DNA of 64,000 nt from Flavihumibacter solisilvae. GTDB taxonomy: Bacteria > Bacteroidota > Bacteroidia > Chitinophagales > Chitinophagaceae. Each line of letters opens with the position of its first letter. Within the stretch, counting starts at the first letter, position 1. The notes under the pieces were generated by a model, which made no database searches, had not been told where the DNA came from, and saw nothing but the letters and a program-made list of their open reading frames with translations. The stretch spans positions 1 through 64,000 of the forward strand of contig NZ_JSVC01000024.1 of NCBI RefSeq assembly GCF_000814475.1, read 5' to 3'. Below are positions 1-64,000 of this stretch, in pieces. Made by a program: the position numbers and the translations under genes.

Positions 1-457
1 AATTGTCGTATTCTGTTTCGGGAAGATCAGATAATTGCTGTGTACCGGTTAGGCCGTTGACAATATCATCTACTGTATTACTGTGTCCCACGATCAACAC
101 ATTTCCTTTTTGTGTTTTTAACAAAGCGATAAATGCGCTGTCTACTTTGGCATAGGTTTGCACTTGCACATTAAAGTGGCTGGCAGTTGGCGCTGCGGTG
201 GTTAAGGTGCGGATGGTATTGGTGGAATACACTTTGCGTATCTGCTCAGAAGCGAGGCGGTCTTTAAGGGCTATTGCCCGGGCTTCGCCTACTGCTGACA
301 AGGGCGGGTTATTGGGAGTCTGCATAACCGAAGCAGACGCTGATTGGGTAGCCTGTGCAGTAGTCTGCGCCTTTTCGGCGTGGCGGACAATGAAATATTT
401 GCTGGCGCATCCGGTTAACAGGATAGGAAACAATAAAACAGGCAGGCGATTGAGCAT
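1..457 (-). CDS. Histidine phosphatase family lipoprotein (partial)
   Basis: The gene runs off the left edge of the window, so only the first 152 residues are visible. Residues 1-17 form a short hydrophobic leader ending in an LTGC lipobox, which predicts an outer- or inner-membrane lipoprotein. Directly after it comes the FIVRHAEK motif, the RHG/RHE phosphohistidine signature of the phosphoglycerate mutase/SixA superfamily, and further on a VGHSNT motif that supplies the second catalytic histidine region. The usual family domain is about 150-180 residues, so most of it is present. The start was chosen because the ATG immediately precedes the signal peptide. The phosphorylated substrate is unknown. 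Confidence 0.85.
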   Translation of the reverse strand, partial: MLNRLPVLLFPILLTGCASKYFIVRHAEKAQTTAQATQSASASVMQTPNNPPLSAVGEARAIALKDRLASEQIRKVYSTNTIRTLTTAAPTASHFNVQVQTYAKVDSAFIALLKTQKGNVLIVGHSNTVDDIVNGLTGTQQLSDLPETEYDN

Positions 458-511
458 AGGAGGTTGCGTTTTGGCGGCTTTTTTAGTAATTTATAGTAAA
501 ATTCTTTCGCC

Positions 512-1225
512 ATGAAAACTTTATCACAAACATGGTTCGCGGAAGGGTTCATCGACTTTGAGTTGAAAAAATATACCCTGCTCGCCTACCTGCAGGAAGT
601 GAACAGCTGCTTCAATGAGAATAAACTCTATCCACAGCTCGCAGATGTCATCTTCCATTATAACAATATGGTCCGGTTCAGGGAAAACAAAAAATTCCTG
701 CAGGAACATTTCCCGAAAAAACTTACCGGGATTGAAGTGGAAAAGCTGCAGCTTCTTTACGAACAAATGATCGAAGACGATGAGCTTATGGAGGAACTGG
801 AAAACATCATCCAGTATGCAGCGGGAGAAATGAAAACGTCGATCAAAAATGGCACTGAGATTTATGAATTCGTTGAGCACAAGATACTGATCGAACCTGT
901 CGGGCTCGTTCCGCTCGATAATAAGGAAGGTTACTTTTTCCTGAGTACAGGAACTACAAAATCAACATTGGTTTATCACTACCGGCTGAGCATATTCGAA
1001 AAACATGATGAGCAGTTCCGCGCGATCAAAACAGCCTGCATTGCGGAATGGCAGCGCTCCATTGTGAACACTTACGAAAACATGAAGTATAGTCTCATAA
1101 AAGAAAAGAAAGAGCTGCCCAATCCGGCGGTTTACACCATTGAAGCTGCCCTTTCTTTTCCACTGGAAGAAACACTTCTTCCAATCGCAAAACGTTGCCT
1201 GGTTCGTTATATCTCAGCCGCTTAA
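512..1225 (+). CDS. Conserved hypothetical protein, 237 aa
   Basis: I do not recognise a named family. The protein is soluble, acidic and predicted mostly helical in its first 110 residues (rich in Glu, Leu and Lys), with a more beta-like centre around 115-150. There is no signal peptide and no membrane segment. It is transcribed away from the histidine phosphatase (about 55 bases between the two starts) and converges on the S9 peptidase gene, with only 17 bases between the stops. Codon use and composition resemble the neighbours, so it looks like a real chromosomal gene. Function cannot be inferred from context. Confidence 0.75.
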   Translation: MKTLSQTWFAEGFIDFELKKYTLLAYLQEVNSCFNENKLYPQLADVIFHYNNMVRFRENKKFLQEHFPKKLTGIEVEKLQLLYEQMIEDDELMEELENIIQYAAGEMKTSIKNGTEIYEFVEHKILIEPVGLVPLDNKEGYFFLSTGTTKSTLVYHYRLSIFEKHDEQFRAIKTACIAEWQRSIVNTYENMKYSLIKEKKELPNPAVYTIEAALSFPLEETLLPIAKRCLVRYISAA

Positions 1226-1242
1226 GATTTCACCACCAGCTC

Positions 1243-4182
1243 CTATTTCTCAGCGGGATCACCGAACCCAAAATCAATTCCCTTGCGTGTTGCAGGTACG
1301 CCCTTTCCCATCCATGCCGGTTCAGGTGCGTCCTTCAGGTAATGATCAAAAAATTGCGCCATCCTTTTTGTCCAGTCCTTCCGGTTCTTTCTGTCAATAA
1401 TACCATGCAACTCATCGTTATAGTTGATCATCCAGACAGGCTTGCCCATCCTGCGTAAAGCAGTGAAATATTCAATGCCCTGGTACCAGGGAACCGCATC
1501 ATCTTTATCATTGTGCAGGATCAGTAAAGGAGTCTTCACTTTGTCGGCGCGGAACAAGGGTGAATTTTTAATGTACAGCTCAGGCTTTTCCCAGAGCGTT
1601 GCTCCAAGCCTGCTTTGTGTCCGCTCGTACTGGAACTGGCGGCTGAGGCCTGTCCCCCACCTGATTCCACCGTAGGCGCTGGTCATATTACTTACCGGTG
1701 CACCGGCCTCTGCAGCAGCAAACATGTTGGTACGGGTAATAAGATAACTAACCTGGTAACCACCCCAGCTATGTCCCTGGATTCCCATTTTTGTGGAATC
1801 AACCCATTTGAACTTTGCCAGGTACTTCGCAGCAGAAACAACGGAATTGTAAGCATCTTCACCCGGCCGGCCGGTCTTGTAGTAAATATTCGGATCGAAC
1901 ACCAGGTAGCCGTTACTCGTGTAATAGGCAATATTGATCGAAGCGCGAACAGGCATCGGTTCGATATAATTGTAGCGATCATCTGCATTCCGCTCGTAGA
2001 AATACAGTATGATGGGATATTTCCTCGAAGAATCAAAATCTTCCGGTTTGTACAGTAGTCCCTCACTCATTTTGCCGTCGAACATTTTCCAATTATGCAG
2101 TTCAACAGAGAACCAGTTATACTGGGATTGCTGCGGATTTATACTGCTGAGTTGAGTTGCCGCATCGGCGCGGGTTGCGTTGCCCAATGTGGTAGCAAAC
2201 ACATTATTTGATGCAGGCGTTTGCTGATTATATACCAATACATCGGCATCTCTTGCCTTAATGGCCGAACTGACTACGGCTTCGCGGATAACCGGTTTAC
2301 CATCGGTGTATGCGAATGCCTTTCCCGGCTGGAAAACTTCCCAGCCGTAACCTTTCGTTTTGTGATCAAACATCTGCAGCAGCCAGGGCTGACCCTTGCG
2401 GATAAACTTGTCTTCGCGATTCGTACTGCTGTATCTTAATGTGATTTTGTACCGCCGGCCAAGGTTTCCTGTAATACAAACCGGTGCCAGTCTTCCTGAA
2501 GGGTCACACTGCCAGATATCATACTTGTCGTATACATACACAGCTTCATCATTTTCCAGCCAGCCGGCTATTCCATGTGCAGGCGGATCATCAGGATGGT
2601 CGTCATCTTCGTCGAATAATGGCACTGTAATACCATTTGTTATCTCGTGCGCCTCGCTTTTTGTAATATCATAGCTCATCCAGTGACGCTTCTTAGAATC
2701 ATACCAGGTAATGTAGTTTCCTGCGGGCGAGATCCTTGCAGATCCACTCCGGGCTTTTTCTGCGACTAGCCGGCGTCTGCCGATCTCAAGATCGACTACG
2801 AAGAGACGAACGGAACCATCCAGCGCCCATTGCTGTTGCACACGGTAGCCCCTTGAACTTGTTCCCAGCGCATAACGGGCATTTCCTTCTGCTGTTGGCG
2901 TTACCAGTTCACAGGAATCATCCGCCAGTTGCATAACCCTGCCATTTGATGACTCGATCTCTGCGAGCCAGCTTTTCCTGAGATCGTTATTCAACTGTAC
3001 AAGTTGCTGTGGCTGCAGGTAATCATCCTTGTAGTTCCAGATGTCGAGCTTCGCCGTTTCAAAATCAACCAGCGTAGTATCTTTTGCAGGCTGGTCTGCG
3101 CTTAATCCGAAAAATAATCTTGAGCCGTCTTTGCTGAAATAGTTTTTAAACTCGGGACTGATCACAAGTCCATTTGTAATAGGTCCTGAATTTCTCTCCG
3201 CCCACACAACTGCGCTGTCGCGCCCCGGACTATAAGTCCATACCTTAAAATATTTTTTCAATGCTTTTGTGGCACTATCGCGTTCGGCGACGAACGCAAG
3301 CCTTGAACCGTCTTCGGTGATCGCAAAACCTTTCGCTTCATTAAATTTCGTCATTACCGTATCAGGCCTTTCGCGATCGAGCTGCTGCCACAATACAAGT
3401 GGTGATTCCTTACCGCCATTCTTACCGGTTGTTTCTACCACCAGCACCTGGCCATTTTTATTGAATAGATAATCGCTCACAAGTGCATACCGGTATTCTT
3501 TCCCTGTTACCAGGTTCCTCACTACAAGGTCAGTACCTTCTTCGATCTTGTCTTCGCCCTTTGACGGGCCCGTTTTATTTGTCTTTAGTGATTCGAGACC
3601 TTTGAGCTTCGCTTCGGTAACTTTATTCCGGATGCTGTCGGCTATCCGGGTCAGACTATCAGCCATTGATGTCAGCTTCTGCAAACGGCCTGTTGAATCA
3701 AGCGCCGCGGCCGGGGCCACAGGAGCTTTATATAAATGCATCGCTATCCATGAAGCGCCCCTTTCTGGCAATTCATACGACTTAACATCAGCAATCTTTT
3801 GCAGGCTGTCTTTACCCAGTTCAAGAATACCAAGTGAATCCTTAGGCATTTCTGCCGGGGATTTCTTTTTGATCTTTGCATCGCGGGTCTGCCGGAAAAG
3901 CGGGCGGATCTTCATTACCAAATAACGACTGTCATCTGTTATCCTTGCCTGGTAACCGCGCGGTATGCGGAACTGGTATTTCAGATCCGGCGACTGCACC
4001 AGCAGCTCGCCATCTCCTTCCTGCACATTTACGGAATAAACGATGTAGCGGCCATCATTGCTGACCAGCTTTTCGCCGATGCTCTGCCAGCTGTCGTAAA
4101 CCGAATGATCGAGAGGTTTCTTCTGCGCAAAAAGTAAGTTACCTGCAAAGAGAAATAACAGGAGCCCAAACAATTGTTTCAT
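1243..4182 (-). CDS. Exported S9 family serine peptidase (prolyl oligopeptidase type)
   Basis: A signal peptide occupies residues 1-19 and ends at FAQ. A long N-terminal beta-propeller region (about 30-680, with many ST/D-rich repeats and a charged insert near 150-210) precedes an alpha/beta hydrolase domain. The catalytic serine is Ser805 in GHSWGGYQ, the acid is Asp894/895 in NDKDDAVPW and the histidine is His926 in ELHGI. At 979 residues it is longer than classical DPP IV (about 730) but matches the large periplasmic S9 peptidases common in Bacteroidota. It likely releases peptides or single residues from oligopeptides in the periplasm. Exact specificity is not visible. Confidence 0.93.
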   Translation of the reverse strand: MKQLFGLLLFLFAGNLLFAQKKPLDHSVYDSWQSIGEKLVSNDGRYIVYSVNVQEGDGELLVQSPDLKYQFRIPRGYQARITDDSRYLVMKIRPLFRQTRDAKIKKKSPAEMPKDSLGILELGKDSLQKIADVKSYELPERGASWIAMHLYKAPVAPAAALDSTGRLQKLTSMADSLTRIADSIRNKVTEAKLKGLESLKTNKTGPSKGEDKIEEGTDLVVRNLVTGKEYRYALVSDYLFNKNGQVLVVETTGKNGGKESPLVLWQQLDRERPDTVMTKFNEAKGFAITEDGSRLAFVAERDSATKALKKYFKVWTYSPGRDSAVVWAERNSGPITNGLVISPEFKNYFSKDGSRLFFGLSADQPAKDTTLVDFETAKLDIWNYKDDYLQPQQLVQLNNDLRKSWLAEIESSNGRVMQLADDSCELVTPTAEGNARYALGTSSRGYRVQQQWALDGSVRLFVVDLEIGRRRLVAEKARSGSARISPAGNYITWYDSKKRHWMSYDITKSEAHEITNGITVPLFDEDDDHPDDPPAHGIAGWLENDEAVYVYDKYDIWQCDPSGRLAPVCITGNLGRRYKITLRYSSTNREDKFIRKGQPWLLQMFDHKTKGYGWEVFQPGKAFAYTDGKPVIREAVVSSAIKARDADVLVYNQQTPASNNVFATTLGNATRADAATQLSSINPQQSQYNWFSVELHNWKMFDGKMSEGLLYKPEDFDSSRKYPIILYFYERNADDRYNYIEPMPVRASINIAYYTSNGYLVFDPNIYYKTGRPGEDAYNSVVSAAKYLAKFKWVDSTKMGIQGHSWGGYQVSYLITRTNMFAAAEAGAPVSNMTSAYGGIRWGTGLSRQFQYERTQSRLGATLWEKPELYIKNSPLFRADKVKTPLLILHNDKDDAVPWYQGIEYFTALRRMGKPVWMINYNDELHGIIDRKNRKDWTKRMAQFFDHYLKDAPEPAWMGKGVPATRKGIDFGFGDPAEK

Positions 4183-4210
4183 GCATATGCGATTAGGTTA
4201 TAAATATAGT

Positions 4211-4236
4211 TATTCACTTATTTTCGTATTCACTTA
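4211..4236. repeat. 10-bp direct repeat TATTCACTTA, two copies
   Basis: The decamer TATTCACTTA occurs at 4211-4220 and again at 4227-4236 in the spacer between two minus-strand genes. Its reverse complement occurs at 25117-25126 in the spacer between rplO and rpmD, so it belongs to a small set of AT-rich intergenic repeats in this window. Confidence 0.6.
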
Positions 4237-4241
4237 TCGAA

Positions 4242-5120
4242 CTATATAGCTTTGTGCCCATATCTCCACACCCTGAACATCTGCAGTGAAACCGCCAGCA
4301 CGATGAGGAAGAGCCCGGTATAAAAGTTCCAGTCAAGGTATTGGTTTTCCTGGTAAACGATAAATGCCAGCAGGATGCCGTAAACGGGTTCCAGGTTGTA
4401 ACTGAGGTTCACGGTAAAAGCAGAAATGCGTTTAAGGGCGTAGGAAGATAACTGGAATGCCCAAACGGTGCAGAGCCAGGAAAGAAACAGCAGCCAGCCG
4501 AAATCACTCCAGCCCGGAAGGAATGAATCTACCGGGAACTTGTGCAGGTAAAACGGCAGTAAGATGGACAGGGTAATGAATCCGCCCGATAATTCGTAGG
4601 TAGTGAGCGTTTCGACATTTACCCGTTGCAGCAGTTTCCTGTTGAGTATAGGAAAGATGGCACCGAGCATAGCAGAAACCATCCCGATGATGATTCCAGT
4701 TTTATAGCGCGGGTCGAAGTGAAAGATGATGTAAATGCCAGCGATAGCGAGCAGTCCAAGCAACACTTCCTGGATCACTATACGACGCCGCATCAGCAGT
4801 GGTTCGAACAGTGCGGTGAAAAAACCTATGGCTGAAAAGCAGACCAGTGCCACGGAAACATTGGCGTATTTGATGGAGCCGTAGAAAGTAACCCAGTGCA
4901 GTGCTGCGACAAAACCGACACCGGTGATGGAAAGCATACGCTGCCAGGAGATTGGCTGCAACTTATTCTTAAAACCAAACAGGATCCAGAGGGTTGCAGC
5001 GCTGATCAGCAGTCGGTACCATACGAGTAGTCCCTCATTCAGGGTTATCAGCCTGCCCAGGATACCGGTGAACCCGGCAAGGAAAACAGCGAGGTGTAAT
5101 TTCAGGAAGGCGGTCTTCAT
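4242..5120 (-). CDS. DMT superfamily (EamA) transporter
   Basis: The 292-residue protein is almost entirely hydrophobic, with about ten predicted membrane segments in two five-helix halves, the layout of EamA-type drug/metabolite transporters. There is no cleavable signal peptide. It exports or imports a small metabolite across the inner membrane; the family does not allow the substrate to be named. Its start codon overlaps the stop of the upstream glycosyltransferase by 4 bases (5117-5120), so the two are translationally coupled and probably one transcript. A link to lipid-linked sugar flipping is conceivable from this pairing but is only inference. Confidence 0.88.
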   Translation of the reverse strand: MKTAFLKLHLAVFLAGFTGILGRLITLNEGLLVWYRLLISAATLWILFGFKNKLQPISWQRMLSITGVGFVAALHWVTFYGSIKYANVSVALVCFSAIGFFTALFEPLLMRRRIVIQEVLLGLLAIAGIYIIFHFDPRYKTGIIIGMVSAMLGAIFPILNRKLLQRVNVETLTTYELSGGFITLSILLPFYLHKFPVDSFLPGWSDFGWLLFLSWLCTVWAFQLSSYALKRISAFTVNLSYNLEPVYGILLAFIVYQENQYLDWNFYTGLFLIVLAVSLQMFRVWRYGHKAI

Positions 5121-5881
5121 GCGGCAGCTTCCTCTCCTTCAGTATTTTTCATGCGCGCATGATAATCTTTGAAAAGGCTTTCCCACCTCAGTTTCAGCAC
5201 GCCAAGTATGCCTTCTTTAACGATCCCCTTATGCATTTTTGATACGCCGTATTTCCGGTCTTCGAATACAATGGGAACTTCCCTGATCGTAAAACCAAGT
5301 TTCCAGGAAGCAAATTTCATTTCTATCTGGAATGCATAACCGAGAAAGCGGATCTCATCCAGGTTGATCGCCTCAAGTACCTCCTTGCGATAGCAGACAA
5401 ATCCTGCTGTGGTGTCGCGGACCGGCATCCAGGTAATGATCCGGGTATAAAGACTTCCTCCTTTTGATAAGAGGATCCTGTCCCAGGGCCAGTTTATGGT
5501 TCCTCCTCCCCTTACATAACGCGAACCGATGGCAACATCTGCACCATCATATTTGCAGGCTTCGTAGAGCCGCTGGAGATCATTGGGATTATGGGAAAAA
5601 TCTGCGTCCATTTCGAAAATGAAATGGTAACCGCGTGCAATTGCCCATTTGAAACCATGAATATAGGCAGTGCCAAGGCCCAGTTTGCCTTTACGCTCTT
5701 CGAGAAAAAGGGAGGTGCCATGGGTGGACTGCATCTGCCTTACGATATCGGCAGTGCCATCAGGTGAGCCGTCGTCAATTACCAGCACGTGGAAATCCTG
5801 CCGGAGATTGAATATTGCATCGAGAATGCTGGCAATATTCTCCCGTTCATTATACGTTGGTATTATCACGATCTTTTCCAC
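5117..5881 (-). CDS. Polyprenol monophosphomannose synthase (GT2 family)
   Basis: A 254-residue cytoplasmic GT-A glycosyltransferase. The N-terminal IPTYNERENI, the nucleotide-binding VIDDGSPDGT and the metal-binding EMDADFSHNP (DxD) motifs are the signature of the dolichol/polyprenol-phosphate mannose synthase branch of GT2. Length fits the soluble, single-domain class that lacks C-terminal membrane helices. It transfers mannose (or another hexose) from a nucleotide donor to polyprenyl phosphate, supplying lipid-linked sugar for protein or polysaccharide glycosylation. It overlaps the downstream DMT transporter by 4 bases. The choice of mannose rather than glucose rests on family resemblance. 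Confidence 0.88.
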   Translation of the reverse strand: MEKIVIIPTYNERENIASILDAIFNLRQDFHVLVIDDGSPDGTADIVRQMQSTHGTSLFLEERKGKLGLGTAYIHGFKWAIARGYHFIFEMDADFSHNPNDLQRLYEACKYDGADVAIGSRYVRGGGTINWPWDRILLSKGGSLYTRIITWMPVRDTTAGFVCYRKEVLEAINLDEIRFLGYAFQIEMKFASWKLGFTIREVPIVFEDRKYGVSKMHKGIVKEGILGVLKLRWESLFKDYHARMKNTEGEEAAA

Positions 5882-5908
5882 GCTGCTGCTTTAACCTGCG
5901 AAGATAGT

Positions 5909-6682
5909 TCAATTGCTCTTTTTCAAAAGCGTGCGATTGAGGATTTCGGTGAGTTTCTGTTTCGTATGGAGTGGAAAATCGCCTTTCATCATCCAATCAT
6001 AATATTGGGGTTCGGCTTTTAACACTTCGGCAACAGCCTTGCCCTTGTGTTTGCCGAAGTTAAACACTTCGATCCCGTTGCTCATGATAAACCGGCGGGC
6101 GAAATCTACTACCTGGTCTTCACCAATGAACTTGATGATGGAATCAAGGGAGTCTCCCAGCTGCGGATAACGCTGTAACTGCGCTTCCAGTACTTCCCAG
6201 GTCGCGGCAGCATCCACTTCGGCACTATGAGCGCCATCAAGTGTTTTGTTGCAATAGAATTTATATGCGGCACTCAGCGTACGCTGTTCCATCATGTGGA
6301 AGATCTTCTGAACATCGATCATCCGACGGTTGTTCATGTCAAAATCCAGTCCGGCGCGAAGGAACTCTTCCACCAGCAGAGGAATGTCGAACCTGTTTGA
6401 ATTATATCCACCAAGGTCACAATTGTCGAGAAACTGCTTGAATTCATTGGCTACCTGGCGGAAAGCGGGCGCTTCCCTTACCATTTCATCTGTGATACCA
6501 TGCACATCGCTTGCTCCCGCCGGGATCGGCATTTCCGGGTTGATCAGCTTCCTTTTCGTCTGTTTGGAGCCGTCTTTGCCAATTTTTACAATGGCAATTT
6601 CAACGATCCTGTCGGTACCGAGGTTTGTTCCCGTGGTTTCAAGGTCAATAAAGGCAATTGGTTTCTGTAATTGTAAGGACAT
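5909..6682 (-). CDS. DnaQ-like 3'-5' exonuclease
   Basis: The protein carries the DEDDh exonuclease motifs: FIDLETTG near residue 11 (Exo I, Asp and Glu), NSNRFDIPLL near 95 (Exo II) and the HSAEVDA segment near 152-158 (Exo III, His and Asp). At 257 residues it is longer than a bare domain; the C-terminal 80 residues contain a KHKGK segment of a small added module often found in Bacteroidota homologues. It probably trims 3' ends of DNA or acts as a proofreading-like nuclease; it is not fused to a polymerase. It is 27 bases upstream of the mannosyltransferase gene, but no shared function is evident. Confidence 0.88.
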   Translation of the reverse strand: MSLQLQKPIAFIDLETTGTNLGTDRIVEIAIVKIGKDGSKQTKRKLINPEMPIPAGASDVHGITDEMVREAPAFRQVANEFKQFLDNCDLGGYNSNRFDIPLLVEEFLRAGLDFDMNNRRMIDVQKIFHMMEQRTLSAAYKFYCNKTLDGAHSAEVDAAATWEVLEAQLQRYPQLGDSLDSIIKFIGEDQVVDFARRFIMSNGIEVFNFGKHKGKAVAEVLKAEPQYYDWMMKGDFPLHTKQKLTEILNRTLLKKSN

Positions 6683-6808
6683 GTTATGAATTCTTTAAAA
6701 AGGCTCCCGGCCGGTGGCAAATGTACGCTTATAAATTTTATTATAAATTTGCATTGTCTTATCGAAAGCTGGTATTCATTTTGCATTTTTTCTTTAATTG
6801 AACTAAAA

Positions 6809-6925
6809 ATGAAAAGTAAACTTATCGCAGCCCTGTTTTTCGCTTTGGTGATTGCCGGCTTTACGGCGTGCAAGACTTCGCGGACTGGTTGTTATAACTC
6901 AGCCAAAATGGTAGGCTACAAGTAA
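6809..6925 (+). CDS. Small lipoprotein-like peptide, 38 aa
   Basis: The ATG at 6809 opens a 38-codon frame with a Lys-containing N-terminus, a hydrophobic stretch (residues 5-18) and a FTAC lipobox with Cys21, followed by a short polar tail. This is the layout of a tiny lipoprotein. The stop lies only 3 bases before the ytxJ start, so the two are probably co-transcribed. Similar very short lipoproteins are common and poorly studied in Bacteroidota. The longer in-frame extension back to 6686 is rejected because it would precede the signal sequence with AT-rich intergenic codons. Confidence 0.6.
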   Translation: MKSKLIAALFFALVIAGFTACKTSRTGCYNSAKMVGYK

Positions 6926-6928
6926 ATT

Positions 6929-7261
6929 ATGAAGTGGATCGAATTGCAAGAACCCGGACAGCTGGAAGAAATCCGTACAAAATCGTATAACCAACCGCAG
7001 GTTATCTTTAAGCACAGCACCAGATGCTCCATCAGCTCAATGGCCAAATCAAGGCTCGAAAATGCTGAAACTCCTGAAGGAATTGAATTTTATCATCTCG
7101 ACCTGATCAGGTTCAGGGAATTATCGAACCAGGTTGCGGCCGATTTCGATGTATGGCATGAATCGCCACAGGTATTACTGATCGAAAACGGCGAATGCAG
7201 CTATGACGAAAGTCATATCGGCATCACTATGCCTAACCTGCTGGATCAGTTACGCGGATAA
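6929..7261 (+). CDS. ytxJ: Bacillithiol system redox-active protein YtxJ
   Basis: The 110-residue protein has a monothiol thioredoxin-like fold. The motif FKHSTRCSIS carries a single active cysteine (Cys33) followed by Ser-Ile-Ser, which is the YtxJ (DUF2847) signature; ESPQVLLI supplies the cis-proline loop. The family is thought to act as a monothiol bacilliredoxin that removes bacillithiol from modified proteins. Its presence implies that the organism makes bacillithiol, although no biosynthesis gene lies in this window. Its 3' end overlaps the convergent gene at 7246 by 16 bases. Confidence 0.9.
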   Translation: MKWIELQEPGQLEEIRTKSYNQPQVIFKHSTRCSISSMAKSRLENAETPEGIEFYHLDLIRFRELSNQVAADFDVWHESPQVLLIENGECSYDESHIGITMPNLLDQLRG

Positions 7262-8148
7262 AAGTATAAACTCAGGTTCAGCGGCAGCCCGGCATTTTCG
7301 CTCAAAGTAAAGATGCCGGAATTCACCTTGCCAAAGGTTACCGCCTCGCCCTGCGGTTCCACATGGATCGGGACCTCCTGCTTCTTTTTATTCAACACGT
7401 CATACACGCCTGCAGAACCGGTCTTCGGCCAGAAATACAGATTGTTATAGGTGCGCACTAAAATTTCCCCGGTTCGGGAAATAGCACTGCTGGTAATTCC
7501 ACCAATTTTCAGACTCCCTAATTTCTGCGCTGTCTGCACCATTCCTCCGGTAACCACGTTGGATATCCGAAACACCAGTGTGGGATTTTCCTTGGTCAGC
7601 AAATAAATTTCCTTCCCCTGCCCAGCTATCAGGAATGCATCCGCATCATGCGATTTATTGTCCGAATACCGGAATGTAATTTTTTCAATCTCAGATACTT
7701 CACGTTTATCAAGACGTGGTTCACGTAACCTGTATATATTGTATTCCCCGCGGTTCTTGTGGTTGTCGCCAATATCTGCTATGTAAATAAATGGAGCGCC
7801 TCCATCCCCGCTCTCTACGATGGCCATATCTTCCCAATCGCGATTACTGATTCCTTCGAGAATAATTTTCGCGCCGTATTCACCCGAATGTTTTACACAC
7901 AGCAATTCCGCCGGATTTCCTCCATCCTGGATCATCCACAGCCAGCCCGGATTCAGGTAACTGTCAGCAATACCCGAAACCTCACCGGGGAAGTCTGTTG
8001 ACAATGAAGTAATATCCGGCTCAGTGTTAAAAATGGAGACGATACTGTCATTCTTTTTTGAGCAGCTGAATGCAAACAGGGCAACAGCAAAAAGCACAGC
8101 AACCGGCAGCACTTTCAGGGAGGGGGCAAGAGGTTTAGGTGGGAACAT
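7246..8148 (-). CDS. Beta-propeller-like lipoprotein of unknown function
   Basis: The hydrophobic leader ends in FAFSC (Cys29), predicting a lipoprotein. The mature part contains recurring propeller-like blades with motifs such as ISNRDWEDMAI and YIADIGDNHKNR, which resemble SdiA-regulated/phytase-like six-bladed propellers and may bind a metal or phosphate through the Asp-rich loops. No catalytic residues can be assigned with certainty. It stands between convergent ytxJ and the large T9SS protein gene (about 40 bases upstream of the latter's stop region), so it could share a transcript with the upstream 1306-residue gene. Confidence 0.75.
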   Translation of the reverse strand: MFPPKPLAPSLKVLPVAVLFAVALFAFSCSKKNDSIVSIFNTEPDITSLSTDFPGEVSGIADSYLNPGWLWMIQDGGNPAELLCVKHSGEYGAKIILEGISNRDWEDMAIVESGDGGAPFIYIADIGDNHKNRGEYNIYRLREPRLDKREVSEIEKITFRYSDNKSHDADAFLIAGQGKEIYLLTKENPTLVFRISNVVTGGMVQTAQKLGSLKIGGITSSAISRTGEILVRTYNNLYFWPKTGSAGVYDVLNKKKQEVPIHVEPQGEAVTFGKVNSGIFTLSENAGLPLNLSLYFYPRN

Positions 8149-8187
8149 ATGATTAAAAATATAAAACCATATGTCCCCACGAAAATA

Positions 8188-11100
8188 TTATTCAAATACC
8201 AGCTTTTCAACTGTGTCCGCTCCCGTCTCCAGGTCGCGTACCTTCAACAGGTACAGGCCGGATTTCATGGAAGGTTGCCGCATTATGCGGATGATTTCTA
8301 TTCCAGATACCACTTTTTCCGTTGAATATACCATCTGACCGGTAGCAGTAAACAACTGGACCTTATATCTTACCGGTAGCTTCGAGGAAAGCGAAATGTT
8401 CAGCATTTTCTGAACAGGGTTCGGGTAGACCTGTATTTCCTGCAGCGCATTCGCTTTCAGTTGTATCGGGTTCGAGTAACTTACAATTCCACCGGCATCT
8501 ACTGCCCGGATCCTGTATTGATTCACACCTGGTTGCGGTTGCTCGTCTGTAAAACTGAATTTCTGCACTCCACCATTACCTGCCCGCACACTACCAATGG
8601 AATCAAAGACGTTGGTCGCTCCGGCCCTTCTTTCCACCACGTACCTGGTTGCCTGTCCCGGGGCCGGGTTCCACGAAAGATTATTTTTTCCGGCTGCATG
8701 TTTACCCCGGAGTTCAATCTTTCCTGCCAGCAATCCGCCGTTGCAGGTGCCTGTCACTTCATGGTAGTTCAGTCGAACCAGGCATCCATTGTTGACTGTC
8801 ATCCTGCTTACATAAGTGCCGATTAATTCCGACGACAGGTAAGGGATTTCGTAAGTGCGGCTGCTGCTGACCAGGGTGCTGTCATTAGGTCCTGACTTTC
8901 TGTACCACTGGTAAGTTGCATTTGCAATGCTGTCTGCTGACAATATCACATTGGAATAGTAGCAGTCTGAACTCGCAGTAACCACCGTATTCTGCAATGG
9001 CAGTACGCTGACATCATTCAATGTCGCGTTACCGCAATAGTCGACAGCACGCAGTCGCACCAGCGAATAGATATTTCCATTGTTGATACTGAACACCGGG
9101 CTTGCCTGAGGCAGTGAAACGATGGATGGAGATGCCGGAGCACTGCCGATGATCTCATAGGTGAATGGCGGCGCGCCACCGGTTACGTTTGCTCCCACAC
9201 TGAAACTATTGTTATCACACTGGTAAGAAGCAGATTTATCAAGTTGCGGATAACGGTATGGGCCAACCGTAATTGTATCAAAAGCCTTATTGTTACAGCT
9301 TCCCGGCAGGTTGTATTGCATCACGTAAGTTGCAGGTGCAAGATCCAGCCATTTGAACACCGACGTTGTGGATGTATTGTAAGGCATGTTCACTGCCAGT
9401 CCATCGCGGCTGATGATCACCGGGTTAATGGTACCAAGGTTTGACGATACGGATACCGTTAGTTCGGATGATCCATCCGGACTAACCCCTGACGGACATT
9501 TCGCAACGAGGTTCAGTGCACTATTGAAGGTACTCAGCACCGGTGCGAACTGCCTGCTGGTTTTGTTGCCGCACGCATCTTCAATTTCAACCGTATATTT
9601 TTCACCCGGCGGTAAACCAGGCAGGTTATTGACCATTAGTGAAGTGCCGGAGCCTGACTGTATTTTTACCTGCGTACCCAAATGATCAAATGTCCTGATG
9701 GTATACGGAGCGCTACCACTGGTAATGTTGATCCGCAGATTGGTAGTGTTCAATATGCAGGAAGCAATTGCATTGATATTCATATCTACCGGATCAGGAG
9801 CCGAGGTAAAACAACGGGTTATGGTTGTATCATAACATCCATCCTTAATGGCAATACAATAATCTCCGTATAGGATGTCGTTGAAAGTGCCATCTGTATT
9901 CGTAGCCACAACGGTACCGGATACATCGAGCAGTGAGTACAACGGGTTCCGCACATTGGTGACAGAAGAAATTTTTGCAGTAAATGTGGAACAGTTACGG
10001 TTTGAGATCTGTGCGCTGCCGGCAGAAGGTTGAGGAAGTGAGCCGGTAAAACAGCGGGTAATAACAGTATCATAACAGCTGGCATCATTCAGCATTTCAA
10101 TACAATAACTTCCGTAAGCTATCCCCGGGAAATCGCCTGTTGTATTTGTCGCGACCACTGTACCTGACGCATCTTTCAGCGTGAATAGCGGATTGCTGAG
10201 AAATTGCCTGCCGGTCACAGATACATCAAAGCTGCTGCACTGCCTGCTGGTAATATCCGGGCTGCCAATCGACGGCCTGTCCGGAACTACGGTTATACAT
10301 CGGCGGAAGAGCGTATCGTAACATACCGGGTCATTCTTGATGGTCATACAATATGTGCCGTAAGGCATTCCAGGAAAGACACCTGTATTGTTGCAACCGA
10401 TCAGTATGTCCGCCGCATCATAGAGGCAATATTCGGGATTTGTGAGTCCGGCCTGTCCCGCAGCACTGATGGTCACCGAACTACATGCCTTGACCACATC
10501 CAGGTTAGCACCAATTGCCGGCGGTTGTGGCACCACATTGAAGCACCTCACAATTGTTGTATCATAACATGCGGCATCGTTGATGATGCGCATACAATAA
10601 TCACCATAAGGCACATCGCTGAAATTTCCATTGCTGTTACAACCAATCAATGTACCTGATGATGTGTACAAACAGTATTGTGCATTCGAAATATTTGACT
10701 GGCCGGAGATGCTGACATCAAAATCGCCACACTGCCTGTCGCTTACAGTAACAGAAGTGGCAACCGACGGTACCAGCGGAGCTACAGTAAAGCACCTTGA
10801 AATTGTTGTATCATAGCAGGCATCTTTCACCCGGATACAATAACTGCCGACCTGGAGGCCGGTAAAGTTCCCGGTATTGTTGCAGGACAACTGCGTTCCG
10901 GAAGCATCATAAAGGCAGTAATCCGGGTTGGTGAAGTTCACCATCCCATTCACAGCTGCATCAAAAGTATTACAGTCGGTACGGTTGATATTGACGTTAG
11001 CGCCGAGTGTCGGCTTTGGCTGACTTAGGATAAAGGTCCTGCGGATAGTAGTATCATAACAATCATCCCGGACGGTAATGTAATATGATCCCTGCTGGAT

Positions 11101-12108
11101 GGAAGTGAAGATCCCAGTTGTATTACATTCCACCTGTACATTCGACGCTGTGAACAGGCAGTAAGTTGGATTAACGAGGTTCGACTGGCCGGTGATCTGC
11201 GCGGAGAAATTGTTGCACGACTGGTTGGAGGTCGTTACCAGGTTCGCAACCGAAGGGAAGCGGTTATTGTTCCATACAACAGACCTGACATTCCCACAGC
11301 CGTCATTTGCAACCAGGGTAACCGACCGCCGGTTGCCGATAGTATGCGTGAAAGTGCGACTGCCATACCAGCTCGTGTCACCGGGTGAATTAACCACTCC
11401 GTAGTTGAAACTGTCGAAAATCGTTCCTGTCGTGTTTACATTTCCCTTACTGTCACGGAGCCTGAGATCAAAATCACCGTCCTGGCAGCTGACGCGGTCG
11501 CCGCTATGCGATTCAATCCACCAGTTATAACCGAGTATGGTAACCCGCCGGGTCTGGATACCGCCGCAGGAGTCTTTAAGCTCAATGGCGTATTCACCGC
11601 CCCTGAGACCGGTAAATGTTCCGGTCGTATTACTGGTTCCTACACCTGAAGGTGAAGGTGCGACAATTGTGTAGGTATAGGGAGCACGGCCGCCAGTCAG
11701 GCTACTGAGCGAGATGGTACCATTTCTCTGGTTCAGGCAGGTTTCGTCGGTTTTTACCAGGGTAAACCGCGGATCCACATAGGTACCGGTTACGACAACC
11801 AATGGTTTTTCTACGATACAACCAGTCGTAACATCCTGGACAATTACGGTGTAAGTCCCGGCCGACAAACCGGAAATAACCGCTGCAGAAGTGAACGGCG
11901 TATTGATGGGACCAGTCACTTTATAATTGTAATTTCCACTTCCCCCGGCTACCGCGACATTAATCGTTCCGGTGGCCATGCACCTTGATTCATGTGGCAC
12001 TGTACTGGTGATTTTCAGGTTAAAACAAGGCTGGGCGACAAGTTGGGGTGCCAGGAAAAGTGCTACCAGTAAAGTAAGCAGTGTGTAGAGGTTTTTCACG
12101 ATAGGCAC
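8188..12108 (-). CDS. Large secreted repeat protein with T9SS type A sorting domain
   Basis: A signal peptide (1-25, ending VAQ) leads into two SprB-like repeats (about 40-95 and 135-180), then six tandem units of roughly 80 residues between about 290 and 775. Each unit carries conserved cysteines and a CYDTTI-x-RCF-like core. Further Ig-like or PKD-like segments follow, a fibronectin-like stretch lies near 1140-1220, and the last 80 residues form a T9SS sorting domain beginning VYPNPV. The protein should be exported by the Sec and type IX systems and anchored to or released from the cell surface. High Cys content suggests disulfide-stabilised adhesin-like modules. It is divergent from the sensor kinase at 12255. 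Confidence 0.92.
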   Translation of the reverse strand: MPIVKNLYTLLTLLVALFLAPQLVAQPCFNLKITSTVPHESRCMATGTINVAVAGGSGNYNYKVTGPINTPFTSAAVISGLSAGTYTVIVQDVTTGCIVEKPLVVVTGTYVDPRFTLVKTDETCLNQRNGTISLSSLTGGRAPYTYTIVAPSPSGVGTSNTTGTFTGLRGGEYAIELKDSCGGIQTRRVTILGYNWWIESHSGDRVSCQDGDFDLRLRDSKGNVNTTGTIFDSFNYGVVNSPGDTSWYGSRTFTHTIGNRRSVTLVANDGCGNVRSVVWNNNRFPSVANLVTTSNQSCNNFSAQITGQSNLVNPTYCLFTASNVQVECNTTGIFTSIQQGSYYITVRDDCYDTTIRRTFILSQPKPTLGANVNINRTDCNTFDAAVNGMVNFTNPDYCLYDASGTQLSCNNTGNFTGLQVGSYCIRVKDACYDTTISRCFTVAPLVPSVATSVTVSDRQCGDFDVSISGQSNISNAQYCLYTSSGTLIGCNSNGNFSDVPYGDYCMRIINDAACYDTTIVRCFNVVPQPPAIGANLDVVKACSSVTISAAGQAGLTNPEYCLYDAADILIGCNNTGVFPGMPYGTYCMTIKNDPVCYDTLFRRCITVVPDRPSIGSPDITSRQCSSFDVSVTGRQFLSNPLFTLKDASGTVVATNTTGDFPGIAYGSYCIEMLNDASCYDTVITRCFTGSLPQPSAGSAQISNRNCSTFTAKISSVTNVRNPLYSLLDVSGTVVATNTDGTFNDILYGDYCIAIKDGCYDTTITRCFTSAPDPVDMNINAIASCILNTTNLRINITSGSAPYTIRTFDHLGTQVKIQSGSGTSLMVNNLPGLPPGEKYTVEIEDACGNKTSRQFAPVLSTFNSALNLVAKCPSGVSPDGSSELTVSVSSNLGTINPVIISRDGLAVNMPYNTSTTSVFKWLDLAPATYVMQYNLPGSCNNKAFDTITVGPYRYPQLDKSASYQCDNNSFSVGANVTGGAPPFTYEIIGSAPASPSIVSLPQASPVFSINNGNIYSLVRLRAVDYCGNATLNDVSVLPLQNTVVTASSDCYYSNVILSADSIANATYQWYRKSGPNDSTLVSSSRTYEIPYLSSELIGTYVSRMTVNNGCLVRLNYHEVTGTCNGGLLAGKIELRGKHAAGKNNLSWNPAPGQATRYVVERRAGATNVFDSIGSVRAGNGGVQKFSFTDEQPQPGVNQYRIRAVDAGGIVSYSNPIQLKANALQEIQVYPNPVQKMLNISLSSKLPVRYKVQLFTATGQMVYSTEKVVSGIEIIRIMRQPSMKSGLYLLKVRDLETGADTVEKLVFE
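9800..11240 (-). repeat. Six in-frame ~240-bp repeats encoding Cys-rich modules
   Basis: A near-constant string reading TGTATCATAACA (or one to two substitutions) on the plus strand recurs near 11050, 10806, 10560, 10312, 10068 and 9828, a period of 240-250 bases. It encodes the conserved CYDTT core of each module. The last two units have lost the first Cys pair found in the first four. Confidence 0.75.
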
Positions 12109-12254
12109 GGTTTTAATTCATGGATATTCCCTGCGCGAAAATTGGTATTCTTCCGAAGCCCAATACCGGCGGGCGTTTTCTAGGTACACGTTCAATATTA
12201 TAAACGGTTTTAAAGCAGGAGTTGGTATAACCCGACAACCTTTAAATTTGGAGG

Positions 12255-15200
12255 ATGCAGATCAAGAAAAGCTGGTGTTTTTGGATCATGGGATTTTTAC
12301 TGCCCCTGCTTTCGCATGGACAGGATTATACCTTTGCGCGACTATCAATTACTGACGGCCTCGCCTCGAATTTTGTCTATTCTGTGTGGCAGGATCCCAA
12401 AGGCTTTTTATGGCTGGGTACGGATAACGGTCTGCAGCGCTATGACGGCCGGAAAATAGTCAGCTTCTACGATCACAGCGTTCCTAACTTCCTACCTTCC
12501 CTACCGGTCCAGCAGATCCTTGACGATGAGAACGGCAGGATGTGGGTCCGGATGGGCCGAAGAGTTGGTGTATTCAATCCTTCGTCTATGGATTTCCGCG
12601 AAGCGGCAATTACCGGCATAGACGAAGCCGCGAATAATGCAGATTTCCACTTATGGAAGGACTATTACGGCAGGATATATCTCCTTATCGTGCGGCACGG
12701 AGTACTGGTTTACAACGCATCTGCAAACCGGTTTGAAAAAGGCAAATTACCTTTTTCCATGCCGGATAACTGGAAGCCGGTACAACTATTCCAGGACAAG
12801 CAAACAAGCGATACCTGGATCGCAACAGACAGCGGGCTGGTCGTTTACAATGTAAAAGCGGGAAACTGGTTCACGCACTCGAAACCTTCACCTCAATATC
12901 CTGTCCTCACTAAGCTTTCACAGCTGCGGAATGTGAACTCTGTGTATATAGACAGTAAGCGAAGATGCTGGGTAGGCTGGTGGGATTATACCAGTACATC
13001 CGGGGGACAACGTTTACTGTGCTATGATGGAACCAGTAACCAGGTGACCCGGGATTCAACGGGGTTTTACTTTTCCAGCCGTTATTACAAAGAGATACTT
13101 CACATGCAGGAATTGAGGAACGGGACACTCTGGGTCCATGGATTAAACCTGCTGGTGAAGTATGACTCCGTGCAGCAACGGCTGATGAATTTTGAGTATC
13201 CGCCGGAGGCAGATCACGGTATTCGATTTAATTATGTGTACCAGATCCTGGAGGATAATGAGAATATGCTTTGGTTCGCTACCGATAATGGGCTGTACTC
13301 AACTTCACAGGATGAATCCTGTTCGATGCGCCTGATGCTATCGAAGCAGAAGTCACCGGCGAACATCACATCCCTCCAGGAAATGAGTGATAAAGATATC
13401 TGGATCGGCACCTGGGGTCGTGGAGTTATAAGCATGACGGATACCAACCTGACTAAACCTTTTTACCGGAATATGCCGGCGGGACCGGAATACCGGCTGG
13501 TTTGGGATCTTTTATACCAGGAAGATCATAACAGGCTGTGGGCAGGCTGCCAATCGGGCAGGGTAATGCTGTTTGACACTAAGAAAAAACAATCCCTGTT
13601 TCTCAAACCTGATGCCTGTAACGGCAGAACAATCAGGGATATGGCCCTTGACAGGAATGGCAATGTCTGGCTGGGAACACAGGGCGGTCAGCTGGTTAGG
13701 TGGAAAGCAGGATCTACATTAGAAAACAGCTCGTTTGAAAAGGTTGCTGACCTGGGCACAGTTATATTCAGGCTCTATACGGATTCGGGCGGCAGGTTAT
13801 GGGTGGGCACCCATGGTAAGGGACTGTATGTTTTTGATGTGAAGAGCAGCAAACAGGTTGGGCACTACAATGTTCCGGAAAACGGTGTCACAGATATTGT
13901 TCAATTGAATGACAGCATCATGGCGCTCGGCGGCGGCCAGTTGAACCTGCTCAACTTTGTAACGGGGAAGGTCAGTACACTTACGATCCGGGATGGCCTG
14001 CCTGGAAATAATATTACTTCACTTCAAACAGATATGTTCGGCCAGTTGTGGATCAGTACCAAGAACGGGCTGTGTAAATATAATCCCCGATTGAAGATCT
14101 TTACCCGGTATGACCAGCGCGATGGGCTCATTACCACGACCAGCCATGAAACATTGCTGGGTACTAATATCAGGAAAAAGAATGGCGAGCTTGTATTCGC
14201 CGGTAACCAGCACGCGGTCTTTTTTAACCCCGCATGTTTCATCAGTAAATCTGCTCCGCAGGATGTGCGCATTACCGACTTCAAACTATTCAACCAGTTC
14301 CTTCCCCCGGATTCCATCTTAAGACTTGATAAGATCCGGCTCAGGGCCGAAGAGAATTCGATCACTTTTGCGTTTGCATCACTAAGTTTTCGTCAAAGGG
14401 ATAAGTTGATTTATTACTACATGCTCGAAGGCGCTGACAAGACCTGGCAACGGGCTGACTGGCGACTGATTGCCATTTACAACCTGTTGCCACCCGGGAA
14501 CTATACGTTTAAAGTCAGGTGTGAAAATGAGGAAGGTATTTCCTCTCCCAATATCACTACCCTCGAACTGTTTATCAAGCCTCCGTTCTGGCGTACATGG
14601 TGGTTTATGACCCTGGCAGTGATCGCTTTGGGTGTGATTGCCTATTTCATCCATAGGTTGCGTGTAAACAGGCTGATGGCGGTGGAACGGGTCAGGAGAC
14701 GCGTTGCCCGGGATCTTCATGATGATATGGGGTCAACGCTCAGCACTATCAATATCCTGAGTGAAATGGCCAAAATGAAAATCACCTCCGATACGAACTC
14801 TACCCGTGAATACATTGAAAAGATCAGTGATAACAGTACACGGATGATGGAGGCGATGGATGATATCGTATGGAGCATCAACCCGATGAATGACAACATG
14901 CAGAAGATCACGGCAAGAATGCGGGAGTTCGCAGCTTCGGTACTGGAACCAAAAGGAATTGAATACACGTTCAGGATCGGCGATCATGTGAAGGACCTGG
15001 TTCTGGACATGGAAGCCAGGCGGGACTTTTTCCTCATTTTTAAAGAAGCGGTAAACAACCTGGCGAAGTATTCACAGGCCAATAATGCCGTGATTGAGTT
15101 GTATGCAGCCAATGGCAAACTGAACCTGCACATCCAGGACAATGGCATCGGATTTGAGTCCGAAACGGCAGATAATGGCAACGGACTGACGAATATGAAA

Positions 15201-15290
15201 AAGCGGTCGGAAATGATGAAAGGTGACCTGAGCATAACCAGTGGGAGAAACGCCGGAACGCTTATCCGGCTGGAGGTTCCGCTGACATGA
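12255..15290 (+). CDS. Propeller-type sensor histidine kinase (Reg_prop/Y_Y_Y/HisKA_3)
   Basis: A signal peptide (1-23) is followed by about 680 residues of two-component regulator propeller blades with repeated LWLGT/LWVGT-type motifs, forming two seven-bladed periplasmic sensors. A Y_Y_Y domain lies near 690-770, one membrane helix near 778-800, a HisKA_3 dimerisation domain with phospho-acceptor His822 in RDLHDDMGS, and an HATPase domain (about 920-1010) with QDNGIGF and GNGLTNM boxes. It senses an extracellular cue and phosphorylates a NarL-type regulator, almost certainly the gene 54 bases downstream. The divergent T9SS protein gene is a candidate target. It lacks the fused response regulator and AraC domain of polysaccharide-utilisation hybrid sensors. 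Confidence 0.93.
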   Translation: MQIKKSWCFWIMGFLLPLLSHGQDYTFARLSITDGLASNFVYSVWQDPKGFLWLGTDNGLQRYDGRKIVSFYDHSVPNFLPSLPVQQILDDENGRMWVRMGRRVGVFNPSSMDFREAAITGIDEAANNADFHLWKDYYGRIYLLIVRHGVLVYNASANRFEKGKLPFSMPDNWKPVQLFQDKQTSDTWIATDSGLVVYNVKAGNWFTHSKPSPQYPVLTKLSQLRNVNSVYIDSKRRCWVGWWDYTSTSGGQRLLCYDGTSNQVTRDSTGFYFSSRYYKEILHMQELRNGTLWVHGLNLLVKYDSVQQRLMNFEYPPEADHGIRFNYVYQILEDNENMLWFATDNGLYSTSQDESCSMRLMLSKQKSPANITSLQEMSDKDIWIGTWGRGVISMTDTNLTKPFYRNMPAGPEYRLVWDLLYQEDHNRLWAGCQSGRVMLFDTKKKQSLFLKPDACNGRTIRDMALDRNGNVWLGTQGGQLVRWKAGSTLENSSFEKVADLGTVIFRLYTDSGGRLWVGTHGKGLYVFDVKSSKQVGHYNVPENGVTDIVQLNDSIMALGGGQLNLLNFVTGKVSTLTIRDGLPGNNITSLQTDMFGQLWISTKNGLCKYNPRLKIFTRYDQRDGLITTTSHETLLGTNIRKKNGELVFAGNQHAVFFNPACFISKSAPQDVRITDFKLFNQFLPPDSILRLDKIRLRAEENSITFAFASLSFRQRDKLIYYYMLEGADKTWQRADWRLIAIYNLLPPGNYTFKVRCENEEGISSPNITTLELFIKPPFWRTWWFMTLAVIALGVIAYFIHRLRVNRLMAVERVRRRVARDLHDDMGSTLSTINILSEMAKMKITSDTNSTREYIEKISDNSTRMMEAMDDIVWSINPMNDNMQKITARMREFAASVLEPKGIEYTFRIGDHVKDLVLDMEARRDFFLIFKEAVNNLAKYSQANNAVIELYAANGKLNLHIQDNGIGFESETADNGNGLTNMKKRSEMMKGDLSITSGRNAGTLIRLEVPLT

Positions 15291-15344
15291 TTATGTGGTT
15301 GCAGTCTTGAAATACACAGTTAATTTTACCGGGAAATCAGCAGT

Positions 15345-15977
15345 ATGATCAAAGTGGTTATTTATGAAGACAATCCGCAACTGAGGGAAGGCCTCACTAT
15401 GCTGATCAATGGAACGGACGATTTCGAAGTTTTGGCGGCATTCAAACACTGCAACAATGCTGCTGAAGAAATAGAGATTTACCAACCGGATGTGGTTTTG
15501 ATGGATATAGACATGCCTGGGGCAAACGGGATTGAAGGACTTAAAGCCATCAGGCAGGTGGATTCCAGGGTGCGGGTACTGATGCTGACTGTTTTCGATG
15601 ATAACAAAAATGTTTTCGAAGCACTGAAAAACGGGGCAAATGGATACCTGCTGAAAAAGACTTCACCATCACGGCTTACCGAATACATCCAGGAAGCCCA
15701 CACCGGTGGTGCTCCCATGACAAGTTCAATAGCTTCGCAGGTGTTGAAAATGTTCTCGGAGATCCATTCGCCCGCCAGTGACGATTATAATTTATCGGAG
15801 CGGGAAAAGCAGGTACTGCAGCTGCTGGTAAATGGGTACAGTTACAAAATGATTGCAGCTGATATGTATATCTCGATCGATACAGTGAGATCGCACATCA
15901 AAAAGATCTACGAAAAACTACAGGTCAACTCGAAGAGCGAGGCTGTGGCCAAGGCATTCAAAAATAAAATAATCTGA
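15345..15977 (+). CDS. NarL/LuxR family response regulator (partner of 12255 kinase)
   Basis: The receiver domain (1-120) has the phospho-acceptor Asp54 in VLMDIDMPG, acidic residues EDN near 8-10 and a conserved Lys near 104 in LLKKTS. A LuxR-type helix-turn-helix lies near 148-205, with LSEREKQVLQLL and TVRSHIKKIYEKL as the recognition segments. The 54-base spacing from the HisKA_3 kinase and matching subfamily (NarL with HisKA_3) support a cognate pair in one operon. Phosphorylation would promote dimerisation and DNA binding. Target promoters are not identifiable here. Confidence 0.93.
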   Translation: MIKVVIYEDNPQLREGLTMLINGTDDFEVLAAFKHCNNAAEEIEIYQPDVVLMDIDMPGANGIEGLKAIRQVDSRVRVLMLTVFDDNKNVFEALKNGANGYLLKKTSPSRLTEYIQEAHTGGAPMTSSIASQVLKMFSEIHSPASDDYNLSEREKQVLQLLVNGYSYKMIAADMYISIDTVRSHIKKIYEKLQVNSKSEAVAKAFKNKII

Positions 15978-16027
15978 TCGCACAACGTTTTCAAACCGTC
16001 GCTGGTCAATCTTGCAAACCTTATCAG

Positions 16028-16495
16028 ATGACCAGGCTGATCACTGCATTCCTTTTTGTGCTTCTTCTGAAACCCGCAGGTAGTAACTCCTGCAGCTTTA
16101 TTACATTAACAGGTTCCGGTATTTCCGCTTCGCAGGAACGGATTACCGGTTCCTTCAGCGTTATTGAGAATAATGGTCCGTTCCGGGTGCTTGTTCAGCA
16201 GGGCAGGCAAACTGCGCTTACCATCACCGGCGAGACCAATATACTACCCGAAATTTCCACGGAAGTCCGGAATGGTCGCCTCTATATAGGTTACCGCAAG
16301 CAGAACCTGCGTGCCACGCACCAGGAAGTCGTTATCTCCCTTGTTGTTCCTTGTCTGACTGCGCTCGTGCAGAATGGTGATGGCAGCATTGAAGGTATCG
16401 GTGATTGGGACCGCCATGACATCAGGATCAGTAATTGCGGCAGGGGCGAGATAAATTGGAGTATGACCCAGGCTGCGTTGTTTAGTATGAGATGA
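16028..16495 (+). CDS. Shortened GIN-domain (DUF2807) secreted protein
   Basis: After a signal peptide (about 1-19) the sequence reads as the beginning of a GIN/DUF2807 beta-helix: alternating short strands including FRVLVQQG, a nine-residue SxxVRNGRLYIGY-like turn and SLVVPCLTALVQNGDGS. Family members usually continue for another 60-100 residues with repeated SGSG turns; here the frame ends at residue 155 shortly after GEINW in a tail that does not resemble the family. It may be a truncated gene or a naturally short form. It follows the response regulator by 50 bases and might be in its operon. Confidence 0.55.
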   Translation: MTRLITAFLFVLLLKPAGSNSCSFITLTGSGISASQERITGSFSVIENNGPFRVLVQQGRQTALTITGETNILPEISTEVRNGRLYIGYRKQNLRATHQEVVISLVVPCLTALVQNGDGSIEGIGDWDRHDIRISNCGRGEINWSMTQAALFSMR

Positions 16496-16516
16496 AAAAC
16501 GGGAAGGTCGGAAACG

Positions 16517-16570
16517 GAACAGGTCAATAAGTCACAGAGCGTCGATTCTCTATCACTTATTGACCTGTTC
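16517..16570. terminator. Perfect 16-bp inverted repeat between convergent genes
   Basis: Arms 16517-16532 and 16555-16570 are exact reverse complements with a 22-base loop. The element sits between the converging stops at 16495 and 16608. No strong T-tract follows on either strand, so it may be an intergenic repeat rather than a classical terminator. It shares GTCAATA with the palindrome at 25128-25134. Confidence 0.5.
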
Positions 16571-16607
16571 ATTTATTGACTGCAAACGATGTTCGCAGTT
16601 CGATTAT

Positions 16608-17279
16608 TTAGTTCTCCTGAACAAATCCTTTCTTCACTGCGTACATGACCAGTCCGGCCATTGACTTCGCCCCGGTTTTTGTTTTGAGTTTGTCGCGGAT
16701 CGCTTCCACCGTACGTGGACTGATATCCACTATATCAGCGATTTCTTTTGTAGTTTTTTCTTCGCACATCAATTTCAGGATGCGTACTTCCTTATCAGTA
16801 AGTTGCGCATCGATGAGGCTATCCGGCTCCATTTTGCGCGTGCGCAAGCCCGTTAGCAATGCTTTGTTGGTCAATTCGTTGAAAAAGAATTCCTGCTCAT
16901 AACAGGTCTTGATTGCCTGGTAAATGGTCTCCGAATCGGAGTTCTTGGTGAGATAGGAATTTGCCCCTATTTCCATGAGTTTGGAGATCATGGAATGATC
17001 ATTGTGCATGCTCAGGATAATGACCTTTACATAAGGATTGATCTTACGGATCTCGGGAAGCGTGGAGATTCCATCCATGATGGGCATCTGGATGTCCAGC
17101 AGGATCACATCAGGCTCAATATGCTTCAGCAGGTTAAGTAATTGCATTCCGTTATCAGCCTCAGCCATCAGTTCAACATCTTTCTTAGCGGATAATGCAG
17201 TTTTAACCCCGGCACGGAATAGAGCATGGTCGTCAGCAATAGCTACTTTGATCGGGTTGTTGGGGTCTGGTTTTTTCAT
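16608..17279 (-). CDS. Orphan NarL/LuxR family response regulator
   Basis: The receiver domain has DDH at residues 16-18, the phospho-acceptor Asp62 in ILLDIQMPIMDG, and Lys near 112 in YLTKNS. A LuxR-type helix-turn-helix occupies about 150-215 (LTDKEVRILKLM and RTVEAIRDKLKTKTG). No histidine kinase is adjacent on this strand, so the partner is encoded elsewhere or is the propeller kinase 1.3 kb away on the other strand. The gene-free 800 bases upstream leave room for its regulatory region. Confidence 0.9.
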   Translation of the reverse strand: MKKPDPNNPIKVAIADDHALFRAGVKTALSAKKDVELMAEADNGMQLLNLLKHIEPDVILLDIQMPIMDGISTLPEIRKINPYVKVIILSMHNDHSMISKLMEIGANSYLTKNSDSETIYQAIKTCYEQEFFFNELTNKALLTGLRTRKMEPDSLIDAQLTDKEVRILKLMCEEKTTKEIADIVDISPRTVEAIRDKLKTKTGAKSMAGLVMYAVKKGFVQEN

Positions 17280-18026
17280 ACGGTGAATTTTACGAGGGTT
17301 GCAGGCATCTGTTGGAAATGCTTACGGACTGCAATATGTGAAAAATCCTGAACATTCACTATGGTAATTATACGTAAATATACCCTTTCGGAATATACTA
17401 TTACCATCGTCCCTTAATAAACTTCGGCGTCCTTATTCGTAATAAGCACTCTTCTGTTGCCGTAATTTTACGATCGGAGGAGTAAAATCCGAAAACTTAA
17501 AATTCAGCAAATCCGCTCTTGTACCAGACCGGGTCATCTGGTATTTTTGTTTCAGAAGTTGATTGACGGAATCGCAGCCTCCAACCATCCAATGTCCAGT
17601 AACAACCGTCCAGAAGTTTTTTCAATATTCTATGAACCCAACGAATCCAATGTCAATCAACTTTCTTTTCTCTTGTTTCATCCTTGAAAAACCGGCTTCC
17701 TGAATCCCGCACTCAATATATAGGGACCAGACCGACCAGCTTTTCATCCAATATCCCCACCCCAGACCGAAAGACCGCAGTCCGTTTCAGGCTTTGATTG
17801 AATTGTATTGTAGTTGATTTGAACAGCCATCCAATCCCTGTCTAAACCTCAGCTCTTTAAATGTTTGCCTGCTTTGAGAACAACCTGTGCGTAGTAGCGA
17901 AGGGGGAAAAGTATTCATTTGGTTTTAGTAATTCGTGAATGTTTATGAAACCGGTAGCCAACCTTCTCGGTTTACTTATTCAGAATTTTCAGGGCAGGCT
18001 TTTTTTAACCAGCTCCCGTAAGGGGC
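17280..18026. other. Gene-free stretch of about 750 bases
   Basis: No open frame above 60 codons, tRNA cloverleaf or tmRNA tag sequence was found. Visible items are a hairpin at 17522-17543 (7-bp arms TACCAGA/TCTGGTA) followed by a T-rich run on the plus strand, a 6-bp inverted repeat at 17432-17446 and recurring CCAGACCG words near 17525, 17731 and 17763. A small RNA ending near 17552 is possible but unproven. Confidence 0.4.
17522..17552 (+). terminator. Possible intrinsic terminator in gene-free region
   Basis: A 7-bp stem with an 8-base loop is followed by TTTTTGTTT. There is no protein-coding gene directly upstream on this strand, so either it ends an unannotated RNA or it is a chance hairpin. 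Confidence 0.3.
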
Positions 18027-18032
18027 AAAAAA

Positions 18033-18059
18033 AAAGAGGGCGCCCATGACGCCCTCTTT
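18033..18059 (-). terminator. Intrinsic terminator of rpsA
   Basis: A 10-bp stem (18033-18042 with 18050-18059, GC-rich core GAGGGCG) with a 7-base loop is followed on the minus strand by a run of nine T. It lies 20 bases beyond the rpsA stop. Confidence 0.85.
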
Positions 18060-18079
18060 ATCATTTAATGGTATAGTGA

Positions 18080-19981
18080 TTACTGGCCTGTTTCGCCTTC
18101 GCCACCTTCCATTTTCTTTTTCAGTTCTGCAAGCACACCCAGGTCACCCAGTGTAGCCTTCTCAACCTTACCCTGAATGTTTTTCACGGCTTTCTTGGTT
18201 TTGTCAGCTTCAGCTTTAGCTTCCTTCTTGATGGCTTCCCTTTCTTCAGCTTTCGCAGCTTCCCATGTACGGGTATGGCTTACCACGATCCTCTTTTCAT
18301 TACGATCGAATTCGATCACCATGAAGGTATTCGTATCTTCTGCCTGTACCTGTGTACCATCTTCCTTATTCAGGTGACGGTTAGGAGCGAATCCTTCAAG
18401 GCCGTAAGGAAGTTGAACGATTGCACCTTTCTCATCCTTGCGGATAACGGTACCCTCATGCACTGTGCCGATAGCGAAGGTATCTTCCAGGGTATTCCAT
18501 GGATCTTCTTCGAGCTGCTTATGGCCCAGTTGAAGCTTCCTGTTGTCCTTATCGATACCAAGGATCATGATCTCGATACGCTCGCCAACCTTCGTGTATT
18601 CAGAAGGATGGTTGAAGCGCTTCAGCCAGCTCAGGTCGCTGATGTGGATCATACCGCCGATACCTGGTTCCAGTTCAACGAACACACCGTAAGGAGTGAT
18701 GTTTTTCACCAGGCCGTTGTGACGGCTTTCAACCGGGTATTTGTTCTCGATCTCGTTCCAGGGATCAGGAGTCATTTGCTTGATGGAGAGACTCATCTTG
18801 CGTGCATCCTTATCGAGGGTTACGATCTTAGCTTCGTACTCATCTCCAAGTTTGAAGAACTCTTTCGCATTGATCGGAGTGTTAGCCCATGTGATCTCGC
18901 TCACGTGAACAAGACCTTCAACACCAGGCATAATCTCGAGGAATGCACCGTAGTCTTCGATATTTACTACTTTACCTTTCACAACATGACCTTCTGAAAC
19001 GTTTTCAGGCAGCACATCCCAAGGGTGCGGAGTCAGTTGCTTCAGGCCGAGGCTGATACGCTTTTTGTCGTCGTCGAAATCCAGTACCACAACATTGAGC
19101 TTCTGGTCCAGCTTCAGAACTTCTGAAGGATGGTTGATACGACCCCAGCTGATATCGGTGATATACAGCAGACCGTCGAGACCACCGAGGTCCATGAACG
19201 CACCGAAATCGGTGATGTTCTTGATGGTTCCTTCCAGAACCTGACCTTTTTCCAGTTTGCCCATGATCTCAGCACGTTGTGCTTCGATATCGCTTTCGAT
19301 GAGCGCCTTATGCGATACAACAGCATTCTTGATGGCTTCGTTAACCTTAACCACCTTGAACTCCATGGTCTTACCCACGAACTGGTCGTAATCTGTAACA
19401 GGCTTAACATCGATCTGTGAACCAGGAAGGAAGGTTTCCATACCGAATACATCAACGATAAGACCACCTTTGGTCTTGCTGGTAACGGTACCGGTAACGA
19501 TCTCACCAGTTTTATGTACTTCAACGATTTTTTCCCAGGCACGGGTAATACGCGCCTGCTTACGGCTCAGGTGAAGATGACCCTGGCGGTCTTCTTTCTC
19601 TACAACCATTACCTCAACTTCATCGCCGATTTTAAGACCTGAAAGATCACGGAATTCATTGAGGGAAATCAGACCATCGCTCTTGAAACCAATGTTCAGG
19701 ACAACGTCTGTTTTAGTAAGACCTACTACAGAACCTTTAATCAGCTCACCATCAGTGATGGCTACAAAGGTCTGATCGTAAACCTTGTCATACTTTGCTT
19801 TCTCATCAGGGCTGTAAGTAGACACATTACGCTTGTCGATGCTCCAGTCAAAGTCATCATGCGCGGTTGCCTGCGCCGGCTGCTCAGGTGCATTTGTTGT
19901 CGCTGTAGTTGCTTCTGCAGGTGCAGACGCAGACTCCTGGGCTTCAGCGTTTAGTTGTTTTACAATAAAATTTTGAAACAT
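18080..19981 (-). CDS. rpsA: 30S ribosomal protein S1
   Basis: The 633-residue protein has a low-complexity Ala/Thr/Gln/Glu N-terminal segment (about 10-45), six S1 RNA-binding domains between about 65 and 590 and a charged Lys/Glu/Ala tail. Typical strand signatures such as GFVELEPGIGGMIH-like and DLSW turns repeat at about 85-residue intervals. S1 binds mRNA on the small subunit and helps recruit transcripts that lack Shine-Dalgarno sequences, which is relevant in Bacteroidota. It is monocistronic here, with its own -7 element and terminator. The start follows the first ATG; family members often have variable N-termini. Confidence 0.96.
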   Translation of the reverse strand: MFQNFIVKQLNAEAQESASAPAEATTATTNAPEQPAQATAHDDFDWSIDKRNVSTYSPDEKAKYDKVYDQTFVAITDGELIKGSVVGLTKTDVVLNIGFKSDGLISLNEFRDLSGLKIGDEVEVMVVEKEDRQGHLHLSRKQARITRAWEKIVEVHKTGEIVTGTVTSKTKGGLIVDVFGMETFLPGSQIDVKPVTDYDQFVGKTMEFKVVKVNEAIKNAVVSHKALIESDIEAQRAEIMGKLEKGQVLEGTIKNITDFGAFMDLGGLDGLLYITDISWGRINHPSEVLKLDQKLNVVVLDFDDDKKRISLGLKQLTPHPWDVLPENVSEGHVVKGKVVNIEDYGAFLEIMPGVEGLVHVSEITWANTPINAKEFFKLGDEYEAKIVTLDKDARKMSLSIKQMTPDPWNEIENKYPVESRHNGLVKNITPYGVFVELEPGIGGMIHISDLSWLKRFNHPSEYTKVGERIEIMILGIDKDNRKLQLGHKQLEEDPWNTLEDTFAIGTVHEGTVIRKDEKGAIVQLPYGLEGFAPNRHLNKEDGTQVQAEDTNTFMVIEFDRNEKRIVVSHTRTWEAAKAEEREAIKKEAKAEADKTKKAVKNIQGKVEKATLGDLGVLAELKKKMEGGEGETGQ

Positions 19982-20012
19982 AATCGATTCCCGATGGTTT
20001 TATTCGGGCCTG

Positions 20013-20020
20013 CAAAGATA
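20013..20020 (-). promoter_or_regulatory. Predicted -7 element (TATCTTTG) of rpsA
   Basis: TATCTTTG on the minus strand matches the Bacteroidota -7 consensus TAnnTTTG, about 32 bases before the rpsA start. No convincing TTG is seen at the -33 position. Confidence 0.5.
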
Positions 20021-20071
20021 GGCAAAAACCGCTGCTAATCTGGATTCTACCCCTGTAAATAATGCAGGATA

Positions 20072-21319
20072 TCAGGCTTTAACAGGTCGTTCTGTCAGGC
20101 GGGTGGAAATAGCCAGGGCGGCAACAAATCCACTGGTCCAGGCGTGCTGGAAATTGAAACCACCGGTAACGCCATCGACGTCCAGGACCTCCCCGGCGAA
20201 AAAGAGGTTCTTATTCAACCTGCTTTCCATGGTATCGGGATCCACTTCAGCCAGGTTGATGCCCCCGGCCGTTACGAATTCCTCTTTGAATGTGGTTTTT
20301 CCCTTTACTTCGAATTCCTGGGCGCAGAGGTTTTTGATCAGCCTGTTCTGCTCCTTTGACGGCAGGTCGCTCCACCTGGTTTCGGCATTTATACCTGCTA
20401 TTTCCAGATGGTATTCCCAGAACCGCTGCGGAAGGGAAAACGGGTTCCTGTTCACTACTTTCATGGCTGCTTTTTCAAACCGGAATTGCTGCAAAAAACT
20501 ACGAAGGCTGTTCTCATTATATTCGGGGATCCAGTTGGTCTGTACCTTAAAATGCCAGTTCAATGCGGCAAGTTCCCTTGCTCCCCACGCACTGAGCCGA
20601 AGCACCGCCGGCCCGCTTAACCCCCAATGGGTCACCAGTACGGGTCCGCGTTCCATGAGTTTTGACCCCATGATCTTTACCTGGGCGTCGGGAATGGAAA
20701 TTCCCATCAGGTTGTTGAGAATCTTATCCCCGATATTAAAGGTGAACAAAGATGGCACCGGCGATGCTGCGGTATGTCCGAGTTCCGTCAACCACTGGAA
20801 CATCGCCGGTTTAGGATAGCCTCCACACGCTATACACACAAAATCCGCCTTATAGTTTTCGCTGCCGCAGTCGACCTGCCATAACTCACCGATACGGGAA
20901 AGCTTTTTTACTTCCTGGTGAAGCAGTACCTGCACGCCTCTTCGGGTTGCAGCGTCAAGCAGGCAACTGATGATAGTGCCCGAATCGTCTGAAACCGGGA
21001 ACATCCGACCATCTTCTTCCGTTTTGAGCTGCACTCCCCTTTTTGCAAACCAGCTGACGGTTTCTTCAGGACTGAAGTGAACAAATGATTTCTTCAGGAA
21101 CCTCTCCCCTCTCGGGTACCTTTTCACCAGCTGATGCCGGTCAAAACAGGCATGGGTGACATTGCACCTGCCGCCACCGCTGATCCTTACCTTGGATAAT
21201 AGTTTGTTGCTTTTTTCGAGGATGATGACTTTCAGCCCGGGATTTTTTTCTGCTGCATTAACAGCACAAAAAAAACCGGCCGCTCCTCCGCCGGCTATGA
21301 TAAGTGTCTTTCCCTGCAT
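20072..21319 (-). CDS. HI0933/BaiN-like NAD(P)/FAD-dependent flavoprotein
   Basis: The N-terminus holds an FAD-binding Rossmann motif GGGAAG (residues 9-14), followed by the family-specific segment KVRISGGGRCNVTH near 43-56. A C-terminal GEVLDVDGVTGGFN motif near 378-391 closes the FAD site. At 415 residues this is the standard length of the YhiN/HI0933/BaiN family. The family includes proteins annotated as aminoacetone oxidase or bile-acid reductase, but most members have no proven reaction. It lies 10 bases after the hypothetical gene at 21330 on the same strand, so they are probably co-transcribed. Confidence 0.9.
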   Translation of the reverse strand: MQGKTLIIAGGGAAGFFCAVNAAEKNPGLKVIILEKSNKLLSKVRISGGGRCNVTHACFDRHQLVKRYPRGERFLKKSFVHFSPEETVSWFAKRGVQLKTEEDGRMFPVSDDSGTIISCLLDAATRRGVQVLLHQEVKKLSRIGELWQVDCGSENYKADFVCIACGGYPKPAMFQWLTELGHTAASPVPSLFTFNIGDKILNNLMGISIPDAQVKIMGSKLMERGPVLVTHWGLSGPAVLRLSAWGARELAALNWHFKVQTNWIPEYNENSLRSFLQQFRFEKAAMKVVNRNPFSLPQRFWEYHLEIAGINAETRWSDLPSKEQNRLIKNLCAQEFEVKGKTTFKEEFVTAGGINLAEVDPDTMESRLNKNLFFAGEVLDVDGVTGGFNFQHAWTSGFVAALAISTRLTERPVKA

Positions 21320-21329
21320 GAACGCAAAT

Positions 21330-22160
21330 TTACTCGTAATCCAGCCATTTCCCGTTCCAGGTAAACCCCGGGATCTGGAAATAATGCAATCGCCATTCTT
21401 CGCCTAGAGTACCACAACAAAATTTACATTCACCCTCAAACCATTGCTCACTTCCGTCAGGAAAGGTTGCCATGTATCTCATTTCACCAAGCGCATAACC
21501 CATACCGAAAAGTTCATCCGTCCATTTAACCTCTATACTATGAAGATTGTATTCGAGAGATTGGACAGAAGAGAATTTACCTGCTTCCAGAATCATGTGC
21601 CGGATCAGCGATTCCTGGGTTACCATGTTCCCTCCCGGTTGCACAGGGTGTTCTTCAATTAATTCTTTCGGATTCCGCCATTGTAATTTTTCCCAGCCAT
21701 ACAGGAAAGACATTATCACTCCCCTTATGTCTTCCTCCGGTTCAAAATGAAAATCTTCATAACAGAAAATTCCGACCATTCCGGGCATGCGGACATCCTG
21801 CATTTCGAAAGGAAACAGTTCTTCTGTTATGAACTTATACATGTGCCGGGGAGGGTAATCACGAATGCTGACAAGAGACAGATCATTTCCTTCGAGGACC
21901 GCATAAAGTTTTTCAAGTTCCGCGTCAATTGCGTCATCCGCAATCTCATCCGAATGAGGAACCAGGGGCCGGCCAACAAAGTCAAACACCGAAATGAGCG
22001 GGGCCTCTCGCTCCATTTCTTCGACCTTGCGAACCATTTTGAGAAAATTGTTTTCGACCTCCGGAGGAATGTCGGCGAAATCCATGAATTCAGCGCCAAA
22101 CTCAGCCTGCATGGCAAGTTTTAAAATGTCATTTTCGATGCGCAGTTGTGCATTGTCCAT
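21330..22160 (-). CDS. Conserved hypothetical protein, about 276 aa
   Basis: I do not recognise a named domain. The protein is acidic and soluble, with many Glu/Asp and aromatic residues and a possible all-beta C-terminal half containing GECKFCCGTLGEEWRLHYFQIPG, which resembles a SnoaL/NTF2-like cone wall. There is no signal peptide. The ATG at 22160 is preferred; an upstream in-frame ATG at 22187 would add nine residues of unlikely character. Only 10 bases separate it from the downstream flavoprotein gene. Confidence 0.7.
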   Translation of the reverse strand: MDNAQLRIENDILKLAMQAEFGAEFMDFADIPPEVENNFLKMVRKVEEMEREAPLISVFDFVGRPLVPHSDEIADDAIDAELEKLYAVLEGNDLSLVSIRDYPPRHMYKFITEELFPFEMQDVRMPGMVGIFCYEDFHFEPEEDIRGVIMSFLYGWEKLQWRNPKELIEEHPVQPGGNMVTQESLIRHMILEAGKFSSVQSLEYNLHSIEVKWTDELFGMGYALGEMRYMATFPDGSEQWFEGECKFCCGTLGEEWRLHYFQIPGFTWNGKWLDYE

Positions 22161-22254
22161 AAGTTCTGTTTTTTGGTAACAATGCAAACATGGAAAAAAA
22201 ATAATTGCTGGTCAGGAGTGAAAACACCCTTTATGCGCAGGCCATTAAGGCGAC

Positions 22255-23055
22255 TCAATAGGCGTCGTAAAGGTTGGCGTTTTTCTTTTCTTCCGCTTCG
22301 ATTTCTTCAAAGGAGGAAAGTACATCGGCCTTGCCTTTGCGGACACAAATAGTATGCTCGTAGTGAGCGGCAGGCTTGCCATCCTTGGTCTTGACAGTCC
22401 ACCCGTCTTCTTCATACCATACTTCTTTCACGCCCATATTGATCATCGGTTCAATTGCAATTACAAGCCCGTTCTGCAACTTGGGGCCGCTGCCTCTTTT
22501 GCCGAAATTGGGAACCTGGGGATCTTCATGCAGCTTACGGCCAAGGCCATGACCAACCAGTTCGCGAACCACGCCATATTTGTGTTTCTTCTCGGCATAA
22601 TCCTGGATGGCAAAGGAAATATCACCAACACGGTTTCCAGCAACCGCTTTTTCAATTCCGAATTGCAACGAATCCTTGGTAACCCGCAGGAGCCGCTTTA
22701 CTTCATCATCAATTTCACCGATTGCGAATGTGTATGCACTATCGCCATGGAACCCGTTTTTAAACACGCCAACATCCACAGAAACGATATCACCATCCTT
22801 TAGGGGAACGTCATTGGGAAAGCCATGGACTACAGCATCATTTACACTGATACAGCAGGTGAACGGGTAACCTTTGTAATTCTTGAACGAGGGGGTCGCC
22901 TGGTGATCGAGGATGAACTGTTCCGCAAGAGCATCCACCTGCAGGGTGGTCATTCCCGGTTTAAGTGCCCGGGCTACTTCTGCCAGTGTCTTACTTACGA
23001 GCAGGGCGCTTTCGCGCATCAATTCAACTTCGGTGGACGTTTTATAATAAACCAT
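22255..23055 (-). CDS. map: Type I methionine aminopeptidase
   Basis: The 266-residue pita-bread fold protein has the substrate histidine in NDAVVHG, metal-binding aspartates in SVDVGV and FHGDSA, the metal-ligand histidine in VGHGLGRKLHE and glutamates in AIEPM and HYEHT. It removes the initiator methionine from nascent proteins in the cytoplasm. It follows secY as in the spc operon of many bacteria, but an intrinsic terminator separates them. The usual next genes (infA, rpmJ, rpsM) are missing. The last residues carry an unusual acidic/lysine tail. Confidence 0.96.
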   Translation of the reverse strand: MVYYKTSTEVELMRESALLVSKTLAEVARALKPGMTTLQVDALAEQFILDHQATPSFKNYKGYPFTCCISVNDAVVHGFPNDVPLKDGDIVSVDVGVFKNGFHGDSAYTFAIGEIDDEVKRLLRVTKDSLQFGIEKAVAGNRVGDISFAIQDYAEKKHKYGVVRELVGHGLGRKLHEDPQVPNFGKRGSGPKLQNGLVIAIEPMINMGVKEVWYEEDGWTVKTKDGKPAAHYEHTICVRKGKADVLSSFEEIEAEEKKNANLYDAY

Positions 23056-23130
23056 GAGTAAATGTGAAAAGCAAAATTATTAATTAAATGTTTCACGCAA
23101 TCGGCCAGGTCATATTGCAGATAACATAAA

Positions 23131-23162
23131 AAACCCGGCAAAGTTAAGGTTTTGCCGGGTTT
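23131..23162 (-). terminator. Intrinsic terminator between secY and map
   Basis: A perfect 12-bp stem (23131-23142 with 23151-23162, core CCCGGC) with an 8-base loop is followed on the minus strand by TTTTATG. It should end the long ribosomal-protein transcript after secY. Its AAA/TTT flanks allow some function in both directions. Confidence 0.8.
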
Positions 23163-23184
23163 GCAGTATCATCAGAGATGAATG

Positions 23185-24519
23185 TTAGATTGTTGTTGTG
23201 GAAACAGCCTGGCGTCCCTGGATGCGTCCGCTCTTCATGAGACCATCATACTGGCGCATCAGCAACTGTGTTTCGATCTGCTGAAGCGTATCGAGGATTA
23301 CACCAACCATGATGAGAAGGGATGTACCACCAAAGAAGGAAGCAAATCCTTGTGTGATGCCTACACGCTGTGCGAATCCCGGAAGGATACCAACTACAGC
23401 AAGCAGTACCGCACCTGGAAGGGTGATCCTGTCCATTACCGCACCAATATAATCAGCTGTCGGCTGACCCGGTTTAACGCCGGGGATAAACCCATTGTTC
23501 CGTTTCAGGTCTTCAGCAATCTGCTTGGGGTTAAAGATAAGGGCAGTATAAAGGAAGGTGAAAGCAATTACGATCACTGCGTAGATCACCATATGCCATG
23601 CATCGCGTGGATCAGAGAAGATCTTGGCAATTCCCTGGCCAGACTCAAAGCTTGTATAAGAGAACAATGTCGGCAGGAACATGATCGCCTGCGCGAAGAT
23701 GATTGGCATAACACCTGCTCCGTTCACTTTAAGGGGAAGGAACTGGCGTGCACCACCGAACTGTTTGTTACCGATAATCTGCTTTGCGTATTGCACCGGG
23801 ATCTTACGTACACCCTGAACCAGGATGATAAGTCCCATGATGATTGCAACCAGCACTGCGATTTCAATGATGAAGATAAGGAGACCACCACCACCGCGGT
23901 TGCTCTTTGCCGCCCATTCCTGGATGGCTGACTGCGGCAGACGGGCAAGGATACCCACCATGATGATCAGTGAAGTACCGTTACCGAGACCTTTGTCAGT
24001 GATCTTTTCACCGAGCCACATCACGAACAGTGTACCTGCTGTAAGAACAATAGTAGTTGACAACCAGAAAAACGGAGCATAGCTTTCAAGCATTGCTGCG
24101 CTGTTTACCTGGCGAAGGTAGGCGACATAAGCACCTGCCTGTACTGCGGTAACAGCAACAGTCAGGTAACGGGTCCATTGGTTGATCTTTTTTCTGCCGC
24201 TTTCTCCTTCCTTCTGCACTTTCTGCATCTGCGGAACCAGGATGGTCATCAGCTGCATGAAAATCGAAGCGGAGATGTAAGGCATGATACCAAGGGCAAA
24301 AATGGATGCCTGTGAAAATGCTCCCCCGGCAAATGCGTCGATCAGTCCGAGCGCGCCGGATTTAGCGCTGGTCAGGTCAATTTTGGATGGATCGAGACCG
24401 GGCAGTACGATATGTGCACCGATACGATAAATGAGAATAAGCAGCAGTGTAGTTATGATTTTACTCCGTAACTCCTCAATGCTCCAGATATTCTTCAGCG
24501 TCTGAATTAATTTCTTCAC
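23185..24519 (-). CDS. secY: Preprotein translocase subunit SecY
   Basis: The 444-residue integral membrane protein has ten predicted transmembrane helices. The N-terminal IWSIEELRSKIITTLLL start and the helix-2 plug region GGAFSQASIFALGIMPYISAS are typical of SecY. It forms the protein-conducting channel with SecE and SecG, used by all exported proteins in this window. It is the last gene of the S10-spc block, 74 bases after rplO. Confidence 0.97.
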   Translation of the reverse strand: MKKLIQTLKNIWSIEELRSKIITTLLLILIYRIGAHIVLPGLDPSKIDLTSAKSGALGLIDAFAGGAFSQASIFALGIMPYISASIFMQLMTILVPQMQKVQKEGESGRKKINQWTRYLTVAVTAVQAGAYVAYLRQVNSAAMLESYAPFFWLSTTIVLTAGTLFVMWLGEKITDKGLGNGTSLIIMVGILARLPQSAIQEWAAKSNRGGGGLLIFIIEIAVLVAIIMGLIILVQGVRKIPVQYAKQIIGNKQFGGARQFLPLKVNGAGVMPIIFAQAIMFLPTLFSYTSFESGQGIAKIFSDPRDAWHMVIYAVIVIAFTFLYTALIFNPKQIAEDLKRNNGFIPGVKPGQPTADYIGAVMDRITLPGAVLLAVVGILPGFAQRVGITQGFASFFGGTSLLIMVGVILDTLQQIETQLLMRQYDGLMKSGRIQGRQAVSTTTI

Positions 24520-24593
24520 GGGTTTTCTGAAATTTTATTGAGCCTCAAAAAAAAAGACGCATTTCACCAATGCGTCCGGCAAGATAAGAAAAA

Positions 24594-25043
24594 TTACTTC
24601 ACAATTTCAATGGTTCCACCCGCAGCTTCGATAGCAGATTTTGCCTTGTCGCTGACAGCGTTCACTTTGAATGTAAGTTTTGATTTCAGTTCTCCGTTAC
24701 CCAGGATCTTCACGTTATCGGTCTGGCTAATCAAACCATTGATATACAGATTCTCCAGGCTGAATTCGGTAATTCCGTACTTTTCTGCGAGCTGCTCGAT
24801 CTGGCCGAGGTTAAATACGCGGTATTCAACACGGTTGATATTGTTAAATCCACGCTTGGGGATACGACGCTGGATTGGCATCTGTCCACCTTCGTGAGCT
24901 CTTTTGCTGGAATAACCTGCGCGGCTCTGACCACCTTTGTTACCTTTTGTAGATGTACCACCCTTACCGGATGCTTCACCACGACCTAAACGTTTTTCCT
25001 TATGAGTTGCGCCTGATGCAGGCTGAAGATTGTGCAGTTTCAT
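24594..25043 (-). CDS. rplO: 50S ribosomal protein L15
   Basis: The 149-residue protein has the glycine- and basic-rich N-terminus characteristic of L15 (GATHKEKRLGRGEASGKGGT region near 11-30) and a globular C-terminal domain. L15 binds 23S rRNA late in large-subunit assembly. It sits between rpmD and secY as in the canonical spc operon. The 131-base gap to rpmD is long and holds an AT-rich palindromic repeat. Confidence 0.97.
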   Translation of the reverse strand: MKLHNLQPASGATHKEKRLGRGEASGKGGTSTKGNKGGQSRAGYSSKRAHEGGQMPIQRRIPKRGFNNINRVEYRVFNLGQIEQLAEKYGITEFSLENLYINGLISQTDNVKILGNGELKSKLTFKVNAVSDKAKSAIEAAGGTIEIVK

Positions 25044-25112
25044 TATTTCCTGATTTTTGACTTAACGGGGAATCACCCCTCGCGATTAAATTATTTGTTG
25101 ACCTGCGATTAG

Positions 25113-25160
25113 TTGATAAGTGAATAAGTCAATAGGTGAATAAGAACTACTCACCTATTG
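25113..25160. repeat. AT-rich intergenic repeat with hairpin
   Basis: Degenerate units of GTGAATAA/GTCAATA run from 25113 to 25145, and the arms 25130-25139 and 25151-25160 (CAATAGGTGA/TCACCTATTG) form a perfect 10-bp hairpin with an 11-base loop. The word at 25117-25126 is the reverse complement of the repeat at 4211 and 4227. It lies inside the ribosomal operon between rpmD and rplO. Confidence 0.65.
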
Positions 25161-25174
25161 AATCATTAATTTAT

Positions 25175-25354
25175 TCAGATCTCTTCAACTTTCACCAGGT
25201 GTTCTACGGTGCGAACCATTCCGAGGATCTGCGCAGTTGCTTCAACCTCTTTGGAAGCGTTCATTTTCTTAAGACCGAGCGCTTTCAGCGTAAGCTTCTG
25301 GCGTTCCGGCCTGTCAATAGCACTCTTAACTTGTGTGATCTTGATCTTTTTCAT
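25175..25354 (-). CDS. rpmD: 50S ribosomal protein L30
   Basis: This 59-residue frame is short and easy to miss. It begins MKKIKITQVKSAIDRPERQK, the L30 signature, and contains LGLKKMN and a C-terminal GMVRTVEHLVKVEE typical of the family. Position between rpsE and rplO is canonical. L30 binds the 23S rRNA domain near L13/L21. Stop codon TGA at 25175-25177. Confidence 0.96.
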   Translation of the reverse strand: MKKIKITQVKSAIDRPERQKLTLKALGLKKMNASKEVEATAQILGMVRTVEHLVKVEEI

Positions 25355-25395
25355 TGCGATATATTTCTTGTTAACAGGTTATTGATGTTAACAGA

Positions 25396-25914
25396 TTATC
25401 CATTAAATACTTTCTTCAATCCAACCGTGCGGGTCTTCGCAACCTGGATAGGTTCACGCAAAGTAGCAAGTGCCTTAACGGTTGCCTTCACCACGTTGTG
25501 CGGGTTAGCAGAACCGAGGCTCTTTGCAAGAACGTCTGTGATACCAGCGCTCTCCAGAACAGCACGCATGCTGCCTCCGGCGATTACACCCGTACCGTGT
25601 GCAGCAGGCTTGATGAGTACTTTAGCAGCACCTTCTTTGGCCAGCTGGTCGTGAGGAATGGTACCGTGCATAACAGGAACCTTGATCAGGTTCTTCTTAG
25701 CATCTTCGATACCCTTGGTGATAGCTTCCTGCACTTCTTTTGCCTTACCGAGTCCGTGACCGACAACGCCATTTTCGTTACCAACCACTACCAGAGCAGA
25801 AAAGCTGAATGCACGTCCACCCTTCGTAGTTTTTACCACGCGGTTGATGGCAACCACTTTCTCCTTCAGTTCCAGGTCACCTGCTTTAACTCTGTTTAAA
25901 ATTGATTTTGCCAT
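25396..25914 (-). CDS. rpsE: 30S ribosomal protein S5
   Basis: The 172-residue protein has the double-stranded RNA-binding-like N-terminal domain ([20 protein letters not shown] region, residues 20-39) and the C-terminal S5 domain with [12 protein letters not shown] near 110. S5 sits at the mRNA entry side and affects translational accuracy. It follows rplR by 47 bases in standard order. Confidence 0.97.
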
Positions 25915-25961
25915 TTATTGCAGAAATTAAGATGTGTTATTATTGATGATTGTAAAAGGAA

Positions 25962-26315
25962 TTAGAATTGAAGACCTCCTTCGCGGGCGCCATCAGCAAC
26001 AGCCTTAACGCGACCATGATAAAGGTTTCCTCCACGATCAAATACTACAGAATTGAAACCGAGATCACCTGCTTTGCGTGCGATAACAGCACCAACCAGC
26101 TTACTCTTTTCTGACTTAGTACCTTTTTGAGCCAGGATGTCCTTATCGCGGGTTGAGGCCGCTGCAAGGGTAACACCGTTTACATCATCGATCAGCTGAA
26201 CATACGTTTCAGCATTGCTGCGGAATACGGCAAGACGTGGTTTTCCCGCAGTTCCGGCAATTTTCTTGCGGATACGGTACTTGATCTTTTGTCTCCTGAT
26301 AGCTTTCGTTTCCAT
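25962..26315 (-). CDS. rplR: 50S ribosomal protein L18
   Basis: The 117-residue protein shows the L18 core [20 protein letters not shown] and the C-terminal [24 protein letters not shown] region that contacts 5S rRNA. L18 carries 5S rRNA into the central protuberance with L5 and L25. Canonical position between rplF and rpsE. Confidence 0.97.
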
Positions 26316-26370
26316 TATATTCTGTTTTATATTCCCGATACTGCCGGGAACAATCTGTTATTACAATTTA

Positions 26371-26925
26371 TTATTTACCAGCTGACTTACCTGCTTTCTT
26401 ACGAACCACTTCACCAACAAAGCGAACACCTTTTCCTTTGTATGGCTCAGGCTTACGCAGGCTGCGGATCTTTGCAGCTACCTGGCCCAGCAGTTGTTTG
26501 TCTGAACTTTCCAGGATGATCTTGGGGTTCTGACCTTTTTCAGTAAGCGTGGCAACTTTCAGTTCCTTGGGAATTTCGAAAATAATATTGTGGGAATAAC
26601 CAAGAGCGAGGTCGAGGGTATTACCGGTATTGGCGGCTTTGAAACCCACACCCACCAGTTCCATCTCAGCCTTGAAACCATCGGTTACGCCTTTAACAAG
26701 ATTGGCAACCAGGGCACGGTAAAGACCGTGCATAGCGCGGTGACGGATCTGGTCTGTCGGACGGTTGATCACTACTTCACTATCTTTTACTTCAACAGTG
26801 ATATCGCGATCGATCGCCTGCTTCAGTTCGCCTTTAGGGCCTTTTATGGTAATCACATTATCCTTTCCAACAGTAACGGTAACTCCTGCGGGAACTGTAA
26901 CGGGCTTTTTACCTATACGTGACAT
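26371..26925 (-). CDS. rplF: 50S ribosomal protein L6
   Basis: The 184-residue protein begins MSRIGKKPV and contains the two duplicated L6 beta-domains, with the C-terminal signature PEPYKGKGVRF near 156-166. L6 contacts the sarcin-ricin loop region and the elongation-factor binding site. It lies between rpsH and rplR, with 131 bases to rpsH. Confidence 0.97.
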   Translation of the reverse strand: MSRIGKKPVTVPAGVTVTVGKDNVITIKGPKGELKQAIDRDITVEVKDSEVVINRPTDQIRHRAMHGLYRALVANLVKGVTDGFKAEMELVGVGFKAANTGNTLDLALGYSHNIIFEIPKELKVATLTEKGQNPKIILESSDKQLLGQVAAKIRSLRKPEPYKGKGVRFVGEVVRKKAGKSAGK

Positions 26926-27056
26926 ACAAAATAAGTTTTGATGTTTTATTATTTGTTTGAGGTTGAGATCGGTCAGCCGGGTATAGGACGACTTAATGTA
27001 TCAGCAACCCGTTTATATATCGATTGCGCAATGTTGCCATTGCGCAATTAATGCTC

Positions 27057-27455
27057 TTAGTAAATATAACAAAGCACCTCACCGCCTACATTCTGCGATT
27101 TGGCTTCCTTATCGGTCATCACACCTTTTGAAGTAGAGATGATTGCTACACCGAGACCATTCTTCACACGTGTGAAGTCAGCCGGCTTTGCATACTGGCG
27201 CAGACCCGGACGGCTAACCCTTTCCAGAGACTGGATAGCAGGTTGCTTGGTGGACGGATCATACTTCAGGGCGATTTTGATGAGACCTTGCTTATTGTCT
27301 TCCTCGAACTTGTACTTCAGGATATAACCTTTATCGTACAGGATCTCGGTGATGCGCTTCTTCAGGTTTGAAGCGGGGATTTCTACGATTCGGTGTCCTG
27401 CCATCTGTGCATTACGGAGGCGGGTCAGAAAGTCTGCTATAGGATCAGTAACCAT
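27057..27455 (-). CDS. rpsH: 30S ribosomal protein S8
   Basis: The 132-residue protein begins MVTDPIADFLTRLRNA, the S8 N-terminal signature, and ends with the conserved GVMTDKEAKSQNVGGEVLCYIY-like segment. S8 binds helix 21 of 16S rRNA and, in E. coli, represses the spc operon by binding its mRNA; whether this occurs here is not visible. Confidence 0.97.
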   Translation of the reverse strand: MVTDPIADFLTRLRNAQMAGHRIVEIPASNLKKRITEILYDKGYILKYKFEEDNKQGLIKIALKYDPSTKQPAIQSLERVSRPGLRQYAKPADFTRVKNGLGVAIISTSKGVMTDKEAKSQNVGGEVLCYIY

Positions 27456-27524
27456 TGCTGTAAATGAGTTGTTTTAAAATGTGTTTACAATGCGATATCC
27501 TACCTGATATCAACAAGTATAGAA

Positions 27525-27794
27525 TTACCAGCTGGCTTTTCTTACGCCGGGAATCTTACCAGCAAGTGCCATGTCGCGGAACATAACCCTGGAAAGACCG
27601 AAATAGCGCATATAACCTTTCGGACGACCAGTAAGCTGGCAACGATTTTTCAGACGAACAGGGGAAGCGTTGCGGGGAAGGGAATCCAATGCCTGGAAGT
27701 CGCCTGCAGCTTTCAAAGCAGCACGCTTCTCAGCATACCTTGCTACTAATGCTTCTCTTTTCCTTTGTCTGGCTTCTACCGATTTTTTAGCCAT
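27525..27794 (-). CDS. rpsN: 30S ribosomal protein S14 (zinc-independent form)
   Basis: The 89-residue length and the absence of a CxxC...CxxC zinc motif identify the long, zinc-independent S14 form. The C-terminal signature [19 protein letters not shown] is clear. S14 stabilises the head of the small subunit. It lies between rplE and rpsH; a single 27-base spacer separates it from rplE. Confidence 0.97.
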
Positions 27795-27821
27795 TGTTTT
27801 ATTTAATTAAAAAGTAATTTA

Positions 27822-28400
27822 TTAAGCGTTTTCACCTTTCTTAATGTTGCGGAAGGGCATGCCGAGCTCTTTCAGGAGTTCGTAAGCTTCTTCGTTAGTG
27901 TTCGCAGTTGTAACGAAGGTGATGTCGAGACCAGTGATCTTATTTACCTTGTCGATGTCGATCTCAGGGAAAATGATCTGCTCGGTAACACCCAGTGTGT
28001 AGTTACCACGGCCGTCGAAAGCTTTTTCGCTTACGCCTTTGAAATCACGTACGCGGGGCAGTGACACGGCGATCAGGCGGTCCAGGAATTCATACATCTT
28101 CTCACCGCGGAGGGTAACACGCGCACCGATGGGCATGTTCTTACGCAGTTTGAAGTTGGAGATATCCTTCTTCGACATAGTAGCAACGGCTTTCTGACCG
28201 GTAATGGTAGTCAGCTCATCTACAGCGATATCCACCAGTTTCTTATCTGCAACGGCACCATTAACGCCACGGTTGAGGCAGATCTTGGTCAGCCTGGGGG
28301 CCTGCATAACAGTGCTGTAGGCAAATTTTTTCATTAAGGCAGGTACAACTTCTTTCTTGTACTTGTCTGCCAGACGCGGAGAATATTTAACGGTACTCAT
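27822..28400 (-). CDS. rplE: 50S ribosomal protein L5
   Basis: The 192-residue protein contains the L5 signature [14 protein letters not shown] near 34-47, the [18 protein letters not shown] segment and a C-terminal [10 protein letters not shown]5 binds 5S rRNA and touches the P-site tRNA. Its start overlaps the rplX stop by one base (28400), indicating translational coupling. Confidence 0.97.
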
Positions 28401-28738
28401 TACTTAATTACCTCCCCTGATTTTTTTGATACACGAACTAGCTTACCTTCTTCACGGGTACGCTTAACCTTGGTAGCAGCACCAGCTTTAGCATCCCACA
28501 ACATAATGTTGGAGATATTGATGGAGGCTTCCTTCTTGACAATACCACCTTTGGTATTCTGGGCAGAAGGTTTTGTGTGCTTGGTGACGATATTCACGCC
28601 TTCAACAACCACACGGCCTTTGTCAACGATCACTTCCAAAACCTTACGTGGTTTTTTCAGGTCTTTATCATCGCCGGCAATTATTACCACCGTGTCGCCC
28701 TTTTTAATGTTGTATTTCGCTTTGAATCTTGTGCTCAT
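28400..28738 (-). CDS. rplX: 50S ribosomal protein L24
   Basis: The 112-residue protein has the KOW motif [15 protein letters not shown] near 12-26 and the conserved [21 protein letters not shown]-like region. L24 starts 50S assembly by binding the 5' end of 23S rRNA. It overlaps rplE by one base. A well-formed Bacteroidota promoter lies in the 3' end of rplN just upstream. Confidence 0.97.
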
Positions 28739-28797
28739 GTAGATTCTGTTTATCTATTTTTCACTTTTGTTTCCAGCCCGTGCACCCAATCGGGGCG

Positions 28798-28828
28798 CAA
28801 AGGTACGATTATAATACTTCCGGAGCAA
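28798..28828 (-). promoter_or_regulatory. Predicted internal promoter upstream of rplX
   Basis: On the minus strand TTG (28826-28828), a 20-base spacer and TACCTTTG (28798-28805) match the Bacteroidota consensus. The -33 element and spacer lie inside the final codons of rplN, and rplX starts 60 bases downstream. It could give extra transcription of the rplX-secY half of the operon. Confidence 0.5.
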
Positions 28829-29177
28829 GAGAAATAATCTTCATATATCCCTTGTCGCGCAGTTCCCTGGCAACTGGCCCGAAAATACGTGTACCGCGTG
28901 GTTCATCCGAGTTGTTCAACAACACTACGGCGTTGTCATCGAAACGGATGTAAGAGCCGTCTTTGCGGCGGAGTTTGTTCTTGGTACGAACGATTACCGC
29001 TTTAGTTACGGTACCTTTTTTAATACCGCCTGCAGGAATGGCATCTTTAACAGTTACCACGATCTTGTCGCCAATTTTGGCATAATCCTGCCCGCTGTTA
29101 CCCAGCACGCGGATAACCAGTACCTCTTTGGCTCCACTGTTATCAGCTACATTCAATCTGCTTTCTTGCTGAATCAT
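28809..29177 (-). CDS. rplN: 50S ribosomal protein L14
   Basis: The 122-residue protein begins [19 protein letters not shown], the L14 signature, and continues with [14 protein letters not shown] and [11 protein letters not shown]14 forms an intersubunit bridge with 16S helix 14. It lies between rpsQ and rplX in canonical order. Confidence 0.97.
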
Positions 29178-29218
29178 CTTAAATTAGTTTAGTCAATTAG
29201 TAATGTAAAACAGAGGGA

Positions 29219-29476
29219 TTACTTCACTTTTTCCAGCACTTCCACCAGTCTCCAGCGCTTTGTTTTGCTGAGGGGACGGGTTTCCATGATGCGCACCATA
29301 TCTCCGATGCTGCACTCGTTCTTTTCGTCGTGTGCATGGAACTTGGTGGTTTTCTTCACGAACTTACCGTAGATAGGGTGTTTTACTCTTCTTTCCACAG
29401 TAATAGTGATGGTCTTTTCCATTTTATTACTGATTACCACCCCGATCCTTGTTTTACGCAAATTTCTTTCAGCCAT
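29219..29476 (-). CDS. rpsQ: 30S ribosomal protein S17
   Basis: The 85-residue OB-fold protein contains [19 protein letters not shown] and the C-terminal [20 protein letters not shown] signature. S17 is a primary 16S rRNA 5'-domain binder. It is 50 bases after rpmC and 41 bases before rplN. Confidence 0.97.
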
Positions 29477-29526
29477 TGTTATTCGTTTTAGCTTATTCGC
29501 TTGTTGTGTAAAGCTGGTTACTGCAA

Positions 29527-29736
29527 TCAGGCAGTAGCCAGTTTTTTGGTTAATTCCGTTTTCAGGCGGGAAACATCCCTGCGCAGGTCGCGGATGCTCA
29601 TGGGATTCTCCAGCGGAGTGATCGCATGGGCGAATTCCAGCTTCTTCAGACGCATTTCATCCTCCTGGATACGCGCCTTCAGATCAGCCACACTCATGTC
29701 TTTCAGGCTCTTAACGAAATCGATTTTCTTTGACAT
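29527..29736 (-). CDS. rpmC: 50S ribosomal protein L29
   Basis: The 69-residue helical-hairpin protein contains the L29 core [20 protein letters not shown] and the [14 protein letters not shown] signature. L29 sits near the peptide exit tunnel with L23 and contributes to the trigger-factor/SRP docking area. Canonical position between rplP and rpsQ. Confidence 0.97.
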
Positions 29737-29766
29737 CGTATACTCGATTTTTGTTTTTAAGGAATG

Positions 29767-30186
29767 TTATGACTGCAGCTCCCTGCGAACCACAAACTTA
29801 GTTTTGATCGGCAGCTTTTGTGCAGCCAGTTCCATTGCTTCTTTGGCAACTTCTTCTGTCACACCATCGCATTCAAACAAAATGCGACCTGGTTTTACCA
29901 CGGCAGCCCAATGGTCAGGGTTACCTTTACCTTTACCCATCCTTACTTCGGCTGGCTTCCGGGTAACTATTTTATCAGGGAAAATACGGATCCAGACATT
30001 TCCTTCACGCTTCATGGAACGTGTCATTGCCTGACGGGCACTTTCGATCTGGCGATCGGTCATCCATACTGTTTCCAGCGCCTTCAGACCGAATGAACCA
30101 AATGACAGGTTAGTACCGCGCTTTGCATCGCCCTTTACAGGCATCTTCTGCATTTTCCTGTGCTTCGTTCTTTTAGGTTGTAACAT
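29767..30186 (-). CDS. rplP: 50S ribosomal protein L16
   Basis: The 139-residue protein begins [14 protein letters not shown] and contains the [10 protein letters not shown] and [21 protein letters not shown] signatures. L16 contacts the A-site tRNA elbow. It is 80 bases downstream of rpsC; that spacer holds short AT-rich direct repeats. Confidence 0.97.
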
Positions 30187-30206
30187 CTTTAATCAATTTG
30201 GAAATT

Positions 30207-30222
30207 TGAAAATGTGAAAATG
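30207..30222. repeat. 8-bp tandem repeat TGAAAATG, two copies
   Basis: Two adjacent copies lie in the rpsC-rplP spacer, next to a nearly inverted CACATTTTCATC segment near 30238-30251. It resembles the other AT-rich intergenic repeats of this window. Confidence 0.5.
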
Positions 30223-30266
30223 TGAATCTTGACATCCGCACATTTTCATCTTTGCACATTATTAAT

Positions 30267-31064
30267 TTAATTTCTACGGTCCCTTCTGTCTCCTGCTCCA
30301 CGGCCACCACGGTCGCCTCCTCCTCTCCTGTCGCCACCACCACGGTGATCACGACGGTCATCATCACGGCGCTCACGACGGTCGCTCAGGCCACCTTCTT
30401 TACCACCGATGAAGTTGGGGTTCAGGTCACGCTTGGCAAGTACTTCACCTTTACAGATCCATACTTTGATACCGATCTTACCATATACGGTAAGGGCAAA
30501 CACGTTTGCGTAATCGATGTCCATACGGAGAGTATGCAGCGGGGTACGACCCTGCTTAATCTCTTCAGTACGGGCAATCTCGGCACCACCCAGACGGCCG
30601 CTCACCTTGATTTTGATTCCTTCTGCTCCCATACGGAGTGCAGAGGCGATCGCCATCTTGATAGCACGCTTATAGTTGATACGGTTTTCGATCTGCTTGG
30701 CAATTGTATCTCCAACAATGTTGGCATCAAGCTCCGGGCGACGGATCTCCAGGATGTTGATCTGGACATCATCCTTACCGGTCAGCTTCTTCAGCTCTTC
30801 CTTAATACGATCAACCTCATTACCACCTTTTCCTATGATGATACCAGGCTTGGAAGTATGGATGGTAACGATCAGTTTACCAAGCGTACGCTCGATAACG
30901 ATCTTGGAGATACCTCCCTTATTAATTCGCGCGTTGAGGTAAGTGCGGATCTTATGATCTTCGATCAGCTTGGTGGAGTAATCCTTCTTACTGCCAAACC
31001 AGTTGCTTTCCCAACCGCGGATGATTCCCAACCTTGCACCAATAGGATTTGTTTTCTGACCCAT
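30267..31064 (-). CDS. rpsC: 30S ribosomal protein S3 with RG-rich tail
   Basis: The first 215 residues are standard S3: [20 protein letters not shown] start, KH domain with [16 protein letters not shown] near 75, and the C-terminal [12 protein letters not shown] region. A further 45-50 residues form an Arg/Asp/Gly-rich tail with repeated GGGDRRGG units. S3 lines the mRNA entry channel and has helicase-related activity. The tail is absent in E. coli S3 and could bind RNA non-specifically. Confidence 0.97.
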
Positions 31065-31094
31065 TTGTTTGGTATATTAAGTTTATCGATTGAA

Positions 31095-31430
31095 TTATTT
31101 AGAATCTACAACTACTGTTACGTGATTGCTGCGCTTGCGGACGCGATAACCACGACCCTGCGGAGCGGGACGCATACGCTTAAGCGTTCTTGCGCCATCA
31201 ACGAAAATGGTCTTTACCACCAGGGTGGTCTCATCGCCACCTTCATTTGCCTGCTTCCAGTTGCTGATTGCACTTACAACCAGTTTACGGAGGGGAACGG
31301 CCGGGTGCTTGGCATTGTGCTCGAGCACCGCCAGCGCCTTCTCAACTTCCATTCCACGCACCAGGTCAGCCAGCAAACGCATCTTTCTGGGTGATGTGGG
31401 GTAATTTTTCAGTTTTGCTACTGCTTCCAT
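31095..31430 (-). CDS. rplV: 50S ribosomal protein L22
   Basis: The 111-residue protein has [20 protein letters not shown] near 12-32 and the loop region [20 protein letters not shown] that extends into the peptide exit tunnel. L22 loop changes are classic macrolide-response positions. Canonical position between rpsS and rpsC. Confidence 0.97.
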
Positions 31431-31448
31431 GTTTATAAGATTCTTTCA

Positions 31449-31474
31449 TCCACCGAAGCTTTAACGTAGGTGGA
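31449..31474. repeat. 26-bp palindromic repeat in rpsS-rplV spacer
   Basis: Outer arms TCCACC (31449-31454) and GGTGGA (31469-31474) enclose a GAAGCTTTAACGTA core. The same core and arms recur, paired in opposite orientation, at 34396-34453. Confidence 0.65.
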
Positions 31475-31485
31475 TTATTTATTAA

Positions 31486-31755
31486 TTACATTTTTTTACT
31501 TGAGTGTCCCTTGAAGTTGCGGGTAGGAGCAAATTCTCCCAGCTTGTGACCCACCATGAACTCCGTTACATATACCGGGATGAACTTGTTACCATTGTGC
31601 ACGGCAAAAGTGTGACCCACGAAATCAGGAGTGATGGTAGAGCGGCGGCTCCATGTTTTGATAACACCTTTCTTGGATTTACCGTCGGTCATATCCAAAA
31701 CCTTCTGCTCCAGTTTTACGTCTACGTAAGGACCTTTTTTAATTGAACGAGCCAT
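31486..31755 (-). CDS. rpsS: 30S ribosomal protein S19
   Basis: The 89-residue protein begins [19 protein letters not shown] and contains the conserved [22 protein letters not shown] and [12 protein letters not shown] segments. S19 lies in the head of the 30S subunit with S13. Canonical position between rplB and rplV. Confidence 0.97.
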
Positions 31756-31791
31756 ATCTAAATTTTAGCTTGTAGATTGATGATTGATGAT

Positions 31792-32625
31792 TTAGGCTAA
31801 CTTCTTACCATTCTTGCGTTGGATAATCAGTTTATCAGAACCTTTATGCTTACGTGTCTTCAGACCTTTTGCATACTTACCGGTCCTGCTTCTCGGATGA
31901 CCTCCGGATGCCCTACCTTCACCACCACCCATCGGGTGATCAACAGGGTTCATGGCCACACCACGGTTACGCGGCTTGATACCTTTCCAGCGGTTCCTAC
32001 CAGCCTTACCCATGCTCTGCAGGCTGTGATCGCTGTTGGAAGCAACACCAACTGTAGCATAGCAGTTGATCAGCACTTTCCTCAGTTCCCCTGAAGGCAT
32101 TTTCAATACAGCATATTTTTCTTCCTTGTTGCTCAGCTGTGCAGAAGTACCTGCGCTACGCGCGATCTTTCCACCCTGGCCAGGCTGCATTTCGATGTTG
32201 TGAACAACAGTACCGAGAGGCATGTTCTTCAGCATCAGGGCGTTACCAAGCTCAGGAGCTACGGCATCACCACTGAGAACTTCAGTGCCTACCTGCAGGC
32301 CCTGCGGAGCAATGATATATCTCTTCTCACCATCTGCATAATTCAGCAGCGCGATGAATGCAGAACGGTTCGGATCGTACTCGATAGAAGCAACCTTTGC
32401 AGGAATGTCTTTCTTGTTACGCTTGAAATCAACAATACGGTACTGCTTGGCATGACCGCCACCAATGTAGCGCATGCTCCTGCGGCCCTGGGCGTTACGG
32501 CCACCGGTACCGTTCTTTTTCTCAAGCAGGCTTTTTTCCGGAGTATCTGTTGTGATCTCCGCGTACGCGTTCCCGATTCTCCAACGCGTTCCCGCCGTCA
32601 TCGGCTTATACTTTCTTAATGCCAT
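31792..32625 (-). CDS. rplB: 50S ribosomal protein L2
   Basis: The 277-residue protein has the RNA-binding domain with [18 protein letters not shown] and the C-terminal signature [18 protein letters not shown], including the histidine linked to the peptidyl-transferase region. L2 is needed for subunit association. Position between rplW and rpsS is standard. Confidence 0.98.
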
Positions 32626-32681
32626 CTTTATTTGATTTTACTGCGAACTTCTCAGCGTCGCTTACTTTAATGTTGTGTTGA

Positions 32682-32981
32682 TTAAACTGCTCCGTACAGA
32701 TCAATTGTTTCTCCTTCTGCAACCGTTACCAGTGCCTTCTTAAAGGCTGGCTTACGGCCCTGGATAAAACCTGCTTTTGTAAAGCGGGTCTTGTTCTTTC
32801 CGGGAATCACAGAAGTATTCACGTCCACAACAGTAACACCGTAAAATGTTTCTATTGCTTTCTTGATCTCCAGCTTGTTTGCCTTCCTGTTAACCTTGAA
32901 AGCAAAGCGGCGCAGGCTTTCCTGCTGGGAGTTTGCCTTCTCAGTCAAAATCGGCTTTATCAGAATTTCAGAAAGTTTCAT
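32682..32981 (-). CDS. rplW: 50S ribosomal protein L23
   Basis: The 99-residue protein contains ILIKPILTEKAN, RFAFKVNRKANKLEIKKAIE and NTSVIPGKNKTRF. L23 at the tunnel exit docks trigger factor and SRP. It lies 25 bases after rplD. Confidence 0.97.
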   Translation of the reverse strand: MKLSEILIKPILTEKANSQQESLRRFAFKVNRKANKLEIKKAIETFYGVTVVDVNTSVIPGKNKTRFTKAGFIQGRKPAFKKALVTVAEGETIDLYGAV

Positions 32982-33006
32982 TTCTTACTTTTTATTAATG
33001 TGATGA

Positions 33007-33642
33007 TTATGCGTTTTCTTCTTCTGTTTCAGTGAAAACCTTTGCTACGCTTTCACTCAGTATCAGCACCTGTGCATTAACGATATCGAAAGTATTCATA
33101 TCGCTCAGCACTGTTCCCGCTACTGAAGGGATGTTGCGAAGGCTCAGGTAAACGTTCTCACCATTTTCAGGAAGAACGAACAGGGTTTTCTTACCGGCAA
33201 TGTTCAGCGCTTTCAGAACACCAGTGAAAGTTTTGGTCTTAGGCGTTTCAATCGCCAGGTCCTCAACGATCACAATTGCATTTTCTTTCGCCTTATAAGC
33301 AAGAGCCGACATTTTAGCCAGGTCCTTCACTTTACGGTTCAGCTTGAAGCTGTAATCACGCGGCTTGGGTCCGAAGATGGTACCACCACCTTTATACAGG
33401 GGGTTACGCAGGTTACCTTTACGGGAACCACCGGTACCTTTCTGGCGGTGCAGCTTACGGCTGGCACCCTTAACTTCCATCCGGGTCTTAACTTTATGTG
33501 TACCCTGGCGCTGTGCAGCCAGGTATTGCTTTACAGAAAGATAGATCACGTGATCGTTCGGCTCTACACCGAAGATCTCTTCCGGTAACTCAATGGTTCT
33601 TCCGGTTTTCTTTCCTTGTATATCTAATACATCTACTTGCAT
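33007..33642 (-). CDS. rplD: 50S ribosomal protein L4
   Basis: The 211-residue protein includes the tunnel loop region HRQKGTGGSRKGNLRNPLYK-like with GGGTIFGPKPRDYSF, typical of L4. In E. coli L4 also represses the S10 operon through the rpsJ leader; the rpsJ leader here is short, so the same mechanism is not obvious. Standard position between rplC and rplW. Confidence 0.97.
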   Translation of the reverse strand: MQVDVLDIQGKKTGRTIELPEEIFGVEPNDHVIYLSVKQYLAAQRQGTHKVKTRMEVKGASRKLHRQKGTGGSRKGNLRNPLYKGGGTIFGPKPRDYSFKLNRKVKDLAKMSALAYKAKENAIVIVEDLAIETPKTKTFTGVLKALNIAGKKTLFVLPENGENVYLSLRNIPSVAGTVLSDMNTFDIVNAQVLILSESVAKVFTETEEENA

Positions 33643-33662
33643 CGTACTTCAGATTAAATGGT

Positions 33663-34280
33663 TTACTTCTGGATAAAAACGATAGAACCAATATGGCCCG
33701 GAACGGATCCGCTAACCAGGATATAATTTTTATCAGGGAATACTTTCAGGATTTTCAGGCCCTTCATCTTCACCCGCTCATTACCCATACGGCCGGCCAT
33801 GCGCATGCCCTTCATAACGCGTGATGCGTCAGAAGAGTTACCCAGAGAACCTGGAGCACGCTGACGGTCGTGCTGACCGTGAGATGCTTCACCGACACCA
33901 CTGAATCCATGGCGCTTTACAACACCCTGGAAACCTTTACCCTTGGTATTACCTACCACATCAACTTTATCGCCTTCAGCGAAAATTTCTGCAGTTACAG
34001 TTTCCCCAAGTGCTTTTTCTATTGAGAAATCGCGGAATTCTTTTACAAAACGTTTGGCAGCAGTCTGTGCCTTTGAGAAGTGATTTGTTTCGGCTTTTGT
34101 AGCGTGTTTTTCTTTTTTGTCGCCGAATGCGAGTTGAAGTGCATCGTACCCGTCAGACTCTTTGGTCTTTACCTGGGTAACTACACATGGACCAGCTTCA
34201 ATGATGGTGCAGGCCGTTTGCCTTCCATCGGGACTGAAGATGCTGGTCATCCCAATCTTTTTTCCAATAATTCCTTTCAT
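33663..34280 (-). CDS. rplC: 50S ribosomal protein L3
   Basis: The 205-residue protein begins [15 protein letters not shown] and contains the conserved segment [20 protein letters not shown] with a glutamine methylation-type site, then [21 protein letters not shown]3 is among the first proteins to bind 23S rRNA. A 366-base spacer to rpsJ is unusual and contains a paired palindromic repeat. Confidence 0.97.
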
Positions 34281-34646
34281 TTAATTACCATTTGCGCCGC
34301 ATGGTTAAAAGGACAATCCAACTGTCTGCCTTTGCTGGCAGTTGATTGATGGACTTCAATCCCCGTTTGCTATTGACCTTTTCCGTTTGTACCCCCCGAA
34401 GCTTCAGCGTAGGAGGTGGTTTAAATCCACCTTCGCTAAAGCGCTTCGGTGGACGATGGAAGTACCAATAGTAAACAAACCCTGAACGGCTTGTTCATAT
34501 TTACTTTTACTAATTAATGGATGACAAAGGATTTCTCAAAGGATTTGCCTTCTCACCCAACCCCAGCGCTCTTTTCTCCCGCATGAACGGAATTGAGAGT
34601 TAGGGCAGTTATTTATAAGAACTAATTTCGTTTTTCAGCGAACCTG
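34281..34646. other. 366-base spacer between rpsJ and rplC
   Basis: No gene fits here. The centre holds the imperfect hairpin described at 34396-34453. No TAnnTTTG promoter with a good -33 partner was found, although GGATTTCTCAAAGGATTTGC near 34529-34551 contains repeated GGATTT words. The spacer is abnormally long for neighbours in the S10 operon and may hold an attenuator or an insertion of the repeat. Confidence 0.5.
34396..34453. repeat. Paired inverted palindromic repeat (REP-like)
   Basis: Arms 34396-34419 (CCGAAGCTTCAGCGTAGG...) and 34427-34449 are imperfect reverse complements around a TTTAAAT loop. The right half, read on the minus strand, has TCCACC and GGTGGA ends and matches the 31449 copy apart from a 2-base insertion and a few substitutions. 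Confidence 0.65.
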
Positions 34647-34952
34647 TTACGCTTTGATCTCCACTTCTACTCCTGAAGGCAGGTCCAGTTTGCTCAGTGC
34701 ATCTACAGTCCTTGAAGAGGAAGTGTAGATATCCAGCAGGCGCTTGTGCGTGCAAAGCTGGAATTGTTCACGGGCCTTCTTGTTCACGTGGGGAGAGCGC
34801 AGTACGGTGAAAATCTTCTTCTGGGTGGGTAAGGGAATAGGACCTGTTACCACCGCACCGGTGCTACGTACTGTTTTAACGATCTTCTCGGCAGATTTGT
34901 CTACCAGGTTGTGATCGTAAGACTGCAATTTTATTCTGATTCGCTGTGACAT
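34647..34952 (-). CDS. rpsJ: 30S ribosomal protein S10
   Basis: The 101-residue protein contains [42 protein letters not shown] and the C-terminal [13 protein letters not shown]10 works in the 30S head and in transcription antitermination as NusE. It is the first gene of the S10 cluster here, with a strong promoter 32 bases upstream, and is separated from fusA by 7.4 kb. Confidence 0.97.
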
Positions 34953-34983
34953 ACCTATTATCCCAAATATTTAATTGGGAGTG

Positions 34984-35013
34984 CAAAGGTAACGGTAGTT
35001 TTGTTTTTTCCAA
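34984..35013 (-). promoter_or_regulatory. Predicted promoter of the rpsJ-secY operon
   Basis: On the minus strand TTG (35011-35013), a 19-base spacer and TACCTTTG (34984-34991) match the Bacteroidota promoter exactly. The rpsL promoter has the same spacing and -7 sequence. A small TCCCAA/TTGGGA hairpin lies in the 5' leader at about 34959-34981. Confidence 0.75.
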
Positions 35014-35022
35014 AAAATTATG

Positions 35023-35058
35023 AGGGAAAAGTAAAAATTTTAAAGGGAAAAGTAAAAA
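35023..35058. repeat. 15-bp direct repeat, two copies
   Basis: AGGGAAAAGTAAAAA occurs at 35023-35037 and 35044-35058, a 21-base period, directly upstream of the rpsJ promoter. A-tracts in helical phase could bend DNA and raise promoter activity. Confidence 0.6.
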
Positions 35059-35130
35059 AGATGCCCGTGGATGGTGTGTTTCACGCCAGGGTTGGCCGGA
35101 AAAGTTACCAGAACGAAGGTTTCACGGGTG

Positions 35131-35694
35131 TCACTTCGGGAGCCTTTTAATAAGAGCAACCACTAAATATACGACCAGGCCGATCGTCAGGATAGCTGCT
35201 AGTACCGGGACCAGCAGACTTGCGATAGTTCCGCCAGCAGCGGCCAGGTTCTCGCCGGTAGCCAGTACGGCATTGCCGGTTCCGGCTGTGGTCTTGGTAC
35301 TCAGCAGGCGCAGGAACCCCGTTCCGGCCTGGATTATGCCCGCAGTTCCTCCACCGGCTATCAAGCCAAGGCCCCACCGTAAAAGTGGATCCATACCCCC
35401 AAGCGGCAGGAACGATGCTGCCAGCACCGTTCCTGCCACTACTGCGAGAGGGGTTGCAATTGCGTCGAGCAGGTTATCCACGAAAGGAATGTAATAAGCC
35501 AGCACTTCGAGCACGGCGGCTGTTCCGAAGCTGATGATCGCCGTCAGGCCAGCCATCCACTGCATCTCCGGGTTCAGGGGGATCCAGCCGAAATAAGCCG
35601 CCACCGACGCTCCAAGCAGGGGCAGGAATACCCTGAACCCGCAACAGGCACTCAGGGCAATTCCCAGGCAAACCGCGCTGATGATCGGATACAT
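35131..35694 (-). CDS. DUF4126 integral membrane protein
   Basis: The 187-residue protein has four to five hydrophobic segments, glycine- and alanine-rich, and matches the DUF4126 layout (N-terminal LSACCGFRVFLPLL and a later GTAGIIQAGTGFLR). The family has no known function. It starts 6 bases before the DPP IV stop, in the same direction, so it is probably the last gene of the peptidase operon, and it is the nearest upstream gene to rpsJ. Confidence 0.82.
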   Translation of the reverse strand: MYPIISAVCLGIALSACCGFRVFLPLLGASVAAYFGWIPLNPEMQWMAGLTAIISFGTAAVLEVLAYYIPFVDNLLDAIATPLAVVAGTVLAASFLPLGGMDPLLRWGLGLIAGGGTAGIIQAGTGFLRLLSTKTTAGTGNAVLATGENLAAAGGTIASLLVPVLAAILTIGLVVYLVVALIKRLPK

Positions 35695-35700
35695 GGCTGA

Positions 35701-37893
35701 TTATTTACCTCCCGGCGGACAGTTCTGCCTCAGGAAGTTGGTATATAATGTCCTCAGGTGTTCTATTGTTCCTTCCCCTTCTGAAATGCTGTGGGTACGG
35801 TTGGGGTAACTCATAAGCTGGAACTGCCGGTTGTTCCGGATAAGCTCGTTTATCAGCATTTCCGCATTGTTATAGTGCACATTATCATCTCCCGTTCCAT
35901 GGATATAAAGAAGCTTGCCGACCAGGTTTTTGGCATAAGTCAGGGGCGAACCTTTTATAAAATCGTCCCGGTTTTCCTGTGGCAGGCCCATATACCGCTC
36001 CTGGTAAATATTGTCATAGGTAAGCTGGTTACCTACTGCCGCTACCGCAATGCCGGTTTTATAGATCTCAGGGAACTGGAACATCAGGTTGAGCGTGGCT
36101 GAACCGCCGCCGCTCCAGCCCCATACAGCCACCCTGGACGAGTCGACATAGGACCATTTCAGCACTTCCTTTGCCGCCATCGCCTGGTCCCGGGTATTGA
36201 CCAGCCCGATCTTCCGGTACACAATCTTCCTCCATGCCCTGCCTTTGGGGACCGGCGTTCCCCTGTTGTCAACAGACACATAAATGTAACCGTCACCTGC
36301 CATATCACCATTGTAGAGGAAATTCTGGCCGATGCCATAGGTGTCTTTCACCGTCTGGCCCCAGGGTTCCGTGTATACATAAAACACAACGGGATACTTT
36401 TTGGATGGATCAAAATTTTTTGGCTTTGCCACCCAGGCGTCCATCTCCACTCCTTCTTCGGTCCGGATCTTAATGAATTCGACACCGGGTGACTTCGGAC
36501 GGGAAGTGGCCAGCAATTCACTTATGGATTTACTTCCTTTCAGGGGCTTCCCGTCTTTCACGCTGATCCATTCCTCAGCCGGGGTGGTATAGTGGTTGTT
36601 GAACTGGTGTTTTGCATATAAGGCTCCCGGTGAAATATTGTATTCATGGGTTCCCGGTTGGTCGGCGGGGGTAACTCTTTCAGCTTTGCCTTTACCATCA
36701 AGCCTGGAACGATAGAGATACAATTGGGTGGCATTTTCGGGTGATGCGAGGTAGTACAAATAGTTACCCGGTTCGTCAATAGCCACGAGATCCATGATAT
36801 CCAGGTTCCCTTTGGTAACAAGCGTCTCCTTACCTCCATCCCGGCTGATCCGGTAGGCATGACGCCACCCGTCCTTCTCACTTACCCACAAGAACTCCTT
36901 ACCACTTTTCAGCCAGTCCCACCGGCCATTTGCATAGTCCTGGTCCCACGATGGCAGGATATCTATCCACGCACTGTCCCTTTCTTCATAGATCAGCTTA
37001 GCATTGCCGGTAGCGGCATTCACCTGGAATAACCGGGAATGCTGCTGCTTGCGATCAAGGTGCTGCACAATCACTTCATCGGTACCTGGTACCCATTCCA
37101 TTCTCGGCGCATAACTGCCCAGTTTTTCGTCGTAAGGCAGGTTCATCCATTTTGTACCGGCAGCATCAGCACTCACCACTCCAATCCGGAAAGGGGAAGG
37201 CTTCTCTCCTGCCACCGGGTACTCTACCGGAACAGCTACCGGGTAGATCGAATCGGTGTTGTTCACCATCAGGTAGTCTTTAGTACCTGTTGCATCTATT
37301 TGCCAGAAGGCTATTTTTTTGCTGTCAGGACTCCACCTGAATCCATCACGGCAGAAGAACTCTTCTTCATATGCCCAGTCGAATGTACCATTGATCAGTT
37401 TTCGGCTACCGTCAGTCGTTAGCTGGGTTATCCTGTTGTTTGACAGGTCTTCGGAGTAAAGGTTATTACCTGAAACGTAGGCAATCTTCTTACTATCGGG
37501 TGAGAACTTTGCAAACATCAGTGATGACCCGGGCAGGGACGCTCCTGCGCGGGTTACTCTTTTTGTGGCGATATCGTACACATAATAATCACCCTTTGTC
37601 CAGTAGCGCCATACCCTGCGCGAATTGGTGTAGATCAGCACTTTTTGCCTGTCGGCCGAAAACGAATAACTGATTACAGTCAGCGGGTTGGCGGAGCCTT
37701 CTGGTTTCAGGTCATCCTTATTGATAAATACAGATGTTTCCCCGCCGGGTAACTCTGTAAATGTAATTGACCCGTCTTCCGAATGCTGGTAATAGCCTTT
37801 GCCATCAGCAGCCCACTGGAAACCATTTTGCGCGCCGGCAATACCGGAAAAAAATAACGAAAGAAACAATACCAGGTACCTCATGTTGTTCAA
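35701..37893 (-). CDS. Dipeptidyl peptidase IV family exported peptidase
   Basis: A signal peptide (1-21) precedes a DPP IV-type eight-bladed propeller (about 40-490) with the dipeptide-anchoring Glu pair region FDWAYEEEFF near 167-176, which marks true dipeptidyl activity. The hydrolase domain has Ser594 in GWSGGG, an Asp in GTGDDNVH and His in RTHSIS. At 730 residues it is the standard length. It removes X-Pro or X-Ala dipeptides from peptide N-termini in the periplasm. It is 13 bases after the M28 peptidase gene and probably co-transcribed. Confidence 0.94.
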   Translation of the reverse strand: MNNMRYLVLFLSLFFSGIAGAQNGFQWAADGKGYYQHSEDGSITFTELPGGETSVFINKDDLKPEGSANPLTVISYSFSADRQKVLIYTNSRRVWRYWTKGDYYVYDIATKRVTRAGASLPGSSLMFAKFSPDSKKIAYVSGNNLYSEDLSNNRITQLTTDGSRKLINGTFDWAYEEEFFCRDGFRWSPDSKKIAFWQIDATGTKDYLMVNNTDSIYPVAVPVEYPVAGEKPSPFRIGVVSADAAGTKWMNLPYDEKLGSYAPRMEWVPGTDEVIVQHLDRKQQHSRLFQVNAATGNAKLIYEERDSAWIDILPSWDQDYANGRWDWLKSGKEFLWVSEKDGWRHAYRISRDGGKETLVTKGNLDIMDLVAIDEPGNYLYYLASPENATQLYLYRSRLDGKGKAERVTPADQPGTHEYNISPGALYAKHQFNNHYTTPAEEWISVKDGKPLKGSKSISELLATSRPKSPGVEFIKIRTEEGVEMDAWVAKPKNFDPSKKYPVVFYVYTEPWGQTVKDTYGIGQNFLYNGDMAGDGYIYVSVDNRGTPVPKGRAWRKIVYRKIGLVNTRDQAMAAKEVLKWSYVDSSRVAVWGWSGGGSATLNLMFQFPEIYKTGIAVAAVGNQLTYDNIYQERYMGLPQENRDDFIKGSPLTYAKNLVGKLLYIHGTGDDNVHYNNAEMLINELIRNNRQFQLMSYPNRTHSISEGEGTIEHLRTLYTNFLRQNCPPGGK

Positions 37894-37906
37894 ATTTTAC
37901 TTCAGT

Positions 37907-39475
37907 TTAATTCACACCGCCTTTACGGGTTGGGGTTCTTTTTGCGGGCCAGGTGCCGGGTTTGCCGGTCTGCGGATTTACCGGCAGTACGATCTGGTCG
38001 CGTTTTGTTTTCTGTGGATCTTCACTCGCCATATAAGCCATGATTGCTGCGAGAATCGCATTGCTGCGCACATCATCAAATACTATCTTATCATAAGTAT
38101 CGCGGTTTGTATGCCAGGTATAGGAACCGTATGACCAGCTCAGTGAACTAAGTGAAAATGCCGGTGCACCTGCAGCTACAAAGGATGCGAAATCGGAACC
38201 GCCTGTTCCAGGTGATCCCGGGAACCGGGTCTCGATCGGGTCTTTGATGTTTGCCGGTACTACTGACAGCCAGCGGCCCAGGTATTCATATGAATGGAGG
38301 AAACCCTGTCCTGCGAGACTGGTAACCCTTCCGGTTCCATTATCCTGGTTGAACACTGCCTGGATATTACTTACGATTTCCGGGTGATCTTCGACGAATG
38401 CACGTGAGCCGTTCAATCCCTGCTCTTCGCTTCCCCAGTGACCAACCAGGATCGTCCTTTTGGGATTGGGATATAATTTCTTCAGGATCCTTGCGGCTTC
38501 CATCATCACAAGTGTACCGGTTCCGTTATCTGTTGCACCTGTTCCTCCATCCCATGAGTCGAAGTGGGCAGAAAGGATCACATATTCATCAGGCTTTTCG
38601 GTTCCTTTGATCTCAGCAATAGTATTGAAAGTAGGAACGGTTCCTTTTTCTTTGGAATCCGAGCGTACCGTAATTTTTGGTTTGTTGCCCGATTCGGTCA
38701 ACCGGTACAGCAAGCCATAGTCTTCCAATGCGATATCGATTGTCGGAATCTTCTTGGTGTTAGCGCCGAAGATCTTGTTCACACCAAATCCATTTGACCA
38801 GTTGCTCATGACAATACCCACAGCACCTGCTTTTTCCAGGGCCTCTGCCAATGTTCGGTTGTTCATGCCTGTTTTGGAGATCCGCTTGCGCCATGCTTCG
38901 GTCTGGGCAGTCCTCTCCTTCTTCATTTTCTCAAATGATTCCTTGGTAGCGAATTCCTGCCAGTTGTAGTCGGGACGCCCGGTCGGTTGGTTCATGGAGA
39001 TCATCACGAATTTCCCTTTTACCTGGGGCAGCCATTGCTGGAAGGCTATTGAATCCTGCACGTCGGGAATGATAACCAGTTCTGCAGTTACTGATTTTCC
39101 TGCTGTGGAGGGACTCCATGCGAGTTGCATCCCTTCAAGCGATTTCACTCTCGGGTGAACCATATCGATATGTGTAACGCCCCTCTCCCATCCACGCCAT
39201 TCACCCCATTTTTCATTCCTGGCCGTAATGCCCCATGTCTTGTATTTTTCTACTGCCCAATCATGTGCCTGCTGCATCTGTGGTGAGCCGACCAGGCGCG
39301 GACCGATCACATCCATCAGTTCGTGAGCGAGTTTCTCGAGTTGGGAGTTTTCAGTTGCCTCCTTTACTATTCCTGCTACTATAACAGAATCGGGAGTTTG
39401 TGCAAATGCCTGTTGCAAATTCAGGAGTGCGATCAGCATGATCAGCCTGAGGGTCCTGTACATACGAAGTTTCAT
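37907..39475 (-). CDS. Exported M28 family zinc aminopeptidase
   Basis: A signal peptide (about 1-25) leads to a split catalytic domain with an inserted PA domain (about 140-270). Zinc ligands are visible: His and Asp in AHFDSWDGGTGATDNGTG, Glu pair in GSEEQGLNGS, Asp in NQDNGTGR and a final His in YTWHTNRDTYD. The arrangement matches carboxypeptidase Q/aminopeptidase M28 families. It hydrolyses N-terminal residues or dipeptides in the periplasm or outside the cell. It lies 13 bases upstream of the DPP IV gene, so a joint peptide-degrading operon is likely. Confidence 0.93.
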   Translation of the reverse strand: MKLRMYRTLRLIMLIALLNLQQAFAQTPDSVIVAGIVKEATENSQLEKLAHELMDVIGPRLVGSPQMQQAHDWAVEKYKTWGITARNEKWGEWRGWERGVTHIDMVHPRVKSLEGMQLAWSPSTAGKSVTAELVIIPDVQDSIAFQQWLPQVKGKFVMISMNQPTGRPDYNWQEFATKESFEKMKKERTAQTEAWRKRISKTGMNNRTLAEALEKAGAVGIVMSNWSNGFGVNKIFGANTKKIPTIDIALEDYGLLYRLTESGNKPKITVRSDSKEKGTVPTFNTIAEIKGTEKPDEYVILSAHFDSWDGGTGATDNGTGTLVMMEAARILKKLYPNPKRTILVGHWGSEEQGLNGSRAFVEDHPEIVSNIQAVFNQDNGTGRVTSLAGQGFLHSYEYLGRWLSVVPANIKDPIETRFPGSPGTGGSDFASFVAAGAPAFSLSSLSWSYGSYTWHTNRDTYDKIVFDDVRSNAILAAIMAYMASEDPQKTKRDQIVLPVNPQTGKPGTWPAKRTPTRKGGVN

Positions 39476-39538
39476 TTGATGATTTATTCCATTGATTCCC
39501 GAATGTATAAAAAACCCTGATACGGAAGCCCCTGTATA

Positions 39539-41821
39539 TTAACGACCAATCAGCAGAGGTTGACTTATGCTGTAGTTCTTACCTGTTATCCTCATAAAGT
39601 AAATACCAGGGGCGAAATAATTGAGGTAAATTATTTGCCTGGAAACTATTGGTGAAGCGGGCAGTTTGAATTCACTTACCCGCTGACCGATACTGTTGTA
39701 CATAAGTAGGGTAAGAGGGGTTTCGGAATTGTATTCTGCAATCACGAATTGAAAAGCGGGATTGGGAAAAAACCTGAAATGGTACGGGTTGCTGACCCTG
39801 GGATCAGTAGGAACTACCGTTACTTCACACACGTTATTCTGACAGAATAAGGAATAGTCAGTTATTTCACCACTCAGGGCACGGAAAGCATCGATCTTCC
39901 CCCAACCTGAAACATTGTTTGGAAGCGGACCATTCAGCAGCGTATAGTCGTCAGCGTAAGCTGTGGATTTGATCCTGTTGATAACGGAATCACGGATGAA
40001 GTCCGGGTACTTCTCCCAGATCATGGCTGCAACACCGGCAGTGATCGGGCTCGCAGCACTTGTTCCACTAAAAGCCTGGATGTCTGTATCAATAATAAAT
40101 TCATGATCAAGGAAGTCGTCCATCCGCGATCGCGGCGTTAAAACATTCTCACCGGGCGACAAGATATCCGGCTTGATCCGTCCATCGAGCGTGGGACCAT
40201 GGCTCGTGAAGTAAGTCAGCTGGCAGGGCTGGTAACCATAAACTACTTTATTCTGTCTCTTGTTCACGTAACAGCTTCGGATATTGTATGCACCCGAAGA
40301 CAGAACAGAAAAAGCATGTGAAGGAATATTTGTAGTATACCCGTTATCGGAACTATTATAGGTCGGATCATCGGGATAAGGATTGTTCCCAAAGAAATAT
40401 ATAGGATGCAGATTCCAGAATGGGTACCAGGCATGCACTGTACCGGTTCCTTTAAAAATAAAGCGATACAGGTGGTCATCGAAGATGACACCATTGGTAC
40501 CGGACGTATGGTCATCGGTAGTAATGATCAGCTCATCATAATCATCATTATAGGAAGAAGCAGTGAAGGTGATGGTGGAAGAAGGGTTGCCGTTGGGCAA
40601 TTTACTATCGAAGGAAAGTGGCATGGGACTACGGACAAGATCTGCAATGTTTATATATGGCGTCTGGTAATACACGGAATCCGGACTGATATTCGGCCGG
40701 TTGATGTCACCCAGTTTTGCCTCACCAATCGAGATAGAAAGCGTGGATGAGAATTGCTTCGGAACAGTCACATAAAGGGATGCTTTGTACGCACAACGAA
40801 AGAAGCCATAACTGGAATCTTTATGGATCGGGAAGCCACCCCAGTGTTTCCAGGTGTTGCCATTGTTACCGGCCGAAACACAGATCAGCAGGTCGTTGCG
40901 TTCGGCACAAAAGTTATCGATTGCTCTTTCCACCAGGGTTTGCCCGTCGTGCGGACCACCATCCATTACCCCAAGACTGATATTGATCACGCATTTCTTT
41001 TTCTGTGCCTTTGCTTTCGAATAAATAAACGCGATGGCATCAATTACCCGGTCAGAACGAAGCAGGGTATCTGCAAATGCTGTAAGGGCCACAGAGATGA
41101 TCTCTGCATTTGTTGCTACACCGTTTTTTCCGGCAGCCAGCCCTGTTACCGGTGTACCATGACCGCCGTAACCGAAACGCTCCTGCATGCTCCACCTGGC
41201 AATTTGCTGGTTCTGAAATTTTCGCACGTACTGATCGATTGAGTCCGGCGCCCAGACATGCCCGTATAGATATCCTTCTGGTGGCGTACCGGCGTAGTCC
41301 ATATTCCAAAGTGTCTTTATGCGTGTCTTACCCGTGGCATCCATAAAATCCGGATGCGTGATGTCAATGCCATCATCTATTATTCCCATTATAACATTGC
41401 TGCCGGAATAGGACTTGTCCAATGGGTTCAATCCACCCAGCACCTTATCAACACCAGTCACTTTTTTTATGATGGTGTCGGTCTTAACCAGCAATAGGGG
41501 AAGTTCGATCCGCTTTATGGATGGCGAAGCAGCCAGCCGCTCAACCTGGTCGATCGGGATGTCTGCTGTAGCGATGTTATTTGTCCTGGTGCGTATATGG
41601 ATTTCCGTGGGTGGCAAAGCAACCAGTTGTGCCTGGTCTGTGAACTCTATGAAAACCGAAACGAAACTGCCGGTTTTGGTGTTGGATATGAAACGCTGGT
41701 CTTTCTGTTCCGTTGCCAGGAAGTGTTTGAGCGTAGCCCCCAATTTGGAAGCAGGTTTAACCTGGCTATAACCTGCATAAAACAGAAGTAGTAAGAGCCA
41801 GGTGACCGGCGCTTTCCTCAT
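39539..41821 (-). CDS. Subtilisin-like S8 peptidase with T9SS sorting domain
   Basis: A signal peptide (1-19) and a probable inhibitory N-terminal propeptide (about 25-115) come before the S8 domain. The triad is Asp149 in IIDDGI, His221 in GHGTPVTG and Ser588 in GTSAASP. A long insert (about 320-520) separates His from Ser, a feature of S8A subtilases with protease-associated or jelly-roll inserts. Residues near 685-760 form a type IX sorting domain beginning RFFPNP. The protein should be secreted by T9SS and act extracellularly on proteins. It may feed oligopeptides to the DPP IV and M28 enzymes downstream. Confidence 0.94.
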   Translation of the reverse strand: MRKAPVTWLLLLLFYAGYSQVKPASKLGATLKHFLATEQKDQRFISNTKTGSFVSVFIEFTDQAQLVALPPTEIHIRTRTNNIATADIPIDQVERLAASPSIKRIELPLLLVKTDTIIKKVTGVDKVLGGLNPLDKSYSGSNVIMGIIDDGIDITHPDFMDATGKTRIKTLWNMDYAGTPPEGYLYGHVWAPDSIDQYVRKFQNQQIARWSMQERFGYGGHGTPVTGLAAGKNGVATNAEIISVALTAFADTLLRSDRVIDAIAFIYSKAKAQKKKCVINISLGVMDGGPHDGQTLVERAIDNFCAERNDLLICVSAGNNGNTWKHWGGFPIHKDSSYGFFRCAYKASLYVTVPKQFSSTLSISIGEAKLGDINRPNISPDSVYYQTPYINIADLVRSPMPLSFDSKLPNGNPSSTITFTASSYNDDYDELIITTDDHTSGTNGVIFDDHLYRFIFKGTGTVHAWYPFWNLHPIYFFGNNPYPDDPTYNSSDNGYTTNIPSHAFSVLSSGAYNIRSCYVNKRQNKVVYGYQPCQLTYFTSHGPTLDGRIKPDILSPGENVLTPRSRMDDFLDHEFIIDTDIQAFSGTSAASPITAGVAAMIWEKYPDFIRDSVINRIKSTAYADDYTLLNGPLPNNVSGWGKIDAFRALSGEITDYSLFCQNNVCEVTVVPTDPRVSNPYHFRFFPNPAFQFVIAEYNSETPLTLLMYNSIGQRVSEFKLPASPIVSRQIIYLNYFAPGIYFMRITGKNYSISQPLLIGR

Positions 41822-41881
41822 ATCAGTAGTTTCACTGCTGACAAAGCGGATGTGTAATCCGATGCATGAAGGAAATTGAGT

Positions 41882-42316
41882 TTATTTCTTATCCAGCATT
41901 TGCTTCAGTCGCTTTATATCGGCCATCTCTTCCGGGGAGAACGATTCATTGAGCTGGAATTTTGACTGAAGGAACAGTCCGCGTTTGTGATTGGGGTAAG
42001 CTGCTAACAGCCTTTCCAAAGTTTCGCCGATGGAGGAGTCTTTAGTAACCACAGGCGACCTGGTGATCTCAACAGGTTTGACCTTATCGGGCATGCGCTT
42101 GATAATAGTTTCGATAGCAGCCAGTTTGCCGGGGGCGATGCCTTCAATCTGCGAGGCCTTTGCATGCAGCCCGATCAGTTGTTTCTTGCTTAAGGTTCCC
42201 CATTTCAGGTAGTGCTTATACAGGCTGATGATAAACGATGAAACAGGATAGGCAATGATGCAGTCTTCGAGAACTGTATTGATGATATCGATGGAAGGTT
42301 TACCTGCTTTCGTCAT
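41882..42316 (-). CDS. Conserved hypothetical protein, 144 aa
   Basis: I do not recognise a named family. The protein is basic, soluble and largely helical, with a central KRMPDKVKPVEIT segment and a C-terminal helix rich in Lys and Met. A TATCTTTG -7-like motif lies 5 bases before the start (42321-42328), but this is too close for an ordinary leader. The gene starts directly after the fusA terminator. Function unknown. Confidence 0.72.
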   Translation of the reverse strand: MTKAGKPSIDIINTVLEDCIIAYPVSSFIISLYKHYLKWGTLSKKQLIGLHAKASQIEGIAPGKLAAIETIIKRMPDKVKPVEITRSPVVTKDSSIGETLERLLAAYPNHKRGLFLQSKFQLNESFSPEEMADIKRLKQMLDKK

Positions 42317-42333
42317 TCGGCAAAGATAAAAAA

Positions 42334-42355
42334 AGGGCTGTCTTTAGACAGCCCT
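42334..42355 (-). terminator. Intrinsic terminator of fusA
   Basis: A 9-10 bp stem with core GGGCTGTC/GACAGCCC is followed on the minus strand by TTTTTTT. It lies 24 bases after the fusA stop and shows that fusA is not co-transcribed with downstream genes. Confidence 0.85.
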
Positions 42356-42378
42356 CTATATTGCTTAAACTTCTATGC

Positions 42379-44523
42379 TTATGCGTTCACTTTGCCCTTC
42401 ACTTTCGCGATCACTTCTTCAGCGATGTTGTTTGGTGCAGGTGCGTAGTGAGAGAACTCCATGGTTGAAGATGCACGGCCTGAAGACAGGGAACGCAACT
42501 GTGTTACGTAACCGAACATTTCGCTCAGGGGCACTTTCGCCTTGATCACCTGTGCATTGTTACGGCTGTCCATACCTTCCATCATACCACGACGACGGTT
42601 AAGGTCACCGGTTACATCACCCATATACTGGTCAGGGGTAACCACTTCAACTTTCATGATCGGCTCCAGGAGTTGCGGCTTCGCTTTGCGGGCAGCTTCA
42701 CGGAAACCTTGCTTCGCGCAAAGTTCGAATGACATTGCGTCGGAGTCAACCGCGTGGAAGCTACCGTCGAATACACGGACCTTCATACTAACAACAGGGT
42801 AGTTAGCCAGAACACCATTTGACATTGCGAGCTGGAATCCTTTCTGGATAGCCGGAACGAATTCGCGGGGGATGGAACCACCGAAGATATCGTTTACGAA
42901 CTGGTAACCCTGGCCAGGGTTTGCAGCCAGCCACTCTTCGTCAGCAGCACCGAGTTCGAACACGATGTCGGCGAATTTACCACGACCACCGGTTTGTTTT
43001 TTCAGTGTTTCGCGGTGCTCAACTTTACCAGCGAATGCTTCTTTATAGGCAACCTGGGGATTACCCTGGTTAACTTCAACTTTGAATTCACGCTTCATAC
43101 GATCAACGATGATCTCGAGGTGCAGTTCACCCATTCCACTGAGGATAGTCTGGCCTGTTTCTTCGTCGGTACGTACGCGGAGTGTAGGATCTTCTTCAAC
43201 GAGCTTGGCGATAGCCATACCCATTTTATCCACGTCAGCCTGTGTTTTAGGCTCAATCGCAACAGAGATTACAGGTTCAGGGATGAACATGTTCTCCAGA
43301 ACGATCGGATGGTTTTCGTCGCAGAGGGTATCACCAGTTTTGATTTCCTTGAAACCTACTGCCGCACCGATATCACCGGCTTCGATGAAATCGATCGGGT
43401 TTTGCTTGTTAGCGAACATTTTCATGATCCGGCTGATACGCTCTTTCTTGCCGCTACGTACGTTCAGCACATAAGAACCTGCGTCGAGGTGACCAGAGTA
43501 TGCGCGGAAGAACGCAAGACGACCCACGAAAGGATCGGTCATAATTTTGAAAGCCAGGGCTGCGAAAGGTTCTTTAGCATCCGGCTTACGGCTGATCGTT
43601 TCGCCATTCTCAGGATTGATACCTTCGATCGCGTCGATGTCAACCGGGCTTGGCAGGTAACGACAAACCGCGTCGAGCGCAGTCTGAACACCTTTATTCT
43701 TAAATGAAGAACCGCACATCATCGGAACGATGCTGAGATCGATAGTCGCCTTGCGGATCGCTTCATGCATTTCCACTTCGGTGATTGAATTCGGATCTTC
43801 GAAGAATTTTTCCATCAGGGTATCATCGTATTCAGCAACGGCTTCAACCAGGTGAGCTCTCCATTCTTCAGCTTCTGCTTTCAGGTCTTCCGGAACGTCG
43901 ATTTCATCGAAAGTCATTCCTTCAGTCTCCATGTGCCAGATGATCCCTTTCATTTTGATCAGGTCTACCACACCTTTAAAATTGTCTTCAGCACCGATGG
44001 GGAGCTGGAGGGGAACTGCCTTTGCACCGAGCATTTCCTTCACCTGCTTAACCACGTTTAGGAAGTCTGCACCGGAACGGTCCATTTTATTTACGAAACC
44101 GATACGGGGAACCTTGTAGCGGTTAGCCTGGCGCCATACAGTCTCAGACTGGGGCTCAACACCGTCAACGGCGCTGAACAGGGCGATCAGACCGTCCAGA
44201 ACACGCATAGAACGCTCTACCTCAACGGTAAAGTCCACGTGACCCGGGGTATCGATGATATTGAAAGCATATTTTTTTGTGTCACCTGTTACCTTACCTT
44301 TTTCGGTAGGAAAGTTCCACTGGCAGCTTACAGCAGCGGAGGTAATTGTGATACCCCTTTCTTTCTCCTGTTCCATCCAGTCAGTGGTAGCAGCACCATC
44401 GTGTACCTCACCGATTTTGTGAATCATACCTGTGTAGCGCAAAATACGCTCTGTAGTGGTGGTCTTACCGGCATCGATATGGGCCGCAATACCAAAGTTT
44501 CTTTGAAATCTTAAGTCTGCCAT
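42379..44523 (-). CDS. fusA: Translation elongation factor G
   Basis: The 714-residue GTPase shows the P-loop [15 protein letters not shown], switch [18 protein letters not shown], and domains II-V with the typical C-terminal [19 protein letters not shown]. It catalyses ribosomal translocation. In most bacteria it sits directly between rpsG and rpsJ; here it stands alone between two long gene blocks, with its own promoter element and terminator. Length is slightly above E. coli EF-G (704). Confidence 0.98.
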
Positions 44524-44623
44524 TGTTGTATGTTAAAAAGTTATGCACTTGATCTCCGGCCGTAAACAGGCCGCCAAATTGGGGGAAAATGACTAAAAAA
44601 GTCACGTCGCCTAATTTGGAGCG

Positions 44624-44631
44624 CAAAGGTA
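44624..44631 (-). promoter_or_regulatory. Predicted -7 element (TACCTTTG) of fusA
   Basis: TACCTTTG on the minus strand matches the Bacteroidota -7 consensus. The -33 position 19 bases further holds CTG, one mismatch to TTG. It lies about 100 bases before the fusA start in a 320-base gene-free spacer. Confidence 0.5.
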
Positions 44632-44764
44632 AGAAATCGAAATGAATTAACAGGAGTTGTTGATAAGTTAAAGAAAATATGAATCTGACGGGAAAGCCGG
44701 GGAAAGGGGAAACCAACACGATATCCACTTTTTGAAAATATGGCAAGAAATATTAACTGACATA

Positions 44765-44795
44765 TTGGTAGTTCCCCACATCCTGTGTAAATTTA
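44765..44795 (+). promoter_or_regulatory. Predicted promoter of histone-like gene
   Basis: TTG (44765-44767), a 20-base spacer and TAAATTTA (44788-44795, one mismatch to TAnnTTTG) lie 50 bases before the start of the Lys/Ala-repeat gene. Confidence 0.4.
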
Positions 44796-44844
44796 AAAAT
44801 CTTTTTATTAACCCATTATTATTCACTCAAAATCACGAATTAAT

Positions 44845-45306
44845 ATGCCCACAAAAAAGAAGGCCGCTAAAAAAACACCGGCCAAAAAGGCAGTAAAAAA
44901 AGCAGTAGCCAAAAAGGTGGCTAAAAAAGCCGTTAAGAAGGCTGTGGTTAAAAAAGCAGTAAAAAAAGCGGTCGTAAAAAAAGCGGTAAGGAAAGCAGCC
45001 GTAAAAAAGGCAGTAAAAAAGGCGGTGGTTAAAAAAGCGGTGAAGAAGGCCGTAGTAAAAAAAGCGGTAAAAAAGGCCGTAGTGAAAAAAGCCGTGAAAA
45101 AGGCTGTTGTTAAAAAAGCCGTGAAAAAGGCCGTGGTAAAAAAGGCCATTAAAAAAGCAGCCGTAAAAAGGGCTGTTAAGAAAGCGGTAGTCAGAAGAGC
45201 GATTGCAAAGAGGGTCCTCCGCAATAAAGTGGCTGAAATTCTTCCTCAAATGCCTACAATGGAAAATCCGGAATCTGAGAGCAATTCTGAATCAGCTGCC
45301 AATTAA
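44845..45306 (+). CDS. Histone H1-like Lys/Ala/Val repeat protein
   Basis: After a Lys-rich start, about 100 residues (10-118) consist of near-perfect 8-9 residue repeats of the type KKAVKKAVV, followed by a short RRAIAKRVLRN segment and an acidic tail (ENPESESNSESA). The protein is extremely basic, without aromatic residues, and resembles the C-terminal tails of eukaryotic histone H1 and bacterial Hc1/AlgP-type proteins. It would bind DNA or RNA non-specifically, compact the nucleoid or bind polyphosphate. It has its own promoter and terminator. Repeat number is likely to vary between strains because the DNA itself is repetitive. Confidence 0.82.
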   Translation: MPTKKKAAKKTPAKKAVKKAVAKKVAKKAVKKAVVKKAVKKAVVKKAVRKAAVKKAVKKAVVKKAVKKAVVKKAVKKAVVKKAVKKAVVKKAVKKAVVKKAIKKAAVKRAVKKAVVRRAIAKRVLRNKVAEILPQMPTMENPESESNSESAAN

Positions 45307-45326
45307 CCATTCCACAATTGATATTG

Positions 45327-45351
45327 AAAGCCACCTTCGGGTGGCTTTTTT
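45327..45351 (+). terminator. Intrinsic terminator of the histone-like gene
   Basis: A 9-bp stem (45327-45335 with 45340-45348) with TTCG tetraloop is followed by T residues. It lies 21 bases after the stop at 45306. Confidence 0.88.
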
Positions 45352-45384
45352 ATGCCCATTATTTAAGGAATTCTATAATTGTTT

Positions 45385-45428
45385 GTAGGGTTTTGGTAGG
45401 GTTTTGGTAGGGTTTTGGTAGGGTTTTG
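45385..45428. repeat. Tandem repeat, four exact copies of GTAGGGTTTTG
   Basis: Four 11-bp units fill 45385-45428 without interruption, followed by two exact copies of AGCCTATTATT at 45440-45461. The region lies between the histone-like gene and the minus-strand sugar-oxidation genes. Confidence 0.9.
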
Positions 45429-45516
45429 GTTGCATAATAAGCCTATTATTAGCCTATTATTACCCAATGATAATCCTATCAATTTGATATGGAAACTGGA
45501 ATGTAGAGGCATAAAA

Positions 45517-45548
45517 AAATAGTTCGCAGGATATCCTGCGAACTATTT
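45517..45548 (-). terminator. Intrinsic terminator of the minus-strand sugar-oxidation arm
   Basis: A perfect 14-bp stem (45517-45530 with 45535-45548) with a 4-base loop is followed on the minus strand by TTTT. It lies 37 bases after the stop of the 45585 gene and ends the arm running from 51886. Confidence 0.85.
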
Positions 45549-45584
45549 ATGAAATAAGTTCCCTGCGGGGAAATGTGCTTTTAA

Positions 45585-46154
45585 TTAAGTCGCCCAGGCT
45601 TTGTCGCCTTTCTTATAAGGTATGCACCCTTCGTATTTGCCCGGAACGGGAACGTAACGAAGCGCCTGGGTCGCTCCCACTTCCGATGAGAAATAACCGA
45701 GCAGCGTCAGCTCCTTCATCAGCCTGAAGTAATGGGAAGGATCCTCCGCTTTCTTGTCCTTAGTATATGCTTTCTGTTCTTTGTCCAGTTCTGTAAGCAA
45801 CTCTTTCTTTTGTGCAGCATCAAGGCTCATGAACCCTTTGCCGAACTTTTTATCGCTGGCAGTCTGCAGGGCAGCAATACCATCCACAAAAGCTTTCTGG
45901 TTCTTTTCCTCGTAGCAATCTGTCACCATCACTTTCATGAATGCACCCACCTGAGCAGCTTTGGCTCCCGGCGTGTCTGTAGTGGGAATGATGGTTTCCC
46001 CTACTTCATCCAGCAATGCGATCTCATCCGCGGTGAAATCTGTCGGCGAGCCTTTCTTGTCCTGCTGCTTACAACCGGAAAGAAAGAGACTGGAACCAAC
46101 AACGGTTCCGCCCAGGATGACCGCCACTGCTGAAACGGCTTCTCTTCTATTCAT
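45585..46154 (-). CDS. Gluconate 2-dehydrogenase subunit 3-like small subunit (minus arm)
   Basis: The 189-residue protein begins with a twin-arginine NRREAV motif and a hydrophobic stretch ending LSGC, so it may be Tat-exported and lipidated. The rest matches the helical gluconate 2-dehydrogenase subunit 3 family, with VGETIIPTTDTPGAKAA near 51-67 and a C-terminal LTLLGYFSSEVGATQALRY. These small subunits chaperone and anchor GMC large subunits and are needed for their export. It follows the two GMC genes on this arm and shares one transcript with them. Confidence 0.9.
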   Translation of the reverse strand: MNRREAVSAVAVILGGTVVGSSLFLSGCKQQDKKGSPTDFTADEIALLDEVGETIIPTTDTPGAKAAQVGAFMKVMVTDCYEEKNQKAFVDGIAALQTASDKKFGKGFMSLDAAQKKELLTELDKEQKAYTKDKKAEDPSHYFRLMKELTLLGYFSSEVGATQALRYVPVPGKYEGCIPYKKGDKAWAT

Positions 46155-46183
46155 ATGTTTTTGTTTTCGGTTATTTATTACTG

Positions 46184-47905
46184 TTATAGATTTCCTTTTT
46201 TCAGTTCACTTACCGCATAGTCTGCCGCCCTTGCGGTTAGTGCCATATAAGTAAGTGAGGGATTCTGGCAGGCAGACGAGGTCATGCATGCACCGTCAGT
46301 AACGAATACGTTCTTTGCATCCCACACCTGGTTCCACTTGTTGAGAACAGACGTTTTCGGATCATGTCCCATCCGTGCCGTACCCATTTCATGAATCCCG
46401 TGCCCCATCGCATGACCACTGTCGTAAGTACTGATGTCCTTCACTCCTGCTGCTTCGAGCATATTGACCATTTCCTGCACAATGTCTTTCCGCATGGCCA
46501 TTTCATTCTCCTTGAGTTCAGCGTCCATGGCCAATATCGGAAGTCCCCATTTATCCTTCTTTGTTTTATCCAGCTGGATCCTGTTCTCATGGTAAGGCAG
46601 GATCTCACCGAATCCCGTTGCGCCGATCGCCCAGCCACCCGGTTCAGTGATCGCTTCTTTCAATTCCTGGCCGATCGACATTTCTGCGATCTCGCGATGC
46701 CAGCCTGTTCTGCTTGCACCACCCTGGTACCCGAAACCCCGGAGGTAATCTCTCTTATCTCCATTAATATTTGCAAAGCGCGGGATATAAAATCCGTTCG
46801 CCCGTCGACCATAATAATACTTATCCTCGTATCCTTCCACACGGCCTGTAGCCCCGAGATTATAATGGTGATCCATTACATTGTGCCCGAGTTCACCTGA
46901 ACTGCTTCCGAGTCCACCGTTCCAGACGTCTGTCGCGGAGTTGAACAATACCCAGGTCGAATTTAGTGCAGAAGCACAAAGGAAAACAATCTTTGCCCCA
47001 AACCTGTAAGTCTTGTTTGTTTCAGCATCCAATACTTCTACCCCATTGGCTTTTTTCCTGTCCTTGTCATACAGTACACTTGTAACAATTGAATATGGCC
47101 GCACAGTCAGGTTACCTGTCTTTTTAGCTGCAGGCAAAGTAGATGACTGCGTACTAAAGTAACCACCGAATGGACAACCCTCCCAGCACCTGTTGCGAAA
47201 CTGGCATTGTGTACGTCCCGGAATTGGTGCTGTTAAATTCGCCACCCGCCCAATGATCAGGTGCCTGTCGCCTTTATATTTTGCTTTAAGTCTTTGCGCT
47301 ACATCTTTTTCCACACAGTTGAGATCCATTGGAGGCAGGAACTGTCCATCCGGAAGATGTGGTATACCTTCTATTGATCCACTGATACCTGCAAAGCGTT
47401 CAACGTAATCGTACCATTCCTTTATATCGCTGTAACGGATAGGCCAGTCAATTCCATGACCGTCTTTTTTGTTCGCTTCAAAATCGAGGTCACTCCAGCG
47501 ATAACTTTGTCTTCCCCAAAGTATTGACCTGCCACCCATCTGGTAGCTTCGCCACCAGGTAAAGGGCTTGATTTCCGTATATGGACAATCGTCTTCATTT
47601 GCCCAATAATCCATCACCGGTTCACTTAATGCCCATCCCCGTGCAATTACAGGAAAGTGTTTTTTCTGTTCGAGCGGAACCCTTCCCCTATGATGTATTT
47701 CCCAGGGATGAAGGTTGGCGGTTTTGTAATCACTCACATGTTCGAAATCACGGCCGCGCTCCAACATCAGGACTTTCAGTCCTTTTTCACAAAGCTCTTT
47801 TGCAGCCCACCCACCACTGATACCACTTCCTACAACTATGGCATCATAAGTGTACTGCTCCATGGCCTTGGCATTAATGTTCACATTGGTTGAATCTCCA
47901 GGCAT
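46184..47905 (-). CDS. GMC family FAD dehydrogenase (minus arm, second copy)
   Basis: A GMC oxidoreductase of 573 residues, possibly starting at Met15. The FAD Rossmann motif GSGISGG is at 26-32. His505 in IHEMGTARMG and an Asn in NPSLT near 549 form the catalytic pair. Cys234, Cys240 and Cys244 form a C-x5-C-x3-C motif resembling the iron-sulfur site of bacterial FAD glucose dehydrogenase large subunits. It should oxidise a sugar hydroxyl in the periplasm, exported with its small subunit by Tat. It is closely similar to the 47927 gene, suggesting tandem duplication. Confidence 0.93.
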   Translation of the reverse strand: MPGDSTNVNINAKAMEQYTYDAIVVGSGISGGWAAKELCEKGLKVLMLERGRDFEHVSDYKTANLHPWEIHHRGRVPLEQKKHFPVIARGWALSEPVMDYWANEDDCPYTEIKPFTWWRSYQMGGRSILWGRQSYRWSDLDFEANKKDGHGIDWPIRYSDIKEWYDYVERFAGISGSIEGIPHLPDGQFLPPMDLNCVEKDVAQRLKAKYKGDRHLIIGRVANLTAPIPGRTQCQFRNRCWEGCPFGGYFSTQSSTLPAAKKTGNLTVRPYSIVTSVLYDKDRKKANGVEVLDAETNKTYRFGAKIVFLCASALNSTWVLFNSATDVWNGGLGSSSGELGHNVMDHHYNLGATGRVEGYEDKYYYGRRANGFYIPRFANINGDKRDYLRGFGYQGGASRTGWHREIAEMSIGQELKEAITEPGGWAIGATGFGEILPYHENRIQLDKTKKDKWGLPILAMDAELKENEMAMRKDIVQEMVNMLEAAGVKDISTYDSGHAMGHGIHEMGTARMGHDPKTSVLNKWNQVWDAKNVFVTDGACMTSSACQNPSLTYMALTARAADYAVSELKKGNL

Positions 47906-47926
47906 ATTGAGAATATTGTTTCCCTT

Positions 47927-49606
47927 TTACAGGTTACCTTTCTTCAACTCGCTAACCGCATGGTCGGCAGCCCTTGCTGTCAGTGCCATGTAAGTAAGCG
48001 AAGGGTTAACACAGGCTGCGGAAGTCATACAGGCGCCATCAGTTACAAAAACGTTAGGTGCATCCCAAACCTGGTTCCATTTGTTGAGAACTGAAGTCTT
48101 GGGATCCTTACCCATTCTTGCAGTTCCCATTTCATGGATACCACGGCCCAATGTACCGTCACCATCCCATTTCCTTACATTCTTCACACCTGCTGCTTCA
48201 AGCATTTCAGCTGCATCGTTCATCATATCCACGCGCATCTTCTTTTCATTATCCTTCAGTTCAACATCGATGGCAAGGACATTCAATCCCCATTTATCTT
48301 TTTTCGTTTTGTCGAGCGTAACCTTGTTTTCGTGGTAAGGAAGAACTTCACCGAAACCACCCATACCCATAGACCAATGTCCAGGTTCTGTCAGTGCTTC
48401 TTTCAGTTCGATACCAACATTCAGTTCGGCAATATCGCGGCTCCAGCCCTGGCGGCTTGCACCACCCTGGTAACCAAATCCGCGGAGATATCCGCGCTTA
48501 TCGTCACCGATGTTCTGGTATCTCGGGATATAAATTCCGTTCGGCCTGCGACCGTAGTAATATTTATCTTCATAACCCTCAACCATACCCGAAGCACCTA
48601 CGCCAAGGTGGTGGTCCATAAGGTTATGTCCGAGCGCGTTACTGGTGCTTCCGAGTCCTTCGGGCCAGATATCGGTGGCTGAGTTCATCAGGACCCAGGT
48701 TGAGTTCAATGCCGATGCATTCAGGAACACGATCTTGGCATAATACTCATAAGTTTTGTTTGTTTCTGCATCAAGCACTTCTACTCCCTTCGCCTTCTTG
48801 GTATCCTTATCGTAAAGAATCCTTGTTACGATTGAGAACGGGCGAAGTGTCAGGTTACCGGTAGCCATTGCTGCGGGCAGTGTTGCGGACTGCGTGCTGA
48901 AGTAAGCGCCGAAGGGACATCCCAGCCAGCATTTGTTCCGGTACTGGCAATTGGTACGGCCGTTGATCGGTGCCGTAAGGTTTGCACTTCGGCCCATGAT
49001 CATGGCGCGCTTTCCTTTATATTGGTCTTTGATCCTTGCAGCCACGTCTTTTTCCACGCAGTTCATTTCCATTGCAGGAAGAAAGTCACCATCAGGCAGT
49101 TGGGGTAATCCGTCTTTGGATCCGTTCACGCCCGCGAATTTTTCTGCATGGCTGTACCAGGGTGCGATTTCCGCATAACGGATTGGCCAGTCAACGCCGA
49201 ATCCATCTTTTGCATTTGCTTCAAAATCAAGATCACTCCAGCGGTAACTCTGCCTGCCCCAGGTTAAGGAGCGGCCACCTACCTGGTATCCCCTGAACCA
49301 ATCGAATCTTTTTACTTCTGTATATGGACAATCTTTTTCATTTACCCAGAAATCCAGGTTGGTCTCATTCAAAGGGTAGTCCCTTTTCAAAACGGGATAA
49401 TTGGCGATCATTTCCTGTGTGCGTCCGCCGCGGTGCGGAAATTCCCATGGATGTTTGTTGGCATTCACATAATCCTTGACGTGCTTTACATCCCGTCCTC
49501 TTTCCAGCATCAGGGTTTTCAAGCCTTTCTCAGTAAGTTCCTTTGCAGCCCAGCCTCCGCTGATACCGGAGCCTACAACGATCGCATCATAAGTATTCTC
49601 AGCCAT
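47927..49606 (-). CDS. GMC family FAD dehydrogenase (minus arm, first copy)
   Basis: A 559-residue GMC protein with the FAD motif GSGISGG near residue 12, catalytic His in IHEMGTARMG and Asn in NPSLT, and the Cys220-x5-Cys226-x3-Cys230 motif. It is very similar in sequence to the 46184 product along the whole length. It lacks its own signal peptide and so should ride out with the Tat-tagged small subunit encoded at 45585. Which sugar it oxidises, and at which carbon, is not visible; the operon context points to glucoside C3 oxidation. Confidence 0.93.
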   Translation of the reverse strand: MAENTYDAIVVGSGISGGWAAKELTEKGLKTLMLERGRDVKHVKDYVNANKHPWEFPHRGGRTQEMIANYPVLKRDYPLNETNLDFWVNEKDCPYTEVKRFDWFRGYQVGGRSLTWGRQSYRWSDLDFEANAKDGFGVDWPIRYAEIAPWYSHAEKFAGVNGSKDGLPQLPDGDFLPAMEMNCVEKDVAARIKDQYKGKRAMIMGRSANLTAPINGRTNCQYRNKCWLGCPFGAYFSTQSATLPAAMATGNLTLRPFSIVTRILYDKDTKKAKGVEVLDAETNKTYEYYAKIVFLNASALNSTWVLMNSATDIWPEGLGSTSNALGHNLMDHHLGVGASGMVEGYEDKYYYGRRPNGIYIPRYQNIGDDKRGYLRGFGYQGGASRQGWSRDIAELNVGIELKEALTEPGHWSMGMGGFGEVLPYHENKVTLDKTKKDKWGLNVLAIDVELKDNEKKMRVDMMNDAAEMLEAAGVKNVRKWDGDGTLGRGIHEMGTARMGKDPKTSVLNKWNQVWDAPNVFVTDGACMTSAACVNPSLTYMALTARAADHAVSELKKGNL

Positions 49607-49658
49607 ATCTCTAATTTGAAGTTTGAGTTTGAAGTTTTGTTAAGACGATAAGCGATTG

Positions 49659-50543
49659 TTACACGTCACACAATTGCACTGCTTTGCGCAAAGAAGCAAT
49701 TTTATCTGACGCCGACGGAATGAATTCCTGTGCTACATATCCTTTGAATCCTGTAGCGACAATCGCTTTCATAATTGCGGGGTAATACAGTTCCTGTGAT
49801 TCGTCGATCTCGTTCCGACCAGGGTTTCCGCCGGTATGGTAGTGACCGAAGTATTGGTGGTTCTTCTGAATAGAGCGCATTATATCTCCTTCATCGATCT
49901 GCATATGGTAGATATCAAACAGCAGTTTGAAATTTGCAGTGCCCAGTCTTTTACAGAGTTCCACTCCCCATGCAGAACGATCGCACATATAGTCGGTATG
50001 ATCCACCCTGCTGTTTAGCAGCTCCATTGTGATCACAACGCCATGTTTCTCTGCAAGCGGAAGGATCTTCTTCAATCCCTGCACAGAGTTTTTCAGTCCA
50101 GTTTCATCATCCATTCCCCTGCGGTTCCCACTGAAGCAGATCAGGTTCTTATATCCTGCTTTTGCAACAAGCGGGATCATCTCCGTATAGTTCTTTATCA
50201 GGGTATCATGAAACTTTGGTTCGCAGAATCCATCAACCAGGTTAATCTCCGCACCGTTGCACATTGATGAATCAAGTCCGTATTTCTTGAGCACTTCCCA
50301 ATCTTTCGGACCTACAAGGTCAATAGCTTTGATGCCGATCTGTTTTGCAGCAGCGCACAATTCCTCAAGAGGCAAATGTCCGTATGTCCACCTGCAAACT
50401 GCATGATTAATATTTCCTTTCATGTTCAGATTTTCGGAACTGCTGGTGCCCGCGGAGAAACCAGCGACGGGTGCGAGTGCCACACCGGCACCTGCTACCA
50501 GCATTTTACGCACGGCGTCTCGCCTTGAATTTTCTTTTTTCAT
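49659..50543 (-). CDS. Exported xylose-isomerase-like TIM barrel protein (minus arm)
   Basis: A twin-arginine signal (SRRDAVRKM near 6-14 with an alanine-rich hydrophobic stretch to about 35) precedes an AP endonuclease 2/hydroxypyruvate isomerase-type barrel. Metal ligands are visible as Glu in TMELLNSR, Asp and His in LFDIYHMQ, His in FGHYHTGG and Glu in VAQEF. It probably isomerises or epimerises a keto-sugar in the periplasm. It is the third gene of the minus arm, 53 bases from the GMC gene. Confidence 0.88.
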   Translation of the reverse strand: MKKENSRRDAVRKMLVAGAGVALAPVAGFSAGTSSSENLNMKGNINHAVCRWTYGHLPLEELCAAAKQIGIKAIDLVGPKDWEVLKKYGLDSSMCNGAEINLVDGFCEPKFHDTLIKNYTEMIPLVAKAGYKNLICFSGNRRGMDDETGLKNSVQGLKKILPLAEKHGVVITMELLNSRVDHTDYMCDRSAWGVELCKRLGTANFKLLFDIYHMQIDEGDIMRSIQKNHQYFGHYHTGGNPGRNEIDESQELYYPAIMKAIVATGFKGYVAQEFIPSASDKIASLRKAVQLCDV

Positions 50544-50590
50544 TTGTCGGGTGATCAGACTCCTGCGATGGAGACTTTTTATACATCAAA

Positions 50591-51886
50591 TTAGTGAGAA
50601 GGAGCAACCCTTACTGTACTTTTCTTATTTCTCATATAGAAGACTAAGCCGGCGAAAGCAAAAGTCAGGATGACCGGAATGATCATTGTAGTATTGATAA
50701 TTTCCGGACCAGCTGCTTTTTTAGCTTCCACAAGAGCATTCGCCATTTCAGTTCCAGGCTGCGATTTATTGTATGTTTCCAAGCTCGCACCCTCAGGAAG
50801 TTTGTTAAGGAGAAGGCGATCATAATAACCACCCATAAAAATCATATAAAGAGAAACGGCAAACATTCCCGCCCCCCCCATAAAGTTCAATCCAACAGCT
50901 CCGGTTTTTGGAAGATTTTCTGCGACAAATCCAATCATTGTTGGCCAGAAATAGCATACGCCAATACCGAAGATTAAAGCTCCAACGAAAAGCATATTGC
51001 CCTGGTAATGCCCCAACATATAGAGGCCAATGGTAGAAAAAATAGCCGAAAGCAATAGAACTCCCTGAGGTGAGAAGCGTCCTACCACCGGGCCTGCAAA
51101 GGCCCGTCCCAATACCATTACTCCAGTTTCAATAGTTAAGAGGAGTAGCGCATTGTCAGAAACATTTTTCAGTAACACATCAATCCATTGTCCAGTAAAC
51201 AATTCAGTAATCGCTGTACCGAACATCAGGAAAATCATAATGATGAACAACGGATTAAGTAAAGACTTATACATTTCACTTGTAGACACACCTGATGCAA
51301 CTCTTTCTGTAACAGGAAACTCCTGTTTGATAAAAAAGTATCCATAAAGAAGGGTTGGAATAAGCATCAATGCAACGAGAAACTGCCAGTTGTCGAGATA
51401 CGTAGTACCGGGGATTGCGTTTCCAAAGAATCTAACTATCAAAGTTCCAATCACTATACCTCCAGGAAACCATAAGTGGAAATGATTAAGTTTTGTAGTC
51501 TTATTATCAGTATACAAGCTAGCCACCAGAGGATTACAAGCAGCTTCTACTGTGCCATTACCTAATCCTATTAATAAAGTAGAAATGAAGAGTGACCAGA
51601 AACCAGTAGCCGTGATCGTTAGAACGATTCCAAGTAAATGGAATAAGGCAGCAAAAATTAAGAGCCGTTTCATTCCTATTATATCAACTACCATACCTCC
51701 TATTATAATTGCAAGTGGAAACCCCCAGAACGCTGTGCTGGTGATTACGCTAACCTGTTCCTGACTTAGTCCAAACTGGTATTTCCAGGTGTCTAACAAG
51801 CCAGCGCGAATACCAAAAGAGAGAGAAGTTACCAAAAGGGCCAGACAACTGGCTACGAAGAGACGGTTCTTGTTTATTGCTTGCAT
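50591..51886 (-). CDS. MFS sugar transporter (first gene of minus arm)
   Basis: The 431-residue protein has 12 predicted membrane helices with the loop-2 GGMVVDIIGMKRLL motif and an enlarged loop between helices 10 and 12. It resembles FHS/nucleoside-sugar type MFS members of Bacteroidota. It is the first gene of the minus arm, so import of the oxidised sugar or glycoside is the likely role. Codon use is slightly more AT-rich than in its neighbours. Confidence 0.88.
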   Translation of the reverse strand: MQAINKNRLFVASCLALLVTSLSFGIRAGLLDTWKYQFGLSQEQVSVITSTAFWGFPLAIIIGGMVVDIIGMKRLLIFAALFHLLGIVLTITATGFWSLFISTLLIGLGNGTVEAACNPLVASLYTDNKTTKLNHFHLWFPGGIVIGTLIVRFFGNAIPGTTYLDNWQFLVALMLIPTLLYGYFFIKQEFPVTERVASGVSTSEMYKSLLNPLFIIMIFLMFGTAITELFTGQWIDVLLKNVSDNALLLLTIETGVMVLGRAFAGPVVGRFSPQGVLLLSAIFSTIGLYMLGHYQGNMLFVGALIFGIGVCYFWPTMIGFVAENLPKTGAVGLNFMGGAGMFAVSLYMIFMGGYYDRLLLNKLPEGASLETYNKSQPGTEMANALVEAKKAAGPEIINTTMIIPVILTFAFAGLVFYMRNKKSTVRVAPSH

Positions 51887-52121
51887 ATCGTTCGGGTTAT
51901 TTAATCAGAGCGGTCATAAATTTATGGGATTCAAGTGTATTTCAAACACTATTCGTCTTCCCAAATCAAAAAAAATTTTACAGAATCGGGATTCAGTTGC
52001 ATTTTTTTAACCATTTGAATGTTTTTTTTATCAGATTGATACTGTTTTAGGATTTCGTTCATTGAATTGCAATTATCATTTAATTTAGCCCCTCTTACTT
52101 CACATCAATACAAATCTTACG
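51887..52121. promoter_or_regulatory. Divergent regulatory region of the sugar-oxidation island
   Basis: The 235 bases between the diverging MFS and GMC genes should carry both promoters. A TAATTTAG with one mismatch to TAnnTTTG lies at 52082-52089, 33 bases before the GMC start, and a TAGTGTTTG is present on the minus strand near 51945. The stretch 51960-52060 is strongly AT-rich with A- and T-tracts. No regulator gene is present in the island. Confidence 0.35.
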
Positions 52122-53861
52122 ATGGGTGATCTTCAGATCAAGAAACAAGCAACTAAGTATGATGCCGTAATTGTGGGCTCTGGTGCTGGTGGCGGTATGG
52201 CCGCGTATATTCTCGCCAATGCCGGACTTAAGGTATGTCTACTTGAAGCGGGTCCAATGTACGACCCTGCTGTTAATGTAACGCAACTCAAAAATCCCTG
52301 GGATTCACCCCGAAGAGGTGCAAGCACCAGGTTCCGTCCATTTGGCGATTTTGATGCATGTTACTGGGGCTGGGAAGTGGATGGCGAGCCATACACTAAG
52401 GCCCCTGGTACGCAGTGGGACTGGTTCCGCGCACGCATGCTGGGTGGCCGTACGAACCACTGGGGAAGGATTTCTTTAAGGTTCGGACCCAAGGACTTCC
52501 AGCGCAAGAGCATTGACGGTCTGGGCGAAAACTGGCCGATCACCTATAATGATATTAAGCCCTTCTATGATCGTGTAGATAAACTGATCGGGGTGTTCGG
52601 AACCAACGAAGGTCTTGAAAACGACCCCGATGGATTTTTCCTCCCTCCTCCCAAACCCAGGCTGCATGAACTATTCATCAAACGCGGTGCTGAACGTGCC
52701 GGCGTAAAAGTAATTCCCGGCCGCCTGAGCATGCTTACCCAGAAGATCAACGATGACCGGGGTGCATGCTTCTTCTGCGGACAATGCGGACGCGGATGCC
52801 AGGTGTACGCAGACTTCTCCTCTTCCAGTGTATTGATCAAGCCTGCAATGAAAACCGGGAATATCGATGTTATCCCGAATGCAATGGCTCGTGAAGTATT
52901 AACAAATAAAGAAGGACTTGCCACAGGTGTATCATATGTGAACAAGGATGACATGCTGGAATACCAGGTTGAAGGAAAAGTAGTTGTGCTGGCTGCAAGT
53001 GCCTGTGAAAGTGCCCGTCTCATGCTGAACTCCAAGTCTCAGCGCCATCCGAACGGACTCGCCAACTCAAGTGACGTAGTAGGTCGTTACCTGCACGATT
53101 CAACCGGTGCCGACATGGGCGGTGTACTGCCGAACCTTATGGGCCGGAAACGATATAATGAAGATGGTGTAGGTGGTATGCACATCTATTCACCCTGGTG
53201 GCTTGATAATAAAAAGCTTGACTTCCCACGTGGTTACCACATTGAGTACTGGGGTGGTATGGGCCAGCCTTCCTACGGATTTGGCGGCGGCATCCAGAAC
53301 CTCAACGGGAAATTCCTGGTTAACGGAACACAGAAGGAAGCCGGCGGATATGGTAAGTCACTGAAGGAAGATTACCGCTTCTTCTACGGCGCCAATGTGG
53401 GTATGGCCGGACGCGGAGAAGCAATTGCCTATCGCGAAAATAATTGCCAGATAGATCCTAATGTGGTTGACAAATATGGTATCCCCGTGTTGAAGTTTAA
53501 TGTGAAATGGAGTGAACATGAGATCAACCAGGCAAAGCACATGAAGGAAACATTTAAGGAGATCATGCATGAAATGGGTGCGATCGTAACCTGGGGTGGT
53601 GATGATGGTCCGGAGAATAATTACGGACTGCACACTCCAGGAAAGATCATCCATGAAGCAGGTACCGCAAGAATGGGTAACGATCCGAAACAATCTGCTT
53701 TGAACAAATGGAACCAGGCACACGACTGTAAAAACCTGTTCGTGGTTGATGGTGCCCCGTTTGTATCGCAGGCAGATAAAAACATCACCTGGACTATCCT
53801 TGCGTTGTCAATGCGCGCAAGCGAATACATTGTTGACCAGCTGAAAAAACAAAATATCTAA
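52122..53861 (+). CDS. GMC family FAD dehydrogenase with Cys cluster (plus arm)
   Basis: The 579-residue protein has the FAD motif GSGAGGG near 20-26, catalytic His in IIHEAGTARMG and Asn in KNITWT. Cys216, 219, 222 and 226 (C-x2-C-x2-C-x3-C) form a denser cysteine cluster than in the minus-arm paralogues, and would suit an iron-sulfur centre for electron transfer to cytochrome c. There is no signal peptide, so it is expected to be exported with the small subunit encoded 16 bases downstream. It is clearly related to, but more distant from, the two minus-arm GMC proteins. The family includes glucoside 3-dehydrogenase large subunits. Confidence 0.94.
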   Translation: MGDLQIKKQATKYDAVIVGSGAGGGMAAYILANAGLKVCLLEAGPMYDPAVNVTQLKNPWDSPRRGASTRFRPFGDFDACYWGWEVDGEPYTKAPGTQWDWFRARMLGGRTNHWGRISLRFGPKDFQRKSIDGLGENWPITYNDIKPFYDRVDKLIGVFGTNEGLENDPDGFFLPPPKPRLHELFIKRGAERAGVKVIPGRLSMLTQKINDDRGACFFCGQCGRGCQVYADFSSSSVLIKPAMKTGNIDVIPNAMAREVLTNKEGLATGVSYVNKDDMLEYQVEGKVVVLAASACESARLMLNSKSQRHPNGLANSSDVVGRYLHDSTGADMGGVLPNLMGRKRYNEDGVGGMHIYSPWWLDNKKLDFPRGYHIEYWGGMGQPSYGFGGGIQNLNGKFLVNGTQKEAGGYGKSLKEDYRFFYGANVGMAGRGEAIAYRENNCQIDPNVVDKYGIPVLKFNVKWSEHEINQAKHMKETFKEIMHEMGAIVTWGGDDGPENNYGLHTPGKIIHEAGTARMGNDPKQSALNKWNQAHDCKNLFVVDGAPFVSQADKNITWTILALSMRASEYIVDQLKKQNI

Positions 53862-53877
53862 CCTTCATAACCCTGAT

Positions 53878-54543
53878 ATGGACAGAAGAAAATCGCTCAA
53901 AGCCCTTGCTCTCGGATCATTGTCCACCGGCATGCTTCTTGACGCCTGTAAGGATACCGATAAAAAAGCTGCTCCCAAGGAGGACGAAAAAAATATTGCC
54001 GGCAACCTTGACCGGATGAAAGAGGAAGTAGCCCATTACAAGAATGTTACCAGTGAAAAATTCTTCACGGAACATGAGATGGCCACCATTACCATCCTCG
54101 CAGACATTATCATCCCGAAAGATGAAGTAAGCGGAAGCGCATCCGATGCGAAAGTTCCTGACTTCATCGAGTTTATTGTGAAGGATATGCCTAACCACCA
54201 GACACCAATGCGCGGTGGTCTTCGCTGGCTCGACCTCCAGTGCCTCAGGCAATTTGGAAAAGCGTTTAAGGATTGCAGTGAGCAGGAACGAATCAATATG
54301 GTGGACCAGATCGCTTATCCTAAAAAAGCGAAACCGGAAATGGCCCAGGGCGTGGCTTTCTTCAATAAAATGCGTGACCTGACCGCATCCGGTTTCTATA
54401 CTTCGCAAATTGGTGTAGCAGATATCGGATACGCCGGAAACAAACCCAACCAATGGAATGGTGTTCCAGATGATGTACTGAAGCAATACGGGCTCGCCTA
54501 CAGCGAAAAAGAACTAAAAGAGTGTGTCAGCTTCTCTAAATAA
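53878..54543 (+). CDS. Gluconate 2-dehydrogenase subunit 3-like small subunit (plus arm)
   Basis: A twin-arginine signal (MDRRKSLKALALGS) ends in a LLDAC lipobox-like site (Cys23). The mature part matches subunit 3 with EMATITILADIIIPKDE and a C-terminal GFYTSQIGVADIGYAGN region. It should pair with the GMC subunit at 52122 to form the exported dehydrogenase heterodimer. It lies 16 bases after that gene and 11 bases before the next. Confidence 0.92.
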   Translation: MDRRKSLKALALGSLSTGMLLDACKDTDKKAAPKEDEKNIAGNLDRMKEEVAHYKNVTSEKFFTEHEMATITILADIIIPKDEVSGSASDAKVPDFIEFIVKDMPNHQTPMRGGLRWLDLQCLRQFGKAFKDCSEQERINMVDQIAYPKKAKPEMAQGVAFFNKMRDLTASGFYTSQIGVADIGYAGNKPNQWNGVPDDVLKQYGLAYSEKELKECVSFSK

Positions 54544-54554
54544 ATTCAAAGACC

Positions 54555-55712
54555 ATGAGCAGGAAACTCAGGATGGGAATGATCGGTGGAGGAAAAGATG
54601 CGTTTATAGGTGGGGTACACAGGATCGCTGCGATAATGGATGGAGAAACTGAACTGGTTTGCGGGGCGTTCAGCAGCAACAGGGAGAAGTCAAAGGAAAG
54701 TGGTGCATTGTTACATCTTCCGGCTGAAAGGGTGTATGGATCATATGAAGAAATGATCCTCGAAGAAAAAGAGTTGCCTGAAGGAATACGGATGGATTTT
54801 GTGAGTATCGTTACTCCCAACCATGTGCATTTTGCCCCGGCAAAACTGGCATTGGAAAATGGGTTTCACGTGGTGCTCGACAAACCCATGACCTTTTCAC
54901 TGGAAGAGGCAAAGGAGCTGAAGAAAATTGCCGACAATTCGGGTTTGCTGTTTTGCCTTACACATACCTATACCGGTTACCCGATGATCAAGGAGGCCCG
55001 CGAAATTGTGGCATCTGGTAAACTCGGGAAACTGAGAAAAGTTTACGTCGAATACCCGCAGGGATGGCTGAGCAAATACCTGGAAGTAACCGATTACAAA
55101 CAGGCACAGTGGCGTACTGATCCCAAGCGCAGCGGTATTGCAGGCGCAATGGGTGATATCGGGACGCATGCTTTCAACATGGCCGAATATGTAAGCGGGC
55201 TGAAAGTAACCAGCATTTGTGCAGACCTGAACATCAATGTGCCTGGTCGCCTGCTTGATGATGACGGTACGGTGTTATTGAAATTTGAGGGAGGTGCAAG
55301 CGGATTCCTTTTTGCCACGCAGGTGGCTGCGGGTGAAGAAAACAATGTTAAGATCCGCATCTATGGCGAGGAAGGCGGAATTGAATGGCAACAGGAAGAT
55401 GCGAATACATTGAAGGTAAAATGGTTTGACCAGCCTACTCAGGTATTACGCACCGGCGCTCCTTACCTTGGAAGTTTTGCGAAGCACAATTACCGTGTTC
55501 CCCCGGGGCACCCGGAAGGATACCTTGAAGCATTCGCGAACCTTTACAGAAATTTCGCTTTGACTTTGCGCGCGCGTCTCGATGGCCGTACTCCTGAAAA
55601 GGAGTGGCTCGACTTCCCCGGGATCGAAGAAGGCATCCGCGGAATGGCGTTCATCGAGAACGTCGTAAAAAGTGGCAGGAGTGAGAGGAAATGGACTGAG
55701 TTCGAACTGTGA
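54555..55712 (+). CDS. Gfo/Idh/MocA family NAD(P)-dependent dehydrogenase
   Basis: The 385-residue protein has a Rossmann motif MIGGGKDAFIGGVHR, the DKPMTFSLEEA segment, and a C-terminal substrate domain with GDIGTHAFNMAEYV containing the catalytic histidine. There is no signal peptide, so it works in the cytoplasm. Family members in related islands reduce or oxidise 3-keto sugars with NAD(H). It probably returns 3-keto-glucose or a related compound to the normal sugar. It is 11 bases after the small subunit gene. Confidence 0.92.
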   Translation: MSRKLRMGMIGGGKDAFIGGVHRIAAIMDGETELVCGAFSSNREKSKESGALLHLPAERVYGSYEEMILEEKELPEGIRMDFVSIVTPNHVHFAPAKLALENGFHVVLDKPMTFSLEEAKELKKIADNSGLLFCLTHTYTGYPMIKEAREIVASGKLGKLRKVYVEYPQGWLSKYLEVTDYKQAQWRTDPKRSGIAGAMGDIGTHAFNMAEYVSGLKVTSICADLNINVPGRLLDDDGTVLLKFEGGASGFLFATQVAAGEENNVKIRIYGEEGGIEWQQEDANTLKVKWFDQPTQVLRTGAPYLGSFAKHNYRVPPGHPEGYLEAFANLYRNFALTLRARLDGRTPEKEWLDFPGIEEGIRGMAFIENVVKSGRSERKWTEFEL

Positions 55713-55743
55713 TTAGACGGAGCTCGCAGCACAACGAATTTTT

Positions 55744-55769
55744 ACTTTTTAATTTTGACTTTTTAATTT
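55744..55769. repeat. 12-bp direct repeat, two copies
   Basis: ACTTTTTAATTT occurs at 55744-55755 and 55758-55769, a 14-base period, immediately before the start of the TIM barrel gene at 55775. Confidence 0.55.
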
Positions 55770-55774
55770 GAAAT

Positions 55775-56830
55775 ATGACCACATTAAAAGGCCCCGGTAT
55801 TTTCCTTGCGCAGTTTCTTGGTGACCAGGCTCCCTTCAACAATCTCCGTTCCATCTGCCTTTGGGCAGAATCACTGGGATTTAAAGGTGTACAGATCCCA
55901 AGTTGGGACAGCAGGTGCATCGACCTTAAACAGGCGGCAGAAAGCAAAACTTATGCAGATGAAATAAAAGGCATCGTAAATGAATGCGGGCTTTCCATTA
56001 CGGAATTGTCTACGCACCTGCAGGGACAACTCGTTGCCGTTCACCCGGCTTACAATGAGTTGTTTGATGGCTTTGCACCGGAAGAGGTTCGCGGCAATGC
56101 TGCTGCCCGCACAGAATGGGCAGTACAGCAGCTGAAATATGCAGCCAAAGCATCTCAGAACCTTGGACTCAATGCCCATGCTACGTTTAGCGGAAGCCTG
56201 TTGTGGCATACGGTTTACCCATGGCCCCAGCGTCCGGCAGGACTGGTAGAAACCGGTTTCCGTGAACTTGGAAAGCGGTGGAAACCTATTCTCGATGTAT
56301 TTGATGAAAATGGCGTTGATCTCTGTTATGAGATCCATCCGGGCGAAGACCTCCACGATGGCATCTCTTACGAGATGTTCCTGAAGGAAGTGAATGACCA
56401 TCCACGCGCCTGCCTGCTTTACGATCCCTCACATTTCGTGCTGCAGTGCCTCGACTATCTCGAATATATTGACATCTATCATGAGCGCATCAGGATGTTC
56501 CATGTAAAGGATGCTGAATTCAATCCAACCGGCAGGCAGGGTGTATATGGCGGTTACCAGAGCTGGATCGATCGTGCCGGCAGGTTCCGTTCCCTTGGCG
56601 ACGGGCAGGTTGATTTCGGAGCAATCTTCAGCAAGCTGGCTGCATATGACTATAAAGGCTGGGCGGTAATGGAATGGGAATGTTGCCTGAAACATCCGGA
56701 AGATGGTGCATCAGAAGGTGCTATCTTTATAAAGGATCACATCATCAGGGTTACCGAAAAAGCATTTGATGATTTTGCGGGAACCGGGTCAGACGAAGCT
56801 TTCAATAAAAAAATTCTAGGCATTCAATAA
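55775..56830 (+). CDS. Cytoplasmic sugar phosphate isomerase/epimerase-like TIM barrel
   Basis: The 351-residue TIM barrel belongs to the xylose isomerase-like superfamily. Candidate metal ligands are Glu and His in CYEIHPGEDLHDG, Asp and His in LLYDPSHFVLQ, His in FHVKDAEF and Glu in AVMEWECC. No signal peptide is present, unlike the two other barrels of this island. It may isomerise a keto-sugar made by the upstream enzymes. It is 62 bases after the Gfo/Idh/MocA gene. Confidence 0.88.
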   Translation: MTTLKGPGIFLAQFLGDQAPFNNLRSICLWAESLGFKGVQIPSWDSRCIDLKQAAESKTYADEIKGIVNECGLSITELSTHLQGQLVAVHPAYNELFDGFAPEEVRGNAAARTEWAVQQLKYAAKASQNLGLNAHATFSGSLLWHTVYPWPQRPAGLVETGFRELGKRWKPILDVFDENGVDLCYEIHPGEDLHDGISYEMFLKEVNDHPRACLLYDPSHFVLQCLDYLEYIDIYHERIRMFHVKDAEFNPTGRQGVYGGYQSWIDRAGRFRSLGDGQVDFGAIFSKLAAYDYKGWAVMEWECCLKHPEDGASEGAIFIKDHIIRVTEKAFDDFAGTGSDEAFNKKILGIQ

Positions 56831-56840
56831 ACAAACGAAA

Positions 56841-57230
56841 ATGAAAAAGTTCTTCATCGTGCTGGGCGTAAGCGCCATTGCCATTGCATGTGGAAACAAC
56901 CAGACAACTGAAAAAAAGGCGGACGAACCCGCGGCAAAAGAAGAGCAGGCAGCACCTGCACCTGCAGAGGATGACAAGGGGGTTGAACTGATTGCGTCAA
57001 GCGATTGTCTTACCTGTCACAAGGTTAACGAAAAGGCCATCGGCCCTTCTTATTCTGACGTTGCAAAAAAATACACTGCAGACGACGCTACTATTACTGA
57101 TCTGGCAAACAAGATCATAAAAGGTGGCAGTGGTGTATGGGGACAGGTTCCCATGACCCCTCACCCACAGGTATCTGAGGACGATGCGAAAACAATGGTG
57201 AAATACATACTGACACTCAAAAACCAATAA
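56841..57230 (+). CDS. Lipoprotein c-type cytochrome
   Basis: A short leader ending IAIAC (Cys17) predicts a lipoprotein. An Ala/Pro/Glu/Lys linker (20-45) connects it to a mono-haem cytochrome c domain with CLTCH (Cys56, Cys59, His60) and an axial Met105 in PMTPHP. It should accept electrons from the exported GMC dehydrogenase and pass them to the respiratory chain. It is the only electron carrier in the island and lies 10 bases after the TIM barrel gene. Confidence 0.95.
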   Translation: MKKFFIVLGVSAIAIACGNNQTTEKKADEPAAKEEQAAPAPAEDDKGVELIASSDCLTCHKVNEKAIGPSYSDVAKKYTADDATITDLANKIIKGGSGVWGQVPMTPHPQVSEDDAKTMVKYILTLKNQ

Positions 57231-57232
57231 GA

Positions 57233-57985
57233 ATGATCAAAAGGATATTTGCTTTTTCCGCTACCCTGGCAGTACTGGCATCGTGTGGTTCTTCCAACAA
57301 AGTATCTGATAACGCGGCTGCAGACAATACACTGAGCAAGCAGGAGAAAAAAGAAGGCTGGCAATTATTGTTCGACGGAACTTCAACCAAAGGCTGGCAT
57401 ACATTCGGCAAAACCATTACCGGCCCGGCATGGAAAGTTGACAATGGTACGCTTCACCTCGATGCTTCCGCCAAAGGTGCCGACTGGCAGACAGGTGGCG
57501 GCGGTGATATCGTAACGGAAGAGGCTTTCACTAACTATCACCTCAAGCTCGAGTGGAAGATTTCCAAAGATGGTAACAGTGGTGTAATCTTCAACGTACA
57601 GGATGAGCCAGCTAAATACAAATACGTTTGGTATACCGGTCCGGAAATGCAGGTGCTCGATAACAACGGTCATCCTGATGCAAAGATTCACAAACACAGG
57701 GCTGGTGATCTTTACGACCTGGTTGCATCAACACCTGAAACTGTGAAGCCTGTAGGAGAATGGAACCTTGCTGAGATCATCCAGAACAATGGCAAGCTTG
57801 AATTTAAACTTAACGGAACAACTGTAGTGTCAACAAGCTATGGTGACGATGCCTGGAAGGCACTCGTGGCCGGTAGTAAGTTTAAAGGAATGCCTGACTT
57901 CGGAAAATTCAGCACAGGTAAACTGGCACTCCAGGATCATGGTAATGACGTATGGTACAAAAACATTAAGATCCTCAAACTCTAA
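57233..57985 (+). CDS. DUF1080 (3-keto-disaccharide hydrolase family) lipoprotein
   Basis: The signal ends in LASC (Cys19), a lipobox. The mature part is a concanavalin-like beta-sandwich of the DUF1080/PF06439 family, with GWQLLFDGTSTKGWHTF near 41-58, LEWKISKDGNSGVIF and a final ALQDHGNDVWYKNIKI, all family signatures. The family was renamed after members that cleave 3-keto-disaccharides. A surface role in releasing 3-keto-glucose from oxidised glycosides fits the neighbouring genes. It is two bases after the cytochrome gene. Confidence 0.93.
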   Translation: MIKRIFAFSATLAVLASCGSSNKVSDNAAADNTLSKQEKKEGWQLLFDGTSTKGWHTFGKTITGPAWKVDNGTLHLDASAKGADWQTGGGGDIVTEEAFTNYHLKLEWKISKDGNSGVIFNVQDEPAKYKYVWYTGPEMQVLDNNGHPDAKIHKHRAGDLYDLVASTPETVKPVGEWNLAEIIQNNGKLEFKLNGTTVVSTSYGDDAWKALVAGSKFKGMPDFGKFSTGKLALQDHGNDVWYKNIKILKL

Positions 57986-58008
57986 TGAGCCTTCAGGCTT
58001 ACAGAAAC

Positions 58009-58039
58009 AAAAAAGGCAACCTCGGAGGTTGCCTTTTTT
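58009..58039. terminator. Bidirectional terminator at the island's plus end
   Basis: A 14-bp stem (58009-58022 with 58026-58039) has A-tracts on one side and T-tracts on the other, so it can end both the plus arm (stop 57985) and the minus-strand gene at 58057. Confidence 0.88.
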
Positions 58040-58056
58040 AATGAGCGCCAGCCAGG

Positions 58057-58938
58057 TTAAACCAGGTTAGCTTTGATATACTTAATGCTTGATTGAATAC
58101 TTCCGATCGGCTCAGGAACGTAATTATTTTCCTGCTCTACGTAAAAATGCTTCAATCCTGCTACTCCTGCTGCTTTAAAGATGCGTTTGTAGTCAATTGA
58201 TCCATTTCCGATCTCGGTATTCTGCTCACGCTTCACTTTATCCATATCCTTTACATGCCAGAGCGGAACGCGGCCTTTATGCTGGTTGAACAGGTTGATA
58301 GGATCAAGTCCAGCGAAAACAACCCAGTACAGGTCAAGTTCCCACTTCACGAGATTTGCATCCGTTTCCTTGCTGAATACATCAAACCCTGTTGTTCCAT
58401 CATACGACTTGAATTCAAAGTCGTGGTTATGATAAGCCATCTGAATTCCGGCATTTTTGCAAAGCTCACCAGCGACATTCAGCCGCGCGGCAATCTTTTT
58501 ATAGTCGTCAAGATTCTGGCGTCTTTCCGTATGCAGCCAGGGAATTACTAGGTACTCGTGTTTCATTTCAACAGCAGCAGCAATCATGTCTTTCATTTCG
58601 GCCTCTCCCTTTTCTGATTCCTCGTACAGGAATGACTGGGGCAGGTAATGACCGCTTGGAGATACCAGTCCCAGTGAATTGGCATAAGCAGCAAATTCTT
58701 TAACCGGGATCCCAAAGAATTTACCCTGGCCATAACCAAACATTTCGATCTTTTTATAACCAGCGGCGGCTACCTTGTCAAGAACTCCCTTTGGATCCTT
58801 GCTGATCAGGTCCCGTAGTGTATATAGCTGAATCCCTACTTCGCCTTTTTTCCTGGCGGCAAGCAGCATATCAGGCAGGAACAACATGGCCGGAGTTACT
58901 ATCGCGGCGTTTTTCAGAAAGCTTCTGCGTGTATTCAT
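58057..58938 (-). CDS. Exported sugar isomerase/epimerase-like TIM barrel (third barrel)
   Basis: The start at 58938 is chosen because it gives a twin-arginine-like NTRRSFLKNA leader with a hydrophobic stretch; a longer in-frame start at 59013 would add 25 residues of AT-rich spacer. The barrel carries GIQLYTLRD, AYHNHDFEF, ELDLYWV, WHVKDMD and YVEQEN motifs with the usual metal ligands. It resembles the 49659 product in function class but differs in sequence. It is separated from the plus arm by a shared terminator and converges with it. Confidence 0.88.
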   Translation of the reverse strand: MNTRRSFLKNAAIVTPAMLFLPDMLLAARKKGEVGIQLYTLRDLISKDPKGVLDKVAAAGYKKIEMFGYGQGKFFGIPVKEFAAYANSLGLVSPSGHYLPQSFLYEESEKGEAEMKDMIAAAVEMKHEYLVIPWLHTERRQNLDDYKKIAARLNVAGELCKNAGIQMAYHNHDFEFKSYDGTTGFDVFSKETDANLVKWELDLYWVVFAGLDPINLFNQHKGRVPLWHVKDMDKVKREQNTEIGNGSIDYKRIFKAAGVAGLKHFYVEQENNYVPEPIGSIQSSIKYIKANLV

Positions 58939-59016
58939 TTTATTATTGGAATGAACTATGAATATAGTAAAAAGTAAAAATGAAAAGTGAAAAATGAAAA
59001 AGAGCGGAAACAAAAA

Positions 59017-59040
59017 AGCCGGTCCTGAAAAGGACCGGCT
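59017..59040 (-). terminator. Intrinsic terminator of rpsL-rpsG
   Basis: A perfect 10-bp stem (59017-59026 with 59031-59040, GC-rich) with a GAAA loop is followed by TTTTTT on the minus strand. It lies 24 bases after the rpsG stop. Confidence 0.9.
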
Positions 59041-59063
59041 GTATGAAAAAGTAGATAATACTG

Positions 59064-59531
59064 TTAGATGCGGAAGTGTGAGAATGCCTTGTTGGCTTCA
59101 GCCATACGATGGGTGTCTTCTTTTTTCTTGAATGCACCACCTTCGCCCTTGCTTGCTGCAACGATTTCGTTGGCAAGTTTATCGGCCATGCTGCGTCCGT
59201 TTCTTTCGCGGCTGAAGCGGATCAGCCATTTTATGCTGAGGGATACTTTCCTGTCCTGGCGTACCTCAGCAGGGATCTGGAAGGTTGCACCACCGATACG
59301 ACGGCTGCGAACTTCAACAGCAGGCGTTACGTTGGACAAAGCCCTTTTCCAGATTTCGTAACCATCTTCATTTGTGATTTTGGCTACTTTATCAATTGCA
59401 TCGTAGAAGATTTCAAAAGCAACGCTTTTTTTACCTTGCCACATAATATTGTTAACAAAACGTGTAACCAGTTTATCATTATACCTGGCATCAGGTGCCA
59501 GAGGTAATTTTTTGGCTTGTGCTTTCCTCAT
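59064..59531 (-). CDS. rpsG: 30S ribosomal protein S7
   Basis: The 155-residue protein begins [19 protein letters not shown] and carries the RNA-binding [17 protein letters not shown] and the C-terminal [16 protein letters not shown] segments. S7 nucleates assembly of the 30S head. It is 18 bases after rpsL. An intrinsic terminator follows it, so it no longer reads into fusA. Confidence 0.98.
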
Positions 59532-59549
59532 GGAAGATCTTTTTTATAT

Positions 59550-59948
59550 TTATTTTTTACCTGCTGGTTTTGCTCCACCTTTTTCTTTCTTGGTTCCGTA
59601 TTTAGAACGGCTTTGCTTCCTGTCCTTCACACCGGCAGTATCAAGGCTACCACGAACAATGTGGTAACGTACACCCGGAAGATCTTTCACACGACCACCG
59701 CGGATCAGTACGATCGAGTGCTCCTGCAGGTTGTGGCCTTCACCTGGGATGTAGGCAATAACCTCTACTTTGTTGGTAAGGCGAACCTTAGCCACTTTAC
59801 GCAGAGCGGAGTTAGGTTTTTTGGGCGTTGTGGTGTACACACGGGTACAAACACCGCGACGCTGAGGGCAGGCATCCAATGCCCTGGATTTGCTCTTTGC
59901 CTTAATAATTTCTCTACCTTTTCTTACTAATTGCTGTATTGTAGGCAT
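59550..59948 (-). CDS. rpsL: 30S ribosomal protein S12
   Basis: The chosen start gives the conserved [14 protein letters not shown]-terminus; an upstream in-frame start at 60002 would add 18 residues not found in the family and overlaps the promoter. The protein has [32 protein letters not shown], the decoding-centre region with the lysine that is changed in streptomycin-resistant strains, and [17 protein letters not shown]. Length 132 residues is standard. Confidence 0.98.
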
Positions 59949-59972
59949 TCTAACCTTATTTAATTGGGACGG

Positions 59973-60002
59973 CAAAGGTAGAATCCATTGCCGAAAAAAC
60001 AA
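59973..60002 (-). promoter_or_regulatory. Predicted promoter of rpsL-rpsG
   Basis: TTG (60000-60002), a 19-base spacer and TACCTTTG (59973-59980) on the minus strand match the Bacteroidota promoter exactly and are identical in spacing and -7 sequence to the rpsJ promoter. The start codon follows 25 bases downstream. Confidence 0.78.
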
Positions 60003-60021
60003 AATAAAATTCTGGGATGTT

Positions 60022-61086
60022 CTAGACCTTCCACATCCAATTGTGTGTATCGGGCGTCCGCGCTTCCCTGATTGCGGCGAGGCGTTCTTTAACTTCGAGG
60101 GCGATTGACGCTTTAGAAACGTCGAACTTCATCGCATACTCCTTGTATTTCAGCTCCTGGATCAACGCGATCACAGCGGCAGTTCCTGTTCCGAATGCCT
60201 CCTGCAGGGCGCCTTTACCGTACGCTTCGAGCAGCTCGTCAATACTGATCCTGCGCTCTTCCACTGTAATACCCATTTCTTTTAAAACGGTCATTACGCT
60301 GTCGCGGGTAACACCGGCAAGAATGGTCCCTTCTTCAAGTGATGGGGTAACCGCTACCCCATTGATCACGAAGAATACGTTCATCATTCCTACTTCCTGC
60401 AGCCATTTGTGCTCAAACGCATCTGTCCACAGTACCTGGTCATACCCCTGCTGTTTTGCTACGGTTGCTGCAAGCATGCTGCCGCCATAGTTACCGGCGT
60501 TCTTGGAAAAGCCGACACCACCGGGAGCGGCGCGGGTATACGCTTCTTCTACCACGATCTTCATCGGAGCGGCATAGTAAGGTCCGGTCGGGCTCAGGAT
60601 GATCAGGAATTTATAGGTTTCCGACGGACGTACCCCCAGCATGGTATCTGTGGAGAACATCAGCGGACGGATATATAAGGAATGTTCCTTCATGGCAGGA
60701 ATCCAGTTTTTATCCAGGGCAATGAGTTTCCGCAGGCCCTCCATGAAGATCTCTTCGGGAACAGGCGGCATGTTCATGCGCTCGGCCGACTTATTGAACC
60801 GGCGGAAATTGTCTTCCGGGCGAAAAACGTATGCATTTCCCTGTTCGTCGCGATAGGCTTTGATGCCTTCGAAAATGGCCTGTCCATAATGCAGGGCGGC
60901 CAGGGATGGATCCAGCAACAGGGGCTGGTAGGGCTTAATTTCTACATTCTTCCATTCCCCGTTCTCATAATCTGCTTCCAGCATATGATCTGTGAAGTAA
61001 CGACCGAAAGGAATGTTCTCCAAAGGCGTGTCATTCAATTTACTGCGCTCAACTTTGGAAACAGGAATATCAAAAGCTGCGATCAT
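60022..61086 (-). CDS. ilvE: Branched-chain amino acid aminotransferase
   Basis: The start at 61086 gives the usual [17 protein letters not shown] beginning; an in-frame start at 61146 would add 20 residues of doubtful character. PLP class IV signatures are present: catalytic Lys in [30 protein letters not shown] and FGTGTAAV. The enzyme interconverts branched-chain amino acids and 2-oxoacids with glutamate. Length of 354 residues fits the eukaryote-like BCAT branch. It is transcribed divergently from the 61222 gene. Confidence 0.95.
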
Positions 61087-61150
61087 AATTGGTACATTTG
61101 CTGCAAAGAAACAACGAAAAAAGTGGGCAGCCAAACGAACGGGCAAATTT

Positions 61151-61168
61151 TACTAACAAATGTTAGTA
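61151..61168. promoter_or_regulatory. Perfect palindrome between ilvE and 61222 genes
   Basis: TACTAAC (61151-61157) and GTTAGTA (61162-61168) are perfect reverse complements around AAAT. Such a 7-bp dyad in a 135-base divergent spacer is consistent with an operator, but no regulator gene is adjacent. Confidence 0.4.
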
Positions 61169-61221
61169 TTGTTTCCGTTGGCTTTCTTTACCACCTTCAC
61201 TACTTTTAATAAACTGATTGA

Positions 61222-61740
61222 ATGCAACTCAACCAGATCCGTCTTTCCACAGATCTACTGCAGGCGCTTTATACCGGCACACTGGTGCTGCCCGAAAACC
61301 AGGGCCCGGCAAGCAACGGAAAGCAGGCTGAAAGCGAGGTGGTGCCAATTTCATACCTCGGCAGGAACCAGCGAAAATTTACTGTGCTGGTGTATTACCC
61401 CAATGAGCTGTACCTGCCAGACGATTCCCTCCAGTTCCTGGGCTCCGTACTTAAGGCCTGCCAGCTTACCATAGCGGATGTGGCAATAGTGAACCTGGCG
61501 CGAACTCCCGTTACGATGGCTGAGATCCGGCAGCAGTTGTCCCCTGCCATAATAATTGCATTTGGCGGCAAGGCCCTTGCAGAAGGATTTCCTGCAGGAA
61601 CCCTGTTGGCATCCGGTAATGCCGGCGGGCTTCGGTTCATGCAGGGCCCAGAGCTCGAAGTTTTAAGTCAGCCCGGTGACGCAGCAAAGCCACTGAAAAA
61701 ACTTCTCTGGGAGTCGTTAAAACATATGCTGGAAATGTAA
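61222..61740 (+). CDS. Conserved hypothetical protein, 172 aa
   Basis: I do not recognise a named family. The protein is soluble, with alternating beta strands and helices from about 45 to 150 (FTVLVYYPNELYLP, IIIAFGGKAL), possibly a Rossmann-like or uracil-DNA-glycosylase-like alpha/beta fold. No catalytic residues can be assigned. It lies 8 bases before rdgB and is probably its operon partner. Confidence 0.75.
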   Translation: MQLNQIRLSTDLLQALYTGTLVLPENQGPASNGKQAESEVVPISYLGRNQRKFTVLVYYPNELYLPDDSLQFLGSVLKACQLTIADVAIVNLARTPVTMAEIRQQLSPAIIIAFGGKALAEGFPAGTLLASGNAGGLRFMQGPELEVLSQPGDAAKPLKKLLWESLKHMLEM

Positions 61741-61748
61741 ATATTGCC

Positions 61749-62348
61749 ATGGAACTTATATTTGCCACCAATAACCAGAACAAGGTTGCGGAAATTCAAC
61801 ATATTGTGCCCCAGACCATACGGGTCATTTCACTTCGGGAGGCAGGAATCGAAATCGAAATCCCGGAGCCCCATGACACACTGGAGGCGAATGCCACTGA
61901 AAAATCGACCACAATCAACCGGCTGACCGGTAAAAATTGTTTCAGTGAGGATACCGGCCTTGAAGTATATGCGTTAAATGGGGCACCGGGGGTAAAAAGT
62001 GCCCGTTATGCGGGCGAACCCGTTGATTTTGAAAGGAATATCCGTTTGCTGCTGAAAGAAATGGAAAATATCCAGGAGAGAAGAGCCCGTTTCCGGACAG
62101 TAATTTCGTTACAGCTCAACGGGGAAGAGCATTTGTTTGAAGGTAGTTGCGAGGGAACGATCACAGCCAGTCCCCGGGGAACCAATGGCTTCGGCTATGA
62201 CCCGGTATTTGTGCCGGATGGAGCTGACCGAAGTTTCGGAGAAATGAGCATGGATGAAAAGAAGGTATACAGCCACCGCAGGAAGGCAACCGACCAGCTC
62301 GTTTCGTTCCTGGAACGCAAAGTGACCAAAAAAACACAGGAAGAATAA
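61749..62348 (+). CDS. rdgB: Non-canonical purine NTP pyrophosphatase (RdgB/HAM1)
   Basis: The 199-residue protein contains TNNQNK near 7-12, FSEDTGLEV near 65, GAPGVKSARYAG, TNGFGYDPVF and SHRRKA, the complete RdgB/HAM1 pattern. It hydrolyses dITP, ITP and XTP to monophosphates and keeps them out of nucleic acids. It is followed by the sigma factor gene after 5 bases, so read-through is likely. Confidence 0.96.
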   Translation: MELIFATNNQNKVAEIQHIVPQTIRVISLREAGIEIEIPEPHDTLEANATEKSTTINRLTGKNCFSEDTGLEVYALNGAPGVKSARYAGEPVDFERNIRLLLKEMENIQERRARFRTVISLQLNGEEHLFEGSCEGTITASPRGTNGFGYDPVFVPDGADRSFGEMSMDEKKVYSHRRKATDQLVSFLERKVTKKTQEE

Positions 62349-62353
62349 AAAAA

Positions 62354-62917
62354 GTGCAGCTGACAGACAACCAAAACATAAACGATTCCGACTTAATCAA
62401 AGGAAGTATTGCCGGCGACCCGAGAATGCAGGAGGCATTGTATAATCGCTATGCCCCCAAAATGTACGCGGTCTGCCTGCGGTATGCGGGAAACAACGAC
62501 GATGCCCAGGATCTTTTACAGGAAGGATTTATCAAGGTTTTCCGGAACCTGGAACGATTCAGACATGAAGGATCATTTGAAGGATGGCTGAGACGTGTGT
62601 TTGTCAATACTTCCATTGAACATTATCGTCGGAAAGTTCATCTTAACAGCATTTCTGACCAGGAAGAAAAGGGCATTGAGGATGCTTCGGTAACGGTGCT
62701 GGATCAACTGGCGGAACGTGACATCGTTCAGCTGGTCCAGGAATTATCACCGGGATACCGGGCTGTTTTCAATTTATACGTGATTGAAGGGTATTCACAC
62801 AAGGAGATCGCGGACATGCTCCAGATCAGTGAAGGCACCAGCAAATCACAGCTTGCCCGGGCGAAATCGATCCTGCAAAAGAAAGTTGCTGAATTTTTGG
62901 GTGAAAAAAGAAAATAA
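62354..62917 (+). CDS. ECF-type RNA polymerase sigma factor
   Basis: The start is a GTG at 62354, five bases after the rdgB stop; no earlier ATG fits and the next ATG is inside region 2. Region 2 (about 25-95) includes DLLQEGFIKVFRNLERF, region 4 (about 125-180) has VIEGYSHKEIADMLQISEGTSKSQLARA, typical of sigma-70 region 4. It guides RNA polymerase to a specific promoter set, probably in response to an envelope signal because the next gene encodes a likely membrane partner. Confidence 0.92.
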   Translation: MQLTDNQNINDSDLIKGSIAGDPRMQEALYNRYAPKMYAVCLRYAGNNDDAQDLLQEGFIKVFRNLERFRHEGSFEGWLRRVFVNTSIEHYRRKVHLNSISDQEEKGIEDASVTVLDQLAERDIVQLVQELSPGYRAVFNLYVIEGYSHKEIADMLQISEGTSKSQLARAKSILQKKVAEFLGEKRK

Positions 62918-62926
62918 ACACCGCTG

Positions 62927-63742
62927 ATGACTGATCCGTTACGCAATAGAATGCAGCATTGGGAAGCTGATCCTCCACCTGGTCTCTGGGACAATATCTC
63001 CCGGGAGCTGACTGAAGGGAACGCAGAACAAAGAATCCGCGAACGAATAGGCGCGTTGGAAACCACGCCGCCTGTTCAAAGCTGGCAGTCCATTGCACGG
63101 GAGATCAGTGAGCCTGTTTCCCCTGTTGAAACTCCGGTAATCCCTATCCGGCCCCTTTACCCTTACCTTTTTCGTTATGCAGCAGTGGCAATTGTTGCGG
63201 GGATTATGGCGTGGTTGCTGATTGACCGGCCCTTCTCCACTCCTTCCAGTGAGATCGCAACTTCCATCGTAGAGCCGCCTGCGCCCCGGATCGATGCTAA
63301 TAACGCGGTTGTTGCTGAACCCGGGAATAAGACAGCAATCCTGGTTGAGACCGATCCTGATGCCATTACACATGAGCGTAAAGATCCCCAGCGCGAACCC
63401 CGCCATACTTCTGTACGCCAGGTACCGGAATTACCACCGGTTGAGCAGAAACCGGTACAGTTATCTGTTAATCTTGCCAGCCAGCAGGCCGTACAGGAAC
63501 TGCATGTCCAGAACCGCAATCCCAGGTATATCACTATTACCAATGAAGCAGGAGAACCGGTTCGTATATCGGCCAAATTTGCCTACCTCTATTACCAACA
63601 GGTGGCCGGCACTGAGCCTGCACCGATTAACGAGATCATGAACCGTTTGCAGCAGCGCTTAAGCCAGCGACCAATTGTGCCCGATCCCGCCAACCTTCTT
63701 GATATGCTCCGGCTAAGGGAATTCGTTGAGAAAGAACAATAA
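62927..63742 (+). CDS. Putative membrane-anchored anti-sigma-like protein
   Basis: The first 75 residues are cytoplasmic and acidic, with two similar WDNISREL/WQSIAREI repeats, which resemble short interaction motifs. One membrane segment lies near 82-102 (FRYAAVAIVAGIMAWLL), followed by a Pro/Glu-rich periplasmic part. The layout and the position 9 bases after an ECF sigma gene suggest an anti-sigma factor, but no ZAS or FecR domain is recognisable. A cell-envelope protein of other function cannot be excluded. Confidence 0.65.
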   Translation: MTDPLRNRMQHWEADPPPGLWDNISRELTEGNAEQRIRERIGALETTPPVQSWQSIAREISEPVSPVETPVIPIRPLYPYLFRYAAVAIVAGIMAWLLIDRPFSTPSSEIATSIVEPPAPRIDANNAVVAEPGNKTAILVETDPDAITHERKDPQREPRHTSVRQVPELPPVEQKPVQLSVNLASQQAVQELHVQNRNPRYITITNEAGEPVRISAKFAYLYYQQVAGTEPAPINEIMNRLQQRLSQRPIVPDPANLLDMLRLREFVEKEQ

Positions 63743-63776
63743 CAAGCATCAATAACCGCCTTATAATTCCAGAACA

Positions 63777-64000
63777 ATGGGCAGGATCAAAGTTTCCATC
63801 CCGCAGGATTTTTCTTTTCAGACAACCATAGCCGTACGCATCACCGATCTAAACTATGGCGGGCATGTCGGCAACGATACCATTTTAAGTCTCATTCATG
63901 AAGCCAGGGTCAGGTACCTCCGTTCCCTTGGTTTTACAGAACTTGAATTTGGCGGTACCAGCCTGATCATGAGTGATGCCGCCATCGAATTCCGAAGCGA
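63777..64000 (+). CDS. Hotdog-fold acyl-CoA thioesterase (partial)
   Basis: The gene runs off the right edge after 74 codons. It carries the 4HBT signature ITDLNYGGHVGND, with the usual Asp/Gly-His elements of YbgC/FadM-like thioesterases. It hydrolyses acyl-CoA or acyl-ACP thioesters in the cytoplasm. The remaining half lies outside the window. Confidence 0.8.
   Translation, partial: MGRIKVSIPQDFSFQTTIAVRITDLNYGGHVGNDTILSLIHEARVRYLRSLGFTELEFGGTSLIMSDAAIEFRS

Follow-up and report, generated by a model that had tools for sequence, protein, structure and literature searches.

What keeps the gene order of the str and S10 operons so stable over time has long been asked. In Gammaproteobacteria and Bacilli, str and S10 have been described as first parted by small gene insertions and then disconnected completely, with vertical inheritance and relaxed selection on gene order, and one insertion inside an operon, rplL-rsmC, is described as well (Brandis 2021, PMC8046335); the accessible text of that paper is confined to these two groups and does not contain the words "Bacteroid", "promoter" or "terminator". 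The break-up reported here for Chitinophagaceae, of which no description was found in the open-licence PMC literature, resembles the disconnection in those other phyla, as far as the accessible text of PMC8046335 goes, in having the same small str/S10 insertions and full disconnections, vertically inherited and with relaxed order selection. It differs from it in that the published str-S10 cuts, as given there, fall between operons and not within them while in Chitinophagaceae the str operon is also cut internally, between rpsG and fusA, in that the split reaches most of the genera sampled from the family and in that predicted terminators and promoters mark the seams, as they also do in short-seam relatives.

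Layout of the locus and its cargo

The window, the whole 64-kb stretch of Flavihumibacter solisilvae DNA that was analysed, contains the following core genes and, between rpsG and fusA (cargo 1) and fusA and rpsJ (cargo 2), the following inserted genes.

59550..59948, minus: rpsL (S12; PF00164)
59064..59531, minus: rpsG (S7; PF00177)
58057..59013, minus: cargo 1, xylose-isomerase-like TIM barrel (AP_endonuc_2; Pfam)
52122..57985, plus: cargo 1, GMC oxidoreductase, gluconate 2-DH subunit 3-like protein, Gfo/Idh/MocA, TIM barrel and, in the same group, cytochrome c and 3-keto-disaccharide hydrolase (Pfam)
45585..51886, minus: cargo 1, MFS transporter, TIM barrel, two GMC oxidoreductases, gluconate 2-DH subunit 3-like protein
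44845..45306, plus: cargo 1, Lys/Ala-rich histone H1-like protein (HC2 at 34.6 bits, below the 40-bit cut-off)
42379..44523, minus: fusA (EF-G; Pfam)
41882..42316, minus: cargo 2, 144-aa ORF without Pfam match
35701..41821, minus: cargo 2, subtilase S8 (weak Por_Secre_tail), M28 peptidase, DPP IV/S9 peptidase (Pfam)
35131..35694, minus: cargo 2, DUF4126 protein (Pfam)
34647..34952, minus: rpsJ (S10; Pfam)
23185..34280, minus: rplC...secY (S10 and spc genes; some by Pfam, the remaining names by order and size)

The Pfam positions bear out the preliminary description, made from the sequence alone, in that rpsL, rpsG, fusA and rpsJ...secY retain the ancestral order on a single strand (minus), and the inserts of 14.5 and 7.4 kb that it had placed at gene boundaries measure 14,540 nt (rpsG/fusA) and 7,426 nt (fusA/rpsJ), next to gaps of 18 nt (rpsL/rpsG), 366 nt (rpsJ/rplC) and 20 nt (rplC/rplD). 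The order and strand of a contiguous str-S10 superoperon from rpsL to rplC are thus present, but not its adjacency free of foreign genes. An additional break had been missed: infA-rpsM-rpsK-rpsD lies on a separate contig of the same genome, preceded by the same extended promoter motif as the units in the window. Cargo 1 had been described as sugar-oxidation and histone-like genes, a content that holds, but it is of mixed strand with a single histone-like gene; cargo 2, described as peptidases, has three of them and also the DUF4126 protein and the 144-aa ORF.

The two minus-strand GMC oxidoreductases of cargo 1 are tandem duplicates (gmcC being a diverged duplicate of gmcB), and the histone H1-like gene contains internal tandem repeats. 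In one same-genus genome (L229) rpsL-rpsG-cargo 1 is found in the order of the window with no separate match to gmcC. The AP_endonuc_2 gene still follows rpsG in two genomes of the genus, and two of its loci show fusA-cargo 2-rpsJ with a subset of the genes. Five cargo proteins of the window were compared with PADLOC as candidate defence cargo and none matched, so that this reading was rejected.

Cargo gene families vary among clades, and the preliminary term "lineage-specific cargo" takes in genes of two different time scales, the 3-keto-sugar block, found at the rpsG/fusA seam in few loci, and the DPP IV-like peptidase. A DPP IV gene lies in sense orientation between fusA and rpsJ in 18 loci from 16 genomes and several clades including an early one, and its tree mostly tracks that of fusA; the peptidase has thus long resided at this seam and was passed on mostly by vertical descent. 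An initial view of all cargo as recent was given up once this family had been found in several clades. In two relatives the DPP IV gene still adjoins fusA with rpsJ 253 and 314 kb off, a full disconnection of the published type with cargo kept beside one piece.

Predicted terminators and promoters at the seams

When analysing the borders of the core pieces, a hairpin-plus-T scan and combined motif and repeat searches gave the following sites.

59017..59040, minus: predicted intrinsic terminator 3' of rpsG (scan and family census)
42332..42357, minus: predicted intrinsic terminator 3' of fusA (scan and family census)
23131..23162, minus: predicted intrinsic terminator 3' of secY (scan)
59973..59980, minus: TAnnTTTG (-7) element of rpsL-rpsG, with the extended motif TACCTTTGC-CGTCCCAA
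44624..44631, minus: TAnnTTTG promoter element of fusA
34984..34991, minus: TAnnTTTG promoter element of rpsJ

The three terminators score near the top of the hairpin-plus-T sites in the window scans, although the total number of such sites is not above that of shuffled sequence (28 against 21.2, sd 4.5, and 16 against 21.8, sd 5.1). A family census was made on 140 stretches (60 plus 80 of 181 listed), covering part of the 117 genomes described below. Among the stretches fetched, a terminator was predicted 3' of rpsG in 72/75, of fusA in 77/81 and of rpsL in 0/74, the corresponding controls, shuffled with only the single-letter composition preserved as for the promoters, giving 2/75, 1/81 and 0/74; a first locus set had given 31/32, 51/55 and 0/30. 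Terminator-like sites were also seen 3' of rpsJ in 9/77 family loci. In 20 loci outside the family no terminator followed rpsG (0/20) or fusA (0/16, four too short); terminator-like sites occur there after rpsL in 1/14 and after rpsJ in 2/12.

TTTG or TAnnTTTG is the mark of primary-sigma promoters in Bacteroidota, and the same -7 box is found at rpsL, fusA and rpsJ. The bare box is not rare in the window (30 against 36.3 expected), while the extended form TAnnTTTGCnnYCCnAA occurs three times, solely ahead of rpsL, fusA and rpsJ, with 0.0 expected from 20 Markov resamples, and a blind direct-repeat search grouped these three sites into a single 24-nt family. Within the family TAnnTTTG precedes rpsL in 76/76, rpsG in 0/35 (41 gaps too short to test) and rplC in 3/70; among the testable loci of the 20 outside it was found before neither fusA (0/4) nor rpsJ (0/12). 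What distinguishes rpsL and rpsJ here from the known Bacteroidota promoters is that they mostly carry a longer common signature, TACCTTTGC-nn-TCC-nAA (rpsL 63/76, rpsJ 53/75), which is rare at fusA (6/71). A TATCTTTG box was also seen at 42328-42321, past the fusA terminator and ahead of the 144-aa ORF.

Sorted by the state of the seam, the family counts are as follows.

Seam of 100-700 nt: rpsG terminator 19/19, fusA promoter 18/19; fusA terminator 10/10, rpsJ promoter 10/10
Seam of 0.7-20 kb: rpsG terminator 26/26, fusA promoter 22/27; fusA terminator 36/38, rpsJ promoter 36/37
Dispersed: rpsG terminator 25/26, fusA promoter 29/31; fusA terminator 30/32, rpsJ promoter 27/28
Other gene missing: rpsG terminator 2/2, fusA promoter 2/2; fusA terminator 1/1, rpsJ promoter 2/2
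Seam below 100 nt: rpsG terminator 0/2 (one further gap too short), fusA promoter 0/2

Short seams (100-700 nt) therefore bear the same signals as cargo-bearing ones. Three loci (L042, L088, L135) are intermediates: fewer than 100 nt part rpsG from fusA and neither a terminator nor a fusA promoter is predicted there, and yet fusA and rpsJ are apart; a fourth (L139) has the same layout with a gap too short for the signal test. At the level of sequence, the signals are present, located at both seams, restricted to the family and recurrent. The terminator and Bacteroidota promoter that the preliminary description had assigned to each core piece (59017, 42334 and 23131; 59973, 44624 and 34984) were recovered as predicted sites, with the census supporting the terminators of rpsG and fusA and the extended motif supporting the promoters, and the seams are predicted to be transcription boundaries, with several transcripts predicted from terminators and promoters.

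Seam states in the family and how the operon probably came apart

The synteny of the two seams was compared in a genus-spread draw of 117 Chitinophagaceae genomes (fusA search at E 1e-250; the 6/117 without a fusA match were counted as not determinable). The split is widespread and the window typical of its family, both seams being shorter than 700 nt in only 6/106 determinable genomes. Seams of 0.7-20 kb were found in 28/117 (rpsG/fusA) and 39/117 (fusA/rpsJ), and "apart" includes pieces on different contigs (47/117 and 45/117), where a distance cannot be given. None of the ten single-contig genomes is contiguous and in five at least one piece is far away. The earlier statement that these genes are contiguous in most bacteria held within the same class outside the family, where rpsG to rpsJ spans 2,159-2,725 bp in 94 of the 103 genomes with both genes, the other nine having them on separate contigs.

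On a fusA tree of 144 rows, which is a single-gene tree with weak deep branches, the short and apart states changed at least 24 and at least 15 times for the two seams. In 20 and 18 rows the state was assigned manually on the basis of contig ends or genome positions, and without these the changes number 22 and 15; eight loci common to both samples were removed from the trees, and removal of a second fusA copy of one genome (L041, genome G072) alters no count. In the clades that branch early, fusA and rpsJ lie apart in every case that can be determined, and rpsG/fusA is short in several of them with nothing seen pointing to former cargo.

It seems quite probable from these comparisons that the superoperon was divided into self-contained units at an early point in the history of the family. 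This would have relaxed selection for linkage, so that cargo turned over and units scattered. Early in Chitinophagaceae the str-S10-spc superoperon would have ceased to be one transcription unit when a terminator arose after fusA and a separate Bacteroidota-type promoter ahead of rpsJ, joined in nearly all lineages by a terminator after rpsG and a promoter ahead of fusA. Once every piece could begin and end its own transcript, co-expression could have rested on similar promoters in place of linkage, and genes inserted between a terminator and the next promoter would be of little cost; cargo could for this reason accumulate, turn over and sometimes become a long-term resident, and pieces could scatter in many lineages. 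We infer that the signals function in the predicted way and came before the cargo, with relaxed selection, not advantage, as the driver.

A reversed order, in which cargo was inserted into a joined operon, terminators and promoters later rescued expression and short seams are later cargo deletions, is possible though on balance doubtful. Insertion followed by disconnection is what has been published for Gammaproteobacteria and Bacilli (accessible text of PMC8046335), and both the age of the DPP IV resident and the separation of fusA and rpsJ in early clades agree with it, whereas the short rpsG/fusA seams of early clades do not, and such an insertion would presumably leave fusA or the S10 genes without their promoter at once. 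As the DPP IV gene is old and fusA and rpsJ are apart in early clades, short seams could have been re-closed after cargo loss, and the order of signals first and cargo later is less sure at fusA/rpsJ than at rpsG/fusA.

The preliminary suggestion that highly expressed neighbourhoods favour the placement of cargo appears improbable; cargo does return at the same two seams and the sense DPP IV gene is retained in its 18 loci, but cargo 1 lies partly on the opposite strand, predicted terminators part cargo from core, cargo families differ by clade and in many genomes the core pieces are no longer neighbours, so that a relaxed need for linkage would explain the scattered pieces better than attraction of cargo. 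Repeated use of the same seams, together with an A-rich low-complexity repeat (66-75% alike) near the outer ends at 35.0 and 58.97 kb, might also suggest a genomic island or mobile element that carried cargo into fixed hot spots. This is very unlikely, with no tRNA gene in the window, no recombinase or transposase in the scanned cargo genes of the window and relatives (small ORFs left out), no long inverted repeat framing either block, a cargo order common to members of the genus and a DPP IV tree that largely follows fusA; of flanking repeats, only the low-complexity ones near the ends were seen. The source genome is a draft of 75 contigs, but both blocks recur partly in other same-genus assemblies and single-contig relatives have comparable gaps, which leaves an assembly artefact with hardly any probability. 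The occurrence of short, cargo-bearing and scattered states within one family offers a natural experiment on why this gene order is kept, with stated transcription signals.

A candidate leader RNA between rpsJ and rplC

The 366-nt spacer between rpsJ and rplC (34281-34646) holds one further element.

34354..34499, minus: candidate structured leader RNA (model R1, 82 bits, E 2e-17)

It is the single match in the F. solisilvae genome. A strict regular expression matched 34/90 family spacers, 31 of which, with the window excluded, formed the seed of the model, and the search with model R1 found the RNA in 75/90 family rpsJ-rplC spacers and in 0/105 outside genomes; the 15/90 without it are mostly short spacers of early-branching rows, among which its occurrence is patchy. 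A first alignment had comprised 54 of 74 motif-bearing spacers. The structure has 20 pairs, nine of them changed on both sides, with 98.2% of cells paired (31-60% in slid controls) and a covariation of 0.264 against 0.148 when shuffled, a value reached by 0/500 shuffles. There was no Rfam match at gathering score, a permissive match to WT1-AS_2 (E 7.6) being due to chance. Mimicry of 23S rRNA was considered as well. A search for 23S rRNA gave no match in the own genome and matches in two relatives, and a first probe for mimicry was empty. A weak, ordered three-element similarity to 23S was set aside, because it appears also in 4 and 3 of 2000 Markov resamples and the elements had been chosen post hoc.

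With a covarying conserved structure and a position just ahead of ribosomal protein genes, the RNA is probably a ribosomal-protein leader. In E. coli the S10 leader is bound by L4; both are structured RNAs beside ribosomal protein genes, but the present candidate lies after rpsJ and before rplC. Leader candidates for ribosomal proteins have been listed by Eckert and Weinberg (2020, PMC7247131), including an L4 leader in Archaeoglobi, and share with ours being structured and lineage-restricted, while the accessible portion of their Table 1 has no L3 or L4 leader from Bacteroidota. In the open-licence PMC literature no description was found of the spacer RNA, nor, in what was reached of it, of control of the S10 operon in Bacteroidota; the RNA may be an undescribed control element, and a covarying RNA ahead of rplC is a concrete candidate for autoregulation by a ribosomal protein.

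Taken further, and only tentatively, at least four units (rpsL-rpsG, fusA, rpsJ...secY and infA-rpsM...), in many cases scattered, might form a regulon through a promoter signature extending past the -7 box, with the family-specific leader RNA between rpsJ and rplC balancing the largest unit and linkage dispensable; if so, an operon that ranks with the most conserved in bacteria would have become a regulon in Chitinophagaceae. By eye and unscored, an inverted repeat CCCAA...TTGGG was also seen at 34962..34979 (minus), where the rpsJ mRNA is predicted to begin and where relatives have similar hairpins with changed letters.

Split of the superoperon and its cargo

In the preliminary description the str-S10 superoperon was split by two blocks of unrelated genes while order and strand were kept. 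The latter was borne out by the Pfam-supported core genes, all on the minus strand and with coordinates in sequence:

59550-59948, minus, rpsL (Pfam)
59064-59531, minus, rpsG (Pfam)
42379-44523, minus, fusA (Pfam)
34647-34952, minus, rpsJ (Pfam)
34280-23185, minus, rplC down to secY (main genes by Pfam)

The gaps are 18 nt between rpsL and rpsG, 366 nt between rpsJ and rplC and 20 nt between rplC and rplD, while the rpsG-fusA and fusA-rpsJ intervals (the seams) measure 14,540 nt (cargo 1) and 7,426 nt (cargo 2). The two cargo gaps thus stand, but at least one more cut had been overlooked; rpsM of the same genome is found on a separate contig (C11 of G000, locus L227) within an infA-rpsM-rpsK-rpsD block, preceded by a TATCTTTGCGCTCCCAAAA promoter-like site.

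Cargo 1 contains, on both strands, GMC oxidoreductases together with partners resembling gluconate 2-dehydrogenase subunit 3, a Gfo/Idh/MocA protein, TIM barrels, a cytochrome c, a 3-keto-disaccharide hydrolase, an MFS transporter and one Lys/Ala-rich histone-like protein; without the histone-like gene it resembles what we take to be 3-keto-sugar metabolism. Cargo 2 encodes three peptidases (subtilase, M28 and DPP IV-like S9) besides a DUF4126 protein and a 144-aa ORF.

The histone H1-like Lys/Ala-rich protein (44845-45306, plus) is made up of short tandem repeats and adjoins fusA on the opposite strand, and a perfect 11-bp tandem repeat of 4.2 copies (GTAGGGTTTTG, 45385-45430) separates its gene from the other cargo 1 genes. 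The adjoining GMC oxidoreductase genes (46184-49606, minus) are diverged tandem duplicates (72-73% over 300- and 181-nt stretches, 1,743 nt apart).

In another genome of this genus (L229), the cargo 1 genes come after rpsL-rpsG, ordered as in the window and reaching near the contig end, and fusA of that genome starts at base 896 of a different contig; a separate match to gmcC, the diverged duplicate of gmcB in the window, was absent from this cargo 1 stretch. The 3-keto block adjoins fusA in two loci (L048 and L003), and the DPP IV and DUF4126 genes precede rpsJ in L048 and L002. Given these recurrences assembly error was rejected, and the split at both seams was observed correctly. This kind of event is already known in other phyla (PMC8046335); the variant here is a cut across nearly the whole family, including one within the str operon, where the seams have predicted terminators and promoters of their own.

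State of the seams in the family and the class

The family sample (f1) was taken as Chitinophagaceae since genomes drawn from it have the same fusA as named loci, e.g. Hydrotalea and Segetibacter. It comprised 117 genomes, at least 90% complete, from 91 genera, the window's genome included.

Table. State of the seams in 117 family genomes (rpsG-fusA; fusA-rpsJ)
<100 nt: 3; -
100-699 nt: 19; 10
0.7-20 kb: 28; 39
20-100 kb: 1; 2
>100 kb: -; 4
Opposite strands: 8; 7
Wrong order: 3; 1
Different contigs: 47; 45
Not determinable: 8; 9

Synteny comparison across Chitinophagaceae revealed the split to be a family trait, both seams being short in only 6 of the 106 genomes with both determinable. Among ten single-contig genomes (G030, G043, G047, G075, G104, G123, G129, G130, G132 and G135) none has a contiguous superoperon; five keep the order within 20 kb and five have at least one piece far off. 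For control, 105 genomes were sampled across 55 additional families in the class; 103 contained both rpsG and rpsJ, at a distance of 2,159-2,725 bp (median 2,196.5) in 94, which would leave room for one fusA, and on different contigs in the remaining nine. The window is ordinary within its family and the family unusual within its class.

One family genome (G072) has two fusA genes: one lies in the str region, and the other, with 83% identity to the query, is on a different contig (contigs C14 and C20; L104 and L041).

With short and apart states mapped on a 144-row tree of the fusA protein, at least 24 changes were required for rpsG-fusA and at least 15 for fusA-rpsJ (22 and 15 without hand-set states), these counts being minima. 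Three loci (L042, L088 and L135) have rpsG-fusA below 100 nt, without terminator or fusA promoter, and fusA-rpsJ at 7.8 kb; a fourth (L139) has an rpsG-fusA gap of 37 nt, too short for the signal test, with rpsJ on a different contig. This suggests that fusA-rpsJ was the first seam to open. In the early-branching clades of the tree fusA-rpsJ is apart wherever its state is known.

The DPP IV family of the fusA-rpsJ seam was found in 18 loci from 16 genomes, and Puia-like, Niastella-like and window-like groups appear in its tree as they do in that of fusA, with one long outlier (L098). Other relatives carry a beta-helix and an LPG-synthase-like protein at this seam. Cargo can thus be an old resident of a seam, and some short seams may have re-closed. 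In two close relatives DPP IV remains next to fusA, with rpsJ at distances of 253 and 314 kb, a state corresponding to the second step, full disconnection, of the pattern published in PMC8046335.

Predicted transcription signals

The signal census covered 140 stretches fetched from the 117-genome draw. As terminator was counted a hairpin of at least -9 kcal/mol in strength with a T-tract, at most 130 nt past the stop codon, and as promoter the Bacteroidota-type -7 box TAnnTTTG. A second locus set, chosen by fusA similarity, has at least eight genomes in common with the draw.

Table. Terminators after and promoters upstream of core genes (family census; letter-shuffled control; second set, family loci; second set, 20 non-family loci). 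Census values by seam state: short (100-700 nt), 0.7-20 kb, dispersed, other gene not found, compact
Terminator, rpsL: 0/74; 0/74; 0/30; 1/14
Terminator, rpsG: 19/19, 26/26, 25/26, 2/2, 0/2; 2/75; 31/32; 0/20
Terminator, fusA: 10/10, 36/38, 30/32, 1/1, -; 1/81; 51/55; 0/16 (4 too short)
Terminator, rpsJ: 9/77; 0/77; 2/30; 2/12
Promoter, rpsL: 76/76; 10/76; 32/32; 8/17
Promoter, rpsG: 0/35 (41 gaps too short to test); 0/35; 0/16; 1/11
Promoter, fusA: 18/19, 22/27, 29/31, 2/2, 0/2; 10/81; 53/59; 0/4
Promoter, rpsJ: 10/10, 36/37, 27/28, 2/2, -; 11/77; 32/32; 0/12
Promoter, rplC: 3/70; 2/70; 0/25; 0/4

Both seams are thus predicted transcription boundaries. The extended signature TAnnTTTGCnnYCCnAA occurs three times in the window, solely upstream of rpsL, fusA and rpsJ, and a blind repeat search put the same three sites into a single 24-nt family. 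Of the Chitinophagaceae promoters that have the box, 63/76 at rpsL, 53/75 at rpsJ and 6/71 at fusA show the strict signature, and 42/71 at fusA a looser pyrimidine form. Since the box at non-family rpsL loci (8/17) is in a few cases followed by a similar tail, the signature may predate Chitinophagaceae.

Immediately after the fusA terminator T-tract a TATCTTTG promoter-like box was identified (within 42316-42357, minus), its start 12 nt ahead of the next ORF, so that the terminator and the putative cargo 2 promoter almost overlap.

A candidate leader RNA between rpsJ and rplC

The rpsJ-rplC spacer is 65-495 nt long in 90 family loci (median 282), and in 14 non-family loci 2-101 nt in 12 and near 500 nt in two Rhodothermales. 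An RNA model built from 31 relatives, the window left out, matched the spacer (34281-34646):

34354-34499, minus, conserved covarying RNA (model match, 82 bits)

The model matches 75 of the 90 family loci and has one match in the window's genome. A search of 109 class genomes, with stricter filters by which weak matches can be lost, gave two matches (the own genome and G030), i.e. 2/4 family members and 0/105 others. The RNA has 20 pairs, 9 changed on both sides; in an alignment that is fitted to the model, with related rows inflating the scores, 98.2% of cells are paired (shuffled 92.5%, slid 31-60%), and covariation is 0.264 vs 0.148 shuffled (0/500 shuffles as high), the count of 9 being reached in 9/500. 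A MAFFT alignment predating any model likewise gave 20 pairs, 9 compensated. When 75 spacers were folded individually, 67 formed a third hairpin (GGAU-UGA-stem-GUCY). Rfam gave no credible match to this RNA, which is a candidate for a new r-protein leader; from its position, L4 or L3 are guesses for the ligand. It is a more novel lead than the operon split.

The rpsJ mRNA has a short inverted repeat at its predicted 5' end (34962-34979, minus). In relatives the letters of this repeat differ with pairing apparently retained, as judged by eye, and it is possibly a stabilising 5' hairpin.
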